DNA from: Liolophura sinensis
Lineage: Eukaryota > Mollusca > Polyplacophora > Chitonida > Chitonidae
NCBI RefSeq assembly: GCF_032854445.1
Contig: NC_088305.1
Span: 29,972,628 to 30,036,627, forward strand
Length of the DNA stretch: 64,000 bases
Direction of reading: 5' to 3'
A model generated the notes under the pieces. It was not told the DNA's origin. It saw only the letters and a program-made list of their open reading frames with translations, and did not search any database. Position numbers and translations under genes: made by a program. This document shows, one piece after another, positions 1-64,000 of the stretch (position 1 is the first letter of the stretch; each line of letters begins with the position of its first letter).

Positions 1-53
1 GACAAGGAATGAGATTACAGGCATTTGAGAATAAAATGTTGTTTGAGGGGGAG
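1..53 (+). CDS. SNX13: Probable further SNX13 exon (3' end only)
   Basis: Only one forward frame is open from the window edge. It reads from base 3 (ending MLFEGE) to a good donor, GAG|gtaaga, at 54. It ends in phase 0, as needed to join the exon at 1717, which starts in phase 0. I do not recognise the residues as a specific SNX13 segment, so the call rests on donor, phase and position (the linker between RGS and PX). It could be chance. Confidence 0.45.
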
Positions 54-403
54 GTAAGATTGACAACAGGTGATGTATTCCTACGTGACCTAACACACCC
101 CGAATATTGGAATGACAGAAAAATGTTGATTTCCTTCAATCCCCCAAAATGTGCTAAATGTTTGTGAGAATGATGTCAGGCTTTGTCGTTTAATTCTTCT
201 CTATAAATAACGCTTTAGCACTGGAATATCACCTTTATTAAGTTGCCCAAAGTTTATAGTTAGCGATCTCTGTCTGTGATGCTTCCATTGCTAAGACTCA
301 TTGTAGTACTTGTGTATTACTTGCATGCTTCCAGCTCTAGTTGTTCTACAAAGCAGTAGGCAAGTTTCGAGTTCAAACTTTTTTTGTTGTTAAAGATAAA
401 AAG

Positions 404-615
404 GGTCCTACTGTATCATTGCATGTGTGCAAAATGTTGGGCAAAATGTTGGGCAACATTTGTTGACATGAATTTAGATGTTTCGTGTCGTCAGTTTTCT
501 TCATCATTTGTCTACTCTAAATAAGCTTTTGTGAAACTTTGTTCCAATACTTGTGTCTGATGTGATCAGTAATAGTTGCCCAACATTTTTGTCAGGTCAC
601 ATGATACAGTAGGAC
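404..615. mobile_element. MITE-like element with long terminal inverted repeats
   Basis: Bases 404-419 (ggtcctactgtatcat) are matched in reverse complement at 601-616. The similarity continues inward to a gttgggcaac motif (about 448-457) and its complement at 575-584. The arms are about 40-55 bp and the body about 210 bp. A related right-end fragment is at 10460-10529. No ORF. It lies in the SNX13 intron before the exon at 1717. Confidence 0.6.
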
Positions 616-1189
616 TTTTTTTTTTACCTTCAGTGATAAAAGAGTTCAATCTCCAAATTCTCCTGGTGGTGGGTATTAAGTTATTGTAACTACCGTGGTT
701 ACATATATGTACATGTATGTTTGTAATATGTTTCACTATTGTGCATGTAGTTACAGTCAACTTAGTCAATGAATGCTTTGAGGGACAACCTAATCTTTTT
801 CTTACATTTTACACCCATGATTATTGGCTGTTTGTCTATGCATTTGTGTAGAATCTGCTTAGAACCATTATTAAATTAAAAATCCTAAGTTTTATTGACC
901 TCATTTAATTTATCAGTTCAACATTTAATAAAAGGTCATTGCCCAAAAAGGTTTGATAATTACGAGATTTCGAACAAAATATTTATTGTAGTTGTTAGTT
1001 AGTACACCTAACCCAGATTATCCTTGTGATAAACACACCTGCAGGTTAAACATTGGCTTTGCTTTATTAGAACTGAACTTACAACCATTTTGTATGCCTT
1101 AAGATATATTACCGGCTTTTGCATATTTTATCCTTGATTTTAAGACATAAATTGCAATAGTAACCATAAGGGTGCCTTCACTGACCTTG

Positions 1190-1350
1190 CGGACAATAGC
1201 TTCTGCTGAAAGATCCCTAGCTGGCTAACCCCAGACCAATGAGGTCTAAGGTTCAAATCCAGCTCTGGCTGGTTTGTCTGCAGCCCTTTGTCAGGTTCAG
1301 TTGTCAGGAACCTTGAGAAGGGCAGTGGTTTCCCCTGGTTACTACCCGGT
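1190..1350 (+). mobile_element. Degenerate tRNA-derived SINE-like sequence
   Basis: It contains a box B-like ggttcaaatcc followed by agctctggctgg, as in the SINEs elsewhere in the window, and ends with a tail resembling the gtttcccc...cccggttt core. Strongly diverged; the boundaries are approximate. Confidence 0.35.
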
Positions 1351-1716
1351 TTATAAATCTTGTATGAATGAAAACAATGTTAAGAAACAGTGAACTAAAG
1401 GACAGTAGGTAAATAAAACCCGTGAAAATATAAGTAACATTGATAAAAGTTTCTGAAGTTGGTATTTAGCCCACTGTCTATTATACTTGCCCGTACGCTG
1501 GCCTCCACTCTGGGAACGCTGGTTCCCCCTATGATTAAATCTGACTGCTACTATGTAAATGAAAAATCCTTGAGAGTGGCTTTGATCATCAATGAAATAT
1601 GAATAAAGAAGTTCAGTCAGTTTCAAAGTTTACCAAGGTTTATATGATTTACTTAAAAATCATTCTGCACCAAAATCAGTCACCCATTAATTTATAATCA
1701 CTATAATTCTCTTCAG

Positions 1717-4700
1717 AAGGACGAAGATACACGCAGTATCGGCAGTAACTCTTCCGGGGACACAACTTGTCTCGGCAGCGACATTCTCTCATTGACGGCG
1801 CATATCTCTCAGACAGGTAAGTGAAATGGCCGGAAAAAGTGATCTGTGCTCTAAAACTGAGGACTGAGGGTCTGCTTGTAAGTGATTTGTCACGTATCAC
1901 CTGTGATGAAACAAACAACCTGATGATGATGTCAGCCTTGGTGTTAAATCTTGTACTGAGTGCTGCGATGTTACAAATCAGTGAAACCATCAGCGATACA
2001 GATGACGGTAACAACGAAAAAGCTCAAACTTTAGTGCTTTATACTGCTTCAGTGTTGAAGTCAAAAGATAAACACCATGACATCATTGTCTAACGGGGAA
2101 TTATAATTTATTTATTATAATTTATAAATTATAAATTATTATAATTGTGACTCTGCAGTATTATAAGGCCCCAGCGAGTCATGTGTCCACAATTCTGTGC
2201 CAGTGCTGGCTGGTCCTGCCAAATCGGAGCATTTGGTGCGCGTCGCCCGCTCAAGTTTTACATCACTTCCGGTAAATCAGGCGATCTCGCCATGGCAAAG
2301 TGAGAAGCGGCGTGCACCAGTTAGCTAGTTGGTCGCAAATCAAGCAGGCCCACAAGGTTATGTAGTCCTGTATAGCAAGTTGTCTTAGGAACCTTTTTAT
2401 TACAAGGAGACACAATGACCATACATTTAGTCCAGGACTAACTTGCCCATTTTTCTTGATTCTGAGCGTTTATCACCAAAACTAGTGCTAAATGCAGTTC
2501 TTTGCTTCTAAAAATACACTTTTCGGGGCAAAATTTGGGGTCATTTACAGTATTTGTTTATTTGCAATATAGGTATTTTAAAGGATCCGGACAAGGGAGG
2601 TAAATCTTATGCTGTCTACGCAATCACCGTGAACAGGAAGTCAGTAGATGGTGAAGAAGATGTGTGGGATGTGTACAGGCGCTATAGTGACTTCCATGAT
2701 CTTCACATGTGTATAACAGAAAAGGTGAGGTGTGTTTGTGTAGAGACACTTCAGCTATGATGTTCACATGTGTATAACAGAAAAGGTGAGGCATGTTTGT
2801 ACAGAAACTTTAGCCACGATGTTCACATGTGTATCACAGAAAAGGTGAGGTGTGTTTGTGTAGAGACACTTCAGCCACGATGTTCACATGTGTATAACAG
2901 AAAAGATGAGGTGTGTTTGTGTAGAGACACTTCAGCCACGATGTTCACATGTGTATAACAGAAAAGGTGTGGTGTGTTTGTGTAGAGACACTTCAGCCAC
3001 GATGTTCACATGTGTATCACAGAAAAGGTGAGGTGTGTTTGTGTAGAGACACTTCAGCCACGATGTTCACATGTGTATCACAGAAAAGGTGAGGTGTGTT
3101 TGTGTAGAGACATTTCAGCCATGATGTTCACATGTGTATAACAGAAAAGGTGAGGTGTGTTTGTGTAGAGACATTTCAGCCATGATGTTCACATGTGTAT
3201 CACAGAAAAGGTGAGGTGTGTTTGTGTAGAGACATTTCAGCCATGATGTTCACATGTGTATAACAGAAAAGGTGAGGTGTGTTTGTGTAGAGACATTTCA
3301 GCCATGATGTTCACATGTGTATCACAGAAAAGGTGAGGTGTGTTTGTGTAGAGACACTTCAGCCACGATGTTCACATGTGTATCACAGAAAAGGTGAGGT
3401 GTGTTTGTGTAGAGACACTTCAGCTATGATGTTCACATGTGTATAACAGAAAAGGTGAGGTGTGTTTGTGTAGAGACACTTCAGCCACGATGTTCACATG
3501 TGTATAACAGAAAAGGTGAGGTGTGTTTGTGTAGAGACACTTCAGCCACGATGTTCACATGTGTATCACAGAAAAGGTGAGGTGTGTTTGTGTAGAGACA
3601 CTTCAGCCACAATGTTCACATGTGTATAACAGAAAAGGTGAGGTGTGTTTGTGTAGAGACACTTCAGTCACGATGTTCACATGTGTATCACAGAAAAGGT
3701 GAGGTGTGTTTATGTAGAGACACTTCAGCCACAATGTTCACATGTGTATCACAGAAAAGTTGAGGTGTGTTTGTGTGCTGAGGCATGTTTCATAAGTCCA
3801 ACATTTTTATCTTCTTTAGAAGACAAAATTTTTAAATCTGGCTTATAAAATATGGCTAAAATTCTCACAGCAGAGCTTCCAGTGTCAAGATTGTATTGAT
3901 TTATGGTTTGTATTTAATGGTATAATTTGAATTACAAATGAGACCTAGATAGTTTAGTAACATTTATGTGATTTTCATGTATTACATAGCAGACAACATA
4001 ATAGATAAAATGTGTAAAATGCTAAAAAATAAGTAAATTTCTTCTCTTGTCATTCAGTTTGATGCTATACCAGGTCTGATCCTGCCAGGGAAGACAGCTT
4101 TTAAAAACATGAACACTGAGTTCTTAGAGAAAAGGAGGAAGGCTTTGGATGTATACTTGAAGGTTGGTGTCATGTCACCAGTAGGGGCATCTGTGATATC
4201 AAATAAAGGAGGTGGGATGAAAATCTCATGCCCACATTTGTCAGGACTGTTAAGATTCTGTCAAGGCGCGGTATTGTATTCTTTCGATTTATATTTATAG
4301 CACAAAAGTAATCTCCAACTTGAGTAGGGTTATTAAATTTGATACCACTGAATAACTCATTGGAGATCCTCTATGTAAGAAGCACCAGTTGTCATCTGCA
4401 AATTACAACTATGTGCTGGTGTTTCTTCTTTACCTGATCAAGAATATGAATTTTTCAACAACAACAACTGTTTTTGTCTGTAGCTCAGACACCCAGCTAT
4501 ACTCATGGTGGAAATGTTGGGTTTATTGGCAAGAAATATTGCAGATTTAACTAGCATACTTTTGCACTAATATGATTTTTCTTTGCCATAAACAGTTGAT
4601 ACATGTAGTTAAACTGTAATGTATTTTTATTATTAGGCCTATTTCTTTTTTGAATGTATAATGTAGTTTATACAGCTTTACATGTATAGACCTGCATCAA

Positions 4701-7700
4701 GAAGTTAAGTCCTGTTTGAGTTCCGTGAAAATCTTGTGAGAGCCTAAGGATTTCGTGAAATACCTGGTAAATTTTTGTGTCGGAATATATACAGGTACGA
4801 GCCAGAATTAATTTTAGTAAAGTGGAACAACAGTTGCCCCACCATGATTTGTCAGTGCCCCACCATGATTTGTCAGTGCCCCACCATGGTTTGTCAGTGC
4901 TCCACCAGGGTTTGTCAGTGTCCAGCATATTTATGTGAAGGACTTTTGATTTCTGCGTAGCTAAAGAATTATTGTTCTGTCTGAATCTAGTTTTCACTGA
5001 ATACCCTAATTGCATGTAAAGGAGTAACTTTCAGTGCAATTTATGCACATTTTTTAAATTTCATTTGGAAGACAAATCTATATTGGTTGGGTTGGACAAT
5101 GTCAGGGCTTCACAGAAAGTATAGTTTTATGAGTCTACAGAGAATAATGCCTTCAGAATAAGCATGAATAAAGACCTTTGCAAACATGGTAGGCTGTGGC
5201 TTTACATAAGGAGTTTTTTACATTTACCATAGTTGTGATTCACTGTTTGTGTGGTGACAATACATGGGAGATAACTCTTCTGTGGTTGTTGGCATAGGCT
5301 TCTGTTCATTGAAAACCACTTTGTCTCTCACCAATAAAATGTGCATTTCTGTACCGGTACATCAAATGTGGGAAAGTTAACTTGCCATTCCTTTGAATTC
5401 CTCAGACTGTAAACTGACTGCTATCTTAAAATTTAAGACATTAAAAATTGCATTTTAAAAGTTAAAATATTAAAAATTCTGGAGCATGGTGTTACAAAAC
5501 AATGTAATAGATAAATGAATAACTAATAGATTGAGGGGTACAGTGTAAAAGACAAACAGATACAGAAGTAAACAAAAGGTGATGTCCATGATTGGGTCAG
5601 TTTTGTATCTTTTCTTTTTGTATTGCAGACACTGATGAACGCAGATGTTCTGCAGAATTACCTAGGCCTATTTGAGCTCATGGTCTTATTCCTGTCACCT
5701 AAAATCTGGGAAAAACATAAAACAGAGCTTGCAAGAAAGGTATAACTCTAACATGTGTGGTAGAATTCATAGCCTGGTTAATTACTGACTTCATTAAAAA
5801 TAGTACTTTGTAGCTGCCTGTCATGGTGCTTACAGCAAGGAAACAGCTAGGCATGGCACTTCAGTAGCGGCAGAACTTTGGCGGCGTTGACTTGAAGTAT
5901 TATAGGTACACAAACCTACCAGTAATGACTCCTCGTCATATGACTGTAAAATTGTGAAGTACAACATGAAACTCAAGCATTGATGCATACATGTAAATAC
6001 TTCTTACAGACTTAAGCCGTGGGAAGATGCCAACATGAAAATCAATCAATACTCTCTGATAGTTTCATGTAATTTTGATCACTGTAATGGAAATCAGTAG
6101 TTTGTACAAAGACCACTTTCTTTAAAGTTTACCTCAGTCTTTGTCCCATGAAGATTTGAAATTTAAATAATTATGAAATGGTATTTTATTTCTTCCCAGA
6201 TGGACACCATACTTAACCCCCTGAGGAGCTCGGTGAAGCACATGGGATCAGCAGTCAAACACATGCCTGACACCGTAGCTGACGGTGTGGGCAGCGTGTT
6301 CAAGATGAAAAATGTGAGCTGAAAATGATTACTTAAGATTGACACGAGTTCAACACTTTTCATCCCTTGGCCAATTTTGGCCCAGGGGTATTGTGGTATT
6401 TGGGGGCACTTTTTTTTTTGTCTGTTCTGCCATTCGTCCATTTTGTTGGTAGCATGATATCTCTTAAATGGTTTATCCTAAGATCACCAAGCTGACACCA
6501 CACTGATTTACACATTGTCATGAGGGACTGAATAAGGCAAGATTTTGAGGCTGTGACTGTATGTAATTTTTTCACCGAGAACGTGGCTGAAAGTTCACAT
6601 TTAGTATCACATGATTCCTGTATTACATACATTACAGGCTATTAGTAATAAATACCGTGATTTAACTCCAAACAATTAAAAAAGCACTCTTTACAGAACA
6701 TCTTAATATGAAAGAACGTGTCTCTAATTTAAAATTTTAATCATAATTCTTTCTTAAGTTCTACTGACATCAACAACAGAATGGCATGTGTAAAAGAGCT
6801 TATCAACTCCAGTTTAAGATGAGAAAGGGTGTTTGATTGAATATAATGATGCTCACTCGACAACGTGCTAAAGCTATCTTTAGTTTTAAAAAGCTCCGTT
6901 GTTGTCATGGAACATGCATGTGAGAAAGTCTTAGCTTTTGAAACATTTCTTCCTTAAATATTGTGCTAAAAATTTTTGAAGTCATGAAGCTGGATTGACT
7001 GATTTCAGGGCTCTTCCCAGCTAGGGAAAATTGTGGAGCGAGGGAAGGTTGGGGCTGCTCTGGATACAGAGGTGAGTTGACCTTGACTTCAGGAATGATA
7101 ACCATTCTCAGGTCATAGGTCTATTTTATACATTGTTGCTACAGTCATGGAAAAACCCGAATAGTCCTGAATTAATGTTTCAGCCATCAGTTATAATAAA
7201 AGGTCATGAATTTTTTAAAATTTCAGAGAAAGTCAAACACAAAAAAGCATCACCATATTTACATCTTTGTTGTATAGCAATGATCAGGACATGGCATGAA
7301 CTGTTGTCAGTGCATTTGTAATTCTTGACTGTTAATCGTGGTGTGATGGCTAATTCATCGTTCATATTTTGTCAGTTTGCTGGGTACATGCCGTGACTTA
7401 TCAGGTTTGGTCACGAAAAGTAACTGGCCAACGGTCACTGGTTTAACATGAGGAGCTTCCTGTTTCCTCCACCCGTGAAATCGTATTAGTGAAAAGTTCT
7501 TCAGTATGGCATTAAATGATGATCAAATGATTACTTTGTTTTTTTTTTTACTGTCCTCTTAGGCTGCTGACAACATTCCAATGAGGATCATGTTGCTATT
7601 GATGGATGAGGTGTTTGACCTCAGGAGTAAGAACCAATGGCTAAGGAGACGCATCGTGGCCATCCTGCGCAACCTCATCAAGGCCACCTTTGGGGACACC

Positions 7701-10022
7701 ATTAACAGGTCAGTGGGGGCTGATATAGCTCTGCTTACACCTTTTAACCACTCATAATTCAGCTTGCAAATGATGTCCAATCAAAGTTGCCCTTGCTCAT
7801 GTTGACCAACCATAATTCAGCTTGCTTGGCTTTCATGAGCTGTGGTTCCCAGTTATCTGATCATAGTTGCTTTTAATTCAACATGGACATTGTCAAATTT
7901 AACACATAGTTTTACATGAAGTATTTTTGAAGAATTTGAAAATTGAAATTTTTTCTGTGCATGTATAGGTGTGCAAAATTGGGAACTGCATGAAATTAAG
8001 ACAAGCGCAAATTTGGGTTTTTGGCAGTGTCCTTCAAAGAGCTGACGTACCTGGCACCACAAAGCTTGCCAAACTTTTTCTGAAAACAATTTTCTGCTTT
8101 AAATTTTTTCAGGAAAATCGTGGACAATGTAGAATGGTTGACGTCTGCTGAGCAGATCGCAGAATACGTGAAGAATTTCAGGTGAGCAATCATTAGAAGT
8201 CACCATTTTGTCATTAAAGTCAGGTGGTGAGCCTAAGAGTAGCACCACTTTGCTTGGCTCTCAACATGCCCAGACCCTGGTCTGGTTAGTGCAGTGTTTG
8301 TATACTCTGATTATATCGAGCGCCTGGTGTCCACGCAGTGATACTTTGGTGAAACAGCATTTGGATGGTTCTGTTACACAGTCTCGAACTGACTAATATA
8401 TTTTGGGAAAGCAACAGTTATATAACGTAAACAGATCTTTCAAAAGTGTAATATATTTTGTGATATGAAGTGTTCATGACTCTCAGTATGTGATTATTAT
8501 GTGATGATTTCTGTGACTTTTGGATTATTACATGAAGATTTCTGTGACTTGTGGATAGAAGCCTATGATATCATAGTGTTCGTCCCACATCAGATATATA
8601 ATTTAGTTATGGGCCAGTGTAGTTATTTTAGTGTTGCTCCAGCCCATTTCATTGTTGCCTCTAGCCCATTTCAGCATTGCCTCAGGCCCATTTCACCATT
8701 TCACTGTTGCCCATAGTCCATTTCTTGACCCTGACCCTTATCCCTGACCCATGTCAGTGTTGCCTCTGGTCCATTCCAGCATTGCCTCTGGCCCATTTCA
8801 GCATTGCCTCTGGCCCATTTCAGCATTGCCTCTGGCCCATTTCAGCGTTGCCTCTGGCCCATTTCAGTATTGCCTCTGGCCCATTTCAGCATTGCCTCTG
8901 GCCCATTTCAGCATTGCCTCTGGCCCATTTCAGTATTGCCTCTGGCCCATTTCAGCATTGCCTCTGGCCCATTTCAGCATTGCCTCTGGCCCATTTCAAC
9001 ATTGTCTGTAGTCCATTTATTACATTCTGCTTTTTTCAGGGAATCATTTTGGCCATGTGGTGTTCTGGCAGAGCCGCGCCCTCCGAGAGACAACAACACC
9101 AAAATGAGGACGCGAGTTGTCTGTAAGGCCAAGATGTTTGGTAGCATGCCAGGTAAGGGGTCAGTAGGTAACAGAGCAGATTGTCTTGTCGCAACATCCC
9201 TCTGCGTTGCATCTACAAGCCCTCATTGTTGAACCTTGAACCTTGAACCAACCACCAGCCAATCGTAGTGACATTGATGAGAATCTCCACATGATTGGTC
9301 AGCTGGTTGTTGTTACCAGTGTCCTGTATGGAAGGGTATGAAGTCTCAAAGTTATGACAGCAGGCTTGTGATCATTGCTTTATTGATCATTGCTAACCGA
9401 GAGGTTGGAGCATGGTACAGGACCTGTTGGCCTGGTGTCAGTATAATGTGACTGGGTTGGGTGTCATGTCTGCTTTTCTTTGGCATGACATTTCTGTGGC
9501 AGCAGCACTTTGGCAGCATGGACTTGCCGTGCCACCAGAAGACACAGTATATGTACAAACACCTAATGGCTCCTCATCGTCATGTGAAAAATTGTTAAGT
9601 ATGATGTTAAACACAAAGTATACATTCATACATACTCCATCCATAAATCAGGTCTCGTCACATAGGTGAAAAAGTGTGGTGTGTAAATGACGGTCATATA
9701 AAACAGTAAATAAATGTGATACTAATCTTTCGCCTTTTTTTCCCACCTAACAGATGAGATGAAAACTATGATGGGGAATGACACGGTGCGTCGCGGCGTG
9801 ATGCGCGTTTTCAACATGTTCCAGCACAAAGCGTTGAACAAGCGCCTTGTGTATGTTCTGCTGGAAGGAATGCTGGAAACCATGTTTCCCGATAACAAGT
9901 TCAAGGATATCTTCCGCCAGTTACATTCCAGGTCCCCTCGAGTGATCTCTGGGGCCGTCCCTAAGGCCAGCCCTGATGTGGAGTCTGTGGCTGAACAGAC
10001 TGTGCGTAAAATGAAACGGTGA
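1717..10022 (+). CDS. SNX13: Sorting nexin 13, C-terminal part (PX and nexin-C domains), 10 exons
   Basis: Exons: 1717-1816, 2573-2724, 4058-4162, 5629-5739, 6200-6313, 7009-7071, 7563-7708, 8113-8181, 9040-9152, 9754-10022. All are bounded by AG/GT and join in phase to 413 codons plus TGA (10020-10022). The first exon ends LTAHISQTG, the segment just before the PX domain in vertebrate SNX13. Exons 2-3 hold the PX domain, with the phosphoinositide-pocket motif RRYSDFHDLH and the later LPGK loop. Exon 5 starts MDTILNPLR. Exons 7-10 are the C-terminal nexin domain (MLLLMDEVFDL, MRTRV, MFQHKALNKRLVYV). The match to SNX13, rather than SNX14, SNX19 or SNX25, is from memory of the family and is strong throughout. 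Known role: an endosomal/ER-associated RGS-PX protein that binds phosphoinositides and acts in membrane contact and sterol traffic. PXA and RGS domains must lie upstream of the window. The protein ends in a basic KMKR tail. Convergent with RPP25-like. Confidence 0.95.
2698..3775 (+). repeat. 61-bp minisatellite seeded from an SNX13 exon end and its 5' splice site
   Basis: The unit is about 61 bp. Seventeen intronic copies begin near 2761, 2820, 2881 and then every 61 bp to 3735. Each repeats the last ~24 coding bases of the PX exon (ttcacatgtgtataacagaaaag) followed by the donor gtgagg and ~31 bp of intron. Fifteen of the 17 copies keep the donor GT; the copies at 2881 (aaagatgagg) and 3735 (aaagttgagg) have lost it. 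The true donor is at 2725; reading through it meets TGA at 2758-2760. Confidence 0.95.
4834..4923 (+). repeat. Short tandem repeat, ~21 bp, 4 copies
   Basis: Units of the type cagtgccccaccatgatttgt lie in an SNX13 intron. They make small open frames on both strands that I do not regard as genes. Confidence 0.8.
5817..6003 (+). mobile_element. SINE family B copy (diverged)
   Basis: It has the family order: catggca-cttcagt-cggcag-aactttgg, then acctaccagtaatgactcctcgtcatatgactg, ending near a ttgatgcatacatg tail. Compare copies at 9395, 20163, 25205 and 56750. Located in an SNX13 intron. Confidence 0.6.
7437..7530 (+). mobile_element. SINE family C fragment
   Basis: It carries ttcctccacccgtgaaatcgtattagtg followed by ttcttcagtatggcattaaatgatgatcaaatga, the 3' part shared with 13990-14177 and 61765-61920. 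It ends about 30 bp before the acceptor of the SNX13 exon at 7563. Confidence 0.5.
8750..9015 (+). repeat. 22-bp minisatellite just upstream of an SNX13 acceptor
   Basis: About 12 units of attgcctctggcccatttcagc, with degenerate copies from 8640. Since 22 bp is not a multiple of 3, the array is read in all three frames as a 22-residue repeat, which explains several long spurious ORFs. Every unit ends cccatttcag, resembling a 3' splice site; the real acceptor is at 9039. Confidence 0.95.
9395..9640 (+). mobile_element. SINE family B copy
   Basis: Starts with ccgagaggttggagcatgg, then cagtataatgtgactgggttgg, then cagcagcactttggcagcatgg, then cctaatggctcctcatcgtcatg, and ends with gttaagtatgatgttaaacac and an attcatacat tail. 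It lies between the last two SNX13 exons. Confidence 0.75.
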
Positions 10023-10170
10023 AAATTGAACAGTAAAAAATGAAGTGCTATCGAAGAAAGTGAAATATTGACTGTACAAATTATACAAGGGACTGTATAT
10101 TTGGTAGGTGGTTGTCTAAATGCTGTAAATGATTTGTAGTATGTAGTAATTTAGTGTGTTCATCATGTAT

Positions 10171-10176
10171 ATTAAA
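10171..10176 (+). promoter_or_regulatory. Candidate SNX13 polyadenylation signal (ATTAAA)
   Basis: An ATTAAA hexamer lies about 150 bp after the SNX13 stop codon. No transcript evidence. Confidence 0.4.
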
Positions 10177-10459
10177 CGGCACAAGGAGTGAAATTTAAAG
10201 GCTTCCATATGGAGCACTTACCGTTATACAAGACGTGAGTTTCGAACTCCTTTATCACCTAAGTTAAAAAAACAGAGTTACCAAACTGTTCAATGTGACT
10301 TGTCAGAAATGTGAGGCAATTTTAATTACATATACTAAAATATGGACGTCTATGGATTTATTTGGGGTAAACGAATGTAGGAGAAAATTTAGGAGCTGAT
10401 TGTTTGTGAACTTAATCAGTTCCGGGTGGAAATTGTGCCTTTAGGACATGGTGAGACAG

Positions 10460-10529
10460 GGTGATCAGTAAAATGATGTCATCAAAAGTTGCTCAACATT
10501 TTAGACAAGTCACAGGATACTGTAGGACA
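10460..10529 (+). mobile_element. Right-end fragment of the MITE at 404-615
   Basis: Reads gtgatcagta...gttgctcaacatttt...gacaagtcac...atactgtaggac, in the same order as bases 560-616. No matching left end was found nearby. Confidence 0.5.
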
Positions 10530-11984
10530 ACAAAACAACAAAAGAGTTCTCCCCTAGTGACATGACTTGACAAGTAATATTGTCACTGGAATGTATTAAA
10601 AATGCAATTAGAAAGGTTACTGGTAACTCTTAAATCATCTTGCCTTTCAATCAATACGACCCTTATAGGTGTGGGTTCAAACCTGTCCTTGGACAAGGAA
10701 ATTCTCAGAGTTATTAACACTAACCATGTAGCCATTGATGCAGCCTAGCATTCATAATGAAGACAGGCTGTCTTCTACCTGTTTGATTTGTATATCTGTA
10801 TGCAGCACTGAGAGTGCCTCTCAGCAAGTATATGGGATAAAATATAGGAGGTTTTTCAGAGAAATGTAGGAGAAATATGGGAATTTTTGGCTGACAATAT
10901 AGGTGCTTGTGGGAAACTCGGGACATTCTGAGATCTATGATCAATGACATTATATATTTGATTGTTGTTAAATTACAAACTCCAGAATTGTTCAATTATA
11001 CAATGGTGGACTGGTCAGTTTTATGGGTGAATGAAACTGGTAAACTACAGAGCTTTGATATACTTATGCATTATTTGACATACAGATATGCACACCATTA
11101 TTGGTGGAAGACAAATAGCTTTCAACAACTGTGTAATTCAGTTCTACCGTACATTATCAACATCACCACGGTGACAATGATGACCAGCATGTACTTACCC
11201 TGAAATGAGAACAGCTCACATACAGTTCACATCTTTTTATTGCTTTGTGATCTATCAAAGGAATGAGCTGGTGCATTGCCAAAGTGACCCCCCAAGGACT
11301 TCAGATGCGGTCCCTAAGACGATAATGTAAGGTATCATGAAACATGCAGTACATGTAGATAAGAATACCCGATTTGATAGTGCACAAGAACTTGCCTGTA
11401 TAAGAAGTATAAATGCTAAACTTCACCTCAATACATACATAGATTTTTAGATGCCAACAATATCATCACATGTATATTGAGTAATACACCAAGCAACCAG
11501 GGTCTGTCAGTTAAAAGCAGTTGTCTTTCAATAGATAGCTAGGAAACATGGGATGTGGGCTTAAACCCAGCCATTGATAGGGAGTTTATAAAATATCCTC
11601 ATTCCCACAGGCTGTGTGGCCTCTGTGACAATAAGTGGATGACAGTACTGGTGTGGTCATTTGCGGAAGTTGAGGAGCACGTGCCTTCCACCAAAATGGA
11701 GTGCATATCCATAGATCACATGTGTAAGCTTGTCAGTACCTTGTCAAAGGTTGGTGGTTTACCACCAGCACTTCAGTTTCCTCCACCACCAACTTATGCT
11801 GCTTAGTTTGGCTTCATATAGAATGTTGTAGGTGTCATATTTGGTGTGCAGTGATTGGATTACTGGTACATCTAGTTTGGATGGAGGAATGTAACAATCT
11901 GAAGAGAATACAGCTGGAAATATTTGTGCATGGTTAGAGTAATATGTGCTCAATATACATGTAAGAAATTGACATGTAGTGTTG

Positions 11985-12200
11985 TGAACATTGTTTTGCT
12001 TACAGGTAAACTTTTTTTTATCTTGTTACATGTAAACATTGTTTTGCTTGTCACAGGTTATCATTGTTTTGTTTGTCACATGTAAACATTGTTTTGCTTG
12101 TTACATGTTAACATTGTTTTGCTTGTTACATGTAAACATTGTTTTGCTTGTCACATGTAATCATTGTTTTTTTTGTCACATGTAAACATTGTTATGTTTG
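11985..12200 (+). repeat. 25-bp minisatellite, about 7 copies
   Basis: Units of aacattgttttgcttgtcac plus atgta, in the SNX13/RPP25 intergenic region. Each holds the palindrome acatgt. Confidence 0.85.
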
Positions 12201-12504
12201 AATTTACTATTTTGTGTTACAAAGGAAAATGTTGTTTTATCACTGAGGAGGGTTAGATAACATTATTTGGTGGTGAAGATGAGATAGAGTCTTGACATGG
12301 TTGTTTTGATCCAGTCAATCATTGGCTAACAAATACTGTTGTTTTCAAGCAACAATGTAACAAAATCAGCAAGAGGCACAATAGAAAGTAAAACCTTCAT
12401 AGACAGTGGGTACTATAGATAAATCCTGGTTGAGCATGACAAGAGAAAAGATGCTGTGTACTAAGTCCACATGTATCACAATGCCATGACTTTATGCCTA
12501 CTTG

Positions 12505-12766
12505 GGGCCTCCATGGCTCAGTTGGTTAGCATGCTAGTGCAGCATAATGACCTAGAAGTCTCTCACCAATGCGGTAGCTGTGAATTTATGTCCAGCTCAT
12601 ACTGGCTTCCTCTCAGGCGAAAAGTGGGAAGGTCTGCAAGCAACTTGCGGATGGTCGTGGATTTCCCCCAGGCTCTGCCCGGTTTCCTCCCACCATGATG
12701 CAGGCTTGTGTAAGTGAAATGTTCTTGAGCACAGCTTAAAACACCAATCAAATAAATAAATAAATT
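12505..12766 (+). mobile_element. SINE family A, full length
   Basis: tRNA-like head (ggcctccatggctcagttgg, with gttagcatgctagtgcag), box B-like region near gtgaatttatgtccagctc, core (gtgggaaggtctgc, ggatggtcgtgg, ctctgcccggtttcc), and tail agtgaaat-ttcttgagc...caatcaaataaataaata. It is the reference copy for family A in this window. Confidence 0.85.
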
Positions 12767-13989
12767 TGCCTACTTACAAACATTGTAGCAGTGCAGGTAG
12801 AGATAAACATAAGTGTCAAATAAAAAACTGTCTTCGTAGGTGCTGTTAGGTGGCAATACTCTGTTCAGGTGGACAGTGGGATGTGGTTCATGTAATGTAA
12901 AGTCCCGCTTCTCCATGTGATATTAATTCAAAATGATAGGACTGACACGTGAACACAAGTCCATCCAATAACCTGCCAGTCTCACTCTGAAGGGGGATTT
13001 CGCCTAACATGACTGACACACCTGTACAGCGAATACTTGTACTACTGACATTAGTAACATTACTGGCATTTAGTCATTTCCATTTGCAGTTTGACTTCAG
13101 CCGAAGGTTTATAAATGGTGTCAAATTGCCTTTGTCCTGTCATAATTCAAGAGGTTTACTGAACCAATTGCATTATCCAGGTTAATTGTTGTAAGATTTA
13201 TTAAAGGTATGTATTATATTGTATCAGGATTCTGATAATGCAGACTGCTTCAGTTGCAAAAAATAAAATGAGTTCAATCTAGGTTATTTTTGAGTTATTT
13301 TGATTTTACAGAATTGCTGACAGTTGATCTTGAGACTTTTATTCTTCGACAAAGTCACATATTTTATTTACTACCTTTTTACCCATTTAGACTCGTAACA
13401 ATTATTTTTGTCTGATTTGAAATATTTCTGGTCCGTAGGATTATTCCAGACATGTAAAAAGTAAAAAGGCTGATGTCCCAAGTGTTCCACTCTGCCATTA
13501 GGTTGGCAGTGCCAATGTTTCTGGTAAGGTGAAGCGAATCTTGAACAGAATACAAACATACGGTTCAGTTTATTGTTTAATGCCATATTTTTCAGTTAAT
13601 TTCATTGTGGTCATTTTTTTCTGGGTGGATAAATGCTGCCATAGTTTTACAGTTAGTGTAAATGCCCTAAAGTTTTACCCAGTTCTCTTGATCTTACTAA
13701 GATGTCAACGCATTTGTTTGGAAGGTAGGGTAATGTCTTACTGGAACAATGTTAGCGTCAGCAGCACAAGCACCAAATTTAGTTTACGTGCCTCTAAAAT
13801 GCACTTTTTTTGATGAAATTTTAGGTAGTTTCTGAACTACCATGTAATCAAGAGTCTCGTTTGTAGTTAGAGGAAATCAGAGAGCCAGGGGTAATACTCC
13901 ATCTTATGCCAGGTACCACTCGCCAGGTTTTAAGATTCTCTCGCTTTCACAGCTTTCTGGGCGTTGCTGACAGTAGACGGTCTACTTGT

Positions 13990-14177
13990 GTCCTGCCAGT
14001 ATAGTGCGCATATCTGTACCTCACATGTGGGGAAGATTGTCAGTAAATTGCCTGAAGTCAATGGTTTACACCGGGTACACCAGTTTCTTCCATCCATAAA
14101 TTAACCTGACTGCCATTACAGAATTTAAAAGTTCTTGAATATGGCATCAAGCAATAATCAAATAAATAAATAAAGAC
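13990..14177 (+). mobile_element. SINE family C copy
   Basis: gcgcatatctgtacctcac, then ggggaagattgtcagtaa, then accagtttcttccatccat, ending ttcttgaatatggcatcaag and caaataaataaataaa. Similar copies are at 56505-56680 and 61765-61920. Confidence 0.65.
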
Positions 14178-14365
14178 ACTGATAAACCAGCGAGAGCTGG
14201 ATTTGAACTCACAGAGACCGCATTGGCGCGGATAAACCACACTGACGCTGATAAGCCAGCGAGAGCTGGATTTGAAATCACAGAGATCGCATTGATGCTG
14301 ATAAACCAGCGAGAACTCACAGAGACCGCATTGACGCTGATAAATCCAGAGAGCTGGATTTGAAC
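14178..14365 (-). repeat. Tandemly amplified SINE fragment, about 4 copies
   Basis: Units of gataaaccagcgagagctgg followed by atttgaactcacagagaccg, about 48-55 bp, are reverse complements of the SINE core that carries the box B-like gagttcaaatccagctc. A SINE piece appears to have seeded a small tandem array. Confidence 0.7.
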
Positions 14366-14839
14366 ACGACCACATGGGTCAAGGGCTTTTTGTTAGCAGG
14401 AAGCCAGCACGGACCCTGTTAAGTACACGTACATGTAAACTCACTTAACATCACTGTCACTGTGCAGGAAGACAGCAAATCTACTGGGACTAAGTATCAT
14501 AACTGGATTATCTCGTCTGAATATTTACTTTAATTCTTCAACCTTTCTGCATATTCTGTGTTGACTGGTAAAATTTATCTTTTTGTGAAGTCCTGAAACT
14601 GGCCAAGCCAACCAATGCAGTTTTGTCTCCAAAATCAATTCATAAATATGCATAAATTACACTGAAATTTGGTCTTTCACATGGTTGAGGTGAAAAGGTT
14701 GAGGAATTGGGGTACCTTTCACAAGATGAGACCATATGGCTCCACTGAACTACCCAGATTGAACAATATATTGTTTGGCCATGAAGTATGTCACGTCAGT
14801 TTGTGTTCATACAACCAATACTATGATGATTAAATTACA

Positions 14840-14845
14840 TTTATT
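14840..14845 (-). promoter_or_regulatory. Candidate RPP25-like polyadenylation signal (AATAAA)
   Basis: An AATAAA on the minus strand, about 375 bp downstream of the RPP25-like stop codon. It is the first canonical hexamer I noticed downstream. No transcript evidence. Confidence 0.4.
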
Positions 14846-15136
14846 CCGTTGGTTAGATAACTAAAACATTCCACATGTCTTCACAGTAACATTTGTCAAT
14901 CTCTGACCAGCTCATTTCGGATTTCTCTTTCCACGTTTTAGTAGTGGTTTTGTTATCACTCAAAGCACTGTCATTCCCATAACCACCATTGCCATGGAAA
15001 CACAATGCTATGGGTGCTTACGATTATGCGGAAAAACTAGTGTTGCCAAGTTATGAGGACCAATCACATAACTAATGTCACACATCTGGCTAGGCTGAGA
15101 TAGCGACGCTGCAGTTTCCGTATAATTGTAAGTGTC

Positions 15137-15240
15137 CTATAATTTTATAACTACCATCACCATGGAAACACAGTCAATGCTATCTTTTGTCACCACCATT
15201 GCCATAGAATAGTCAGTGCTATCTTTTGTCACTACTACTG
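15137..15240 (-). repeat. 42-bp duplication spanning the RPP25-like stop codon
   Basis: The minus-strand text gtgacaaaagatagca followed by ttgac/ctgac occurs twice about 42 bp apart, once over the coding end DKR-stop (15219) and once in the 3' UTR. A further, weaker relative lies near 14970-15010 (cattcccataaccaccattg). Confidence 0.7.
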
Positions 15241-18200
15241 TCTGTATCTTTCTTTGTCTTTCCGCTGAACGATTGCTGTTTGCCCTTCTCGCTTGTGGAG
15301 AACTTGGCCTGTTTGGTGGAGTCCCTGCCTTTAGGTCCCTTCCTCTGTCGTGGGTTTCTATGGTTACCGCTTTGCTTGGCACGCCTCTTCTCTCCACGCT
15401 CGCCACTTTCCCAGAACGATTCTCTAGAACCTGGTTTTTGGTATCTGCAAATATTAAGATCAAATATTAGGACCTCCAATATAAAATCAAAAACGCACAG
15501 TGGATTTCTGTCGTTGTTTTACAAGTTTTCTGTTTTCCCTGTCAACATGAACAACACAAATTCATCTGCCCATATTTGCCTTTTCCTTGAAACTACAGAT
15601 ACTGTACTAAAACTAACAAACTTTATCTATAATACAAATAAACGGGTCCATGGAATCGGTTATGTACCACATCTATCATACAGTGAGCCCAGTTTGCAAC
15701 TATAAAATTTAATAAAATCCAACAAAAAGTTGTGACTTACTTCTTTGGAAAATTACAGTTATGCTTTACTTGAAATATGCTTTGTGGTTTGTGAGATAGT
15801 AAAAATTACCATACAATGATTCACTTATTAGTTATAAAATGATTAAATAATGCTTGTGCAATACTCTCTATGTGCAAGTAGTGCATAGAGAGTTCACCAC
15901 TTGTGTTAACGATGTGTAAATAATAAACAAACCAACGATCAAGCGTACCCTTCATTAGTCAGCTGCAGGGGAACTTTTGACAGCACCACAGTTAACACAG
16001 GGATATCACGATTCACCTTTAACCTAAAAACACACACAGGTTTTTATTTATCTGCTGAAATTTAGCTGAGGTTTTACATTGTACTAACAAACATTTCACT
16101 GGAAGATAACCACCAAATTTACTGACCAACGAGACGGTGTTGTCTAATCAGGATTTGGCTGCGGCCTTTAGTGAGGAGGTTTGTCAGACAGCAGGGTGGT
16201 GGTTCACTCTGGGTTGTCTGGTTTCCTCCACGCAGAGTTCCCTCCACCCATAAACCTGACTGCCCTCATCTATCGTTTCACAGGTACTTTGACCAGGGCC
16301 CAGTTTCACAAAGCGGCGTACATCACGGTTTTATTGTACACTTGCTGTACGATAGTTTGTACATCAATACTACCGTGCCATTGTCCTTTTTTTATTCATA
16401 AGGAATTTACATGTAGACAATATCATAAAATATATGTAAAGCAATCACAGTTCAAACTTTCGGTAGGATGTCTTCAGTCATAGGATACCAAGAAACAAAG
16501 TCACAAAATATTGCTGAGACTGGATTTGAACTCTCAGTATCCAGTAAGAAAAGTCAGTGTATGTAATTGCCATTACCTGTCTAAACCTTCCAGTTTGGGC
16601 TCCCAGTACTCCTCTATTCTACAATAAACAAAAGGAAGTAGTGGATGAAATATCAAACAGTGAAGATAAGAATGTTTAACCGGTACTGTGATCACTAAAA
16701 AGTATGTTTACTTGTATGCATGTGTGGAGTTTTACATCGGTTATTTCAGTCATGTGACAATGACCATTAGTTTTAACACACATCCCCAAACTTGTCCATA
16801 TCCAGTCATTCCTTTCACAACATCTCTTTGTGCACTCTTCAAAACTGGAGGTAAAATAAGGAAACACAAATGACTGAACAACGGGGTAAATCTTCTGTAA
16901 AAAATAAGTTTAGGGCAAATATGGAACAGAAAAATTTTGAGCAGTGTGCAGTTGCCAACCTTTAAAGATATCTCAAAGAAAGAGGAATTATGTCAACTAA
17001 TTAAAAACGAAAACAGTTTGTTAAATTGGCCGAGATTCCTGCAAAAGTAGACTGACCGATCAACATTTTTTATCACATAATTATGTCTCTTTGACAGAAA
17101 ACATCAAATACAGGTTTTCACCTTGTTCTCGCCACGATATGGCTGAAATATTGCCGATGTGGCGTTAAGCCATGATCATTCATTCATTCATTCATTCAAA
17201 TACAGGTTCAACATCACTTTCTTTCCTTTTTATTTTTCTGCAGTTAGTACTCTGTGACAATTCTCATGTTATTTTACTACTCTAATACTTCTTTAAGACT
17301 TTAGGAGAAGATGAGATAACTTGTCAGAATAGAAAAAATAACACCACACTCAAAGTTTCAAGTCAAATGGATTTTCAATATTTTTCTCTCTCCTAGAATC
17401 CATATTTATAATCTATAAACTCCACTCTACAATTACTTACCTTCTATATCTTGCATAATTGAACTGGTGCAATCCCTAATGAAAATGAAATAAAAAAAAT
17501 GTTATCACATCAAATAGTGTATTGTTTTTTAATTAGGACACAAAATATCAAACATCCCCTGGTTTATGTGAAATGGACAACTACATGTATTTTGTCATTT
17601 ATTTGATTGGTGTTTTAAGCCGTACTCAAGAAAATTCCACTTATACAACAGTGACCAGCAATACGGTGGGACAACACCGGGGAAACCCCTCACCAACTCA
17701 CATAATACATCATTCACCTGTAGTCTGTACCTGTACGATTTCCACAAAGGTAACCGTCTTACTGATGGTTTCCCGCAGCCTTCCCACATCATACATCACT
17801 CACCTGTACTTTACATTTCATGATTTCCACACAGGTAACCGTCTTTCCGATGGCATTCCTACAACCTTCCCACATCATACATCAATCACCTGTACTTTAC
17901 GCTTCAAGATTTCCACACAGATTCTTCTCCTGCAATACGTCGGAAGGCCTGCCCGGTTTCCTTCCACCATTATGCTGGCCGGCATTGTATAAGTGAAATA
18001 TTCTTGAGTGCGGCATAAAACACTTATCAAATAAATTTCCACACAGGTAACCGTCTTATTGATGGCTTTCCCGATGCCTTCCCACATCATACATCACTCA
18101 CCTGTACTTTGCGTTTCATCACTTTCACACAGGTTACCGTCTTATTGATGGCATTCCTGCTACCTTCCCACATCATACATCACTCACCTGTACTCCACGT

Positions 18201-21180
18201 TTCATGATTTCCACACAGGTAACCGTCTTACTGATGGCATTCCCGATGCCTTCCCACCTCATGCATCCCTCACCTGTACTTTGCGTTTCATCACTTCCAC
18301 ACAGGTTACCGTCTTATTGATGGCATTCCTGCTACCTTTCCACATCATACATCACTCACCTGTACTCCACGTTTCATGATTTCCACACAGGTAACCGTCT
18401 TACTGATGGCATTCCCGCCACCTTCCCACATCATACATCACTCACCTGCACTTTACGTTTCATGATTTCTGCACAGGTAACCGTCTTACTGATGGCATTC
18501 CCACTGCCTTCCCACGTTATGCAGGGCATTTCCCACATCATACATCACTCACCTGTGCTTTACGTTTCATGATTTATGCACAGGTAACTGTCTTACTCAT
18601 GGCATTCCCGCTACCTTCCCACATCATACATCACTCACCTGTACTTTACGTTTCATGATTTCTGCACAGGTAACCGTCTTACTGATGGCATTCCCACTGC
18701 CTTCCCACGTTATGCAGGGCACATCTGGTTCCTGAAACACAAATATTTGTCTCATACCTGCTTTGTTGTCAAACGAGCACAAAATTCCCAATAACCACAT
18801 TACCACATATTAACCACATTACCACATTAACAAGATTACCACATTAACCACATTACCACACAAAAAATCTGTGACATCTTCTACTGACGCTCCTTGCTAT
18901 ATAAATGGACCATCATAGAAGATATGGTCTATTGTGCTTGTGAAGGAATCTGTGCTGATGGAAACCAGTGAAGTCTATGGGTTTGACACAGACCTTTACC
19001 AGTGAAGGGTTTGACACACAACCTCACTGCTGAAGGGTTTGACACACAACCTCACTGATGAAAGGTTTGACACACAACCTCACTGCTGAAGGGTTTGACA
19101 CACAACCTCACTGGTGAAGGGTCTGACACACAACCTCACTGCTGAAGAGTTTGACACACAAACTCAATGGTGAAGGGGTTGACACCCTGCTTCACTGGTG
19201 AAAGGTTTGACATACAACCTCAATGCTGAAGGGTTTGATGCACAACCTCACTGATGAAGGGTTTGACACACAACCTCACTGCTGAAGGGTTTGACACACA
19301 ACCTCACTGATGAAGGGTTTGACACACAACCTCACTGATGAAGGGGTTGACACAGAACCTCACTGATGAAGGGTTTGAAACACAGCCTCAATGCTGAAGG
19401 GTTTGACACACAACCTCACTGATGAAGGGTTTGACACACAACCTCACTGATGAAGGGTTTGACACACAGCCTCAATACTGAAGGGTTTGACACACAGTCT
19501 CACTGGTGAAGGGGTTGACACACAGCCTCACTGATGAAGGGTTTGAAACACAGCCTCAATGCTGAAGGGTTTGACACACAACCTCACTGATGAAGGGTTT
19601 GACACACAACCTCACTGATGAAGGGTTTGACACACAACCTCACTGATGAAGGGTTTGACACAGCCTCAATACTGAAGGGTTTGACACACAGTCTCACTGG
19701 TGAAGGGGTTGACACACAGCCTCACTGATGAAGGGTTTGACACACAACCTCACTGGTGAAGGGTTTTTCACACAGCCTCAATGCTGAAGTTTTTGACACA
19801 CAGCCTCACTGGTGAAGGGGTTGACACACACCCTCGCTTGTGAAGGGTTTGACACACAACCTTAATGGTGAAGGGTTTGACACACAGCCTCACTGGTGAA
19901 GGGTATGACACACAGCCTCACTGGTGAAGGGTTTGACACACACTCTCACTGGTGAAGGGTTTGACACACAACCTCAATGCTGAAGGGTTTGACACACAAC
20001 CTCACTGATGAAGGGGTTGACACACAACCTCAATGGTGAAGGGGTTGACACACAACCTCACTGATGAAGGGTTTGACACACAGCCTCACTGGTGAAGGGT
20101 TTGACACACAACCTCACTGGTGAAGGGTTTGACACACAGCCTCACTGGTGAAAGGTTTGACATGAACCCATGCTGCCAAAATACCTGGGCAACTGAAATA
20201 TCATGGCAAAGACGCCAGACATCATACCCCACCCAGTCAAATTATACTGACACCAGGCATACCAACAAGTCAGGTTTCTTTGCTGTAACTTCTCAGTGCT
20301 GAGTGCAAAGCGAAGCAGCAGCAAGTACCATTTTTAGTCATTGGCAAAACCTGACCTGGGTTTCATCCCGAGGTCTTCCAACTCTGAGGTGGACACTCTA
20401 ACCATTAGGCCACCAAAATGGCGATCAGTAGTTATGAGTCTGACACACAACCTCAATAGTTAAGGGTTTGACAAACAACCCATGTCTTATTTTTTTTTCT
20501 GAGAATGACTATTAATTTGCACATACTTAGGCATATCTATTTTCACAGGAACAATGACAGATAAACGATATTCAAGAATATTTCACTTGCACAACATCAG
20601 CCTGTATTATGGTGAGATGGAACCATCTGTAAGTTGCAGGGTGACTAACATATTAATATCCCATGAAACTCTAGAGATAATATATTTACTTATATAGAGG
20701 TTTATCATCATATTGTGAATAATCCTGATAATGGAACCTAGGTCCTATGCAATTTCAAGTGAACACATGGACTAGAATAAACTACATGCATGTAGAACTT
20801 ATATGGAAACAGATTTGGATGACGGTCGCTGTGAGTTCAAGTCCAGGTCATGCTGGCTTCCTCTTCGGCCGTACATGAAAAGGCCTTACAGCAACCTGCT
20901 AATGGTCATGGGTTTCCCCCGGGCTCTGCCCGGTTTCCTCCCACCATAATGCTGGTTGCCGTCGTATAAGTGAAATATTCTTGAGTCCGGCGTAAAACAC
21001 CAATCAGATAAATTAGATTTGGACAATTCATCATACCTTAATTTTTTTCATGGCGAATCCCATGAGGTTGCGTATTTTGCTGCCATAGTTAACCTTCATG
21101 GCTACTGTGTTGTTGTCAAGTGCCAAGGGGAGGCAATCCTCTGAGACTTTTCTCGTCTCTCCTTTCTCATAGTTTTCCAT
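15219..21180 (-). CDS. RPP25: RNase P/MRP subunit p25-like protein (Alba domain), 6 coding exons
   Basis: Exons, 5' to 3' on the minus strand: 21180-21037, 18731-18639, 17475-17441, 16618-16577, 16023-15949, 15444-15219. All have AG/GT borders and the phases join to 204 codons plus TAG. The product starts MENYEKGETRKVSED. The Alba-type nucleic-acid-binding fold runs from MKVNYGSKIRNL (exon 1), through GSGNAISKTVTCAEIMKRKV (exon 2) and GLHQFNYARYR / IEEYWEPKLEGL (exons 3-4), to DIPVLTVVLSKVPLQL (exon 5). The last exon is a basic, low-complexity K/R/S-rich tail ending SSSDKR. These blocks and the length match vertebrate RPP25/RPP25L (recognised from memory). Known role: pairs with RPP20/POP7 and binds the P3 region of the RNase P and RNase MRP RNAs in tRNA and rRNA maturation. 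Convergent with SNX13, divergent from TRRAP. Introns 1 and 2 carry large tandem arrays. Confidence 0.92.
16110..16280 (+). mobile_element. SINE family C-like fragment
   Basis: Contains tttcctccacgcagagttcc and ctccacccataaacctgact, as in family C. Diverged. In RPP25-like intron 4. Confidence 0.35.
17131..17198 (+). mobile_element. Element tail ending in (attc)n
   Basis: gccacgatatggctgaaata, then ttgccgatgtggcgttaagc, then catgatcattcattcattc. A shorter relative is at 58292-58350. This tail type is familiar to me from lophotrochozoan genomes. Confidence 0.6.
17597..17690 (-). mobile_element. SINE family A 3' fragment
   Basis: Minus-strand tail of family A (atttgattggtgttttaagc, cgtactcaagaaaattccac, ttatacaaca). 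It sits at the left edge of the exon-derived array in RPP25-like intron 2. Confidence 0.7.
17700..18638 (-). repeat. ~86-bp tandem array seeded from RPP25-like exon 2 and its 5' splice site
   Basis: Downstream of the true exon 2 donor (18638/18639 boundary) are nine further copies of the exon's 3' part. Their donor boundaries are near 17716, 17801, 17887, 18101, 18186, 18271, 18358, 18443 and 18551. Each copy encodes a variant of GKAINKTVTCVEIMKRKVQ followed by a donor; six keep a perfect CAG|GTGAGT. The two copies nearest the exon also carry bases of the exon's 5' half (cacgttatgcagggca), which shows that the exon gave rise to the array. No copy has a proper acceptor. Confidence 0.93.
17934..18036 (+). 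mobile_element. SINE family A 3' fragment inserted in the exon-derived array
   Basis: cggaaggcctgcccggtttc, then attatgctggcc...gtataagtgaaatattcttg, then cttatcaaataaa. It interrupts one exon 2-derived unit: ttccacacag lies on both sides. Confidence 0.8.
18793..18860 (+). repeat. Short accacatta tandem repeat
   Basis: Irregular 8-12 bp units of accacatta and attaaccac, just upstream (gene sense) of RPP25-like exon 2. Confidence 0.7.
18985..20162 (+). repeat. 28-bp minisatellite, about 41 copies, in RPP25-like intron 1
   Basis: Units of ctcactgatgaagggtttga plus cacacaac, fixed 28-bp spacing, with substitutions and occasional indels. It ends at a SINE B copy. Confidence 0.95.
20163..20425 (-). 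mobile_element. SINE family B copy with tRNA-like head
   Basis: On the minus strand: ggcctaatggttagagtgtc, box B-like ggatgaaaccc, then ccagcataaattgactgggt-type core and the cagggcagcatggg motif. Best-preserved head of family B here. In RPP25-like intron 1. Confidence 0.75.
20820..21013 (+). mobile_element. SINE family A, 5'-truncated
   Basis: Begins at ggtcgctgtgagttcaagtc, keeps ctctgcccggtttcctccca and ends caccaatcagataaatta, 24 bp before the RPP25-like exon 1 donor. Confidence 0.8.
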
Positions 21181-21230
21181 TATCAGTCAGTTAACAAACG
21201 GGCAGCAACTGGTGGATTTCACATACTTTT
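21181..21230 (-). other. RPP25-like 5' UTR segment of the first coding exon, with spliced leader acceptor
   Basis: On the minus strand, ctaac...ccatttgcag| precedes 21230. This is a branch-point-like ctaac plus an acceptor about 50 bp before the ATG at 21180. It implies an upstream non-coding exon. In-frame TGA and TAA triplets just before the ATG support it as the start. Confidence 0.6.
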
Positions 21231-21424
21231 CTGCAAATGGAAAATGGTTAGAATTTGTTTTTATTTTTCCCAGCATAGTTTTCTGCAAACTGAAAATGTT
21301 ACTTTTTTGTTTTCATTTTTTTAACATGGTTAAATTGTTAAATATAATATAGTTATTTTCAAGAAATGGGTGTGTATTCTGATATCACTATTACTCAGGG
21401 CCGTACATAGAGCCCTTTCACTTC

Positions 21425-21637
21425 TGAGTGAGCACGGCCAACACTATGGTGGGAGGAAACCTGGCAGAGCCCGGAGGAAACCCACGACCATCCGCAAGTT
21501 CCTGGCCAACCTTTCAAGGTATGGCCAGAGAGAAAGACAGCATGAGCTGGATATGAACTACTGCATGAGTGAGACACTCCTATCCCAGTTCTGGGTCGTG
21601 TTGGCATACTAACCCCCTCGCCCAAAGAGGCCCCCTC
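21425..21637 (-). mobile_element. SINE family A, reverse orientation
   Basis: ggtgggaggaaacctggcag, cccacgaccatccgcaag, and at the right end a degenerate tRNA-like head ending aaagaggccccc. In the 5' intron region of RPP25-like. Confidence 0.75.
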
Positions 21638-22835
21638 CAACGCTTCAAGTAATTTTAACTTTAAGCCTCAGTAAATGTCTGAAGCATTACAAATACTGTT
21701 TGACAAGCTTGACTTTTTTACATACTTTACAGGAAAACACTCATTTCAATACTTTACTTAATTTAAAAAACATAGAACTATAAAAATTCAATTTATGAAA
21801 ATTTTAATGTTTTATCGATTTTTTCAAAAATATATGTACATGTTGCATAAAAACCTTCTTTTCCCATTTGCCTTAACTATTGAAAAAAATATATAATCTA
21901 ACTTGGAGACCGTCATACCAGTTATCTTCCCTGCAGAAGCCAGCTTAGATGACCGTAATCGCATTTCATCACAGTCGACCCCGTTCCGGGCAGAATTAAA
22001 GTACTAAAATCGATGATCAATAACACCAATATAGTATGTTTGAAAGCTTAAAAACTGGTCTTTCCAAATCCGTTGAGTTTGGTGAGATACGAGCAGTAGT
22101 TTTATACCGTTTATAGATACCTGGGTACTGCTATTCCAGGTTTTCATATATTCCGTGTTGTCATTCCAGTCATTATGTCGATGACGAAGAGAGCTAAAGA
22201 ACAGGCTTACACTGACTATTGTGCTCATGAAAGCAGTTTTCTATTTACAGCAAACTTACAAACCTGCAGTGCACCGTACTTTGTCAAACCACAAATCCGG
22301 CACAATCACACCGATTCCACTGCAAAAGCCCCGTGGTCTTTTGACGCATGCAGGTGGCAGGTCACTTAAAAACAGCCTACTACAAAAACCTGTAAACCGG
22401 AAACGGGTTTATTTTAACGAAACAAAGTTAATAAAACAAAACAACAGTGTTTTGGCAGTCAGAAGGCTACATGGATTGTCTAGTAGGTGTGCATGTATAC
22501 CTCTTTTCTTTAAATGACTAGTGATCCCAGCGAAAAAGTTTGAACATGAGTTCACTTCATTCCATTTTCCAACTCACAGAGTTACTCCTATATTTGGAAT
22601 ACCACAACGCTTTGAAGAAATGTTTTTCTGTCAAGTTTTATGCATTTTAAAGACAAGTTTGTGTGCAATATTCCGAGGTCTAAATATAAAAGTGTCTTTT
22701 TTGTAGATATTCTCTTAGATTCTAAAAAATATTTACCATTAAAATCTTTTTACCCAGAAGGCATTATGCTAAACCCTCATTTTTGAGGGTTTCCCTTTTT
22801 ACTTTATTCGAACGAATATATTTGTAAATACTTAC

Positions 22836-22935
22836 TTCTTAAGGTGGACATATACACAACGTTTAATGGAATGGGTGTATTTTGACATTAAATTACACAT
22901 TGGCAACGTATTTTAGATGCAGAAGAAGAAGATTT
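22836..22935 (-). other. Candidate RPP25-like 5' non-coding exon
   Basis: On the minus strand, a perfect donor (AAGAA|gtaagtattt) lies at 22835/22836. It could join the acceptor at 21230. The right (5') limit is unknown. The placement faces the candidate TRRAP first exon, as expected for a divergent promoter. No transcript evidence. Confidence 0.35.
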
Positions 22936-22937
22936 CA

Positions 22938-22993
22938 ACTTCCGGTATTGAATTTATTTCAAAATGGCCGACAGAAATATGGGCGAGGCGTGA
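22938..22993 (+). promoter_or_regulatory. Candidate divergent core promoter: ETS-like and YY1-like motifs plus a short uORF
   Basis: ACTTCCGG (22938-22945) matches an ETS-family core. AAAATGGCCGAC (22961-22972) matches the YY1-type AANATGGC motif common near animal start sites. The ATG in it opens a 9-codon reading frame, MADRNMGEA-stop (22964-22993). Motif calls are by eye. Confidence 0.45.
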
Positions 22994-23033
22994 CTCTCAG
23001 GATAAATTACACTGAAAAGTGCTACACATCGCG
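22946..23033 (+). other. TRRAP: Candidate TRRAP 5' non-coding exon 1
   Basis: A strong donor, GCG|gtaagg, lies at 23034. The acceptor tttttttccag| before 25760 starts the first coding exon 15 bp before the TRRAP ATG, so an upstream non-coding exon is required. This is the best candidate, next to ETS- and YY1-like motifs. The 5' limit is unknown. Confidence 0.45.
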
Positions 23034-25125
23034 GTAAGGCGACTGTATCTGTGGCTAACAGAAGTCCACGTGCTTCATGTTAACTGTATGTTGTTACGAA
23101 TTATCTGTTTTTGGGGAAATGTATATGCATGATTGATGGTTTCGTGAGGCTCGAATTTGTGCAACAACAACAACATGCATTGTTATCTGATGCAGAAAGT
23201 ATTGTTCGTTTCTTGTTGAAACAGCGGCCTTAGGATGTATTTTCATTGATTTACATCTGCATAACTTCGATGTTCTTTTATGTACAAGAACATGCAGGTA
23301 ATTACCCTTATCTTTGTAGTTTGTATCAAGTACACTTTTTACCATGGCAATGATGTGTTGTGCACCGTCTAGCCCGAGACTTCGGTCTAAGGGTGGCTTA
23401 CATATACTGATACGCCGTGACCGCTTGCCACCCTTAGCCCGAGAGCTATGCATACCCGATTCCGGTATAATGTGTACAAAGAGCTTCCTCGTTCAATTCT
23501 GATGCAGGCGCTGTAAATTCGCCCACAGTAGTACACAAAAAGCAGGGCAATTCTGAAAGCTGAAATATTTGCACACATTTTGCCAAAATCACTATTTACC
23601 TTTACATCACAATTCTCCTGTAAAGTTTAGCCGAAGTTGAAAATCGGCTCATGTATACCTTGTCACCATGCGCTGCCATGTTTTTAAAATTTGGGTCGGC
23701 GAGGGGCATATGCACATCAGCGATTGACGTTTCCGTGAAATTGAATGAAACGGATCACAAAAATAAGCCCCCCTTTTCACTCCAAACTTAATTTGACAGT
23801 TCGCCAAAACTGTGGGACCCATCATTCTGCTCCATACCCTTCACTCAGTTGCAAATTCATGTATCTGCGGTCACATGGCTTTCTATCTGTCAAAACGGAC
23901 AGCCAGCTGATCAAAACATAGTGACGTCATGAAAGGTTAATCACTCATGCACGCTGAGCAACAGACCGGTTATTAGGTCATGATGTTGTCCTGGCATGTG
24001 AGCGTAAGTAACAAATGTGAGTTATCCTGGATTTGCTGGTAGTAAAGGCTACAGAAATTGGAAAAATGGCACAGGAAGAGAGAATGGCTAGGTGAACGTA
24101 CTGAATTGGAGTTTTCCCTGGTTAATGCATGTATTTTGCACCAAATTTTGTTGCTCTTCTTAAATACCACTAATTTAACCTGGATGCGCCGTGAACTAGC
24201 CCTAACACCATATTAAAAGATCACAGCCAAGTAGCCAAGACATCCATCCCAGTCAGCCTTTCCTTCCGTCATGACGAACCACCACTATGAAATGATCAGC
24301 CCAAATCTGCATCCAAATAAGCGACATTTGCATTTCAGGATGCACACCACTACTCTCGCCACAACAGAGCAGCCGTGGTCAAATTAGCAACCAGTTGCGG
24401 ACAGTGGCCTTTGAACTTTTAGGTTTCAGCAGCTTTTCACGGCCAATAAAACGGCAACATTTCAAAGTAACGCTTTCTACTTGGCATTTTCATTTTCTCC
24501 ATTGTTTTTACTATAAGTTACTGCTAATGGGGACACAATTTTGAATGTAGAATTTCAATGAAACATATTTAGTGTAGTAAGCATGCGGCTTCTAGGTTAA
24601 AGCATAGGCTGTTGAGTGAAAATTAGCACCCAGCTTCAGCGTAATGTGAAATTTCGTGATATTTCTGTTGAAAAGAAAGGGGGGCTGTCTGAAATGCAAA
24701 AGTGACTTATTGCGCAATTTGCTGCAAAGTACCATGAGGCAGCTGTGCTATACAATGCTGAGACCAGTGGTAGCTGTCAATGTAGAATAAAAGACATATG
24801 GTTGTAGAAATCGACGCCTTAGCTATTTGACTTTACTCCACCAAATTATTCATGGTACTTCAGGTAATACCCTGGGCGTAGGCAATATCATGCTTTCTGT
24901 GATCAAAATAAACTATTGACACATACACTCAACGTGTTGCTATTGCTGCAGCTTTTTTAAACATTCACAAGCAAAGATGGTAAGTTGATTTTTGTGACTG
25001 AATACATGCTGGATTCTCCAAACTCCCATATAGGCCTAGTCTAGATTTGATCGGTATCACTGGACATGTATTCTCCCAACTTCTGTATGAGTGCCACCAT
25101 ACAGAAAAGAGAACATGCATCAGTC

Positions 25126-25200
25126 CTGTATGTATGTATGTATGTATGTATGTATGTATGTATGTCCATATGTATATATGTATGTACATGTATGTATGTT
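25126..25200 (+). repeat. (tatg)n microsatellite and flanking atgtatgt-rich sequence
   Basis: Ten or more tatg units at about 25126-25165, then an imperfect extension. It causes repetitive small ORFs on both strands. Confidence 0.9.
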
Positions 25201-25204
25201 TGGT

Positions 25205-25430
25205 TGAGGTTTTCATATGACAACGCAGAGTTATTAGTTGTGTATACATATCTTCTGTCCTCTTGTGACACAGAGAGTCCATGCTTGCAAGGCCTTGCCG
25301 CCGCAGAAGTATTATGCCGAAAACACCAGACATGACATCTCACCCACTAACATTATACTGACGCCAGATCAACCAATCATGTTTCCTTGCTTTAACCTGT
25401 TAGTGCTGAGCACGAACGAGCTGAAAATTA
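25205..25430 (-). mobile_element. SINE family B, reverse orientation
   Basis: Contains acgcagagttattag...tgtatac, cttgtgacacagagagtcca, gccgaaaacaccagacatga and actaacattatactgacgcc, the reverse complement of the family B order. Confidence 0.7.
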
Positions 25431-25759
25431 CTTTGGTATGATGCGACTTTGCATCAGTCCTGTATAGCTGGTTTTCATGGCTAGTGAAGGCATTAGTCCA
25501 TTGTTTTGAGCACAAAATGATAAATGGACAGATTTTGCAGATTTGTAGTTTTATCCACAATATTTTCATTACTGCAAGAGTTGCTTTAAATTTATTTTAT
25601 TATTGCAAAATCTTGACATGAATGGACTGTGGTATGTGTTATTACTGTTAAGCTGCTAAATAGGACTTAAGTTTGGATTCATAATACATGGTTGAGCAGA
25701 TATCTTTTTTAAATGTTGATACTTGTGAAATAAATTCTCGTAGTTGTATTTTTTTCCAG

Positions 25760-28700
25760 GGTTCAAGGCTAAAGATGTTTTCCCCACCACTGAGCCCCCA
25801 TGATGCTACGGCACAAGTGACAACCCTGAAGACATATGTCTCCCTGATTGCCGATCTTACACCAGGCAGTACGTCCCTCAGTTAAATTCAGACTGATCAT
25901 TTGTTCTATATTCAAGCTCTGATGATATTCACGTTTTCACGCTCTTTTATGGACACCTACATTCATACGTGTAAATTTTGTCAGGGTATAAACTTCTGTA
26001 TCTGGCTTGTCCAGTATTGCAGTTAGATCCATGTACATTGCATTAGGTTTTGGAAATGTTCCCCTTGTATACACCTTGATACGTGTGAATATTTTAGAAA
26101 AAGTGGAAAATGTGTGAGATAAATTGTCCACACCCTGGTATTTTACGCATAAAAGTATTTTCTGGCAGAGATTCTCTCAGCACTCAGCTTTTGTTTCAGT
26201 CTTAAACAGGCAATTATAGTTCTTTGTAAGTATTTTTTTTTTTTTTCACTTTTATGGATTCCGTTGAGCAGAATGATTAGGATTTGATACATTGAGTTAT
26301 CTCCCCCTTCTCTTGGGTTGAGGTAGCTGTGAAGCTTTGCTGATAAGATCTGACTGCTCAGTCATCATAAATCACTTCACATAAAATGTGCATATAATAG
26401 AGGAAGATTTCAGTGGACTTTAGACATGTGCTGATGTATTTTACCTGAGGTAAAATAATGAAAACACATTTCACATAGGAAGAATTATTCATTTTTGTAT
26501 GAGTTTTGGTAACACTTCTTTCTTCTTCCATGTAAAATAAGTCATCTTTTGGACGAATTTTGGTGGCACTTCTTTGTTCTTCCATGTAAACTAAGTCATC
26601 TTTTTAGGTGTTGCTGAATATCAGTGGGAATTTATGCATAACTATGTGTGTGTTTGATTCATTTTATTACATGTGTGTTTTTTTGCTTGTTTTGATTTTG
26701 TAGACCCCGCTTTACCTGAGAAGAAGCTGAAAGCAGCTCAGGAACTCAGTGAGAACTTTGAGGTGAGACTAAACCCTTGTTTTAAAAGTTGAACAAGGCA
26801 ATAGCTTGATGTCTCTTTGATGTTTCAGTTTGAATCTAGTAATAAGATACTTATTCCTCTCAGGCATAACGTCATCATTTTCCGCATTTTTGAACTCAGT
26901 TTGTTTTCACAACCATTTTAAATGTAATGACTAGAAAGCCAGTTTAAAAGAAAAATTTAAAAGAATACAGAAGGATTTATGTGATGAAATTTTTTGGAGA
27001 AATCTTAATACATTTCCAACCTGCGGATGGTTGTGGGTTTCCCCCGGGCTATGCCCGGTTTCCACCCACCACAATGCTGGCCGCCGTCGTATAAGTGAAA
27101 TATTCTTGAGCATGGCGTAAAACACCAATCAAATAAATAAATAAATAAATAAATAAAATAATACATTCCCACCCAATTTTCACCACCCATAAATGCTACC
27201 ACTGTCATATAAATGAATAATTTGAAAAAATGTGAAGCACAAATCTACTGTTTACACGAGGTTGTAATGAAACCATCGCCCACTGTTTGTCCTTCAGCGT
27301 GTTGTGAGCTCGCCTCAGTACCCACAATTCCTACAAGACGCCATCCGCTCATTTCTCAAGATCCTAGGGGACGGCGAACCACAATTTTTAGCTGAACAGC
27401 ACACCCAGGTAATTTTATATTCATGTCTTGTCACATTGGCACGTGTATGTAAACAGCTGTGTAAGCTGGCCTTTGACCTTTGTAAGTAACAGTTTATAAA
27501 GGGAAAACTCACTGAAGCCATTGCACTAGATCCAAAGGTTAATCACCCTTGAATGTGGCCAATAATAGCATTTCTTTTTTCTTTCTCATCTTTCTGCCTC
27601 GTAATTAATTACATGGTTGATCATTGTAATGCCCCTGTCTCTCCTGTGCAGCAACTGAGGAAGCTTTTGTTGGAAATCATTCACCGGATCCCGTGTAACG
27701 AACACCTGAAGAAATATGTCCAGCCGATATTGTCAGTCATGTTCAGGCTTCTGGAGGTAAGTGGATTCTGCTGTAAATACGAAGCGTTTCTGTGTTTTCT
27801 GCATTTCAATTTTTGTGAAATGTCAATTGAAATGACATAAAACTTGGATGATGCAATCTCAGGTTGTATTAATGCAGTTTACATTTTGTCACTTACTAGC
27901 CAAGAGTGGGTCATTTCCTGACTGCCATTGTTAAAGTGATAAATTTTTTTTAGTATTTTTTAGTTAAACAAGAATCAGATAATCAATTTTATTATAAGGT
28001 ATGATACCTTCCTGAGATCATTAGAATTTTGCCCAACAAAGTGTATTTTTAGAGACAAATTAGATGTCATAAGATATTATTTTTGGTGCTGAAACTTACA
28101 TTTTCCAGAGCGTTGTCATCCTATCTTCTACACAAATCTCAAAACACCTTTCTACAGTCAACAGAACTCTCGGAATGCTGAAAAGATGAGCAGCTTGGTC
28201 ATTAACAAAGTTTTAGTGCAGTTAGGGTGTATCTGTGTGTTTTACTGTCATCTTGTGTTTTAGGTGGAGAATGAGGAGAATGTACTGGTGTGTTTGCGGA
28301 TCATTATTGAACTTCACAAACAATACAGACCTCAGATGAACTCCGAGGTGAGATTGTGCTTTGAGTTTTATAGCAGTGTAACCTAGACATTGCCCTGTAA
28401 AGTGAATAGCAATTTTAACATCATAGCACGTGAATCATTTGTTCTCTCTTCCAAATGTTGTCAATTTAAAACACGAAGTGTATGTGAGAAGATCTGCCAG
28501 TAACCTGCAGATGGTGGTGGGTTTCCCCTGGTCTCTACCCAGTTTCCTCCTACCATAATGTTGGCCGCTGTCGTATAAGTGAAATATTCTTGAGTACTGC
28601 GTAAAACACCAATCAAATAAATAAATAAATAAAACATTCAGCTTTGAATGTAATTGATACTCTGATGTTTTTCAAGTTTTCTGAATTCTTGGGTTCATTG

Positions 28701-31700
28701 AAAGCTGTCATTTCAAGATACGCCACCATGTAAACATGCCTGAAGGTTGGGGAATTAGTATGCTTTGGTATGTCTTGTGTCAGAAATGAGCTTCTTTGTC
28801 CGATGTCACCCGCCACGCTTTATGAATCCATTTTCTGCTGAAGTTTTTTTGAATAATGACTTAGATGATACATCACCCAAGTACAATGAAATTTATGATA
28901 AAAATTATGAATGTTAAACTTAAGACATTGTTTGAATCGAGTCTACAGCTGGAACCACTGTTTATTGACTTTTGTATTTTATTTTTGTATAGATTGAGAG
29001 ATTCTTACTATTTGTTAAGAACATCTACAAAGAGTTGCCCAATCAGCTGCCCAAGATATTTGAACCGCATACCCAGATGAAGGTGAAGGACTTATCTGAG
29101 GTGAATATAGAGGCATTGCTCCAGGAGACCTTCACCGTGACCTCTATCCCCACAGACAAGACCAAACAAGACGGCCAGAGTACCACGGTAAGGATAAGGG
29201 GTGGGAACATCTCAGCTGGCCTGTCAGTCAGGAATAGTTTCATGTAGCTGACCAATCACAACAAGTAAACAGAGGTGATTTACATAAAACCTCCTGATTT
29301 AACAGCTGATTTGTAAATACCATGACTGTGTATGTCAGTGTGTATTGCTGTGGTATTTAGAAGTACTCTTATCAAGTATGGATACATGAAAAGGTGTTTT
29401 AGAACGAAAAGGATGGCTTTAAGTCAAATGAAGAAATATTTGCTTAAAAATTGATTTCTGTTTGATATTTGAGGCGAATATTCTATTTTGTACAAATTTT
29501 CCATGAATGATTGGGAATATTTGGAAATGATGTCATCTATGAACAGACTGGGAACGTGGGACTGGCTAGCAGCCTGAATTTGGGCTCTCCCCCCAAAGGT
29601 GTTTTTCTGATTGCAGGTTTCATTATGTGGGCACAAATGACGTTGATAGATTTCACTGTTGACGTCACGATAGCAGGCTACTTAGTTTCTGGACTGATCA
29701 CTGAGATGTCTTGAAAATTAGTATAAAGCCAAGTTTTTGTTTTCTGTACTTTTTAGTTAGGTGGCATCGTATACTTTGTATTTATAAAAAAAACACCAAA
29801 CGTTTTATATATCCTTTGTAGTGACCTTATCATTTGTGTTACAGTTCACGGTGATCCCTAAGGCTGTCCTCTCCCTGAAGGTGTTGGCTGAGCTGCCCAT
29901 CATTGTGGTTCTGATGTACCAGCTGTACAAACAGAGTGTCCACCAGGGAGTTGCAGAGTTCATTCCCTTGATCATGACTACCATGACTCTCCAGCCATCC
30001 CCACAGCACAGGTAGTGTGTGCTAAGAGTGAGGTTGACGAAGTTTTGAGGCAGTTTTGCCAAGTGGTATCTTCTGGTGTTGAAATTAAGACATATCCGCT
30101 GAAAATCATGGCGGAAATCCTTAAAAGACATGTAAATGTTTGGAATCTTGTCATCAAAAAGAGAAAACAAATCAGTGCATAGCTGAATTTGATATGCCTA
30201 ATAGTAATGGGGGAAAGGGTAATTGTTGCTGTTAACAGTTGTTAAAAGTTGATACTACCCTTATTACCTCTTCACATACAAAAGAGTAACTTTCAGTGCA
30301 GTTTGTGCTCATTTAAAACAGGATTTCTTATACATCAAAACTTGATTGGTTCTCAGATTTAATTAAAAACTTAAGCATTTTTTCAAAGATTTTGCAGGAA
30401 AGCAAAAAAAAAAAAAACTGCTGTAATGAGCAGGGTCAATTTAGATGACGAGCCAATGGGATCATATTTTTCCTTGTCAATCACAGAACAAGCCCTGCCT
30501 TCAACAAGGAAGTGTTTGTGGACTTCATCGCTGCTCAAATCAAGACTCTGTCCTTCCTGGCTTACATCATTAAAATTTACCAGGTAATTTGGATTCTTTC
30601 AGAACTGCTTTGAAGTAGTTTGGTTCATCTGTATCCTACAGACTGTCCTGAAAGGAAAAAATATGTGATAACAATGTGCAAACATCTCAAGTATGATGTA
30701 ACTGTTAACAGTGTTAATTAATGACTCTCCAGTTTTCTGCCGTTGCTGGTTCAGGTATATGGTGCTTAGCATACATGTAAACAAGAATCCCACAACCAGT
30801 GATGAAAATAAATTCGGTGAAATATAACTGGAAAACCATAAAAGATGTATGCCTAATTGTTTGTTATTAAGGAGCTGGTGAATGAATACTCCAGCCAGCT
30901 TGTCCATGGCCTGCTGGGATTGCTCTCGCTCTGCCCACAGGAAGTTGCCCATCTGAGGAAAGAGCTGCTGATCGCGGCAAGACACATTCTTGCCACAGAT
31001 CTTCGCAATAGTGAGTGCCACACCCAGTAGATACCTTCAATCTTGAACCAAATATCAACTTTAAATGGAATTTATCTGCAAACAGTAAAATAAAGCAAAT
31101 AAATAAAACAGAAAATTGAACATTGAGGTGAAAGTACGTTGGCTATGTTGAAAACTATAGAGCTTAACGGAATGTGTTGTTTTGCTAATCCAGACAGAAT
31201 AATGCTCTTAAAGTAAACACCTTTTTTACAAGTAAAAAAACTTTTTTTTTCTTAAATTGTGAATAGTTCTGCACGGTATATTTACAGCGTTTTTTTTCGT
31301 CTGTCATGTCTGCATCCAGTTTTATATCATAAAAATTTTATTTTTGGCTCAAGGCTAATGTTCCACCTGAAAACAACAATAAACCATTTAAATGCCTTTT
31401 TGTTTTTGTTTTTTTTTCAGAATTTGTTCCTCATATTGAGAAACTTTTCAATGAAAACATTCTGATTGGCTCTGGCTGGACTACCCATGAGTCTCTGCGG
31501 TATGTATGTAAATGTGGATAATGTGGCATGTAGTGTATATTGAACTTTTCTGTCACATGGAAGTGCGTGGTTTTACCATGAGTTACGTTTAAACAATTAC
31601 TTGGTTCTACAAATGGACTGGTTGGCTCAGTGATCTAAGGCACTCTCAAAGCAGTCGACATGCTTTTGTTCAAGGAGATTGTGTGTTTCAACCCAGGTCC

Positions 31701-34700
31701 CGCTAGTTGCAGCTTTGATTATCTTATGCCAGTAAATCAAGTGATTTGTTGGGTTCCTGGCGCTAATATGACAGCCTTGTAAGTAAAATGATTTTTTTTT
31801 TTTTTTGATTGGTGTTTTACGCTGTACTCAAGAATATTTCACTTATACGACGGCGGCCAGCATTATGGTGGGTGGAAACTGGGCACAGCCCGGGGAAAAC
31901 CCACGACCATCCGCAGGTTGCTGGTAGACCTTCCCACGTACGGTCGGAGAGGAAGCCAGCATGAGCTGGTCTTGAACTCACGGCTACTGGGTCACTACGC
32001 TGCGCTAGCGCGCTAACCGACTGAGCCACGGAGGCCCCTCAAGTAAAATGATGAGTATGAGTATAATCACCTTTGTCAAATAAATGAATAAGTTACTGCG
32101 TTCGTTGGTGAGACTAATGTGGCTGAACTACATGTTGTTCTGTTGGCAGGCCACTGGCGTATAGTACCCTGGCTGACCTGGTCCACCATGTGCGCACGGC
32201 CCTGCCCCTGAATGACCTCTCCCTCGCCGTGAACCTCTTCTCTAAGAACGTCCATGACGAGTCCTTACCCAGCAGTATACAAACCATGTCTTGTAAGCTG
32301 CTGCTTAACTTGGTGGAGTGCATTCGTGGCAAGAGCGACCAGGAGGGAGGCAATGTAAGTCAGGCTGGGATGTCATGATTCTGGGGAGGAAGGGATAGCA
32401 CGAATAAAGGAATGAACAGGACTGGGGACGGGTGGGAAAACGGAGAGGAAATAAGCTGATCATTACTTGTTTTGAGCTATGGGTCAACCTGTTCAGGTGA
32501 TTCTAGTAATGCCAATCATCGTTGAAAAATTGTCAATGTTTTGTGCAGAATCTTTCCTCACTTTGCATCATTATGTTGTCTCTATACATGTGTTTTTCAT
32601 GCTCCATTTATTTTCAGGGGAGAGAACTGTTGATGCGAATGCTTGAGGTGTTTGTGCTCAAGTTCCAGACCATTGCCAGTCTACAGCTGCCACTGATTCT
32701 ACAGAAGTGGTGAGTGCAGTGTCTTGTCATCATGGCCAAATTTGCATACGTGATTTTTCAAATACTTCCTTTTGTTCTCATCAATATGCCAGGCAAATGT
32801 GAAGTAAGATCTGATTAATGATTGTGGAGAAACGTGTAGGATTAGACATACTTACAGACATACACTCTACGTACACTCTACACACATTTTACATACACTC
32901 TACATACACTTTACATACACTCTACATACATGCATGCACTCTACATACACTCTGCATACATGCATGCACTCAGAAAAGGATTCCTTCCTCTACATGTGGG
33001 TCGTCCCAACATAATTCTGGCTGCCGTCATATAAGTGAAATATTCTTGAGTACGGAGTAAAAACACCAATCAAATAAATAAATAAATTATTCTTAGATGG
33101 GATACATGTAAGATATGAATACTTCAGCATGGTCCACCATTCACACGAGAAATATAAAATTGGCTAAGACAGCTGTGTTTGGCATGTTTCATGATAGCTG
33201 TGCATTGTGAAAAATTCTTTATCCATGCTGACCCCATTAAATATTAACGTCCTACTGTTACTGACAAGATTTTATCATGGGGTGTTCTGTTGACATCAGC
33301 TGAATAAACACTGACATTGAAATAAAATACTTAGCAGTTCCTTGTCTGTGAATTTCTGGTGGTTTTGTTACCAGCAAACAGCAACAGCAGCAGCAGGAGA
33401 ACAAACTGGCAGAGCTGAAGGCGGCTACAGACGGGAAGTTGACCGAAGCTCAGGGGGTGAAAGAGGAGGGGAAAGGCTCGGCCCAGGGGTCAGGAGAGAA
33501 GGACAGAGAGGATAAGAGCCCTGTAAGTCAGATCAGTTGTGCCTCACTGTCCGTCTTGTGTCTTTTTTGCACGTTGCCGTTGTATACTGTGTTTCACTTC
33601 AAGCATTTAACATGTTTCAGGTAACACACTTTTAATAGAAACTGCCTGCAGAGGTCATACGTGGGAAGGTTAATAATGACAACCTGCAGATGGTTGTGGG
33701 TTTCCCCCGGGCTCTGTTCGGCTTCCTCCCACCATAAAGCTGGCCGCAGTCATATAATGGAAATATTCTTGAGTGTGGTGTAAATCCAATCAGATAAATA
33801 AAGTCTGCTTGTCTGTCAGTAACAAAAAAAATGTTTTAGAGGATACATGAAAAAGAACTCTGAAACGTCATCGGTCTGAAAATTTCTGAAATTGACATAG
33901 ATGAACTTAGGTAAAGGGGACCAGCTTTATAGCACCCCAAATTTAGCCCCCACCAACCAGGGCAGAATAGTTAATTTTATTAAGAAGTGAAAACCAATCT
34001 GTTTTATGCATCCTTCAAAGTTGGGAAAAAGCCCTCAAGAGCAGATGGGTGTCAACCGCTTCACATCTGAGATTGGTAGGACTGGCTATAAAAACTCTGC
34101 TTACACTGCTGTTCATTCTGGATGATTTCTGGAGACAAGAAAATTGGTTATGTTGTTTGGCGGGGGTGGGCAGGAAGGTATAATTACTCAGCTACCTATT
34201 TGCTATCTATTTTTGAAATCCAGAAATCGACAAATCCATCCATTGTTGCCCTGGATTCACCTACAAGTATTCATCTCTAAATATTTGACGTTGGAAAAAA
34301 TTTTTTTTGGAAAAAAAATTTTTCACCTTGAGAAATACAGCTTTATGTATTGATTTCTCAAAAGATTGCTGTGAGAAGTAATGGGTTTGAGAACTGCAGA
34401 ATGTCTTTGTACAGATACATTGTGTGTTTTGTAGGCCCATAGTCGCTTTGGAGCCGGATCAGCCCAGTCAACGACCTATTCTGTGTCGGACTGTCGCAGT
34501 TTGGTGAAGACACTGGTGTCTGGGGTGAAGACCATTACCTGGGGGGTTGTCTCCTGTAAGGTCACAGGGACAGGTGAGTTTTCTGAGGTAACAAGTGGAA
34601 TTGTCTCAGCCAAGACACTGTAAAAATACACAAAGAAAGAGAAAGCAGTGTTTGAAGCAAAGTAAAATCGTTAAATATTACTTTTAGTGTTGAACCTTTT

Positions 34701-37700
34701 GTTTTTAAAGTGGAATATTAGCCTACCTTGTAAACAAGTCTTAAAACATTCAGTTGTGGTGTGTTGATACCTGTGTTAAGACCATCTGACGACATGGTTT
34801 CAGATGCATCCCTGATTCAGAACAAGCAGTTCCAGCCTAAGGAGACCCTAGTGTTTGTGAGACTGGTAAAGTACGCCCTCCAGGCCCTGGACATTTACAC
34901 TGTTAATATGACCAATACTGGGCAAACAGTCATCAGACCGTCCTCGTAAGTCAACTTTAACCAGCGATTGATTATTTGTTTAGGAATCAAGATTTCTTGT
35001 AAGACATTACATGTGTTGATGATGGGAAGCTCACAGCTTATTGCAAGACGAGTCGTCTTGGTGAAGCAGTGCTAGATAAAAGAGTCATGGAAATCCGTCC
35101 TGCAACAAGGAGGCACATTACATGCACTCTAAGGACTCTTTCGTCGTCGTATGACTGAAAAATTAAGTAGGATGTTAAACACCAAGCACTCACTCACTCT
35201 ACTGCAAGACGTTTTTGAGACAGGAAGTCTAGAAAACTTCAAGCTGATATTTGTCATTGGTTTCAGTTTTATGATTTGTGTCTGTTAAACAAAGTCTTTT
35301 GAGGACATTGCTAAAGATTTTAGATACCTGTAAAATCGGGAATGTTTTCTGCCTCATTCGGTAATCTTACAAACGCTATCATTATGACTGGATCTATGAA
35401 GTCTGTAAGAAGTGCATTTATGTCCATTTTTCAGTACACAACCTGTAAGGACTAAGGAAGAGAAGGAAGTTTTGGAACATTTTGCTGGCGTGGTAAGTTG
35501 TGTTGATCATACTTTATTCTGTAGAGAAAAAACATGACCTTGGAACAGTTTAATACATTTGAAATTTATGTATTTTGAACTTCTGCATCAATAACATAAT
35601 TGTAAAAAGCAAAAAGAACTTGTCTGGACACACTGTTGAAATTGCATTTAGAATCAAACTTTGTGTTTAAATCTATAACTGTTTATTTCCATGTGACATA
35701 TACAGTAATCTAATACTCATAACATACATTCTGTGATAAATATTGCGGTTTCTACTTTTCAGTTCACAATGATAAATCCTCAGACGTTCAAGGAAATCTT
35801 CTCCACCGTCATTGAGGTAAAGATTCCAGCTTGAAACATTTCTGATGCTAAACTTTGACTACTTCCCTATTTTACAATCCCCACATTTAGTATATTTTTT
35901 TTTCAATTGCTTGTTCTTTGCATAAAAATGACATTTTACTAATACATTTTCTGCATTACCCAAAGAATTAAAGTATATGCTACAAATTCCCCCAAAAAAA
36001 AGAAAACTTAGCATTTTTGGTCACTTTCTTAAAAATAGATGTAGAAAGTAGCGAATTATATCTGACTGAGCAAAGGGAATGTCTTGTGATTATTTGTCGG
36101 AGACAACCTAGGTTTTTTTCATGGAATCTCTTGTCGTTTTTGGTGTTTGTTACAGTACATGGTGGACAGAATCCATGCTAACTATGCCCTCCAGGTGAGA
36201 CCCAGTCTTATGTTCACGATGAGCTTCAGTGCAAATATACGTATACATTATTATTCCTGTCTCGATCAAGGCCTAGTGGTTAAGATACTTGTCATTCAAT
36301 TACTAGATAGGTTTAAAGTGTCAAGATTGTCAAAAAATGCATATTTAACTTTTCTTTTATTCTATCACTATCGTTGATGGATACATCAAATTCAGTTTGT
36401 AAGCATGGGTATGTTTAAGCATGATTTTCTCTACACATTTTTTTTCGCTAGGAGTAAGCAGATCCAATCTCTGTGCTGTTTGGTTAGATGTGTGAAAATT
36501 GGCAAAATTATTATTGAAAGAGATTTCTCAACAAAAACGCTCAAACTTGACATATACGTGTACTGTACTGCCAAGACAATGTCTGTGAACTTTGGTTGCC
36601 TAGGTGATTGTGAACTCGTTTCTTGCCAACCCAATGACTTCGGCAACCTTTGCAACGATCCTGGTGGAGTACCTGCTGGCCAGACTGGAGGAGATGGGAT
36701 GTAAGTACATGTGTTTACATGTATGGTGATATGTTAGCCATGTGGTGGTGCAGTGTCTCTACTCAGAAAGCCAGATTCTTGTTTGGTTAACGATAATATC
36801 TTTATTTGTTGAAGGTAGCTTGGTCAACTTTTACAATGAATCTTGTTCCTAAAGGCCTCCACGCACAAAACAATATATAGGAAACAAAAATAAAAATATA
36901 ATGCAAATCTAACGCAACACTGAGAGCAGTGGTCTGTATTTTTGAGTTAGGATGGTAAACATTTATTTATTTATTTGATTGCTGTTTTACGCCGTACTCA
37001 AAAATATTTCACTTATACAGCAGCAGACAGCATTATGTTGGGAGAAAACCGAGCAAAACCTGCCATGACCACCTGCAGGTGGCTGAAAATTTTTTGAGTC
37101 AACTCTATACCTTAGTCATTGCGTCCTGATTTTGTTGATTATAGACTAGGGGAAATTGTGTGGAAATAATACCATGTAACAAGGACAACTGAAACGATAG
37201 AAGCTAATCTAATTCTGTCATCTGTTTTCACATTAATTAACTCAGACGAACAGTTAGCCTTGTACCATGTTTCCATTGACCCTATATACCCATGTACCAT
37301 GTTTCCATTGACCCTGATATACCCATACACCATGTTTCCATTGACCCTGATATACCCATGTGCCATGTTTCCATTGACCGTGATGTACCCATGTACCATG
37401 TTTCCATTGACCCTAATATACCCATGTACCATGTTTCCATTGACCCTGATATACCCATGTGCCATGTTTCCATTGACCCTAATATACCCATGTACCATGT
37501 TTCCATTGACCCTGATATACCCATGTGCCATGTTTCCATTGACCGTGATATACCCATACACCATGTTTCCATTGACCCTGATATACCCATGTGCCATGTT
37601 TCCATTGACCATGATATACCCATGTACCATGTTTCCATTGACCCTAATATACCCATGTGCCATGTTTCCATTGACCATGATATACCCGTGTACCATGTTT

Positions 37701-40700
37701 TCATTGACCCACATTTACTCATGTACCAGGTCTCCATTGACCCTGATATACCCTTATACCATGTTCCTCTGACCCTATATGCCCATGTACCATGTTTCCA
37801 TTGACCCTGATATATGCATGTTCCATGTTTTCATTGACCCACATTTACTCGTGTACCAGGTCTCCATTGACTCTGATTTACTCATGTACCATGTTTCCAT
37901 TGACCATGATATATGCATGTTCCATGTTTCCATTGATCCTAATATGCCCATGTGCCAAGTTTCCATTGACCATGATATACCCATGTACCATGTTTTCATT
38001 GACCCTGATATACACGCATGTACCGTGTTTTCATTGACGCTGATATACCCATGTACCATGTTTCCACTGACCCTGATTTACCTGTGTACCAGGTCTCCAT
38101 TGATTTACTCATGTACCATGTTTCCATTGACCATGATATATGCATGTTCCATGTTTCCATTGACCATGTTTCCATTGACCCTGATCTTCCCATGTACCAT
38201 GTTTCCATTGACCCTGACATACTTATGTACTATGTTTTCATTGACCCTTATATACCCATGTATCATGTTTTTATTGACCCTGATATATCCATGTGCCATG
38301 TTTCTATTGACCCTGATCTTCCCATGTACCATGTTTCCATTGACCCAGATATACCCATCTACCATGTTTTCACTGAACCTGATAGACACATGTACCTTGT
38401 TTCCATTGACCCTGATATACCCATGTGCCATGTTTCCTTTGACCCTGATATACACATGTACCATGTTTCCATTGACCCTATATACCCATGTGCCATGTTT
38501 CCATTGATCCTAATTTACCCATGTACCATGTTTCCATTGACCCACATTTACTCTTGTACCATGTTTCCATTGACTCTGATATACCCATGTACCATGTTTC
38601 CATTCACCCTGATATACACGTGTACTGTGATTTTCTATTCCTCTGTTTTTAGCAAACCTGGACAGGTCAAACCTGTACCTGAAACTGTTCAAGCTCGTGT
38701 TTGGGTCTGTGTCTCTCTTTGCACAGGATAACGAGCAGATGCTCAAGGTAAACGATCGTTGTTTAGGTGCACCAAAGTGTGGGGATTTATGTCCAGTTTG
38801 GGGCACTTAAGTAATAGTGTAAACTAAGCTGCAAAAATGTATATCATGCAGTTATAATCATTCTGGAAAAACTTGAAAGACCAAAAATGTAAATGTTGTG
38901 TTTCATTGTGAATGATAACTGATATTAAACTGAAAGGAAGTGATCTTCTTAAGAGTGTTTAAAGTATGTGAATGCTATGGTGGGCTTTATGAGCCATACT
39001 GACAGTATCTAGGAACTCTGACATCACATCAGCTCTATGGTGGGTTTATGAGCCATACTGACAGTATCTAGGAACTCTGACGTCACATCAGCTCTATGGT
39101 GGGCTTTATGAGCCATACTGACAGTATCTAGGAACCCTGACATCACATCAGCTCTATGGTGGGTTTATGAGCCATACTGACAGTATCTAGGAACTCTGAC
39201 GTCACATCAGCTCTATGGTGGGCTTTATGAGCCATACTGACAGTATCTAGGAACTCTGACATCAGATCAGCTCTATGGTGGGCTTTATGAGCCATACTGA
39301 CGGTATCTAGGAACTCTGACATCAGATCAGCTCTATGGTGGGCTTTATGAGCCATACTGACAGTATCTAGGAACTCTGACGTCACATCAGCTCTATGGTG
39401 GGCTTTATGAGCCATACTGACGGTATCTAGGAACTCTGACATCAGATCAGCTCTATGGTGGGCTTTATGAGCCATACTGACAGTATCTAGGAACTCTGAC
39501 GTCACATCAGCTCTATAGTGGGCTTTATGAGCCATACTGACAGTATCTAGGAACTCTGACGTCACATCAGCTCTGTGGTGGGCTTTATGAGCCATACTGA
39601 CAGTATCTAGGAACTCTGACGTCACATCAGCTCTATGGTGGGCTTTATGAGCCATACTGACAGTATCTAGGAACTTAGACGTCACAGCATTTTTTTTTCC
39701 TTATCTTCACGAGAAGGAAGGAATTTTTTGAAACATTATTTCAGTAATCTTTCACTCATAGGTAAAAAGAGTTATTCCAGCATGCTGTGTCATGATTAGA
39801 GTGGGATGAACTTAATGTGACGTCAGAGTTCCTAACCTCTGATAGAAAGGTCTATAGCCCACATTAGAATTCAAATGTTGACCCTTTTCACAAAAATCTA
39901 AAAAAATAAATGAAATTGTATTTGTGCATAGTTTTAAGTGGCCTATTTAGTGATGCCTACTTTGATTTTTAGATGTCTTTTCCTTTAACTGTTGTCAAAT
40001 AACCAAAATTAGAATCAAGTTTAGAAGTTTAATCTGGAGAACGATTATGGTTGAGATACATGTAAAAAAAAAAAGTAAAAGTAAGCTTTACTTACATGAG
40101 GACTAACGTGCCCGAACTCAACTCCTCTGCAGAAGTTAGTCCTAGTCTCTTACGGACATACAGTGTTTTTTTTTTTAAAGTCTTAAATATCAGTTGGAGT
40201 TATTTCTATAATCTGCAGCCTCACCTTCATACGATTGTGAATCGCTCCATGGAGCTGGCAATGAGTGCAAAGGAGCCGTACAACTACTTCCTGTTACTGA
40301 GGGCCCTGTTCCGATCTATTGGAGGAGGCAGCCATGACCTCCTGTACCAAGAGTTCCTTCCCCTGCTGGAGAACTTACTACAAGGTATGTGTACAGTTAT
40401 ATGTGGAGGCTTTGGAATGACTTTCGCTTTTACCAGTGAAGCCTAGAGTTTGAATCATGTTTCTGTAGAACAAACCAGTTTATGATTTACAAATAAGGAA
40501 AGTAATTGCATAAGAACTCGGTTGGTTTGGCTGCTTACACCATTATCAAGCAAAGGAAGAATAATAAAGTATGTATTTAAGAAATAAGTATAAATATATA
40601 TATATATTGTAACATTATTTAATGATATTATGAAATATTCACCATGATTCTTGGCATGAATTAAATAAAGCACAAAGTCACCTCTGGGATTATTTAAGGT

Positions 40701-43700
40701 TTTCAACCTTCAGAAAACAAGTTTGTTTGCCCTGCATAGAATGTTACCTGTAAATCATATGTATTTATATCAAGTATGCAGAATACAATCAAAATAACTT
40801 CATGCACTGAATTAAAATGACCTAAAGTTTTGTCATTTAAAGGATGGTATATTTTGAGGGAATTAATTGTCATAAATTATTACTTTTGGTGCGAAAAGTT
40901 ACATTTTTCAAACCCATAGGATACATCCATGACCTTGAGAAACTACAGTTGACAGATTTTGCTGGTGTTGTTGTTGCACAGGTCTGAACAGTCTCCAGAG
41001 TGGGCTACACAAACAACACATGAAGGACTTGTTTGTAGAGCTGTGTCTAACAGTGCCGGTACGACTCAGCTCTCTCCTTCCCTACCTACCCATGCTAATG
41101 GACCCTCTTGTTTCAGCCCTCAATGGCTCGCAGACCCTTGTTAGTCAGGTGAGTCCATGTTAGAGGTGTATGGAAGTCAGGCAGTGGTAATCAGTCAACT
41201 CCCAGAATTATGTTAGTGGGAATTAGCTGGCAAATCTGGTTAGCTTAGCAGGGCAAGTTAAGAGTGTGGGATGGGAGTAGCTTTCTGGTACTTCCTTTAG
41301 CAGTAGCATGAGAGAATTTCAAATTAGCTGAGTTGGTAAACTGCTGGATTAAGGACGTTCAGGTCTGGGTTTAAATCACATTTAAATCCATCAACCATTA
41401 CTTATCGTGTATCAATGTAGTTGCACAGTGCCGGGCATTTTCCAGATAGAGCAGTTTCGAGAACAAAGAACAAATGCATTCTGTAGAAAGAACTGAATAA
41501 GATAAGGTTGATGTTCCAAAAATACCATCCATGTTCAGTGTTTGACTCTTGATTGATAATATTTTAAAGTTTGAGAAAAAAAATTGTGCCTGGTTTTTAG
41601 AAAGTGTCTGATCCTAATGCAAAGTGGAGAACAGTTTTGTTTACCAGTGATCACTAACCCTAATGTACTTTTGAACTCTTTGTCTCCTGTCCAGTTTTGT
41701 GTATTAATGTGTCCATGTATTATTTCCTCTCCCCTGCCAGGGCCTGAGGACACTGGAGCTGTGTGTGGACAACCTCCAGCCAGACTTCCTGTATGACCAC
41801 ATACAACCCGTCCGTGCAGAACTCATGCAGGTGTGTTAGCACAAGTAACGTAGCATAAATTTATACCTGTCACATTTTGGTCAGACTTTGATTGACCCAA
41901 ATTCCTTTGATTTTACTGGAATTGTTATAATTAAACATCAGTGAAATAAGCAGAGAAGATTCTCAGCACTCTCTTTGAATCCCACTAACTTGCAAAGCCT
42001 TTGTTAATTCTTAGGCGCTGTGGCGAACTTTGCGGAACCCTGCTGACAACATTGCTCAGGTGGCATTCAGGGTGCTCGGCAAGTTTGGGGGAGGAAACCG
42101 TAAGATGCTCAGAGAACCTCAGAAGGTGAGAAGCATACCCTGATACTGTGACTACAAAGAGAATAGTATTAGCTTCATTTACCCGATTGTAGAGCTAAGC
42201 CTGATTGGCCTACAGTGGACAGCAATAATGGCATCTTTGCTAAGACTTGCAAATCATTGTTGCATTTGAAGTTTATGAGAGAGCAAATTGCTAACAAATG
42301 CAAAGAGATGATTATTTTCAGTCATATTTGAGGAAAAAGAGCGGCACAATAGTTGCCATTGCCATGTAAGTAATGCATGACATTCTGGTATCATTACATT
42401 GTTGACAACTCGCAAGGACAATAAGACAATAAATATCAGAAAGGCAGCATTGAAAATGTCATAGTCATATTATTTCTTGAAGAATGAAGCCCCTTACTGT
42501 TCTTGAAGCATCCTCTGTAACATTTCATTTACATCATCTGCATTATGTTTCATTTGCATCATCTACCATCTACAACATATCTCTCATTTCAAACATCTTG
42601 TTCATTTGCATCATCTACCATCTACATTGTATCTCATTTGAAACATCTTGTTGATTTGCATCATCTACCATCTACAACATATTTCTCATTTGAAACATCT
42701 TGTTGATTTGCATCATCTACCATCTACAACATATCTCTCATTTGAAACATCTTGTTGATTTGAATCATCTACCATCTACAACATATCTCTCATTTGAAAC
42801 ATCTTGTTGATTTGAATCATCTACCATCTACAACATATCTCTCATTTCAAACATCTTGTTCATTTGCATCATCTACCATCTACAACATATCTCTCATTTG
42901 AAACATCTTGTTGATTTGCATCATCTACCATCTACAACATATCTCTCATTTGAAACATCTTGTTGATTTGCATCATCTACCATCTACAACATATCTCTCA
43001 TTTGAAACATCTTGTTGATTTGCATCATCTACCATGTACAACATCTCTCGTTTGAAACATCTTGTTGATTTGCATCATCTACCATGTACAACATCTCTCG
43101 TTTGAAACATCTTGTTGATTTGTATCATCTGCCATCTACAACATATCTCTCATTTGAAACATCTTTCTCACCATCTTGCTCATCTGCATGATTTCTTTCA
43201 TCTGCTTCTTCTCTCACTCTCTCACTGTTTTATCCTTGTGCCCTTTCAACATTTCTATTCCAGCTGAACTTCAATGACAAGGAAACAGTGGGCCCTTGTG
43301 TCACAGTTCACTTCCAAGAGTGTAAGACTCCCATCTACCTACCTGTAGAAAAGGTGAGAGAAATTGTTTACTCTTTGTATTAAATTGTTTTTTTTTTATT
43401 ACTTAGAAGTCATCACAAAGATGAGTTTGCATCTTGCAGACATACATAATTTCAGGCATATGCATGAATGATTGGGGTATTTTATCGACTTTTGTGTTGT
43501 TTTACATTGATTTGACTGGAATCTATTTACATTTCACACCTTCAGATTGGACGATCTCAATTTTTGTTGAGGTCATAACTCTGAAGAGCTCAAAATATTG
43601 AACATTTGGATGTCTGTGACACCGGAAAGATGCCTCTAAAGTTTTACATACGTTTACGTGTGTAATCATATGCTTGGGGTTTAATGTCATGTGTGTACTC

Positions 43701-46700
43701 AACAATTCTTCAGTCTAACGTATGACAACAAGGAGTCATTAGATAAAGTCAGAAGCCCATTACGTAGAAGTGTGCAACTTCCCTATAGTTAGTCTCCACA
43801 GCACAGTACACATGTTGCGTCATCTGTAGAAGCTCTCACCACCTGGAGGAGAAATATGCCAACCTCTCGGGTGGTAATTATGAACTGAATTATAGGAAAT
43901 CTAATGTATACAGCTGCCACAAGAACTGGCCGTACCTTGAAATTGAAACTCCATATTTGAAAACTATGATTTCGCTGATCATTGTTGCTATGCAGTTAAT
44001 AACCCATTGACTATTTTTATATTTCCAAGCAACTATGAAACAATTACTATCAAAGACATTGTTGCCCTTTCATGAAACTTTCTGTTGTTGTAATTTCTTT
44101 AAAGTCTTTTTCAACACAACCACGCTTGGAACCCATCATGCATCAACCATTTCTCAAAGGTTTGCTGCGCAGTAGAGAGAAAGAAAAATACATGGCTGCG
44201 CAGATACATCACATAATGTGTTAGAGATGGAAAAAAAGTGTAAAGTGCGGTGGACACTGGCTATAGGGAAGTTGCGTACTTCCAGAGAATGGACTTCTTG
44301 TAAATAAGTTTTACTTATTTATTTATTTCATTGGTGTTTTGCGCCGTACTCAAGAATATTTCACTGACACGACAGCGGCCAGCATTATGGTGGGAGGTAA
44401 ACCCACGACCATCCTCAGGTTGCTGGCATACCTTCCCACATACGGCCCGAGAGAAAGCCAGCATGAGCTGGACTTGAACTCACAGCAACCGCATTGGTGA
44501 GAGGCTCCTGGGTCATTGCACTGTGCTAGCGCGCTAACCAACTGAGCCACAGAGGCCCAGTTTTACTTATCATCAAGACCTGAAATATAAGTGTGCTTAT
44601 GATAACATGAGCATCTGATAACATGAACATCTGACAACATGAACATCGGATAACATGAACATCTGATAACATGAACATCTGATAACATGAGCATCTGATG
44701 GAAAGATGGGAAAGTGCTTGACTCACACACACACACAGTATGAACAGATAAATTGTATGAAGGAAAAACTACTGTGCTGATTATGTTAATTATATTCTTG
44801 TATCTTGTTAAATCAGGCGATAGACGCAGCTCTGAAGGCCCTCAAGTCCAGCAGTACAGATACATACAGCCGTGGGAAGTCGTGGGAACTCATCAAGTGT
44901 TTCCTAGTGTCGGTGATGACCTTAGACGATGATAAACCATCACTCGCTCACCTCTTCACTCATCCCAGGTAAGTGAGATTTACACGTAGGAAAATCTGCG
45001 GCTTGATCTGAACTTTAAGGTCACTATTGTTTTCTCTTCAGGTGACAAAATTTCCATCAGAAATAAAACATGAGATGAAATTTCAATGCTCAGGTTGATT
45101 CACAGTTAGATCAAAAGATTCTGACAAGTCCTAATTGTCAACTTTGTTAACATGTTTAGTGGTCTCAGGAACTGGTGTGTTTTTGATGTCCAGAATTTTA
45201 GTGAATTGATTCTACTCTCAAGGAAAAGTTTGTCATACAAAATTAATTTTATGATTGCAATAAACTGACTTGGAAGAAATTTGACACCTGGTGTTTTAGA
45301 GTGTAACTGTAGTGCATACTTAACTGAGTAGTAACCCATCATCTATGATATGAAATTACGTTTACATTTTGTTTGGTTTACAGTTTTACTGAGAAAGACA
45401 TCCCTGACCACACTGGGCCGCTGTATAAAAACCCCGACGCTCACTCCAGGAAAGTTCATCAACAAGCTCTCACCGGCATGTTTGGTGAGTGAAGCCCTCA
45501 CTGACTACTTCCCCACTCAAGTTTTTATATGTTCGTCTAGCAAATAAACATTGTCTGATTGGTATTTAGTTTGAATAGTTACTTCTGTTTCTGCTCAGTT
45601 GAATTTCTACATCAGTTGTGTACAGTAATTTTCACATGATCCCCAGTGTGAAGATGCCTTAATACGGTTAACGAAAATCTTGTTTGTTTGTGTTTTCAGT
45701 GGCCGCGGCCATTAAGGAGTTACGATCCACCGTCCTGCCGTTCATGGCCTGTATGGTGAGACATTACACCATGGTGGCCATAGCACATCAGTGTGGTGAG
45801 TTCCCCATATAGCTTCTCTTTCTTTCAGTATACACTTATAAAAGATTTCCCCTGTCCACAGGGGATGCTGTGTTTTTTTCAACCAAATACTTTTATTTAT
45901 GACATCGTACTCCAATTTTAGCTGTAATTCATTAAATCATTGTTTGACTATAGATATTTGAATATGTTTTGGCAAAATTCAAGCCTATTTTACACATAAG
46001 TACATGTGTATATATATTGTGAGATTATTACCCACAATACATACAAACCGTGGCCCAAAGTGTTTTTTTCGTAGTTGCAGAAAATTTTTGCATGCTATAA
46101 AGTGCCCAATTCCTTAAGGCTTAAGATGATTGTCACACCATATTGAGTAATTATTATTGAACCCAGGACTAAAATGAAAAGAAAACATTTGTTCACTTCC
46201 TCTTTACCCCCCTTTCACCATGTCAGGTCCATTCCCCGTGGGAGAGAAGCAGAACAAGCTGCACGGTATGGACACCCAGATTCTGATCGATGCCCTGGCT
46301 GTGATCATGGGGCACGAGGAGAAGGAGTTGTGTAAGCCTGGAGGCCTGGCCTTAAAACTCATCTTGGAAACGGCCACCACAATCCTCGGATCGAAGGAAA
46401 AGGTCGGTTGGATATGAAAAACTACCACCTAGAGAGTAAAACCACAGCAGCGATGACAACACGATAGTTTCACATGTATTACCGGTGAAGTCTGGCCTCT
46501 TGTCAGTTTACATCAGTTAGGGTTTTATTCTGACTGTTTATGTAATTACCTAGGATGTAGCAACCCAGATACCTCCCCTATCGCCATGGCTTATGCAGGA
46601 TTAGGTATAGCATTCAATAAATGTCACTTTAATAAGCAATCACACAACGTCTGGCCTGATCTTGGGAATGGCTACCGGCATATCACTTCAGATGGAATGA

Positions 46701-49700
46701 TTAAAACATTATGGTGCCTTTCCTTCTGTGGAATTAAAGTACAGTCAGTCAATCAACTTACCAATCTATGTGTTTGTACAGGCTTGTCAGCTGCCATTAT
46801 TTGAGTACCTGGTGGACAGGATGTGCTCCTTGTGTTACGACAGGGCCTGGTATGCCAAACTGGGAGGGTACGTGTTCTCTTAAGATATCAGTACATATCA
46901 GTACAAAGATGGTTGTTAATTTTTCAACATGAGTTTTAAATGCAACAAATTTACTGGGAACTGGTTGCTGGACATTTCTATATTTCAGACCAGCACTTTA
47001 TGTGGTGAATGCCTTTTTGAATTATTTTTGAAGTACTGTCTAGGTAGAGACTGCTGGTGTCCTGCAAGTAGATGATAAATTCTAATAATGTACATTCTGG
47101 CATACATTGATTGACGTGCAGTGCTTTTGGGGTTTTTCATACTTACAGGTGCAATGCCATCAAGTTCCTGTATGAGAGAATGGCCCTTAAGTGGGTTCTT
47201 GAACATCAGTTTCTCTTCCTGAAGGCTTTGCTGTTTGTTATGATGGACCTCACCGGTGAGGTAAGCCTGTAGTTTGTTCTCCACCCCAATTTAGCTCATA
47301 TATAGTACCCCTGTCCAAATAAAATATCTGTGGCCCTTGTTAAACAACCTGACAGTATCCCTATGTGAATATATGATGTCCTTACTTGAATAAATTGTCA
47401 GTACCCTCACATTCTATTTGAGGGAGTTGTCAGTACCCAGAGCTGTGTGAGTAACCAGTACAATGTTTAAACGAGTTGTTCACACCAAGATTTGAGCGAG
47501 TTGTCAGTACCCAGATCTGTGTGAGTAACCAGTACAACATTTAAACAAATTGTTCATACCAAGATTTGAGCGAGTTGTCAGTACCCAGATCTGTGTGAGT
47601 AACCAGTACAACATTTAAAGGAGTTGTTCATACCAAGATTTGAGCGAGTTGTCAGTACCCAGATCTGTGTGAGTAACCAGTACAACATTTAAAGGAGTTG
47701 TTCATACCAAGATTTGAGCAAGTTGTCAGTACCCAGAGCTGTGTGAGTAACCAGAACAACGTTTAAACGAGTTGTTCATACCAAGATTTGAGCGAGTTGT
47801 CAGTACCCAGATCTGTGTGAGTAACCAGTACAACATTTAAAGGAGTTGTTCATACCAAGATTTGAGCAAGTTGTCAGTACCCAGAGCTGTGTGAGTAACC
47901 AGAACAACGTTTAAACGAGTTGTTCATACCAAGATTTGAGCGAGTTGTCAGTACCCAGATCTGTGTGAATAACCAGTACAACATTTAAAGGAGTTGTTCA
48001 TACCAAGATTTGAGCGAGTTGTCAGTACCCAGATCTGTGTGAGTAACCAGTACAACATTTAAAGGAGTTATTCATACCAAGATTTGAGCGAGTTGTCAGT
48101 ACCCAGATCTGTGTGAGTAACCAGTACAACATTTAAAGGAGTTGTTCATACCAAGGTTTTAGGGATTTGCCAGTACAACTTTTGAATAAACTATCAGCTG
48201 TCTAACTAACTAACTTTAAATTTCACCTTGAATTTTCAGTACCAGTATTTCTATTTGAATAAGCTGTCCATATCACTATTTGAAAGATTAAATAGCTCCC
48301 TATTGGAATAAATTATGGGTCCGGTCCATTCGCCCCCTCTGTCGTGTTGTTCCATTGGCCTCTGAAGGAGACCAATGGCGCCACTGCTGCCCCCCGAGCC
48401 TGATGCCGGCGGAATCGGTGGTGTGGCCACCTGAGGTGACCTCTGGTTCATTAGGACGTCATACTTTGTCATGCAATGGCTACTGAATCTGCCACGAGTG
48501 GCTGTCAGATCGATGAATGGGACGCACCCTATCTGCCACCAGTGGCAGTCATGTCGATGAATGGGACGCACCCTATTTGCCACCAGTGGCAGTCAGATCG
48601 ATGAATGGGGCACGCCCTATCTGCCATCAGTGGCAGTCAGATCTATGAATGGGACCCACCCTATCTGCCACCAGTGGCTGTCAGATCGATGAATGGGACG
48701 CACCCTATCTGCCACCAGTGGCTGTCAGATCGATGAATGGGACGCACCCTATCTGCCATCAGTGGCTGTCAGATCGATGAATGGGACGCACCCTATCTGC
48801 TGCCAGTGGCTGTCAGATCGATGAATGGGACGCACTCTGTCTGCCATCAGTGGCTGTCAGATCGATGATTGGGACGCACCCTATTTGCCACCAGTGGCAG
48901 TCATGTCGATGAATGGGACGCACCCTATCTGCCATCAGTGGCTGTCAGATCGATAAATGGAACGCAATCTATCTGCCACCAGTGGCAGTCAGGTCGATGA
49001 ATGGGACGCACCCTATCTGCCATCAGTGGCTGTCAGATCTATGAATGGGACACACCCTATCTGCCACCAGTGGCTGTCAGATCGATAAATGGGACGCACC
49101 CTATCTGCCATCAGTGGCTGTCAGATCTATGAATGGGACACACCCTATCTGCCATCAGTGGCAGTCAGGTCGATGAATGGGACGCACCCTATCTGCCATC
49201 AGTGGCAGTCAGATCGATGAATGGGACGCACCCTATCTGCCATCAGTGGTTGTCAGATCTATGAATGGGACGCACCCTATCTGCCATCAGTGGTTGTCAG
49301 ATCTATGAATGGGACGCACCCTATCTGCCATCAGTGGCAGTCAGGTCGATGATTGGGACGCACCCTATCTGCCGCCAGTGGCAGTCAGATCGATAAATGG
49401 GACGCACCCTATCTGCCACCAGTGGCTGTCAGATCGATGAATGGGACGCACCCTATCTGCCACCAGTGGCTGTCAGATCGATGAATGGGACGCACCCTAT
49501 TTGCCACCAGTGGCAGTCAGATCGATGAATGGGACGCACCCTATTTGCCACCAGTGGCAGTCAGATCGATGAATGGGACGCACCCTATCTGCCATCAGTG
49601 GCTGTCAGATCTATGAATGGGACGCACCCTATCTGCCATCAGTGGCACTCATGTTGATGAATGGGACGCAATCTATCTGCCACCAGTGGCTGTCAGATCG

Positions 49701-52700
49701 ATAAATGGGACGCACCCTATCTGCCACCAGTGGCTGTCAGATCGATGAATGGGACGCACCCTATCTGCCACCAGTGGCAGTCAGGTCGATGAATGGGACG
49801 CACCCTATTTGCCACCAGTGGCAGTCAGATCGATGAATGGGGCGCGCCCTATCTGCCATCAATGGCAGTCAGATCGATGAATGGGACGCACCCTATCTGC
49901 CATCAGTGGCTGTCAGATCTATGAATGGGACGCACCCTGTCTGCCATCAGTGGCAGTCATGTTGATGAATGGGACGCAATCTATCTGCCACCAGTGGCTG
50001 TCAGATCGATAAATGGGACGCACCCTATCTGCCACCAGTGGCTGTCAGATCGATGAATGGGACGCACCCTATTTGCCACCAGTGGCAGTCAGATCGATGA
50101 ATGGGACGCACCCTATCTGCCATCAGTGGCTGTCAGATCGATGAATGGGACGCACCCTATCTGCCATCAGTGGCTGTCAGATCGATGAATGGGATGCACC
50201 CTATCTGCCATCAGTGGCAGTCAGGTCGATGAATGGGAAAAAAATTTGCCACCAGTGGCAGTCAGATCGAGGAATGGGACACACCTTATCAGTTGCTGTA
50301 TTTAGATGAGCTGAACTCCTTTTGGAATGAAGTGTCAGTATCATTATTTGAATGAGTAGAGAACGGTCCCTTTTTGGAATAAAATGTCCTGTATTGTCCT
50401 GTACAATAAAACCTGTATTTGAATGAGTAGTTTCCCTATTTCAATTAGTGTCGCAATTTGAATGAGCAGCCTGAATATCTATTTATAAACATTGAAAGTT
50501 ATCGTGGGGTGTTATGATATCAGTCGTTTATGGTGTTTGCCTTTTCTCCAGGTGTCCAGTGGTGCAGTGGATATGGCCAAGGCTAACATAGAAAACATGC
50601 TGACCATGTGTGCTCAGGTAACCGCTAACGAGGCGGACACACCTGAGCTGACTGCTGCCAGGAAGAAGTCCTTCCATGAGGTGACCCATGAGCTGGTGAG
50701 ACAGGTGACCTCTCCTAACACGCTCGTTAGAGAACAGGTGAGTTAAGCTTTTGACTGTACAGGTAATGATTGACAGTACAATGACAAGCAAATGAATTCT
50801 AACTAATTTAAGACATTCCCATTATTTTGATATTCAGTGTATAAACAAATTAGACAAATTAGTAATAGCTACTTTTGAAATGTTTTAATTCAAAATTCAG
50901 ATTTTGTGAGGGTATTTCCTTTATGTTGTTCTGGATTTTGGAGTTTAGTTTTGTGTCTATGGTCAGTACAATTTATTCTTTACAATTTTTGGGCTGCTTT
51001 TTACAATAAATGGCCAGATAAGTCAGCAAAGTTAAAAAGTACTGAACTTGCATTACTGCGTTTTCTTCAGGCGATGAATTCCCTGGAGCTGTTGGCGCGT
51101 GTGACGGAGAGAAGTGTGACGGAGATCATGGAGCCTCACAAAGAGGTTTTACAAGACATGATCCCTCCCAAGAAGCACCTGCTCAGACATCAACCCGTTA
51201 ATGCACAGATTGGCCTCATGGTGAGGGAGGCAGCCACACAGTCAATTGCTCTTGCTTACCTTCAGATTTTTATTTATTTACTTCAGGCACTTCTGTTTCC
51301 TCCACCCATACAACTGACCATCATTGTATATGTGAAAAATTAGCACCATTGAATTAAATAAATATATTTAATTATTATTTATTTAATGATTCATAAATAA
51401 ACATGCTGTTTAGCATATATATCTGTAACGTACATACAGATAACAGAAAAGTAACAGAAAATATGCAGATTTCCTTGGGTTCATGGTTTGTTGGCAGTGA
51501 TGACAGTATGCAGTCAGTGACACTTGTGTGGCTGTATACAGAGTCCAACATTTGTTAAGACTACTTCATTACACTGGTATGCTTGTATTGCACAAAATGC
51601 TGGAACTGGCTGTTGCCAGTGTCTGTAACAAAGGAACATGGGCATAAATGGCCAGGTGCTTTGTTTATCCCAACTTCCCAAGCCAGTCCAACTGATGCAT
51701 ATTGCACCGTCTGAATTATCGCCATGAGCTATGCCATTCCATCAGTGTGATTAATCTCTTGTATTTCTGCCTTTTGGTTGACAGGACGGAAACACATTCT
51801 GCACCACTCTGCAGCCTCGTCTCTTCACCATTGACCTGAATGTTGTCGAGCACAAGGTCTTCTTTACCGAGGTAAAAATACCATGCTTACTGGACAGCTT
51901 TTTTTTGGGAGCTAGCTCAGATATGTGAAAGAGTTAGCTATAATCTACAGCTGCAAAAAGTGATAACTTGTGGGCTTGCAGTGTATGCTACTATATGTGT
52001 ATAACGACTCCTACTTTGTAGTAAGTACATGTAGCTTTAAACAGTAAGACCACGAGTTCAAATCTGGTTTCAGCTGTCTCCCGGTGTTGTCTTGTTGTTG
52101 AGAAATTTTGATTTATACTTTTCCTGATGATTTTCCCAAGTAAAATAGTCCTGCATAAGAGCTGCAAGATCTGTGTATAATTTGAAAAAAAAAAAAAAAA
52201 TTGCTAAATCCTTATCAGCAGACTATATCAGATCTACAGATAACTCATATGTGATTTTGAATGATTTGTAATGTCTCTCTGGTGTTTCTCCCCCCCAGTT
52301 GATGAACCTGTGTGAAGTGGAGGACACAGTTTTGCTAAAACTGCCGTGCTATAAGTCTGTCAGCAACCTGGTGCCCCTCAGGAAGAGTGCTCTGAGTAAG
52401 ATACACATGTACTGTACAGTATAAGTTGTACTCATGTTGAGAAGGGATTATGGGATTTAGTCAGTGGGTGTGAAAGTTGAATTTTTTCGTTTATTTATTT
52501 GTTTTTTTTGTTCACACCCAGGGTTTAAAACCCCATATGCTCATCTCAACACGTGGATAATGAATTTTTGTCATCTTTTATCCCATTTATCAAATGGAAA
52601 GCCAGTCTTGTGTACATGTAAAGCTGAGCTAAGAAAAATCATGCTAACCATGCATGTCGATTGCAGACAGCCATGTAATGCAGCACCACAAAGAAAAATG

Positions 52701-55700
52701 ACAACAGTTTGCGCAGTAATTCAGCTGTACATGGTTTAAATTTCATGTACCCTATGAGGGCATGGCCTGCAGCTCTGATTAGTGTATGTCAACATTTTAA
52801 CTGGCCTGATCAGCCAATGGCAATCGACAATCACGATGATGTGGGGATGATGTAGATACAGTCCTGTTAAAACTGCCCTGTTATATGTCTGTCACCAGTC
52901 ATCTGGTACCAGTCATCCAACCTGGAGAGTTTATCAGTAACTTGCCAAGGGCTGATAGTTTACTCCGGCACGCCTGTTTTTGTTATAAATATGTTTTACT
53001 AGTATAATATTTGTGGTTTTCAAACTTTTTTTGAGGAGTATTAAGTAGTCTTTTAGATTGAATCCACCAAGCATAGTACCCGTGCATGTTAAGCTAATAA
53101 AGTCACATCGTTGGGTTTACTGAATTAAAAGTAAACAATTACAATTAAAAAAAAAAACAAGTGATGTAGAATATGATGCTGTCACAGGTTGATCTGGGAC
53201 TAACCACAGTTTGATTGTTCTCTCGACAGGAGCCCTGGCCGCTTGTCATTATATCACTGACTTAGGTGAAAAGATCTTTGGCATGCTGTACAAGGCTTTA
53301 AACAGCACGACCAGTGAGCTACAGGAGGCCGCACATTCCTGCATGAAAAAGGTAAGCTACATGGTAACATTTTGTACTGTGACACGCAGCTCTGTAGGTC
53401 ACTTGGGCAGCGAGTTTATGTGTTGGTCAATCTGACAGTCATTCAGTTAAATTTTTGTCATCCAGCATGTATCTTGTGCCATTTTATCTTATCTTATTAT
53501 TTAGGCATTTGACATAACAACAGACCCGTCTAAAAGGTTACTTTAACATTTTGTGTGATATCACAGCTTTTGTGGGTTTGTGATTGTTTTTACACAAGTT
53601 ATGATGAGGCATCATCGTGGCTTAGTTAGGGCTGGGCTCTCCCAGAGGAAATAGCCTGTGGCCAATGACAGCGCCAGGTAAATCCAGTACGTATTGACAT
53701 CTCTGGGGCATGCGTTGACATCTCTGGGACTCGTGTTGACAGGGTGCTGGTCCACAAGTCCATGAGGCCTCAAACTAGAGGACTACAACGTCAAGGGTGT
53801 CATTTTGAGCTTTCATAATATACCTAATTGTGATTTTCAGTTTATCTCTGGGACTCGCGTTGACATGGTGCTGGTCCACAAGTCCATGAGGCCTCAAACT
53901 AGAGGACTATAACCTCAAGGGTGTCATTTTGAGCTTGCATAATATACCTAATTGTGATTTTCAGTTTATCTCTGGGACTCGCGTTGACATGGTGCTGGTC
54001 CACAAGTCCATGAGGCCTCAAACTAGAGGACTATAACCTCAAGGGTGTTACTTTGAGCTTGCATAATATACCTAATTGTGATTTTCAGTTTATCTCTGGG
54101 ACTCGCGTTGACATGGTGCTGGTCCATGAGTCCATGAGGCCTCTGTTGCTCAAACTGGGGGACTACAAGAGCCTTAACCTGAATGTGATTCAGAGGCTGT
54201 CTAGTCTGACTCAACTTTTCCCTAACACCTTCAACGAGAAACTGTGTGAACAACTTCTGGTAAGGGCTACTGTATTTCATGTAAAATTTGGCCTGTGAAA
54301 ATGCCCTTTCAGAAGCACCTTAAGGCCTCAATGTGATACTTTTTATGTCAAGACTTGGGTTTTCTCATAGTAAATTCCTCAAACGTGTTCAGTTCTTTAA
54401 GAAAATCAGCTAAAGGTGGAGAAAACATAAAAATGACATATAGTTCAGATGAAAGTCTGCGAAAAGTTATTCGTAAATGTGGTCTTCAATATTTTTTCCG
54501 ATTTTCTTTATGGAGAAAAAGACACATGAAAACAATTTTGTATGGTGGGTATTTGGGACCACCTTTAGGTATTTATAGTCTTTGTTTAATAATGTCAATA
54601 ATGAGGATGTAACACAGGTTTAATAAATATTTTTGCACTAGAATTTGTTCTTTTTGGCTAACAAATGTATTAAACCTCAATTTGGATCATATTTATATTT
54701 TTAATATGTTCATAAATATTATCATAATTTACGTTAAATGCTTATGTTTTGATATAAACAACAAATTTACATTCAAATAAATTTATTAGACAAGCATCAC
54801 ATCCGTATTTAGAACATTATTATACAACAATGATAAATACTAAAAGTAAAGGTCCCAAATAACCACCATACAAAAATATTTTCAAATACCCTTTTCTCTT
54901 GAAAAAAAAAAAAATCCAAAAAAATATTAAAGATCATATTTGCAAATAAGTTTTGACCCTCTTTCATCTGATATTGGCATTATTTTTTTTATGTTTTTTT
55001 CTCCTCTAATGTTTTCTTAAATACAAAGTTTTCAGTGATTCACTTGATAATAACTCCTTTATTTCGCTGTCTGTGCTATTAATTGAGAAGTCCTCATATT
55101 AAAGAACTCTGTTTTTTTCCATAACTGATGCAGATTGTTTGAATTATCCCTAGACTCACCTGAAGAAATGGATTGACACAGCTGTGGCCACACAGAAGAA
55201 TGGTCAGCAGAGAGTGAATGGACAAGTCCAGTCTACGGTATGATGGGTGGATTCTTCAGGTTGTTAATACCTTGAAGAGGCTCCTCATTGGCTTACTCAG
55301 ATACAGGAGTGTTCTCATTACAGCTCGTTGGCTCTCACCAATGAAGTTTGAGGGCTAAATTTCAGGTTTTACAGGTTCAGCTTTAGTTTTAAGCCACGCG
55401 ATAGTAGGTGATTTGCTTTGGTACTAGTTTCTACCATCTCCCCGGAAAGAAACCAATTTAAAAATTCTGATTCTATTTCAGTATGGTGTTAATTAACCCC
55501 AGTCAAATAAATAAAGAAAAAACTATAAATCATGGAAATTTTTTATTTTACCATATAAACAATAAGACGAAACTGTTGCATTTGCAATTCATTCCATTGT
55601 TTTTTCACAATCTTAGATGTAATTCTCTGTCCTAAAATTCGAAAATTCTGATTCTTCTGGATGGTGCAAAATCTGGGCGTTTTTTCCCCAAATATAAACA

Positions 55701-58700
55701 GTAAGATAATTACTATTGCCTTTTGTAATTGAGTTTTTTTTCACAGCGTTACATGTCATTCATCCCATGGCACCGTTGGACACTGTAAGTAAATTTGTGA
55801 ATGAGTGAAATCTGTGCTTTCTGTATAGGAGCTGAAGACATGTGCGGCCATCATCAATATTTTCCACCTGATCCCCGCAGCCAGCCAGAAGATCATCGAG
55901 CCTCTAACCGTACTGACCCTCAAAGGCGAGAAGATGCTGCTGATAGAGGTGAGAGCAGCTAAACTTTGTGGTCAGCTTTCATATCAGTCAGTTTGGTTAA
56001 AGCAGAATTCTGACCTCAGGCCATCAGCCAGTTAGGATTTGTGTAAAAGCTTGCTACATTTAGTGTGCCTACAGTTTTAAGTCAGTAGATTTTTCAGGTA
56101 TATGGTGAAGAACAGTCATCATATTATGATATAAGTGAAATATTTCTGTGTACAGGGTTTACCATCAAGTAGATAAATAAATGAAATTAGTCAGCCTGAA
56201 AAAGTAGCGTTTGTTTAACCTCAATCCTCTCTCTGGTCATGGTGAATGGTTGAGTGACTGAATAAATCATTAAATGAGTACTTTCTAGTAGGACAGTTTA
56301 CAGTTTCCATCCCCTTCGGTGTGGCACGTGGCATGGTACATGTATTCACCTATCTTTGTCATATTTCGGTCAGCCTTGGATTCTGTATATTCCACTGCTT
56401 TCATCATTAGTGATGGCTAGGTGACAGGTAGAGGTTAGTGGCACTTGTGTGGCCATTTCTGCAGTTCATAAACGTTTATTGAAGACCATTTGTAAGCCTC
56501 CATTAGGATGATGTGCATATCTGTACGTCCGTCGTGGGAAAGTTTGTTGGTATCTTGCTAAAGGTTGGTGGTTTTCTCCAGGCACTGTACTTCCAATCAC
56601 CCATGGACCAGAGTGCCATTGGGTAAGGAGGAAAATTGTGAGTATAGCAGTAATGACCAGATGAATAAATAAGTAAATATTTCTGCCTCTGCAAAACGTG
56701 TGCTGGTTGGGGTCATTGAAAATGGCACTTTCTTGCTGCCTCACTTAGCGCTTAGCACTGAGAGGCTAAAGCAATGAAACATTACTGGTTTGCTCAGTGT
56801 CAGTATAATGTGAGTGGATGGGGTGTCCTGTCACGGCATGATACTTCAGTGCAGCAGCACTCTGGCGGCATGGACTCACCCTGCCACAGGAAGACACGGT
56901 AAATGTACACACACCTAATGATTCCTTGTCGTCATATGCTGTTAAAGAATGTTAAGTGTGACATTTAAACCTAATCATAGAGATGCATACAAAACCTGTG
57001 TACCACGATATAAGTGACATAGTAGCAAGTCTGATTAAGTATTGCATTGTTGTGGTTACAGGCTGGTAGTCCGTTCCGTGAGCCCTTGCTGAAGTTCTTA
57101 CTGCGCTACCCAGAACAGACGGTGGAACTGTTTCTTAACGACACTTATATCAAGGATCAGCAGTCATCTCGCTATCTGGAGGTAAGAGGGAAAATGTTTG
57201 ATAATATTACCTTTTGCTGTTACTCGAAAGAAACATGTATCATGTGAAAGAATTGTTATACATCATTCACACAGAAATTGTTGTTAGGGTCACATGTACA
57301 TTGATTAATAAATAAATGACACATTCCACAGTTTTAGTTTGGTTATCCATTTTATGGTATGGTAAATGATCTAACATCTCCCTGATGACCTGATTTCAAT
57401 AGGTCTGTTGATCTCCTGTTGAAAGTCAGAAATGTTCTGTTTGTTTAGTTCCTGCTGCAGCACAAGGAAGGGAAGCCATTTCGTAGCGTCCTGCAGTCAA
57501 ACCCGGCCAGACTGGTGCACATGGCATTCGGTCAGCTCTTCATACAGGTAGGCAAGTCAGAATTGATTCCTCATCCTCACTTTTGTTTTCCATGCGAGTC
57601 AGATTGTCATTCCCAAAATGAAACCCCAAAATGTCAGCGAAACATGACATCTCTTTGTGAAACCAAGATTTTGTCTCTTAAATCAAATTAAAAATGTGCA
57701 TAAATTGCACTGAAATTTGTTATTTGGGGAATAAAAGGTTGAAGAATTAGAGTACGTGAACATGACATTTCCTGCACTACCCAGTAACCTGGCCACCATC
57801 AAAGTGAAAAATGTTAGAGTACGGCCTAAACACCAATGGGGACCTGTCAAACAAGACCGTGATGTCATCTAATTGACGTCAAATGTTCCCTTTCCCAGCT
57901 CATCATGATCACGTCCCATTAAAGACAGTACAATGCTACAATAGAAGCTGCTACATTGTAGCGCTGTAGAGGTTACACTACAATCCTTCTTATGGATTTA
58001 ATGAAAATGTGACCAGTGAAAAAAATTTGAACTGGAGAGGAACTGAGAGAGTGTGTCTAACTCATAGCTGTACCAACAGGCGTAAAGTCAGATCCTGGGA
58101 AGAGCCCATTGTTTATAATCTAGCAAAGACCTAGAGCCAGTCTTTTGTGATGGTCTCAGTACTATCTATTTAGTATATTCTCTGACCATTGCATTTACAG
58201 AAATATGGGAAATCTGCTTGGCTTGCATTTTGTCTGGAGCATTAAACACAATCATTTTATTTTTATTTTTGACACATTTTTATTTTTTAAGACATCAATA
58301 TGGCTTAAATATTGCCAGTGTGGCGCTAAACCCCAGTCATTCTTTCATTTCACCAATCAATCTGTTTCAGGGTCAAGCAGTTTTACCGGCCAGTCCCACG
58401 GGAAGCACCAAGGCGGAAATTCAGTACCTCTCTATCCGATTGGTCAGCCTACTGGTGGGATTGGAACCGGATTGGTTGCCTCAAAATCCACAGCTAGTAA
58501 GCATACGCAACTTCACCTATATATTTGTTATACTAATACATGCCCTAGTTTGAGGTACTTTTTGTGTATCCCATGTCACCACTTTAGTCGTTACAGTCTC
58601 TGTCTTCTCTTTGGTACATTCGATAACTCTGCTGTTACATTTTTAAGGGTCTTACATTACTTAAAGTGTCATTAACATGATGATGAGTGTTGATTAATTT

Positions 58701-61700
58701 GAATGGTAGAATCTGGGTATTTCTCCACTGGCACAAAAAATTAGAAAATAGTCCATGTACATGCATACTTGTCAATGCTTTCTCAGTATACTCTGAGTGT
58801 TGTGTCATGTCTGGTGACCTTGGCATGGCATTTCAATGAAGCAGCGCTATCAATATGACAACCATTTTGATGCACTTCTGCTATGAGGAGACACTGTCAG
58901 GATATTGGCAAACAAAGAAGCGAGCAAACAAATAAAAGAATACATTGTATCTTCCTGTTTTGAAGTAACTAAATTTATGGCTATTCATTTCAGATAGTGC
59001 AGTTGCGAAAAATCTGGGTTTCAGACAGTTTTGTGGAGAAACACAAGAAAGTGGTAAGAGAAAACATTAGAAAGTGGTAAGAAAACCATGAGAAAGTGGT
59101 AAGAGAACCATTGGAAAATGGTAAGAGAAAACATTAGAAAGTGGTGAGAGTAAATACAAGAAAGTGGTAAGAGAAAACAATAGAAAGTGGTAAGAGGAAA
59201 CATTGGAAAGTGGTGAGAGTAAATACAAGAAAGTGGTAAGAGAAAACAATAGAAAATGGTAAGAGAAAACATTAGAAAGTGGTGAGAGTAAATACAAGAA
59301 AGTGGTAAGAGAAAACAATAGAAAATGGTAAGAGAAAACATTAGAAAGTGGTAAGAAAACCATGAAAAAGTGGTAAGAGAACCAAGAAATTGGTAAGAGA
59401 GGCATGAGTAATTTTGGCTCATAAACATAAGTTAGAACATGTAGTCAGACCCATAGTTAGCAGTTTATTGCTAGGGGCAGCCCATGCCTATCGGGAAGTC
59501 TGTCATGCCTCTGTGAAACCACAGTGCAGTGCATCCTGCTGTTAAAAAAACACTTTATTCAATTTGCTGACCTTTTCTGCAAAACAACACTGTAAATGGT
59601 TTCACTGGCTTGTATCATATTCACTGAACAATGCGCACAATTGCAGGACGAGTTTTTCCCTCTAAATATCAAAGAGCAACAATAAAACCGGAAACCTTTG
59701 TTAGCCTCATTATTCATACCCTGAAAGGAGGTTTCCGAGATTCTAACATTCAGCCAACCACACACCGTGGATCGATAAGCTCTCTTCATCAAGTTTGCAC
59801 AACAATTAAACTTAAAATGTTAGACCAATGCCAACAGCGTGCCCAGTTCGGGTCAGCTGGAGAGGAAGTGTCAGTCCACTCACGAAAGACTAGCCACACA
59901 CAACAAGTCTATTCGATCTTTATAAACCGGATGAATGCAACTGTCAAAGCAACAACAACGACAGCGTGTGATCTCATACTCATGAGTGAATCTGATAAGA
60001 TAAGAAAATCATTATACAAAGTTCTCCTCAAGAGGACCAGTCGAAACTATTCAACAAAATGAATTTTACATCTTTTTGTAACTTTAAAAAAAAATTTGAT
60101 TCTAATGGTATGAATTTTACAGATAACTTAAGTGATTGACTTAAGTGACGTCAGTCACAGAACCTTGTTTTGTCATAAATTCTGAACAAATAACATTCTT
60201 GTCCATGGTGCCATTTGTATTTGATTTAGTGGATTTCACAAGAAATAAAATAGATAAATTTATGTGTAGTATACTGAGAAACTAATGAAATTGGTAAAAT
60301 AAACTTTAGAAAGATAGGAATGTTTAAAGAGACATCAGAAAGTAGTAAAAGCAAACATCCATATCCAGGGAGAATAGAATTTTTTAGGTGCGCTGAACAA
60401 AACTTGGGTGTATATGAGGCCATAATTGCTCTTTGATGACTTGGTTTTCGTCTTTGGTTTTCAGGACAGTGTGGACTATGTACACTGGAAAGAACCTGCC
60501 TTGCTTGTGAAATGTCTCATGAACTACTTTCAGTGAGTTCCTGTCTTTTGTACTCAAACAATTTGTCAGATTTCAGGAAAAGTAATCAGTGCATTGTATT
60601 ATTCTTTATACCCTTGTACAGGTTGCCTCTGTGGCCTAGTGGTTAGCGTTCTAGCACAGCCCAATGACCAAAGAAACTCTCACCGATGCGGTGGCTGTGA
60701 GTTCAAGTCCAGCTCATGCAGACTTCCTCTCTGGTCATATATGGGAAGGTGGGAAGGTCTGTCAGTAATGGTCATTGGTCGTGGTTTTTTCCCCACCACA
60801 ATGCTGACCGCTGTCATATTAGTGAAATACATGTATTCTTAAGTACAGCGTAAAACACTAATCAAGTAAATAAATAGTTTATACCCATGTACGTGTACTG
60901 CTACACTACTTTGTCCCAACGTGATCCATGATTCTCGATTGCTATTGGCTGATTAGACGGGTTAGAAGGTTGACATACAGCTATTGGCTGATTAGACGGG
61001 TTAGAAGGTTGACATACAGCTATTGGCTGATTAGACGGGTTAGAATGTTGACATACAGCTATTGGCTGATTAGACGGGTTAGAATGTTGACATACAGCTA
61101 TTGGCTGATTAGACGGGTTAGAAGGTTGACATACAGCTATTGGCTGATTAGACGGGTTAGAAGGTTGACATACAGCTATTGGCTGATTAGACGGGTTAGA
61201 AGGTTGACATACAGCTATTGGCTGATTAGACGGGTTAGAATGTTGACATACAGCTATTGGCTGATTAGACGGGTTAGAATGTTGACATACATGTACTCCT
61301 GTCAGACCTTTAACCTGGGGCAAGCAGCTCTGTACAATAAGTTGCTCTATTTATTGGTTGGTCAGACGGTCAGACATTCTGACTTCTGGGTCCTGAGTGC
61401 AAAACAAGAAGTAACTCAATTCTGCCAATTTTTTTTTTTTTGCGGGACATCACAGCTAAATGTACATGTGTTGCAAATTTATGTTTGTTTTTTAACTCGT
61501 CCATTTTTGCAGAAATCACACCATGGAGATAGAGCTGTTGTTTGACATCCTGAGAGCCTTCACACATCGCTACATTCCTAATTTCCAGTTTGTCAAAGAT
61601 TTCCTGGATAATACAGTGGCAGCTGTAAGTAAAATGTGTCAACAACCACATGTAAAATGCACGCCACTAGACACATGGGCTAGACACATCAATCCTGGTC

Positions 61701-63988
61701 TTGGACATGAATTTGTAGATTCCTTGCTCTCACACTTTATGGGGGCCATGGTCACCATGTCACAGTGTCTTCCACGTACATCACACGTTTGGAAGTTTCT
61801 TGTTGACTTGTCAAAGGCTGGTAATTTAACACGGGCGCTCTGGGTTCCTCCACCCATAAATCAGGCAGACGTGATACATGTGAAGCATTCTTAAGTATGG
61901 CGTTCAACAAGAATAAAATACAGTGACAACCAGGCGGAAAGCTTTTGATGGCCACAACAGTGTTGTGGCACTATCCTGCTAGGGCTTTGCTTGTGGAATG
62001 GTTGTAGAAAACTAAATTTTGTGTATAAAAGCAGAAGTGAAAAAAAAAATTACTGTTTTGATTTCTTAGTATGACAAGTTGAATAAATCCAAGGATTAAA
62101 TCAACATTGTGAAGGGGTTACTGATTTTCTTCATTGATAGCTCCATCATAAATTTCTTTTGTTGGCAAAGAATGGGACAAAATGTTTTCTAGCAGTTTTA
62201 TCCTCTGCTATCAGCCTGGATGAACTGATATTTACTTACATAGAGAATTTTGAGGGTTCTTGATCGTGGGTTTTTCCTAAGTTCTGTCTGGTTTCCTTCC
62301 ATCATAATGCTGGCCACTTTCATGTAAGTGAAATAGTCTTGAGTACGATGTAAAACACCAATCAAACAAATAAATGAATACATAAATTAGTCTTTTCTGA
62401 TATCCAGCAGTAGACAACGTCTATTTTTGCAGTAATCTTTAGAATACCACTATTGTTTATGTATTATGATAATTCTTTCTTCATTTTTTAGACTTACCCT
62501 GCTGAGTGGAAGAGGAAAGCTTTCTTCAAGTTTGTGGACATCTTTCATGAAAACACATGGCCACAGGAGCTGAAAGCCAAGGTCAGATTATACCTGTATC
62601 AAACATTACACGTCCTCAGACACCTTACCTTTAATGAACCTGTTATTTGAGTTTAGCTGCTCCATCCAGGTTTAAAAAACTAACAAGTTAAATGTTCTCA
62701 CTGAATACAATTTGACCCCCAAATGTACCTAACTTCACTACCAGGATAAGGTAGGTCAGAAAGAGCCACAAATTCGCCATGTAAATAAGTGTGAACATTT
62801 CTGTTACTGGTCTGATTTCTTGGGTAATAGATCCATTGGCTGTTTCAGTGATATCTGTATTCATTAATCTGTGTTTTTGAAGTCTATTTTTAAGTTAGGA
62901 GTTGTCTTTGTTTAGGGCACTATCGTTTTCTTCAGCCATAAACTGAAATATTCATGAGTATTGTACAGTGTTAAACACCAATCAGATGAGTAAATGATTG
63001 AATGAGCTTCATCGTCACTATGAATTCGTCTATTAATCAGTTCATCAGACAGTCTAAAAATTATTCTTTTTTTATTGTTCCAGATTTTGCAGTATGTCCT
63101 CATTCCCTGTTTTCAAAACTCATTTGACAACGGCGAAGGGGAGAAGCTGATTGGTGGCCCCCCTGCACCAGATCAGGACAACCCAGATAACGTCATCAGT
63201 GTCTTCATCAACAAAATCATTGATCCCGACAACCCGTTTGGCACGTCTGACGCTGTCCGTATTCTGTTGCTACAGTTCTCATCCCTGCTGGTAGAACAGG
63301 CATCCCCACACATCCACGATGCTGCTAACAAGTAAGGATTGTCTCTGGTCACCACAAAGAATTAGTAGTCTTACACACATTGCTTCAACATTGCTTCATC
63401 AAAGTCTGCATGGACATAGATCAGCAGTGGACGTGTACTTAATTAAAGAGCATAGAGAACGAAACTGCAATATTTTTCCAAATTTTTGTATTTTTCAAGG
63501 GTACAGATTGCGAATGGTATTATTTATTTTTTTAGGTATTGATTGGTGCACTACACCATATTTCATTTATATGACAGCGGCCAGTTGTGGCACAAAATGC
63601 ACCAATGCAGTATTTTTGCAATAATTGCAGGAAATTACCTTCAGTTTTCTCCCACCATAATGCTGGCTGCCGTTGTATAAGTGAAATGTTTCTGAGTTTG
63701 GTGTAAAACACCTAGCAAATAATAAAAACATAAATCTACACAATATCCTATGCTCAACCCAACAAACTTTCATTATAACAGACCAAATGTCACAACAAAT
63801 TCACCCAAATCACTGTTTTGCCTGTGTATTCCAGACGACAGGGCAACAAGTTACGACGCCTGATGACGTTTGCCTGGCCGTGCCTGGTCCTGAAAAACTG
63901 TGTGGACCCAGCCACCAAATACCACGGTCACCTTCTCCTCTCCCACATCATCGCTAAGTTTGCCATCCACAAGAGGATTGTTCTGCAG
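25760..63988 (+). CDS. TRRAP: TRRAP, N-terminal half (48 coding exons, 1880 codons, continues beyond window)
   Basis: TRRAP is the pseudokinase scaffold of the PIKK family in SAGA- and TIP60/NuA4-type histone acetyltransferase complexes, contacted by activators such as Myc, p53 and E2F. It acts in the nucleus. The start ATG at 25775 (MFSPPLSPHDATAQ) gives 29 residues before the first conserved junction, the same as in human TRRAP by my alignment from memory; the exon itself begins at 25760. All 48 exons have AG acceptors and GT donors and join without a frame break: the coding lengths sum to 5640 nt. The product is helical HEAT-repeat sequence throughout, ending in FAIHKRIVLQ at 63988 before a gt donor. 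FAT, pseudokinase and FATC regions lie outside the window. Exon lists are given in the six block entries that follow. Divergent from RPP25-like. Confidence 0.97.
25775..27756 (+). CDS. TRRAP: TRRAP coding exons 1-4
   Basis: Exons: 25760-25868 (CDS from 25775), 26704-26762, 27298-27408, 27652-27756. Key conserved text: QELSENFE (exon 2), QYPQFLQDAIRSFLKILGDG (exon 3), LRKLLLEIIHRIPCNEHL (exon 4). The exon 1 donor is GGCA|gtacgt; a GC donor 5 bp earlier is possible but less likely. A SINE A copy (27015-27160) lies between exons 2 and 3. Confidence 0.93.
27015..27160 (+). mobile_element. SINE family A, 5'-truncated
   Basis: From cctgcggatggttgtgggtt through tgaaatattcttgagcatgg to a (taaa)n tail, in TRRAP intron 2. 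Confidence 0.85.
28264..32709 (+). CDS. TRRAP: TRRAP coding exons 5-12
   Basis: Exons: 28264-28347, 28993-29187, 29845-30011, 30487-30583, 30872-31010, 31421-31499, 32150-32354, 32618-32709. Highly conserved blocks include CLRIIIELHKQYRPQ, SLKVLAELPIIVVLMYQLYK, DFIAAQIKTLSFLAYI, HLRKELLIAARHIL, SSIQTMSCKLLLNLVECIR and LMRMLEVFVLKFQTIA. Exon 6 (QLPKIFEPHTQ...TKQDGQST) is the least conserved part of this block. These are the first HEAT-ring repeats. Confidence 0.95.
28489..28633 (+). mobile_element. SINE family A, 5'-truncated
   Basis: Starts at gatctgccagtaacctgcag and ends caccaatcaaataaataaat, in TRRAP intron 5. Confidence 0.85.
31615..31790 (+). mobile_element. tRNA-like SINE head, unassigned family
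   Basis: ggttggctcagtgatctaag resembles a tRNA box A region and gtgtttcaacccaggtccc a degenerate box B. No clear 3' tail; it ends against a reversed SINE A. Confidence 0.4.
31803..32038 (-). mobile_element. SINE family A, near full length
   Basis: Reverse orientation: tail tgattggtgttttacgctg at the left, core ccacgaccatccgcaggttg, head gctagcgcgctaaccgactg agccacggaggcccc at the right. In TRRAP intron 10. Confidence 0.9.
32860..32965 (+). repeat. Irregular tacatacactc tandem repeat
   Basis: Units of about 10-15 bp (tctacatacac, tttacatacac) in TRRAP intron 12, next to a SINE A tail. Confidence 0.8.
33000..33086 (+). mobile_element. SINE family A tail
   Basis: aacataattctggctgccgt, then gaaatattcttgagtacgga, then caatcaaataaataaa. 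In TRRAP intron 12. Confidence 0.8.
33375..38747 (+). CDS. TRRAP: TRRAP coding exons 13-20
   Basis: Exons: 33375-33522, 34435-34573, 34804-34945, 35435-35492, 35763-35816, 36156-36194, 36604-36700, 38653-38747. Exon 13 is a Q-rich then K/E/G-rich charged linker, where vertebrate TRRAP has a long proline/alanine-rich linker. After it come conserved VSDCRSLVKTLVSGVKTITW, NKQFQPKET, EEKEVLEHFAGV and NLYLKLFKLVFGSVSLFAQ. The intron before exon 20 (1.95 kb) is mostly a 33-bp minisatellite. Confidence 0.94.
33656..33802 (+). mobile_element. SINE family A, 5'-truncated
   Basis: From acgtgggaaggttaataatg through cccccgggctctgttcggc to caatcagataaataaa. In TRRAP intron 13. Confidence 0.85.
35098..35212 (+). 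mobile_element. SINE family B 3' part
   Basis: gactctttcgtcgtcgtatg, then aattaagtaggatgttaaac, then a cactcactcact tail. In TRRAP intron 15. Confidence 0.65.
36960..37088 (-). mobile_element. SINE family A, reverse orientation, truncated
   Basis: atttatttatttgattgctg, then ttttacgccgtactcaaaaa, then cattatgttgggagaaaacc. In TRRAP intron 19, just before the 33-bp array. Confidence 0.85.
37262..38630 (+). repeat. 33-bp minisatellite, about 41 copies, in TRRAP intron 19
   Basis: Units of accatgtttccattgaccct plus gatatacccatgt. Because 33 is a multiple of 3, the array stays open in several frames on both strands, giving apparent proteins of 11-residue repeats up to about 240 residues. These are not genes. 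The array ends about 20 bp before the acceptor at 38652. Confidence 0.97.
38972..39690 (+). repeat. 60-bp minisatellite, 12 copies, carrying CRE palindromes, in TRRAP intron 20
   Basis: Units of gagccatactgacagtatct, aggaactctgacgtcacatc, agctctatggtgggctttat. Six copies hold a perfect TGACGTCA (39078, 39197, 39377, 39497, 39557, 39617); the others have TGACATCA or AGACGTCA. The 60-bp period gives a long spurious minus-strand ORF. An inverted, diverged unit follows at about 39815-39870, with another TGACGTCA at 39818. Confidence 0.95.
40219..47260 (+). CDS. TRRAP: TRRAP coding exons 21-31
   Basis: Exons: 40219-40384, 40982-41148, 41741-41830, 42015-42125, 43264-43353, 44817-44968, 45384-45484, 45700-45795, 46227-46402, 46782-46867, 47149-47260. 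Near-identical blocks to vertebrate TRRAP include LLRALFRSIGGGSHDLLYQE, SSLLPYLPMLMDPLVSALNG, LRTLELCVDNLQPDFLYDHI and LLFVMMDLTGE. The segment in exon 29 is shorter than I recall for human, which has extra residues between QCGPF and the next helix. Confidence 0.95.
42530..43190 (+). repeat. 52-bp minisatellite, about 12 copies, in TRRAP intron 24
   Basis: Units of tgcatcatctaccatctaca, acatatctctcatttgaaac, atcttgttgatt. It lies about 70 bp before the acceptor at 43263. Confidence 0.95.
44313..44559 (-). mobile_element. SINE family A, near full length
   Basis: Reverse orientation: left tail ttatttatttcattggtgtt, core ggtgggaggtaaacccacga, right head gctagcgcgctaaccaactg agccacagaggccc. In TRRAP intron 25. 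Confidence 0.9.
44600..44700 (+). repeat. 16-bp tandem repeat, about 7 copies
   Basis: Units of gataacatgaacatct in TRRAP intron 25. Confidence 0.9.
47405..48165 (+). repeat. 74-bp minisatellite, about 9-10 copies, in TRRAP intron 31
   Basis: Units of gagcgagttgtcagtaccca, gatctgtgtgagtaaccagt, acaacatttaaaggagttgt, tcataccaagattt. Each includes a donor-like tgtgtgagtaac. Confidence 0.95.
48300..48485. other. GC-rich insert between two minisatellites
   Basis: Clearly richer in G and C than its surroundings (for example ccccccgagcctgatgccgg). It contains a short hairpin, ccattgg...ccaatgg, at about 48352-48377. A minus-strand open frame runs through it. I recognise no family. Confidence 0.4.
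48490..50285 (+). repeat. 44-bp minisatellite, about 40 copies, in TRRAP intron 31
   Basis: Units of atctgccaccagtggcagtc, agatcgatgaatgggacgca, ccct. Each contains a near-palindrome, tgccac-ca-gtggca. Sequence variants (gtcag/gtcat, ccacc/ccatc) alternate in blocks, which suggests repeated segmental duplication. Confidence 0.96.
50552..55948 (+). CDS. TRRAP: TRRAP coding exons 32-39
   Basis: Exons: 50552-50737, 51071-51220, 51785-51871, 52299-52395, 53230-53351, 54089-54259, 55154-55237, 55829-55948. Conserved text: IMEPHKEVLQDMIPPKKHLL (exon 33), TTLQPRLFTIDLNVVEHKVF (exon 34), KLPCYKSVSNLVPLR (exon 35), LFKALNST-type helix as YKALNSTTSELQEA (exon 36), MRPLLLKLGDYKSLNLNV (exon 37). Two decoy copies of the exon 37 start lie just upstream (see repeat at 53700-54088). 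Confidence 0.95.
51285..51370 (+). mobile_element. SINE family C tail
   Basis: ttctgtttcctccacccata, caactgaccatcattgtata, then aattaaataaata. In TRRAP intron 33. Confidence 0.5.
53700..54088 (+). repeat. 124-bp tandem duplications of the TRRAP exon 37 start and its 3' splice site
   Basis: The block gtgattttcag|tttatctctgggactcgc occurs at 53841, 53965 and, as the true exon, 54089 (exact 124-bp spacing), with a further partial copy from about 53700. The decoys encode FISGTRVDMVLVHKSMRPQ but lack 6 bases of the true exon and read into TAA (first decoy: 53910-53912). Confidence 0.95.
54396..55020. repeat. Long imperfect inverted repeat (foldback) in TRRAP intron 37
   Basis: Arms at about 54396-54640 and 54770-55020 are reverse complements. 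For example, gtatggtgggtatttgggac at about 54540 pairs with gtcccaaataaccaccatac at about 54853, and agttcagatgaaagtctgcg (about 54442) pairs with the ctttcatctgatattggc region (about 54961). The central loop is about 130 bp, AT-rich. No transposase. Probably a foldback-type non-autonomous element. Confidence 0.8.
56505..56690 (+). mobile_element. SINE family C copy
   Basis: gatgtgcatatctgtacgtc, cgtgggaaagtttgttggta, caatcacccatggaccagag, tail gaccagatgaataaataag. In TRRAP intron 39. Confidence 0.65.
56750..56985 (+). mobile_element. SINE family B copy
   Basis: agcactgagaggctaaagca, cagtgtcagtataatgtgag, cagcagcactctggcggcat, acctaatgattccttgtcgt, ending taagtgtgacatttaaacc. In TRRAP intron 39. 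Confidence 0.75.
57062..63988 (+). CDS. TRRAP: TRRAP coding exons 40-48
   Basis: Exons: 57062-57181, 57449-57547, 58371-58496, 58994-59053, 60465-60532, 61513-61624, 62492-62581, 63084-63331, 63835-63988. Conserved text: AGSPFREPLLKFLLRYPEQT, VQLRKIWVSDSFVEKHKK, IELLFDILRAFTHR, DNPDNVISVFINKIIDPDNP and KLRRLMTFAWPCLVLKNCVD. Exon 43 is followed directly by a 5' splice-site-bearing array (59041-59402). The last exon ends with donor CAG|gtaaca at 63989; the next exon is outside the window. Confidence 0.95.
58292..58350 (+). mobile_element. Element tail immediately before the TRRAP exon 42 acceptor
   Basis: gacatcaatatggcttaaat, attgccagtgtggcgctaaa, ccccagtcattctttcattt is a diverged relative of 17131-17198. 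It ends 20 bp before the acceptor AG at 58369-58370. Confidence 0.6.
58785..58925 (+). mobile_element. SINE family B, diverged
   Basis: ctctgagtgttgtgtcatgt, ggcatggcatttcaatgaag, cagcgctatcaatatgac. Shares the family B order; the tail is lost. Confidence 0.5.
59041..59402 (+). repeat. 22/23-bp array seeded from the TRRAP exon 43 end and its 5' splice site
   Basis: The exon ends cacaagaaagtg|gtaagag (donor at 59054). Fifteen further units of the type gaaaacattagaaagtggta follow, each with gtaag or gtgag at the same place. Units with caagaaagtg keep the most exon-like text and recur every third or fourth unit, giving a higher-order period of about 69 bp in the middle. Read-through from the exon meets TAA at 59078-59080. 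Confidence 0.95.
59631..60062 (+). other. Unexplained 143-codon open frame inside TRRAP intron 43
   Basis: An open frame from ATG 59631 to TGA 60060-60062, starting MRTIAGRVFPSKYQRAT and ending LLKRTSRNYSTK. It is not tandem-repetitive, unlike most other long ORFs here. It has no recognisable domain, signal peptide or membrane segment, and no clear polyadenylation signal. It may be a chance ORF, an old insertion or a nested gene; I do not assign a function. Confidence 0.2.
60622..60876 (+). mobile_element. SINE family A, full length
   Basis: Head ttgcctctgtggcctagtgg and ttagcgttctagcacagccc, box B-like gtgagttcaagtccagctca, tail cgtaaaacactaatcaagta aataaa. In TRRAP intron 44. Confidence 0.88.
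60942..61292 (+). repeat. 39-bp minisatellite, 9 copies, each with an inverted CCAAT box, in TRRAP intron 44
   Basis: Units of ctattggctgattagacggg plus ttagaaggttgacatacag, exactly 39 bp apart. On the minus strand each reads cagccaatag, a good CCAAT/NF-Y-type core. The 39-bp period (13 codons) causes long ORFs on both strands, which I do not call as genes. Confidence 0.96.
61765..61920 (+). mobile_element. SINE family C copy
   Basis: tttggaagtttcttgttgac, ctgggttcctccacccataa, gtgaagcattcttaagtatg, ending caacaagaataaaata. In TRRAP intron 45. Confidence 0.65.
62258..62381 (+). mobile_element. SINE family A, 5'-truncated
   Basis: tgatcgtgggtttttcctaa, ataatgctggccactttcat, caccaatcaaacaaataaat. 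In TRRAP intron 45. Confidence 0.8.
63528..63590 (-). mobile_element. SINE family A tail, reverse orientation
   Basis: tattgattggtgcactacac, catatttcatttatatgaca, gcggccagt. It lies head to head with the next fragment. Confidence 0.6.
63640..63730 (+). mobile_element. SINE family A tail
   Basis: tctcccaccataatgctggc, tgtataagtgaaatgtttct, taaaacacctagcaaataat. In TRRAP intron 47. Confidence 0.8.
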
Positions 63989-64000
63989 GTAACAAGCAAA

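Follow-up and report, generated by a model that had tools for sequence, protein, structure and literature searches.

Four tandem arrays in three genes (SNX13, RPP25-like and, twice, TRRAP) are built from an exon edge together with its splice site, a donor in three cases and an acceptor in one, within a 64,000-nucleotide stretch of the Liolophura sinensis genome, hereafter the window. Arrays of the same kind recur in an independent sample of loci from the same genome. We regard them, with a probability of roughly 0.68, as ordinary minisatellites that span splice junctions and are tolerated since the end copy still splices, the remaining copies being neutral decoys.

The junctions of the window were placed by a purpose-written small gene finder and by direct reading of the sequence, and all four arrays were recovered by Tandem Repeats Finder (TRF) at the places given in the first-pass annotation. 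Decoys of the window arrays were taken as the copies with a 70% match around the junction. The SNX13 exon (a gene name that follows the first-pass annotation), which belongs to a PX domain, lies at 2573..2724 on the forward strand, and its real donor, after 2724, is the first copy of an array at 2694..3776 on the same strand. This array has a 61-bp unit repeated 17.8 times, contains 31 exon bases and presents 17 decoys, of which 15 keep the GT. The exon of the RPP25-like gene, which encodes an Alba-type protein, lies at 18639..18731 on the reverse strand; its real donor starts at 18638 as the first copy in a reverse-strand array at 17699..18721, with an 86-bp unit, 83 exon bases inside and nine decoys, all with GT (9/9). 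A mobile-element-like stretch, at about 17921-18036, interrupts this array, which TRF reports in two parts, 17699-17920 and a set of rows spanning 18035-18721; each part resembles the exon edge of the RPP25-like gene far more closely than it does control edges (P 0.0005 in both cases).

The two remaining arrays are on the forward strand. The acceptor array of TRRAP, at 53689..54143, has a 124-bp unit, 55 exon bases and two decoys, both with AG; TRF reports it as 53720-54143 (124 bp x 3.4), and the start at 53689 is reached with an overlapping row. The last copy in this array holds the real acceptor, placed before 54089, which opens the exon at 54089..54259. The donor array of TRRAP, at 59039..59400, has a 23-bp unit repeated 16 times, 15 exon bases and 12 decoys, with GT in 12/12, and its first copy is the real donor after 59053, at the end of the exon at 58994..59053. 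Considering only the copies that keep GT or AG, the decoys whose score equals or exceeds that of the real site number 14 in SNX13, 6 in the RPP25-like gene, 2 at the TRRAP acceptor and 9 at the TRRAP donor. As stated earlier, many decoys are intact and the true site is the end copy at all four arrays. This position of the true site follows from geometry, as the remainder of the exon can border a single copy only.

The proteins joined across these junctions agree with known homologues. The TRRAP product aligns to human TRRAP (E 8.7e-111), with a single residue left unmatched at the 59053 junction, the RPP25-like product aligns to human RPP25 (E 3.2e-21), and the SNX13 product continues through the junction into PX domains, with SNX14 among the best. 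At the four junctions these alignments proceed without an inserted repeat piece. Together with the TRF results and the junction placement, they confirm the four exon-edge arrays in three genes that had been described from the letters. Reading through the donors meets a stop after 11, 4 and 8 codons, and a stop lies 25 codons upstream of the TRRAP acceptor, which is close to the range of about 5 to 24 codons given before.

The same alignments bear on whether the arrays are intermediates of intron gain, in which a decoy copy would become a new exon and the repeats a new intron. This model has been put forward for amphioxus globins (PMC3087553), the boundary-spanning duplication of potato lends it a precedent (PMC4974935), and our gene finder did build in-frame mini-exons from array units. 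However, the proteins at the four junctions of the window pass from one exon straight to the next as in homologues, and the protein alignments revealed no new intron splitting a formerly continuous exon there, so that we consider intron gain most improbable for these arrays.

For the independent sample, a dynein heavy-chain domain was used to pick loci in the same 609-Mb genome, of which 13 entered the analysis. The counting rule was written before these loci were fetched. Fourteen loci were fetched, one of which (D14), without a dynein gene, was dropped before the count. A search for the FAT domain returned two matches only and was not used for sampling. At one locus of this genome, eight molluscan haemocyanin units stand in a row (8/8 matches on C8), which marks the host as a mollusc and led us to reject amphioxus. 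Exons were retained at a homology cover of 0.6 or a score of 18, two array-internal exons were removed by hand (from 379 to 377), and the window exons were hand-set from the gene finder. The preset TRF score was 50, the first count having used a score of 100, and 15 threshold sets were run. The null is analytic, with repeat units placed wherever coding stays unbroken, and replaces the whole-array shuffling that had been planned.

The window and the dynein loci together yielded 19 listed junction arrays, 11 at donors and 8 at acceptors, so both boundary types are duplicated. These arrays have units of 23-212 bp, extend up to about 2.9 kb, and lie in genes with 361 complete introns, i.e., 722 intron ends; two of the 19 (D04a and D12a) are at outer exon ends, outside the 361 introns. 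The median intron length is 468 bp.

Homology of the unit to its own exon edge separates hits from other rows. Of the 13 preset hits, 12 were compared with their own exon edge (D04a was left out), and in all 12 the unit matches that edge above control edges, with P at most 0.0055. This includes D13b, a short degenerate array with a TRF score of 67. D04d, which reaches only 6 bases into the exon, is not a preset hit and does not pass the homology comparison (P 0.22); it is included in the list of 19 arrays and in the set of 15 curated hits. When the 38 non-hit rows were subjected to the homology test, no new degenerate exon-edge array was found hidden among them: four rows had P <0.05, two of which are the TRF pieces of the RPP25-like array, while two overlap the D12b array. 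Of the 15 dynein junctions, 11 are crossed by a paralogue alignment, the exceptions being D04a, D08a, D08b and D12a; the D08a junction is crossed by a DNAH2 alignment, and D08b is aligned on the exon side only. An artefact of assembly or gene models, in which array copies are mistaken for exon edges, could be suspected given false exons inside arrays did come from the gene finder and the junctions are sequence-based. Yet the junctions crossed by alignment and the matches of the tested hits to their own exon edges make this extremely unlikely.

In the window alone, the preset rule places 3 of 18 arrays on an exon edge against 2.1 expected (P 0.36); with the split RPP25-like array joined, the count is 4 of 17 against 1.9 (P 0.10). 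The first-pass annotation had estimated 1-2 overlaps by chance from about 14 arrays and 116 junctions, figures which are roughly right in comparison with the 18 arrays of the preset rule and the 63 hand-set exons, and had called four suggestive. Four arrays in one window are suggestive only.

The dynein loci present a clearer departure from the geometric null, with 10 of 33 arrays on an exon edge against 5.1 expected (P 0.018), and the pooled count is 13 of 51 against 7.25 (P 0.018). Over the 15 threshold sets, the geometric P ranges from <0.0001 to 0.0225 for the pooled data, from 0.0005 to 0.0265 for the dynein loci and from 0.029 to 0.36 for the window. Where introns are short and array units measure about 20-200 bp, random placement alone puts about 1/7 of arrays across a junction.

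Base composition accounts for part of this excess. The GC content is 0.432 in off-junction arrays, compared with 0.358 in intron free of arrays (33 arrays, P 0.008); the 18 rows overlapping junction arrays have 0.426, and exons have 0.497. Given exons are GC-rich, a preference of arrays for GC-richer DNA raises the overlap with junctions. A GC-weighted null was devised after the geometric result was known, with the GC preference fitted on the 33 non-junction arrays. At preset thresholds it gives 13 of 51 against 9.6 expected (P 0.14; 0.04 to 0.27 over a bootstrap of 60 draws), and across the 15 threshold sets P ranges from 0.0025 to 0.16 pooled and from 0.010 to 0.17 for the dynein loci alone, with a ratio of seen to expected of 1.3 to 2.0. 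The stronger excess comes with stricter exon-overlap thresholds: when at least 12 exon bases are required, 13 arrays are seen against 6.6 expected (P 0.005, GC-weighted). With two hand corrections at preset thresholds, the GC-weighted count is 15 of 50 against 9.4 (P 0.03). Half or more of the junction arrays is explained by unit length, short introns and composition, and a modest exon-edge excess, of 1.3 to 2 fold, is probably left after GC correction. The earlier proposal that this genome makes minisatellites preferentially at splice junctions, to be checked by comparing array positions with chance placement, therefore stands in part: the arrays recur and exceed the geometric null, whereas the preset count does not significantly exceed the GC-weighted null (P 0.14).

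The excess that is left raises the possibility that exon edges favour the birth or the survival of minisatellites in this genome, through mutational bias near junctions or because the exon shields them from deletion. It persists after GC correction in most threshold sets and with the hand corrections, and the arrays clear of junction arrays sit nearer exon edges than a uniform distribution predicts (mean 0.37 against 0.5 expected, KS P 0.035, 33 arrays). An earlier test of edge distance on 38 arrays (KS P 0.034) had included pieces of junction arrays, and was repeated without them on the 33. Rows overlapping junction arrays also exceed the others in length (median 744 bp compared with 276 bp, P 0.004) and in unit length (84.5 against 28 bp, P 0.0004), although longer units are what geometry predicts. 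The preset count under GC weighting and the unit breakpoints, which ignore the junction, argue against such a preference, and we regard it as less likely than not. It is compatible with neutral decoys. Of the same probability is the broader proposition that exon edges in this mollusc truly attract or shelter minisatellites beyond what unit length, intron length and GC provide, and that at a few percent of the junctions in such genes the spliceosome would have to reject rows of full-strength decoys by position alone.

The splice site itself does not appear as the cue for duplication. The fraction of the unit that is exon is distributed uniformly between 0.1 and nearly 1, with a mean of 0.47 (KS P 0.93, 19 arrays), which does not support a mechanism in which the splice site prompts the duplication. 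Given this uniform share, and given donors and acceptors are both affected, unit breakpoints ignore the splice site.

Turning to the decoys, GT or AG is kept in 219 of 245 (19 arrays), where the identity of neighbouring bases would predict 207.8; the score of the real site is equalled or exceeded by 167 of these 219 intact decoys. If used, 139 of the intact decoys are predicted to shift the frame and 80 to meet an in-frame stop. Such numbers would fit arrays that are selected, either to reinforce exon recognition or to feed unproductive splicing that lowers expression, and the first-pass annotation had entertained both. However, splice dinucleotides are retained no better than their neighbours (0.88 against 0.84 for other dinucleotides, Wilcoxon P 0.22, in the 14 arrays with at least four decoys), array D13a has lost the AG in 4 of 7 decoys, and RT-PCR in amphioxus pointed to regular splicing in the case reported in PMC3087553. 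These values give no sign of selection for or against the decoys. Nor do the stops indicate design: none of the 80 in-frame intact decoys gives an open extension, and none of the same inserts is open in either wrong frame, i.e., the inserts are equally closed in the frames that would not be read. Selection of the arrays is hence very unlikely, the decoys look neutral and drift as such, and function is unnecessary to explain the arrays.

The real site is always the one that gives the shortest exon. The real donor is made first and the real acceptor last during transcription, so the choice cannot be put down to the order of synthesis alone.

For ordinary minisatellites with neutral decoys, the following course may be proposed. 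A tandem duplication of a stretch that by chance straddles a splice junction would found the array, and unequal exchange or slippage would then enlarge and homogenise it. One copy would stay attached to the exon, and its use by the spliceosome would yield a normal mRNA; purifying selection would keep the exon-attached copy and ignore the others. The real site would be picked by exon definition: the decoys being about as strong as the real site, position would do the work. Given the use of an intact decoy leads to a frameshift or a stop, nonsense-mediated decay could mask such splicing errors, in the way argued for new introns in Drosophila (PMC2809761).

Each array sets up a natural competition, within a conserved gene, among as many as tens of nearly identical splice sites distinguished mainly by position, which makes the rules of splice-site choice testable. 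The arrays also illustrate that a striking layout can largely follow from geometry and base composition, with no need for function.

Comparable structures have been described in other lineages. In potato, a tandem duplication across an intron-exon boundary produced a spliced new intron, as described under the AGGT model (PMC4974935); the boundary-spanning duplication is shared with the Liolophura arrays, whereas the spliced new intron belongs to potato only. Human genes in segmental duplications contain variable tandem repeats at exon-intron boundaries, which according to the account in PMC2812944 may activate cryptic sites. Those cases concern recent paralogues, with transcript support for new or alternative introns, while the Liolophura arrays are in conserved genes and were read from DNA. 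Among molluscs, no report of exon-boundary minisatellites was recognised in the literature searched, which comprised open papers only and is thus weak evidence; a polymorphic 27-bp intron minisatellite is described in abalone, with the boundary unmentioned in the portion of the report at hand (PMC6905558), and simple repeats are described in cone snails (PMC3862624).

The closest known system is found in the mirages of amphioxus, minisatellite-like tandem duplications of exon-intron boundaries described in Adh3, BflGb6, BflGb9, troponin C and PGBD5 (PMC3087553, PMC3902484). According to these reports, mirage units measure 10-72 bp in Adh3 and 150-160 bp in the globins, copy number is 3 to 6 in the globin and 2 to 7 in the PGBD5 mirages, two haplotypes differ in the number of repeats, and regular splicing is undisturbed. 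Judged from the assembled DNA, the Liolophura arrays match the mirages in layout: in both, units span a 5' or a 3' boundary, the genuine copy adjoins the exon and AG or GT is kept in many copies, with comparable unit lengths. The arrays differ from the mirages in occurring in the mollusc phylum, in having more copies than the globin and PGBD5 cases and in reaching kilobase lengths. The evidence also differs: frequency and chance expectation were counted for Liolophura, from one assembly, while amphioxus has reports of splicing and length polymorphism. Hence, mirage-type arrays are extended from amphioxus to another phylum, with numbers on their frequency and on the share that chance explains.

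Under the preset rule, minisatellite arrays account for 33,990 of 324,000 bases, about a tenth, in the window and the 13 dynein heavy-chain loci of the same genome (sequence pieces L001-L026). Several array units carry in-frame sites of both kinds, one acceptor-like and one donor-like, both in the SNX13 donor array (window 2694-3776) and in dynein loci D04 (L007-L008) and D08 (L015-L016); this is why the gene finder called rows of mini-exons in those arrays.

At another dynein locus, D11, a 53-bp array begins at a donor (L022 4334-5334, i.e., D11 14334-15334) and repeats AG|GT, with donors present in its copies. Its unit includes only two exon bases, and the preset rule does not class it as an exon-edge array.

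In one intron of the RPP25-like gene, much of the length is taken up by a 28-bp unit repeated in tandem about 42 times (window 18979-20162, detected with TRF). The gene's 86-bp donor array is broken by a mobile-element-like piece at about window 17921-18036. This piece and three others (17590-17700, 12640-12770 and 20900-21040) resemble a repeat common in molluscs, possibly BIV160 or a Pearl-like element.
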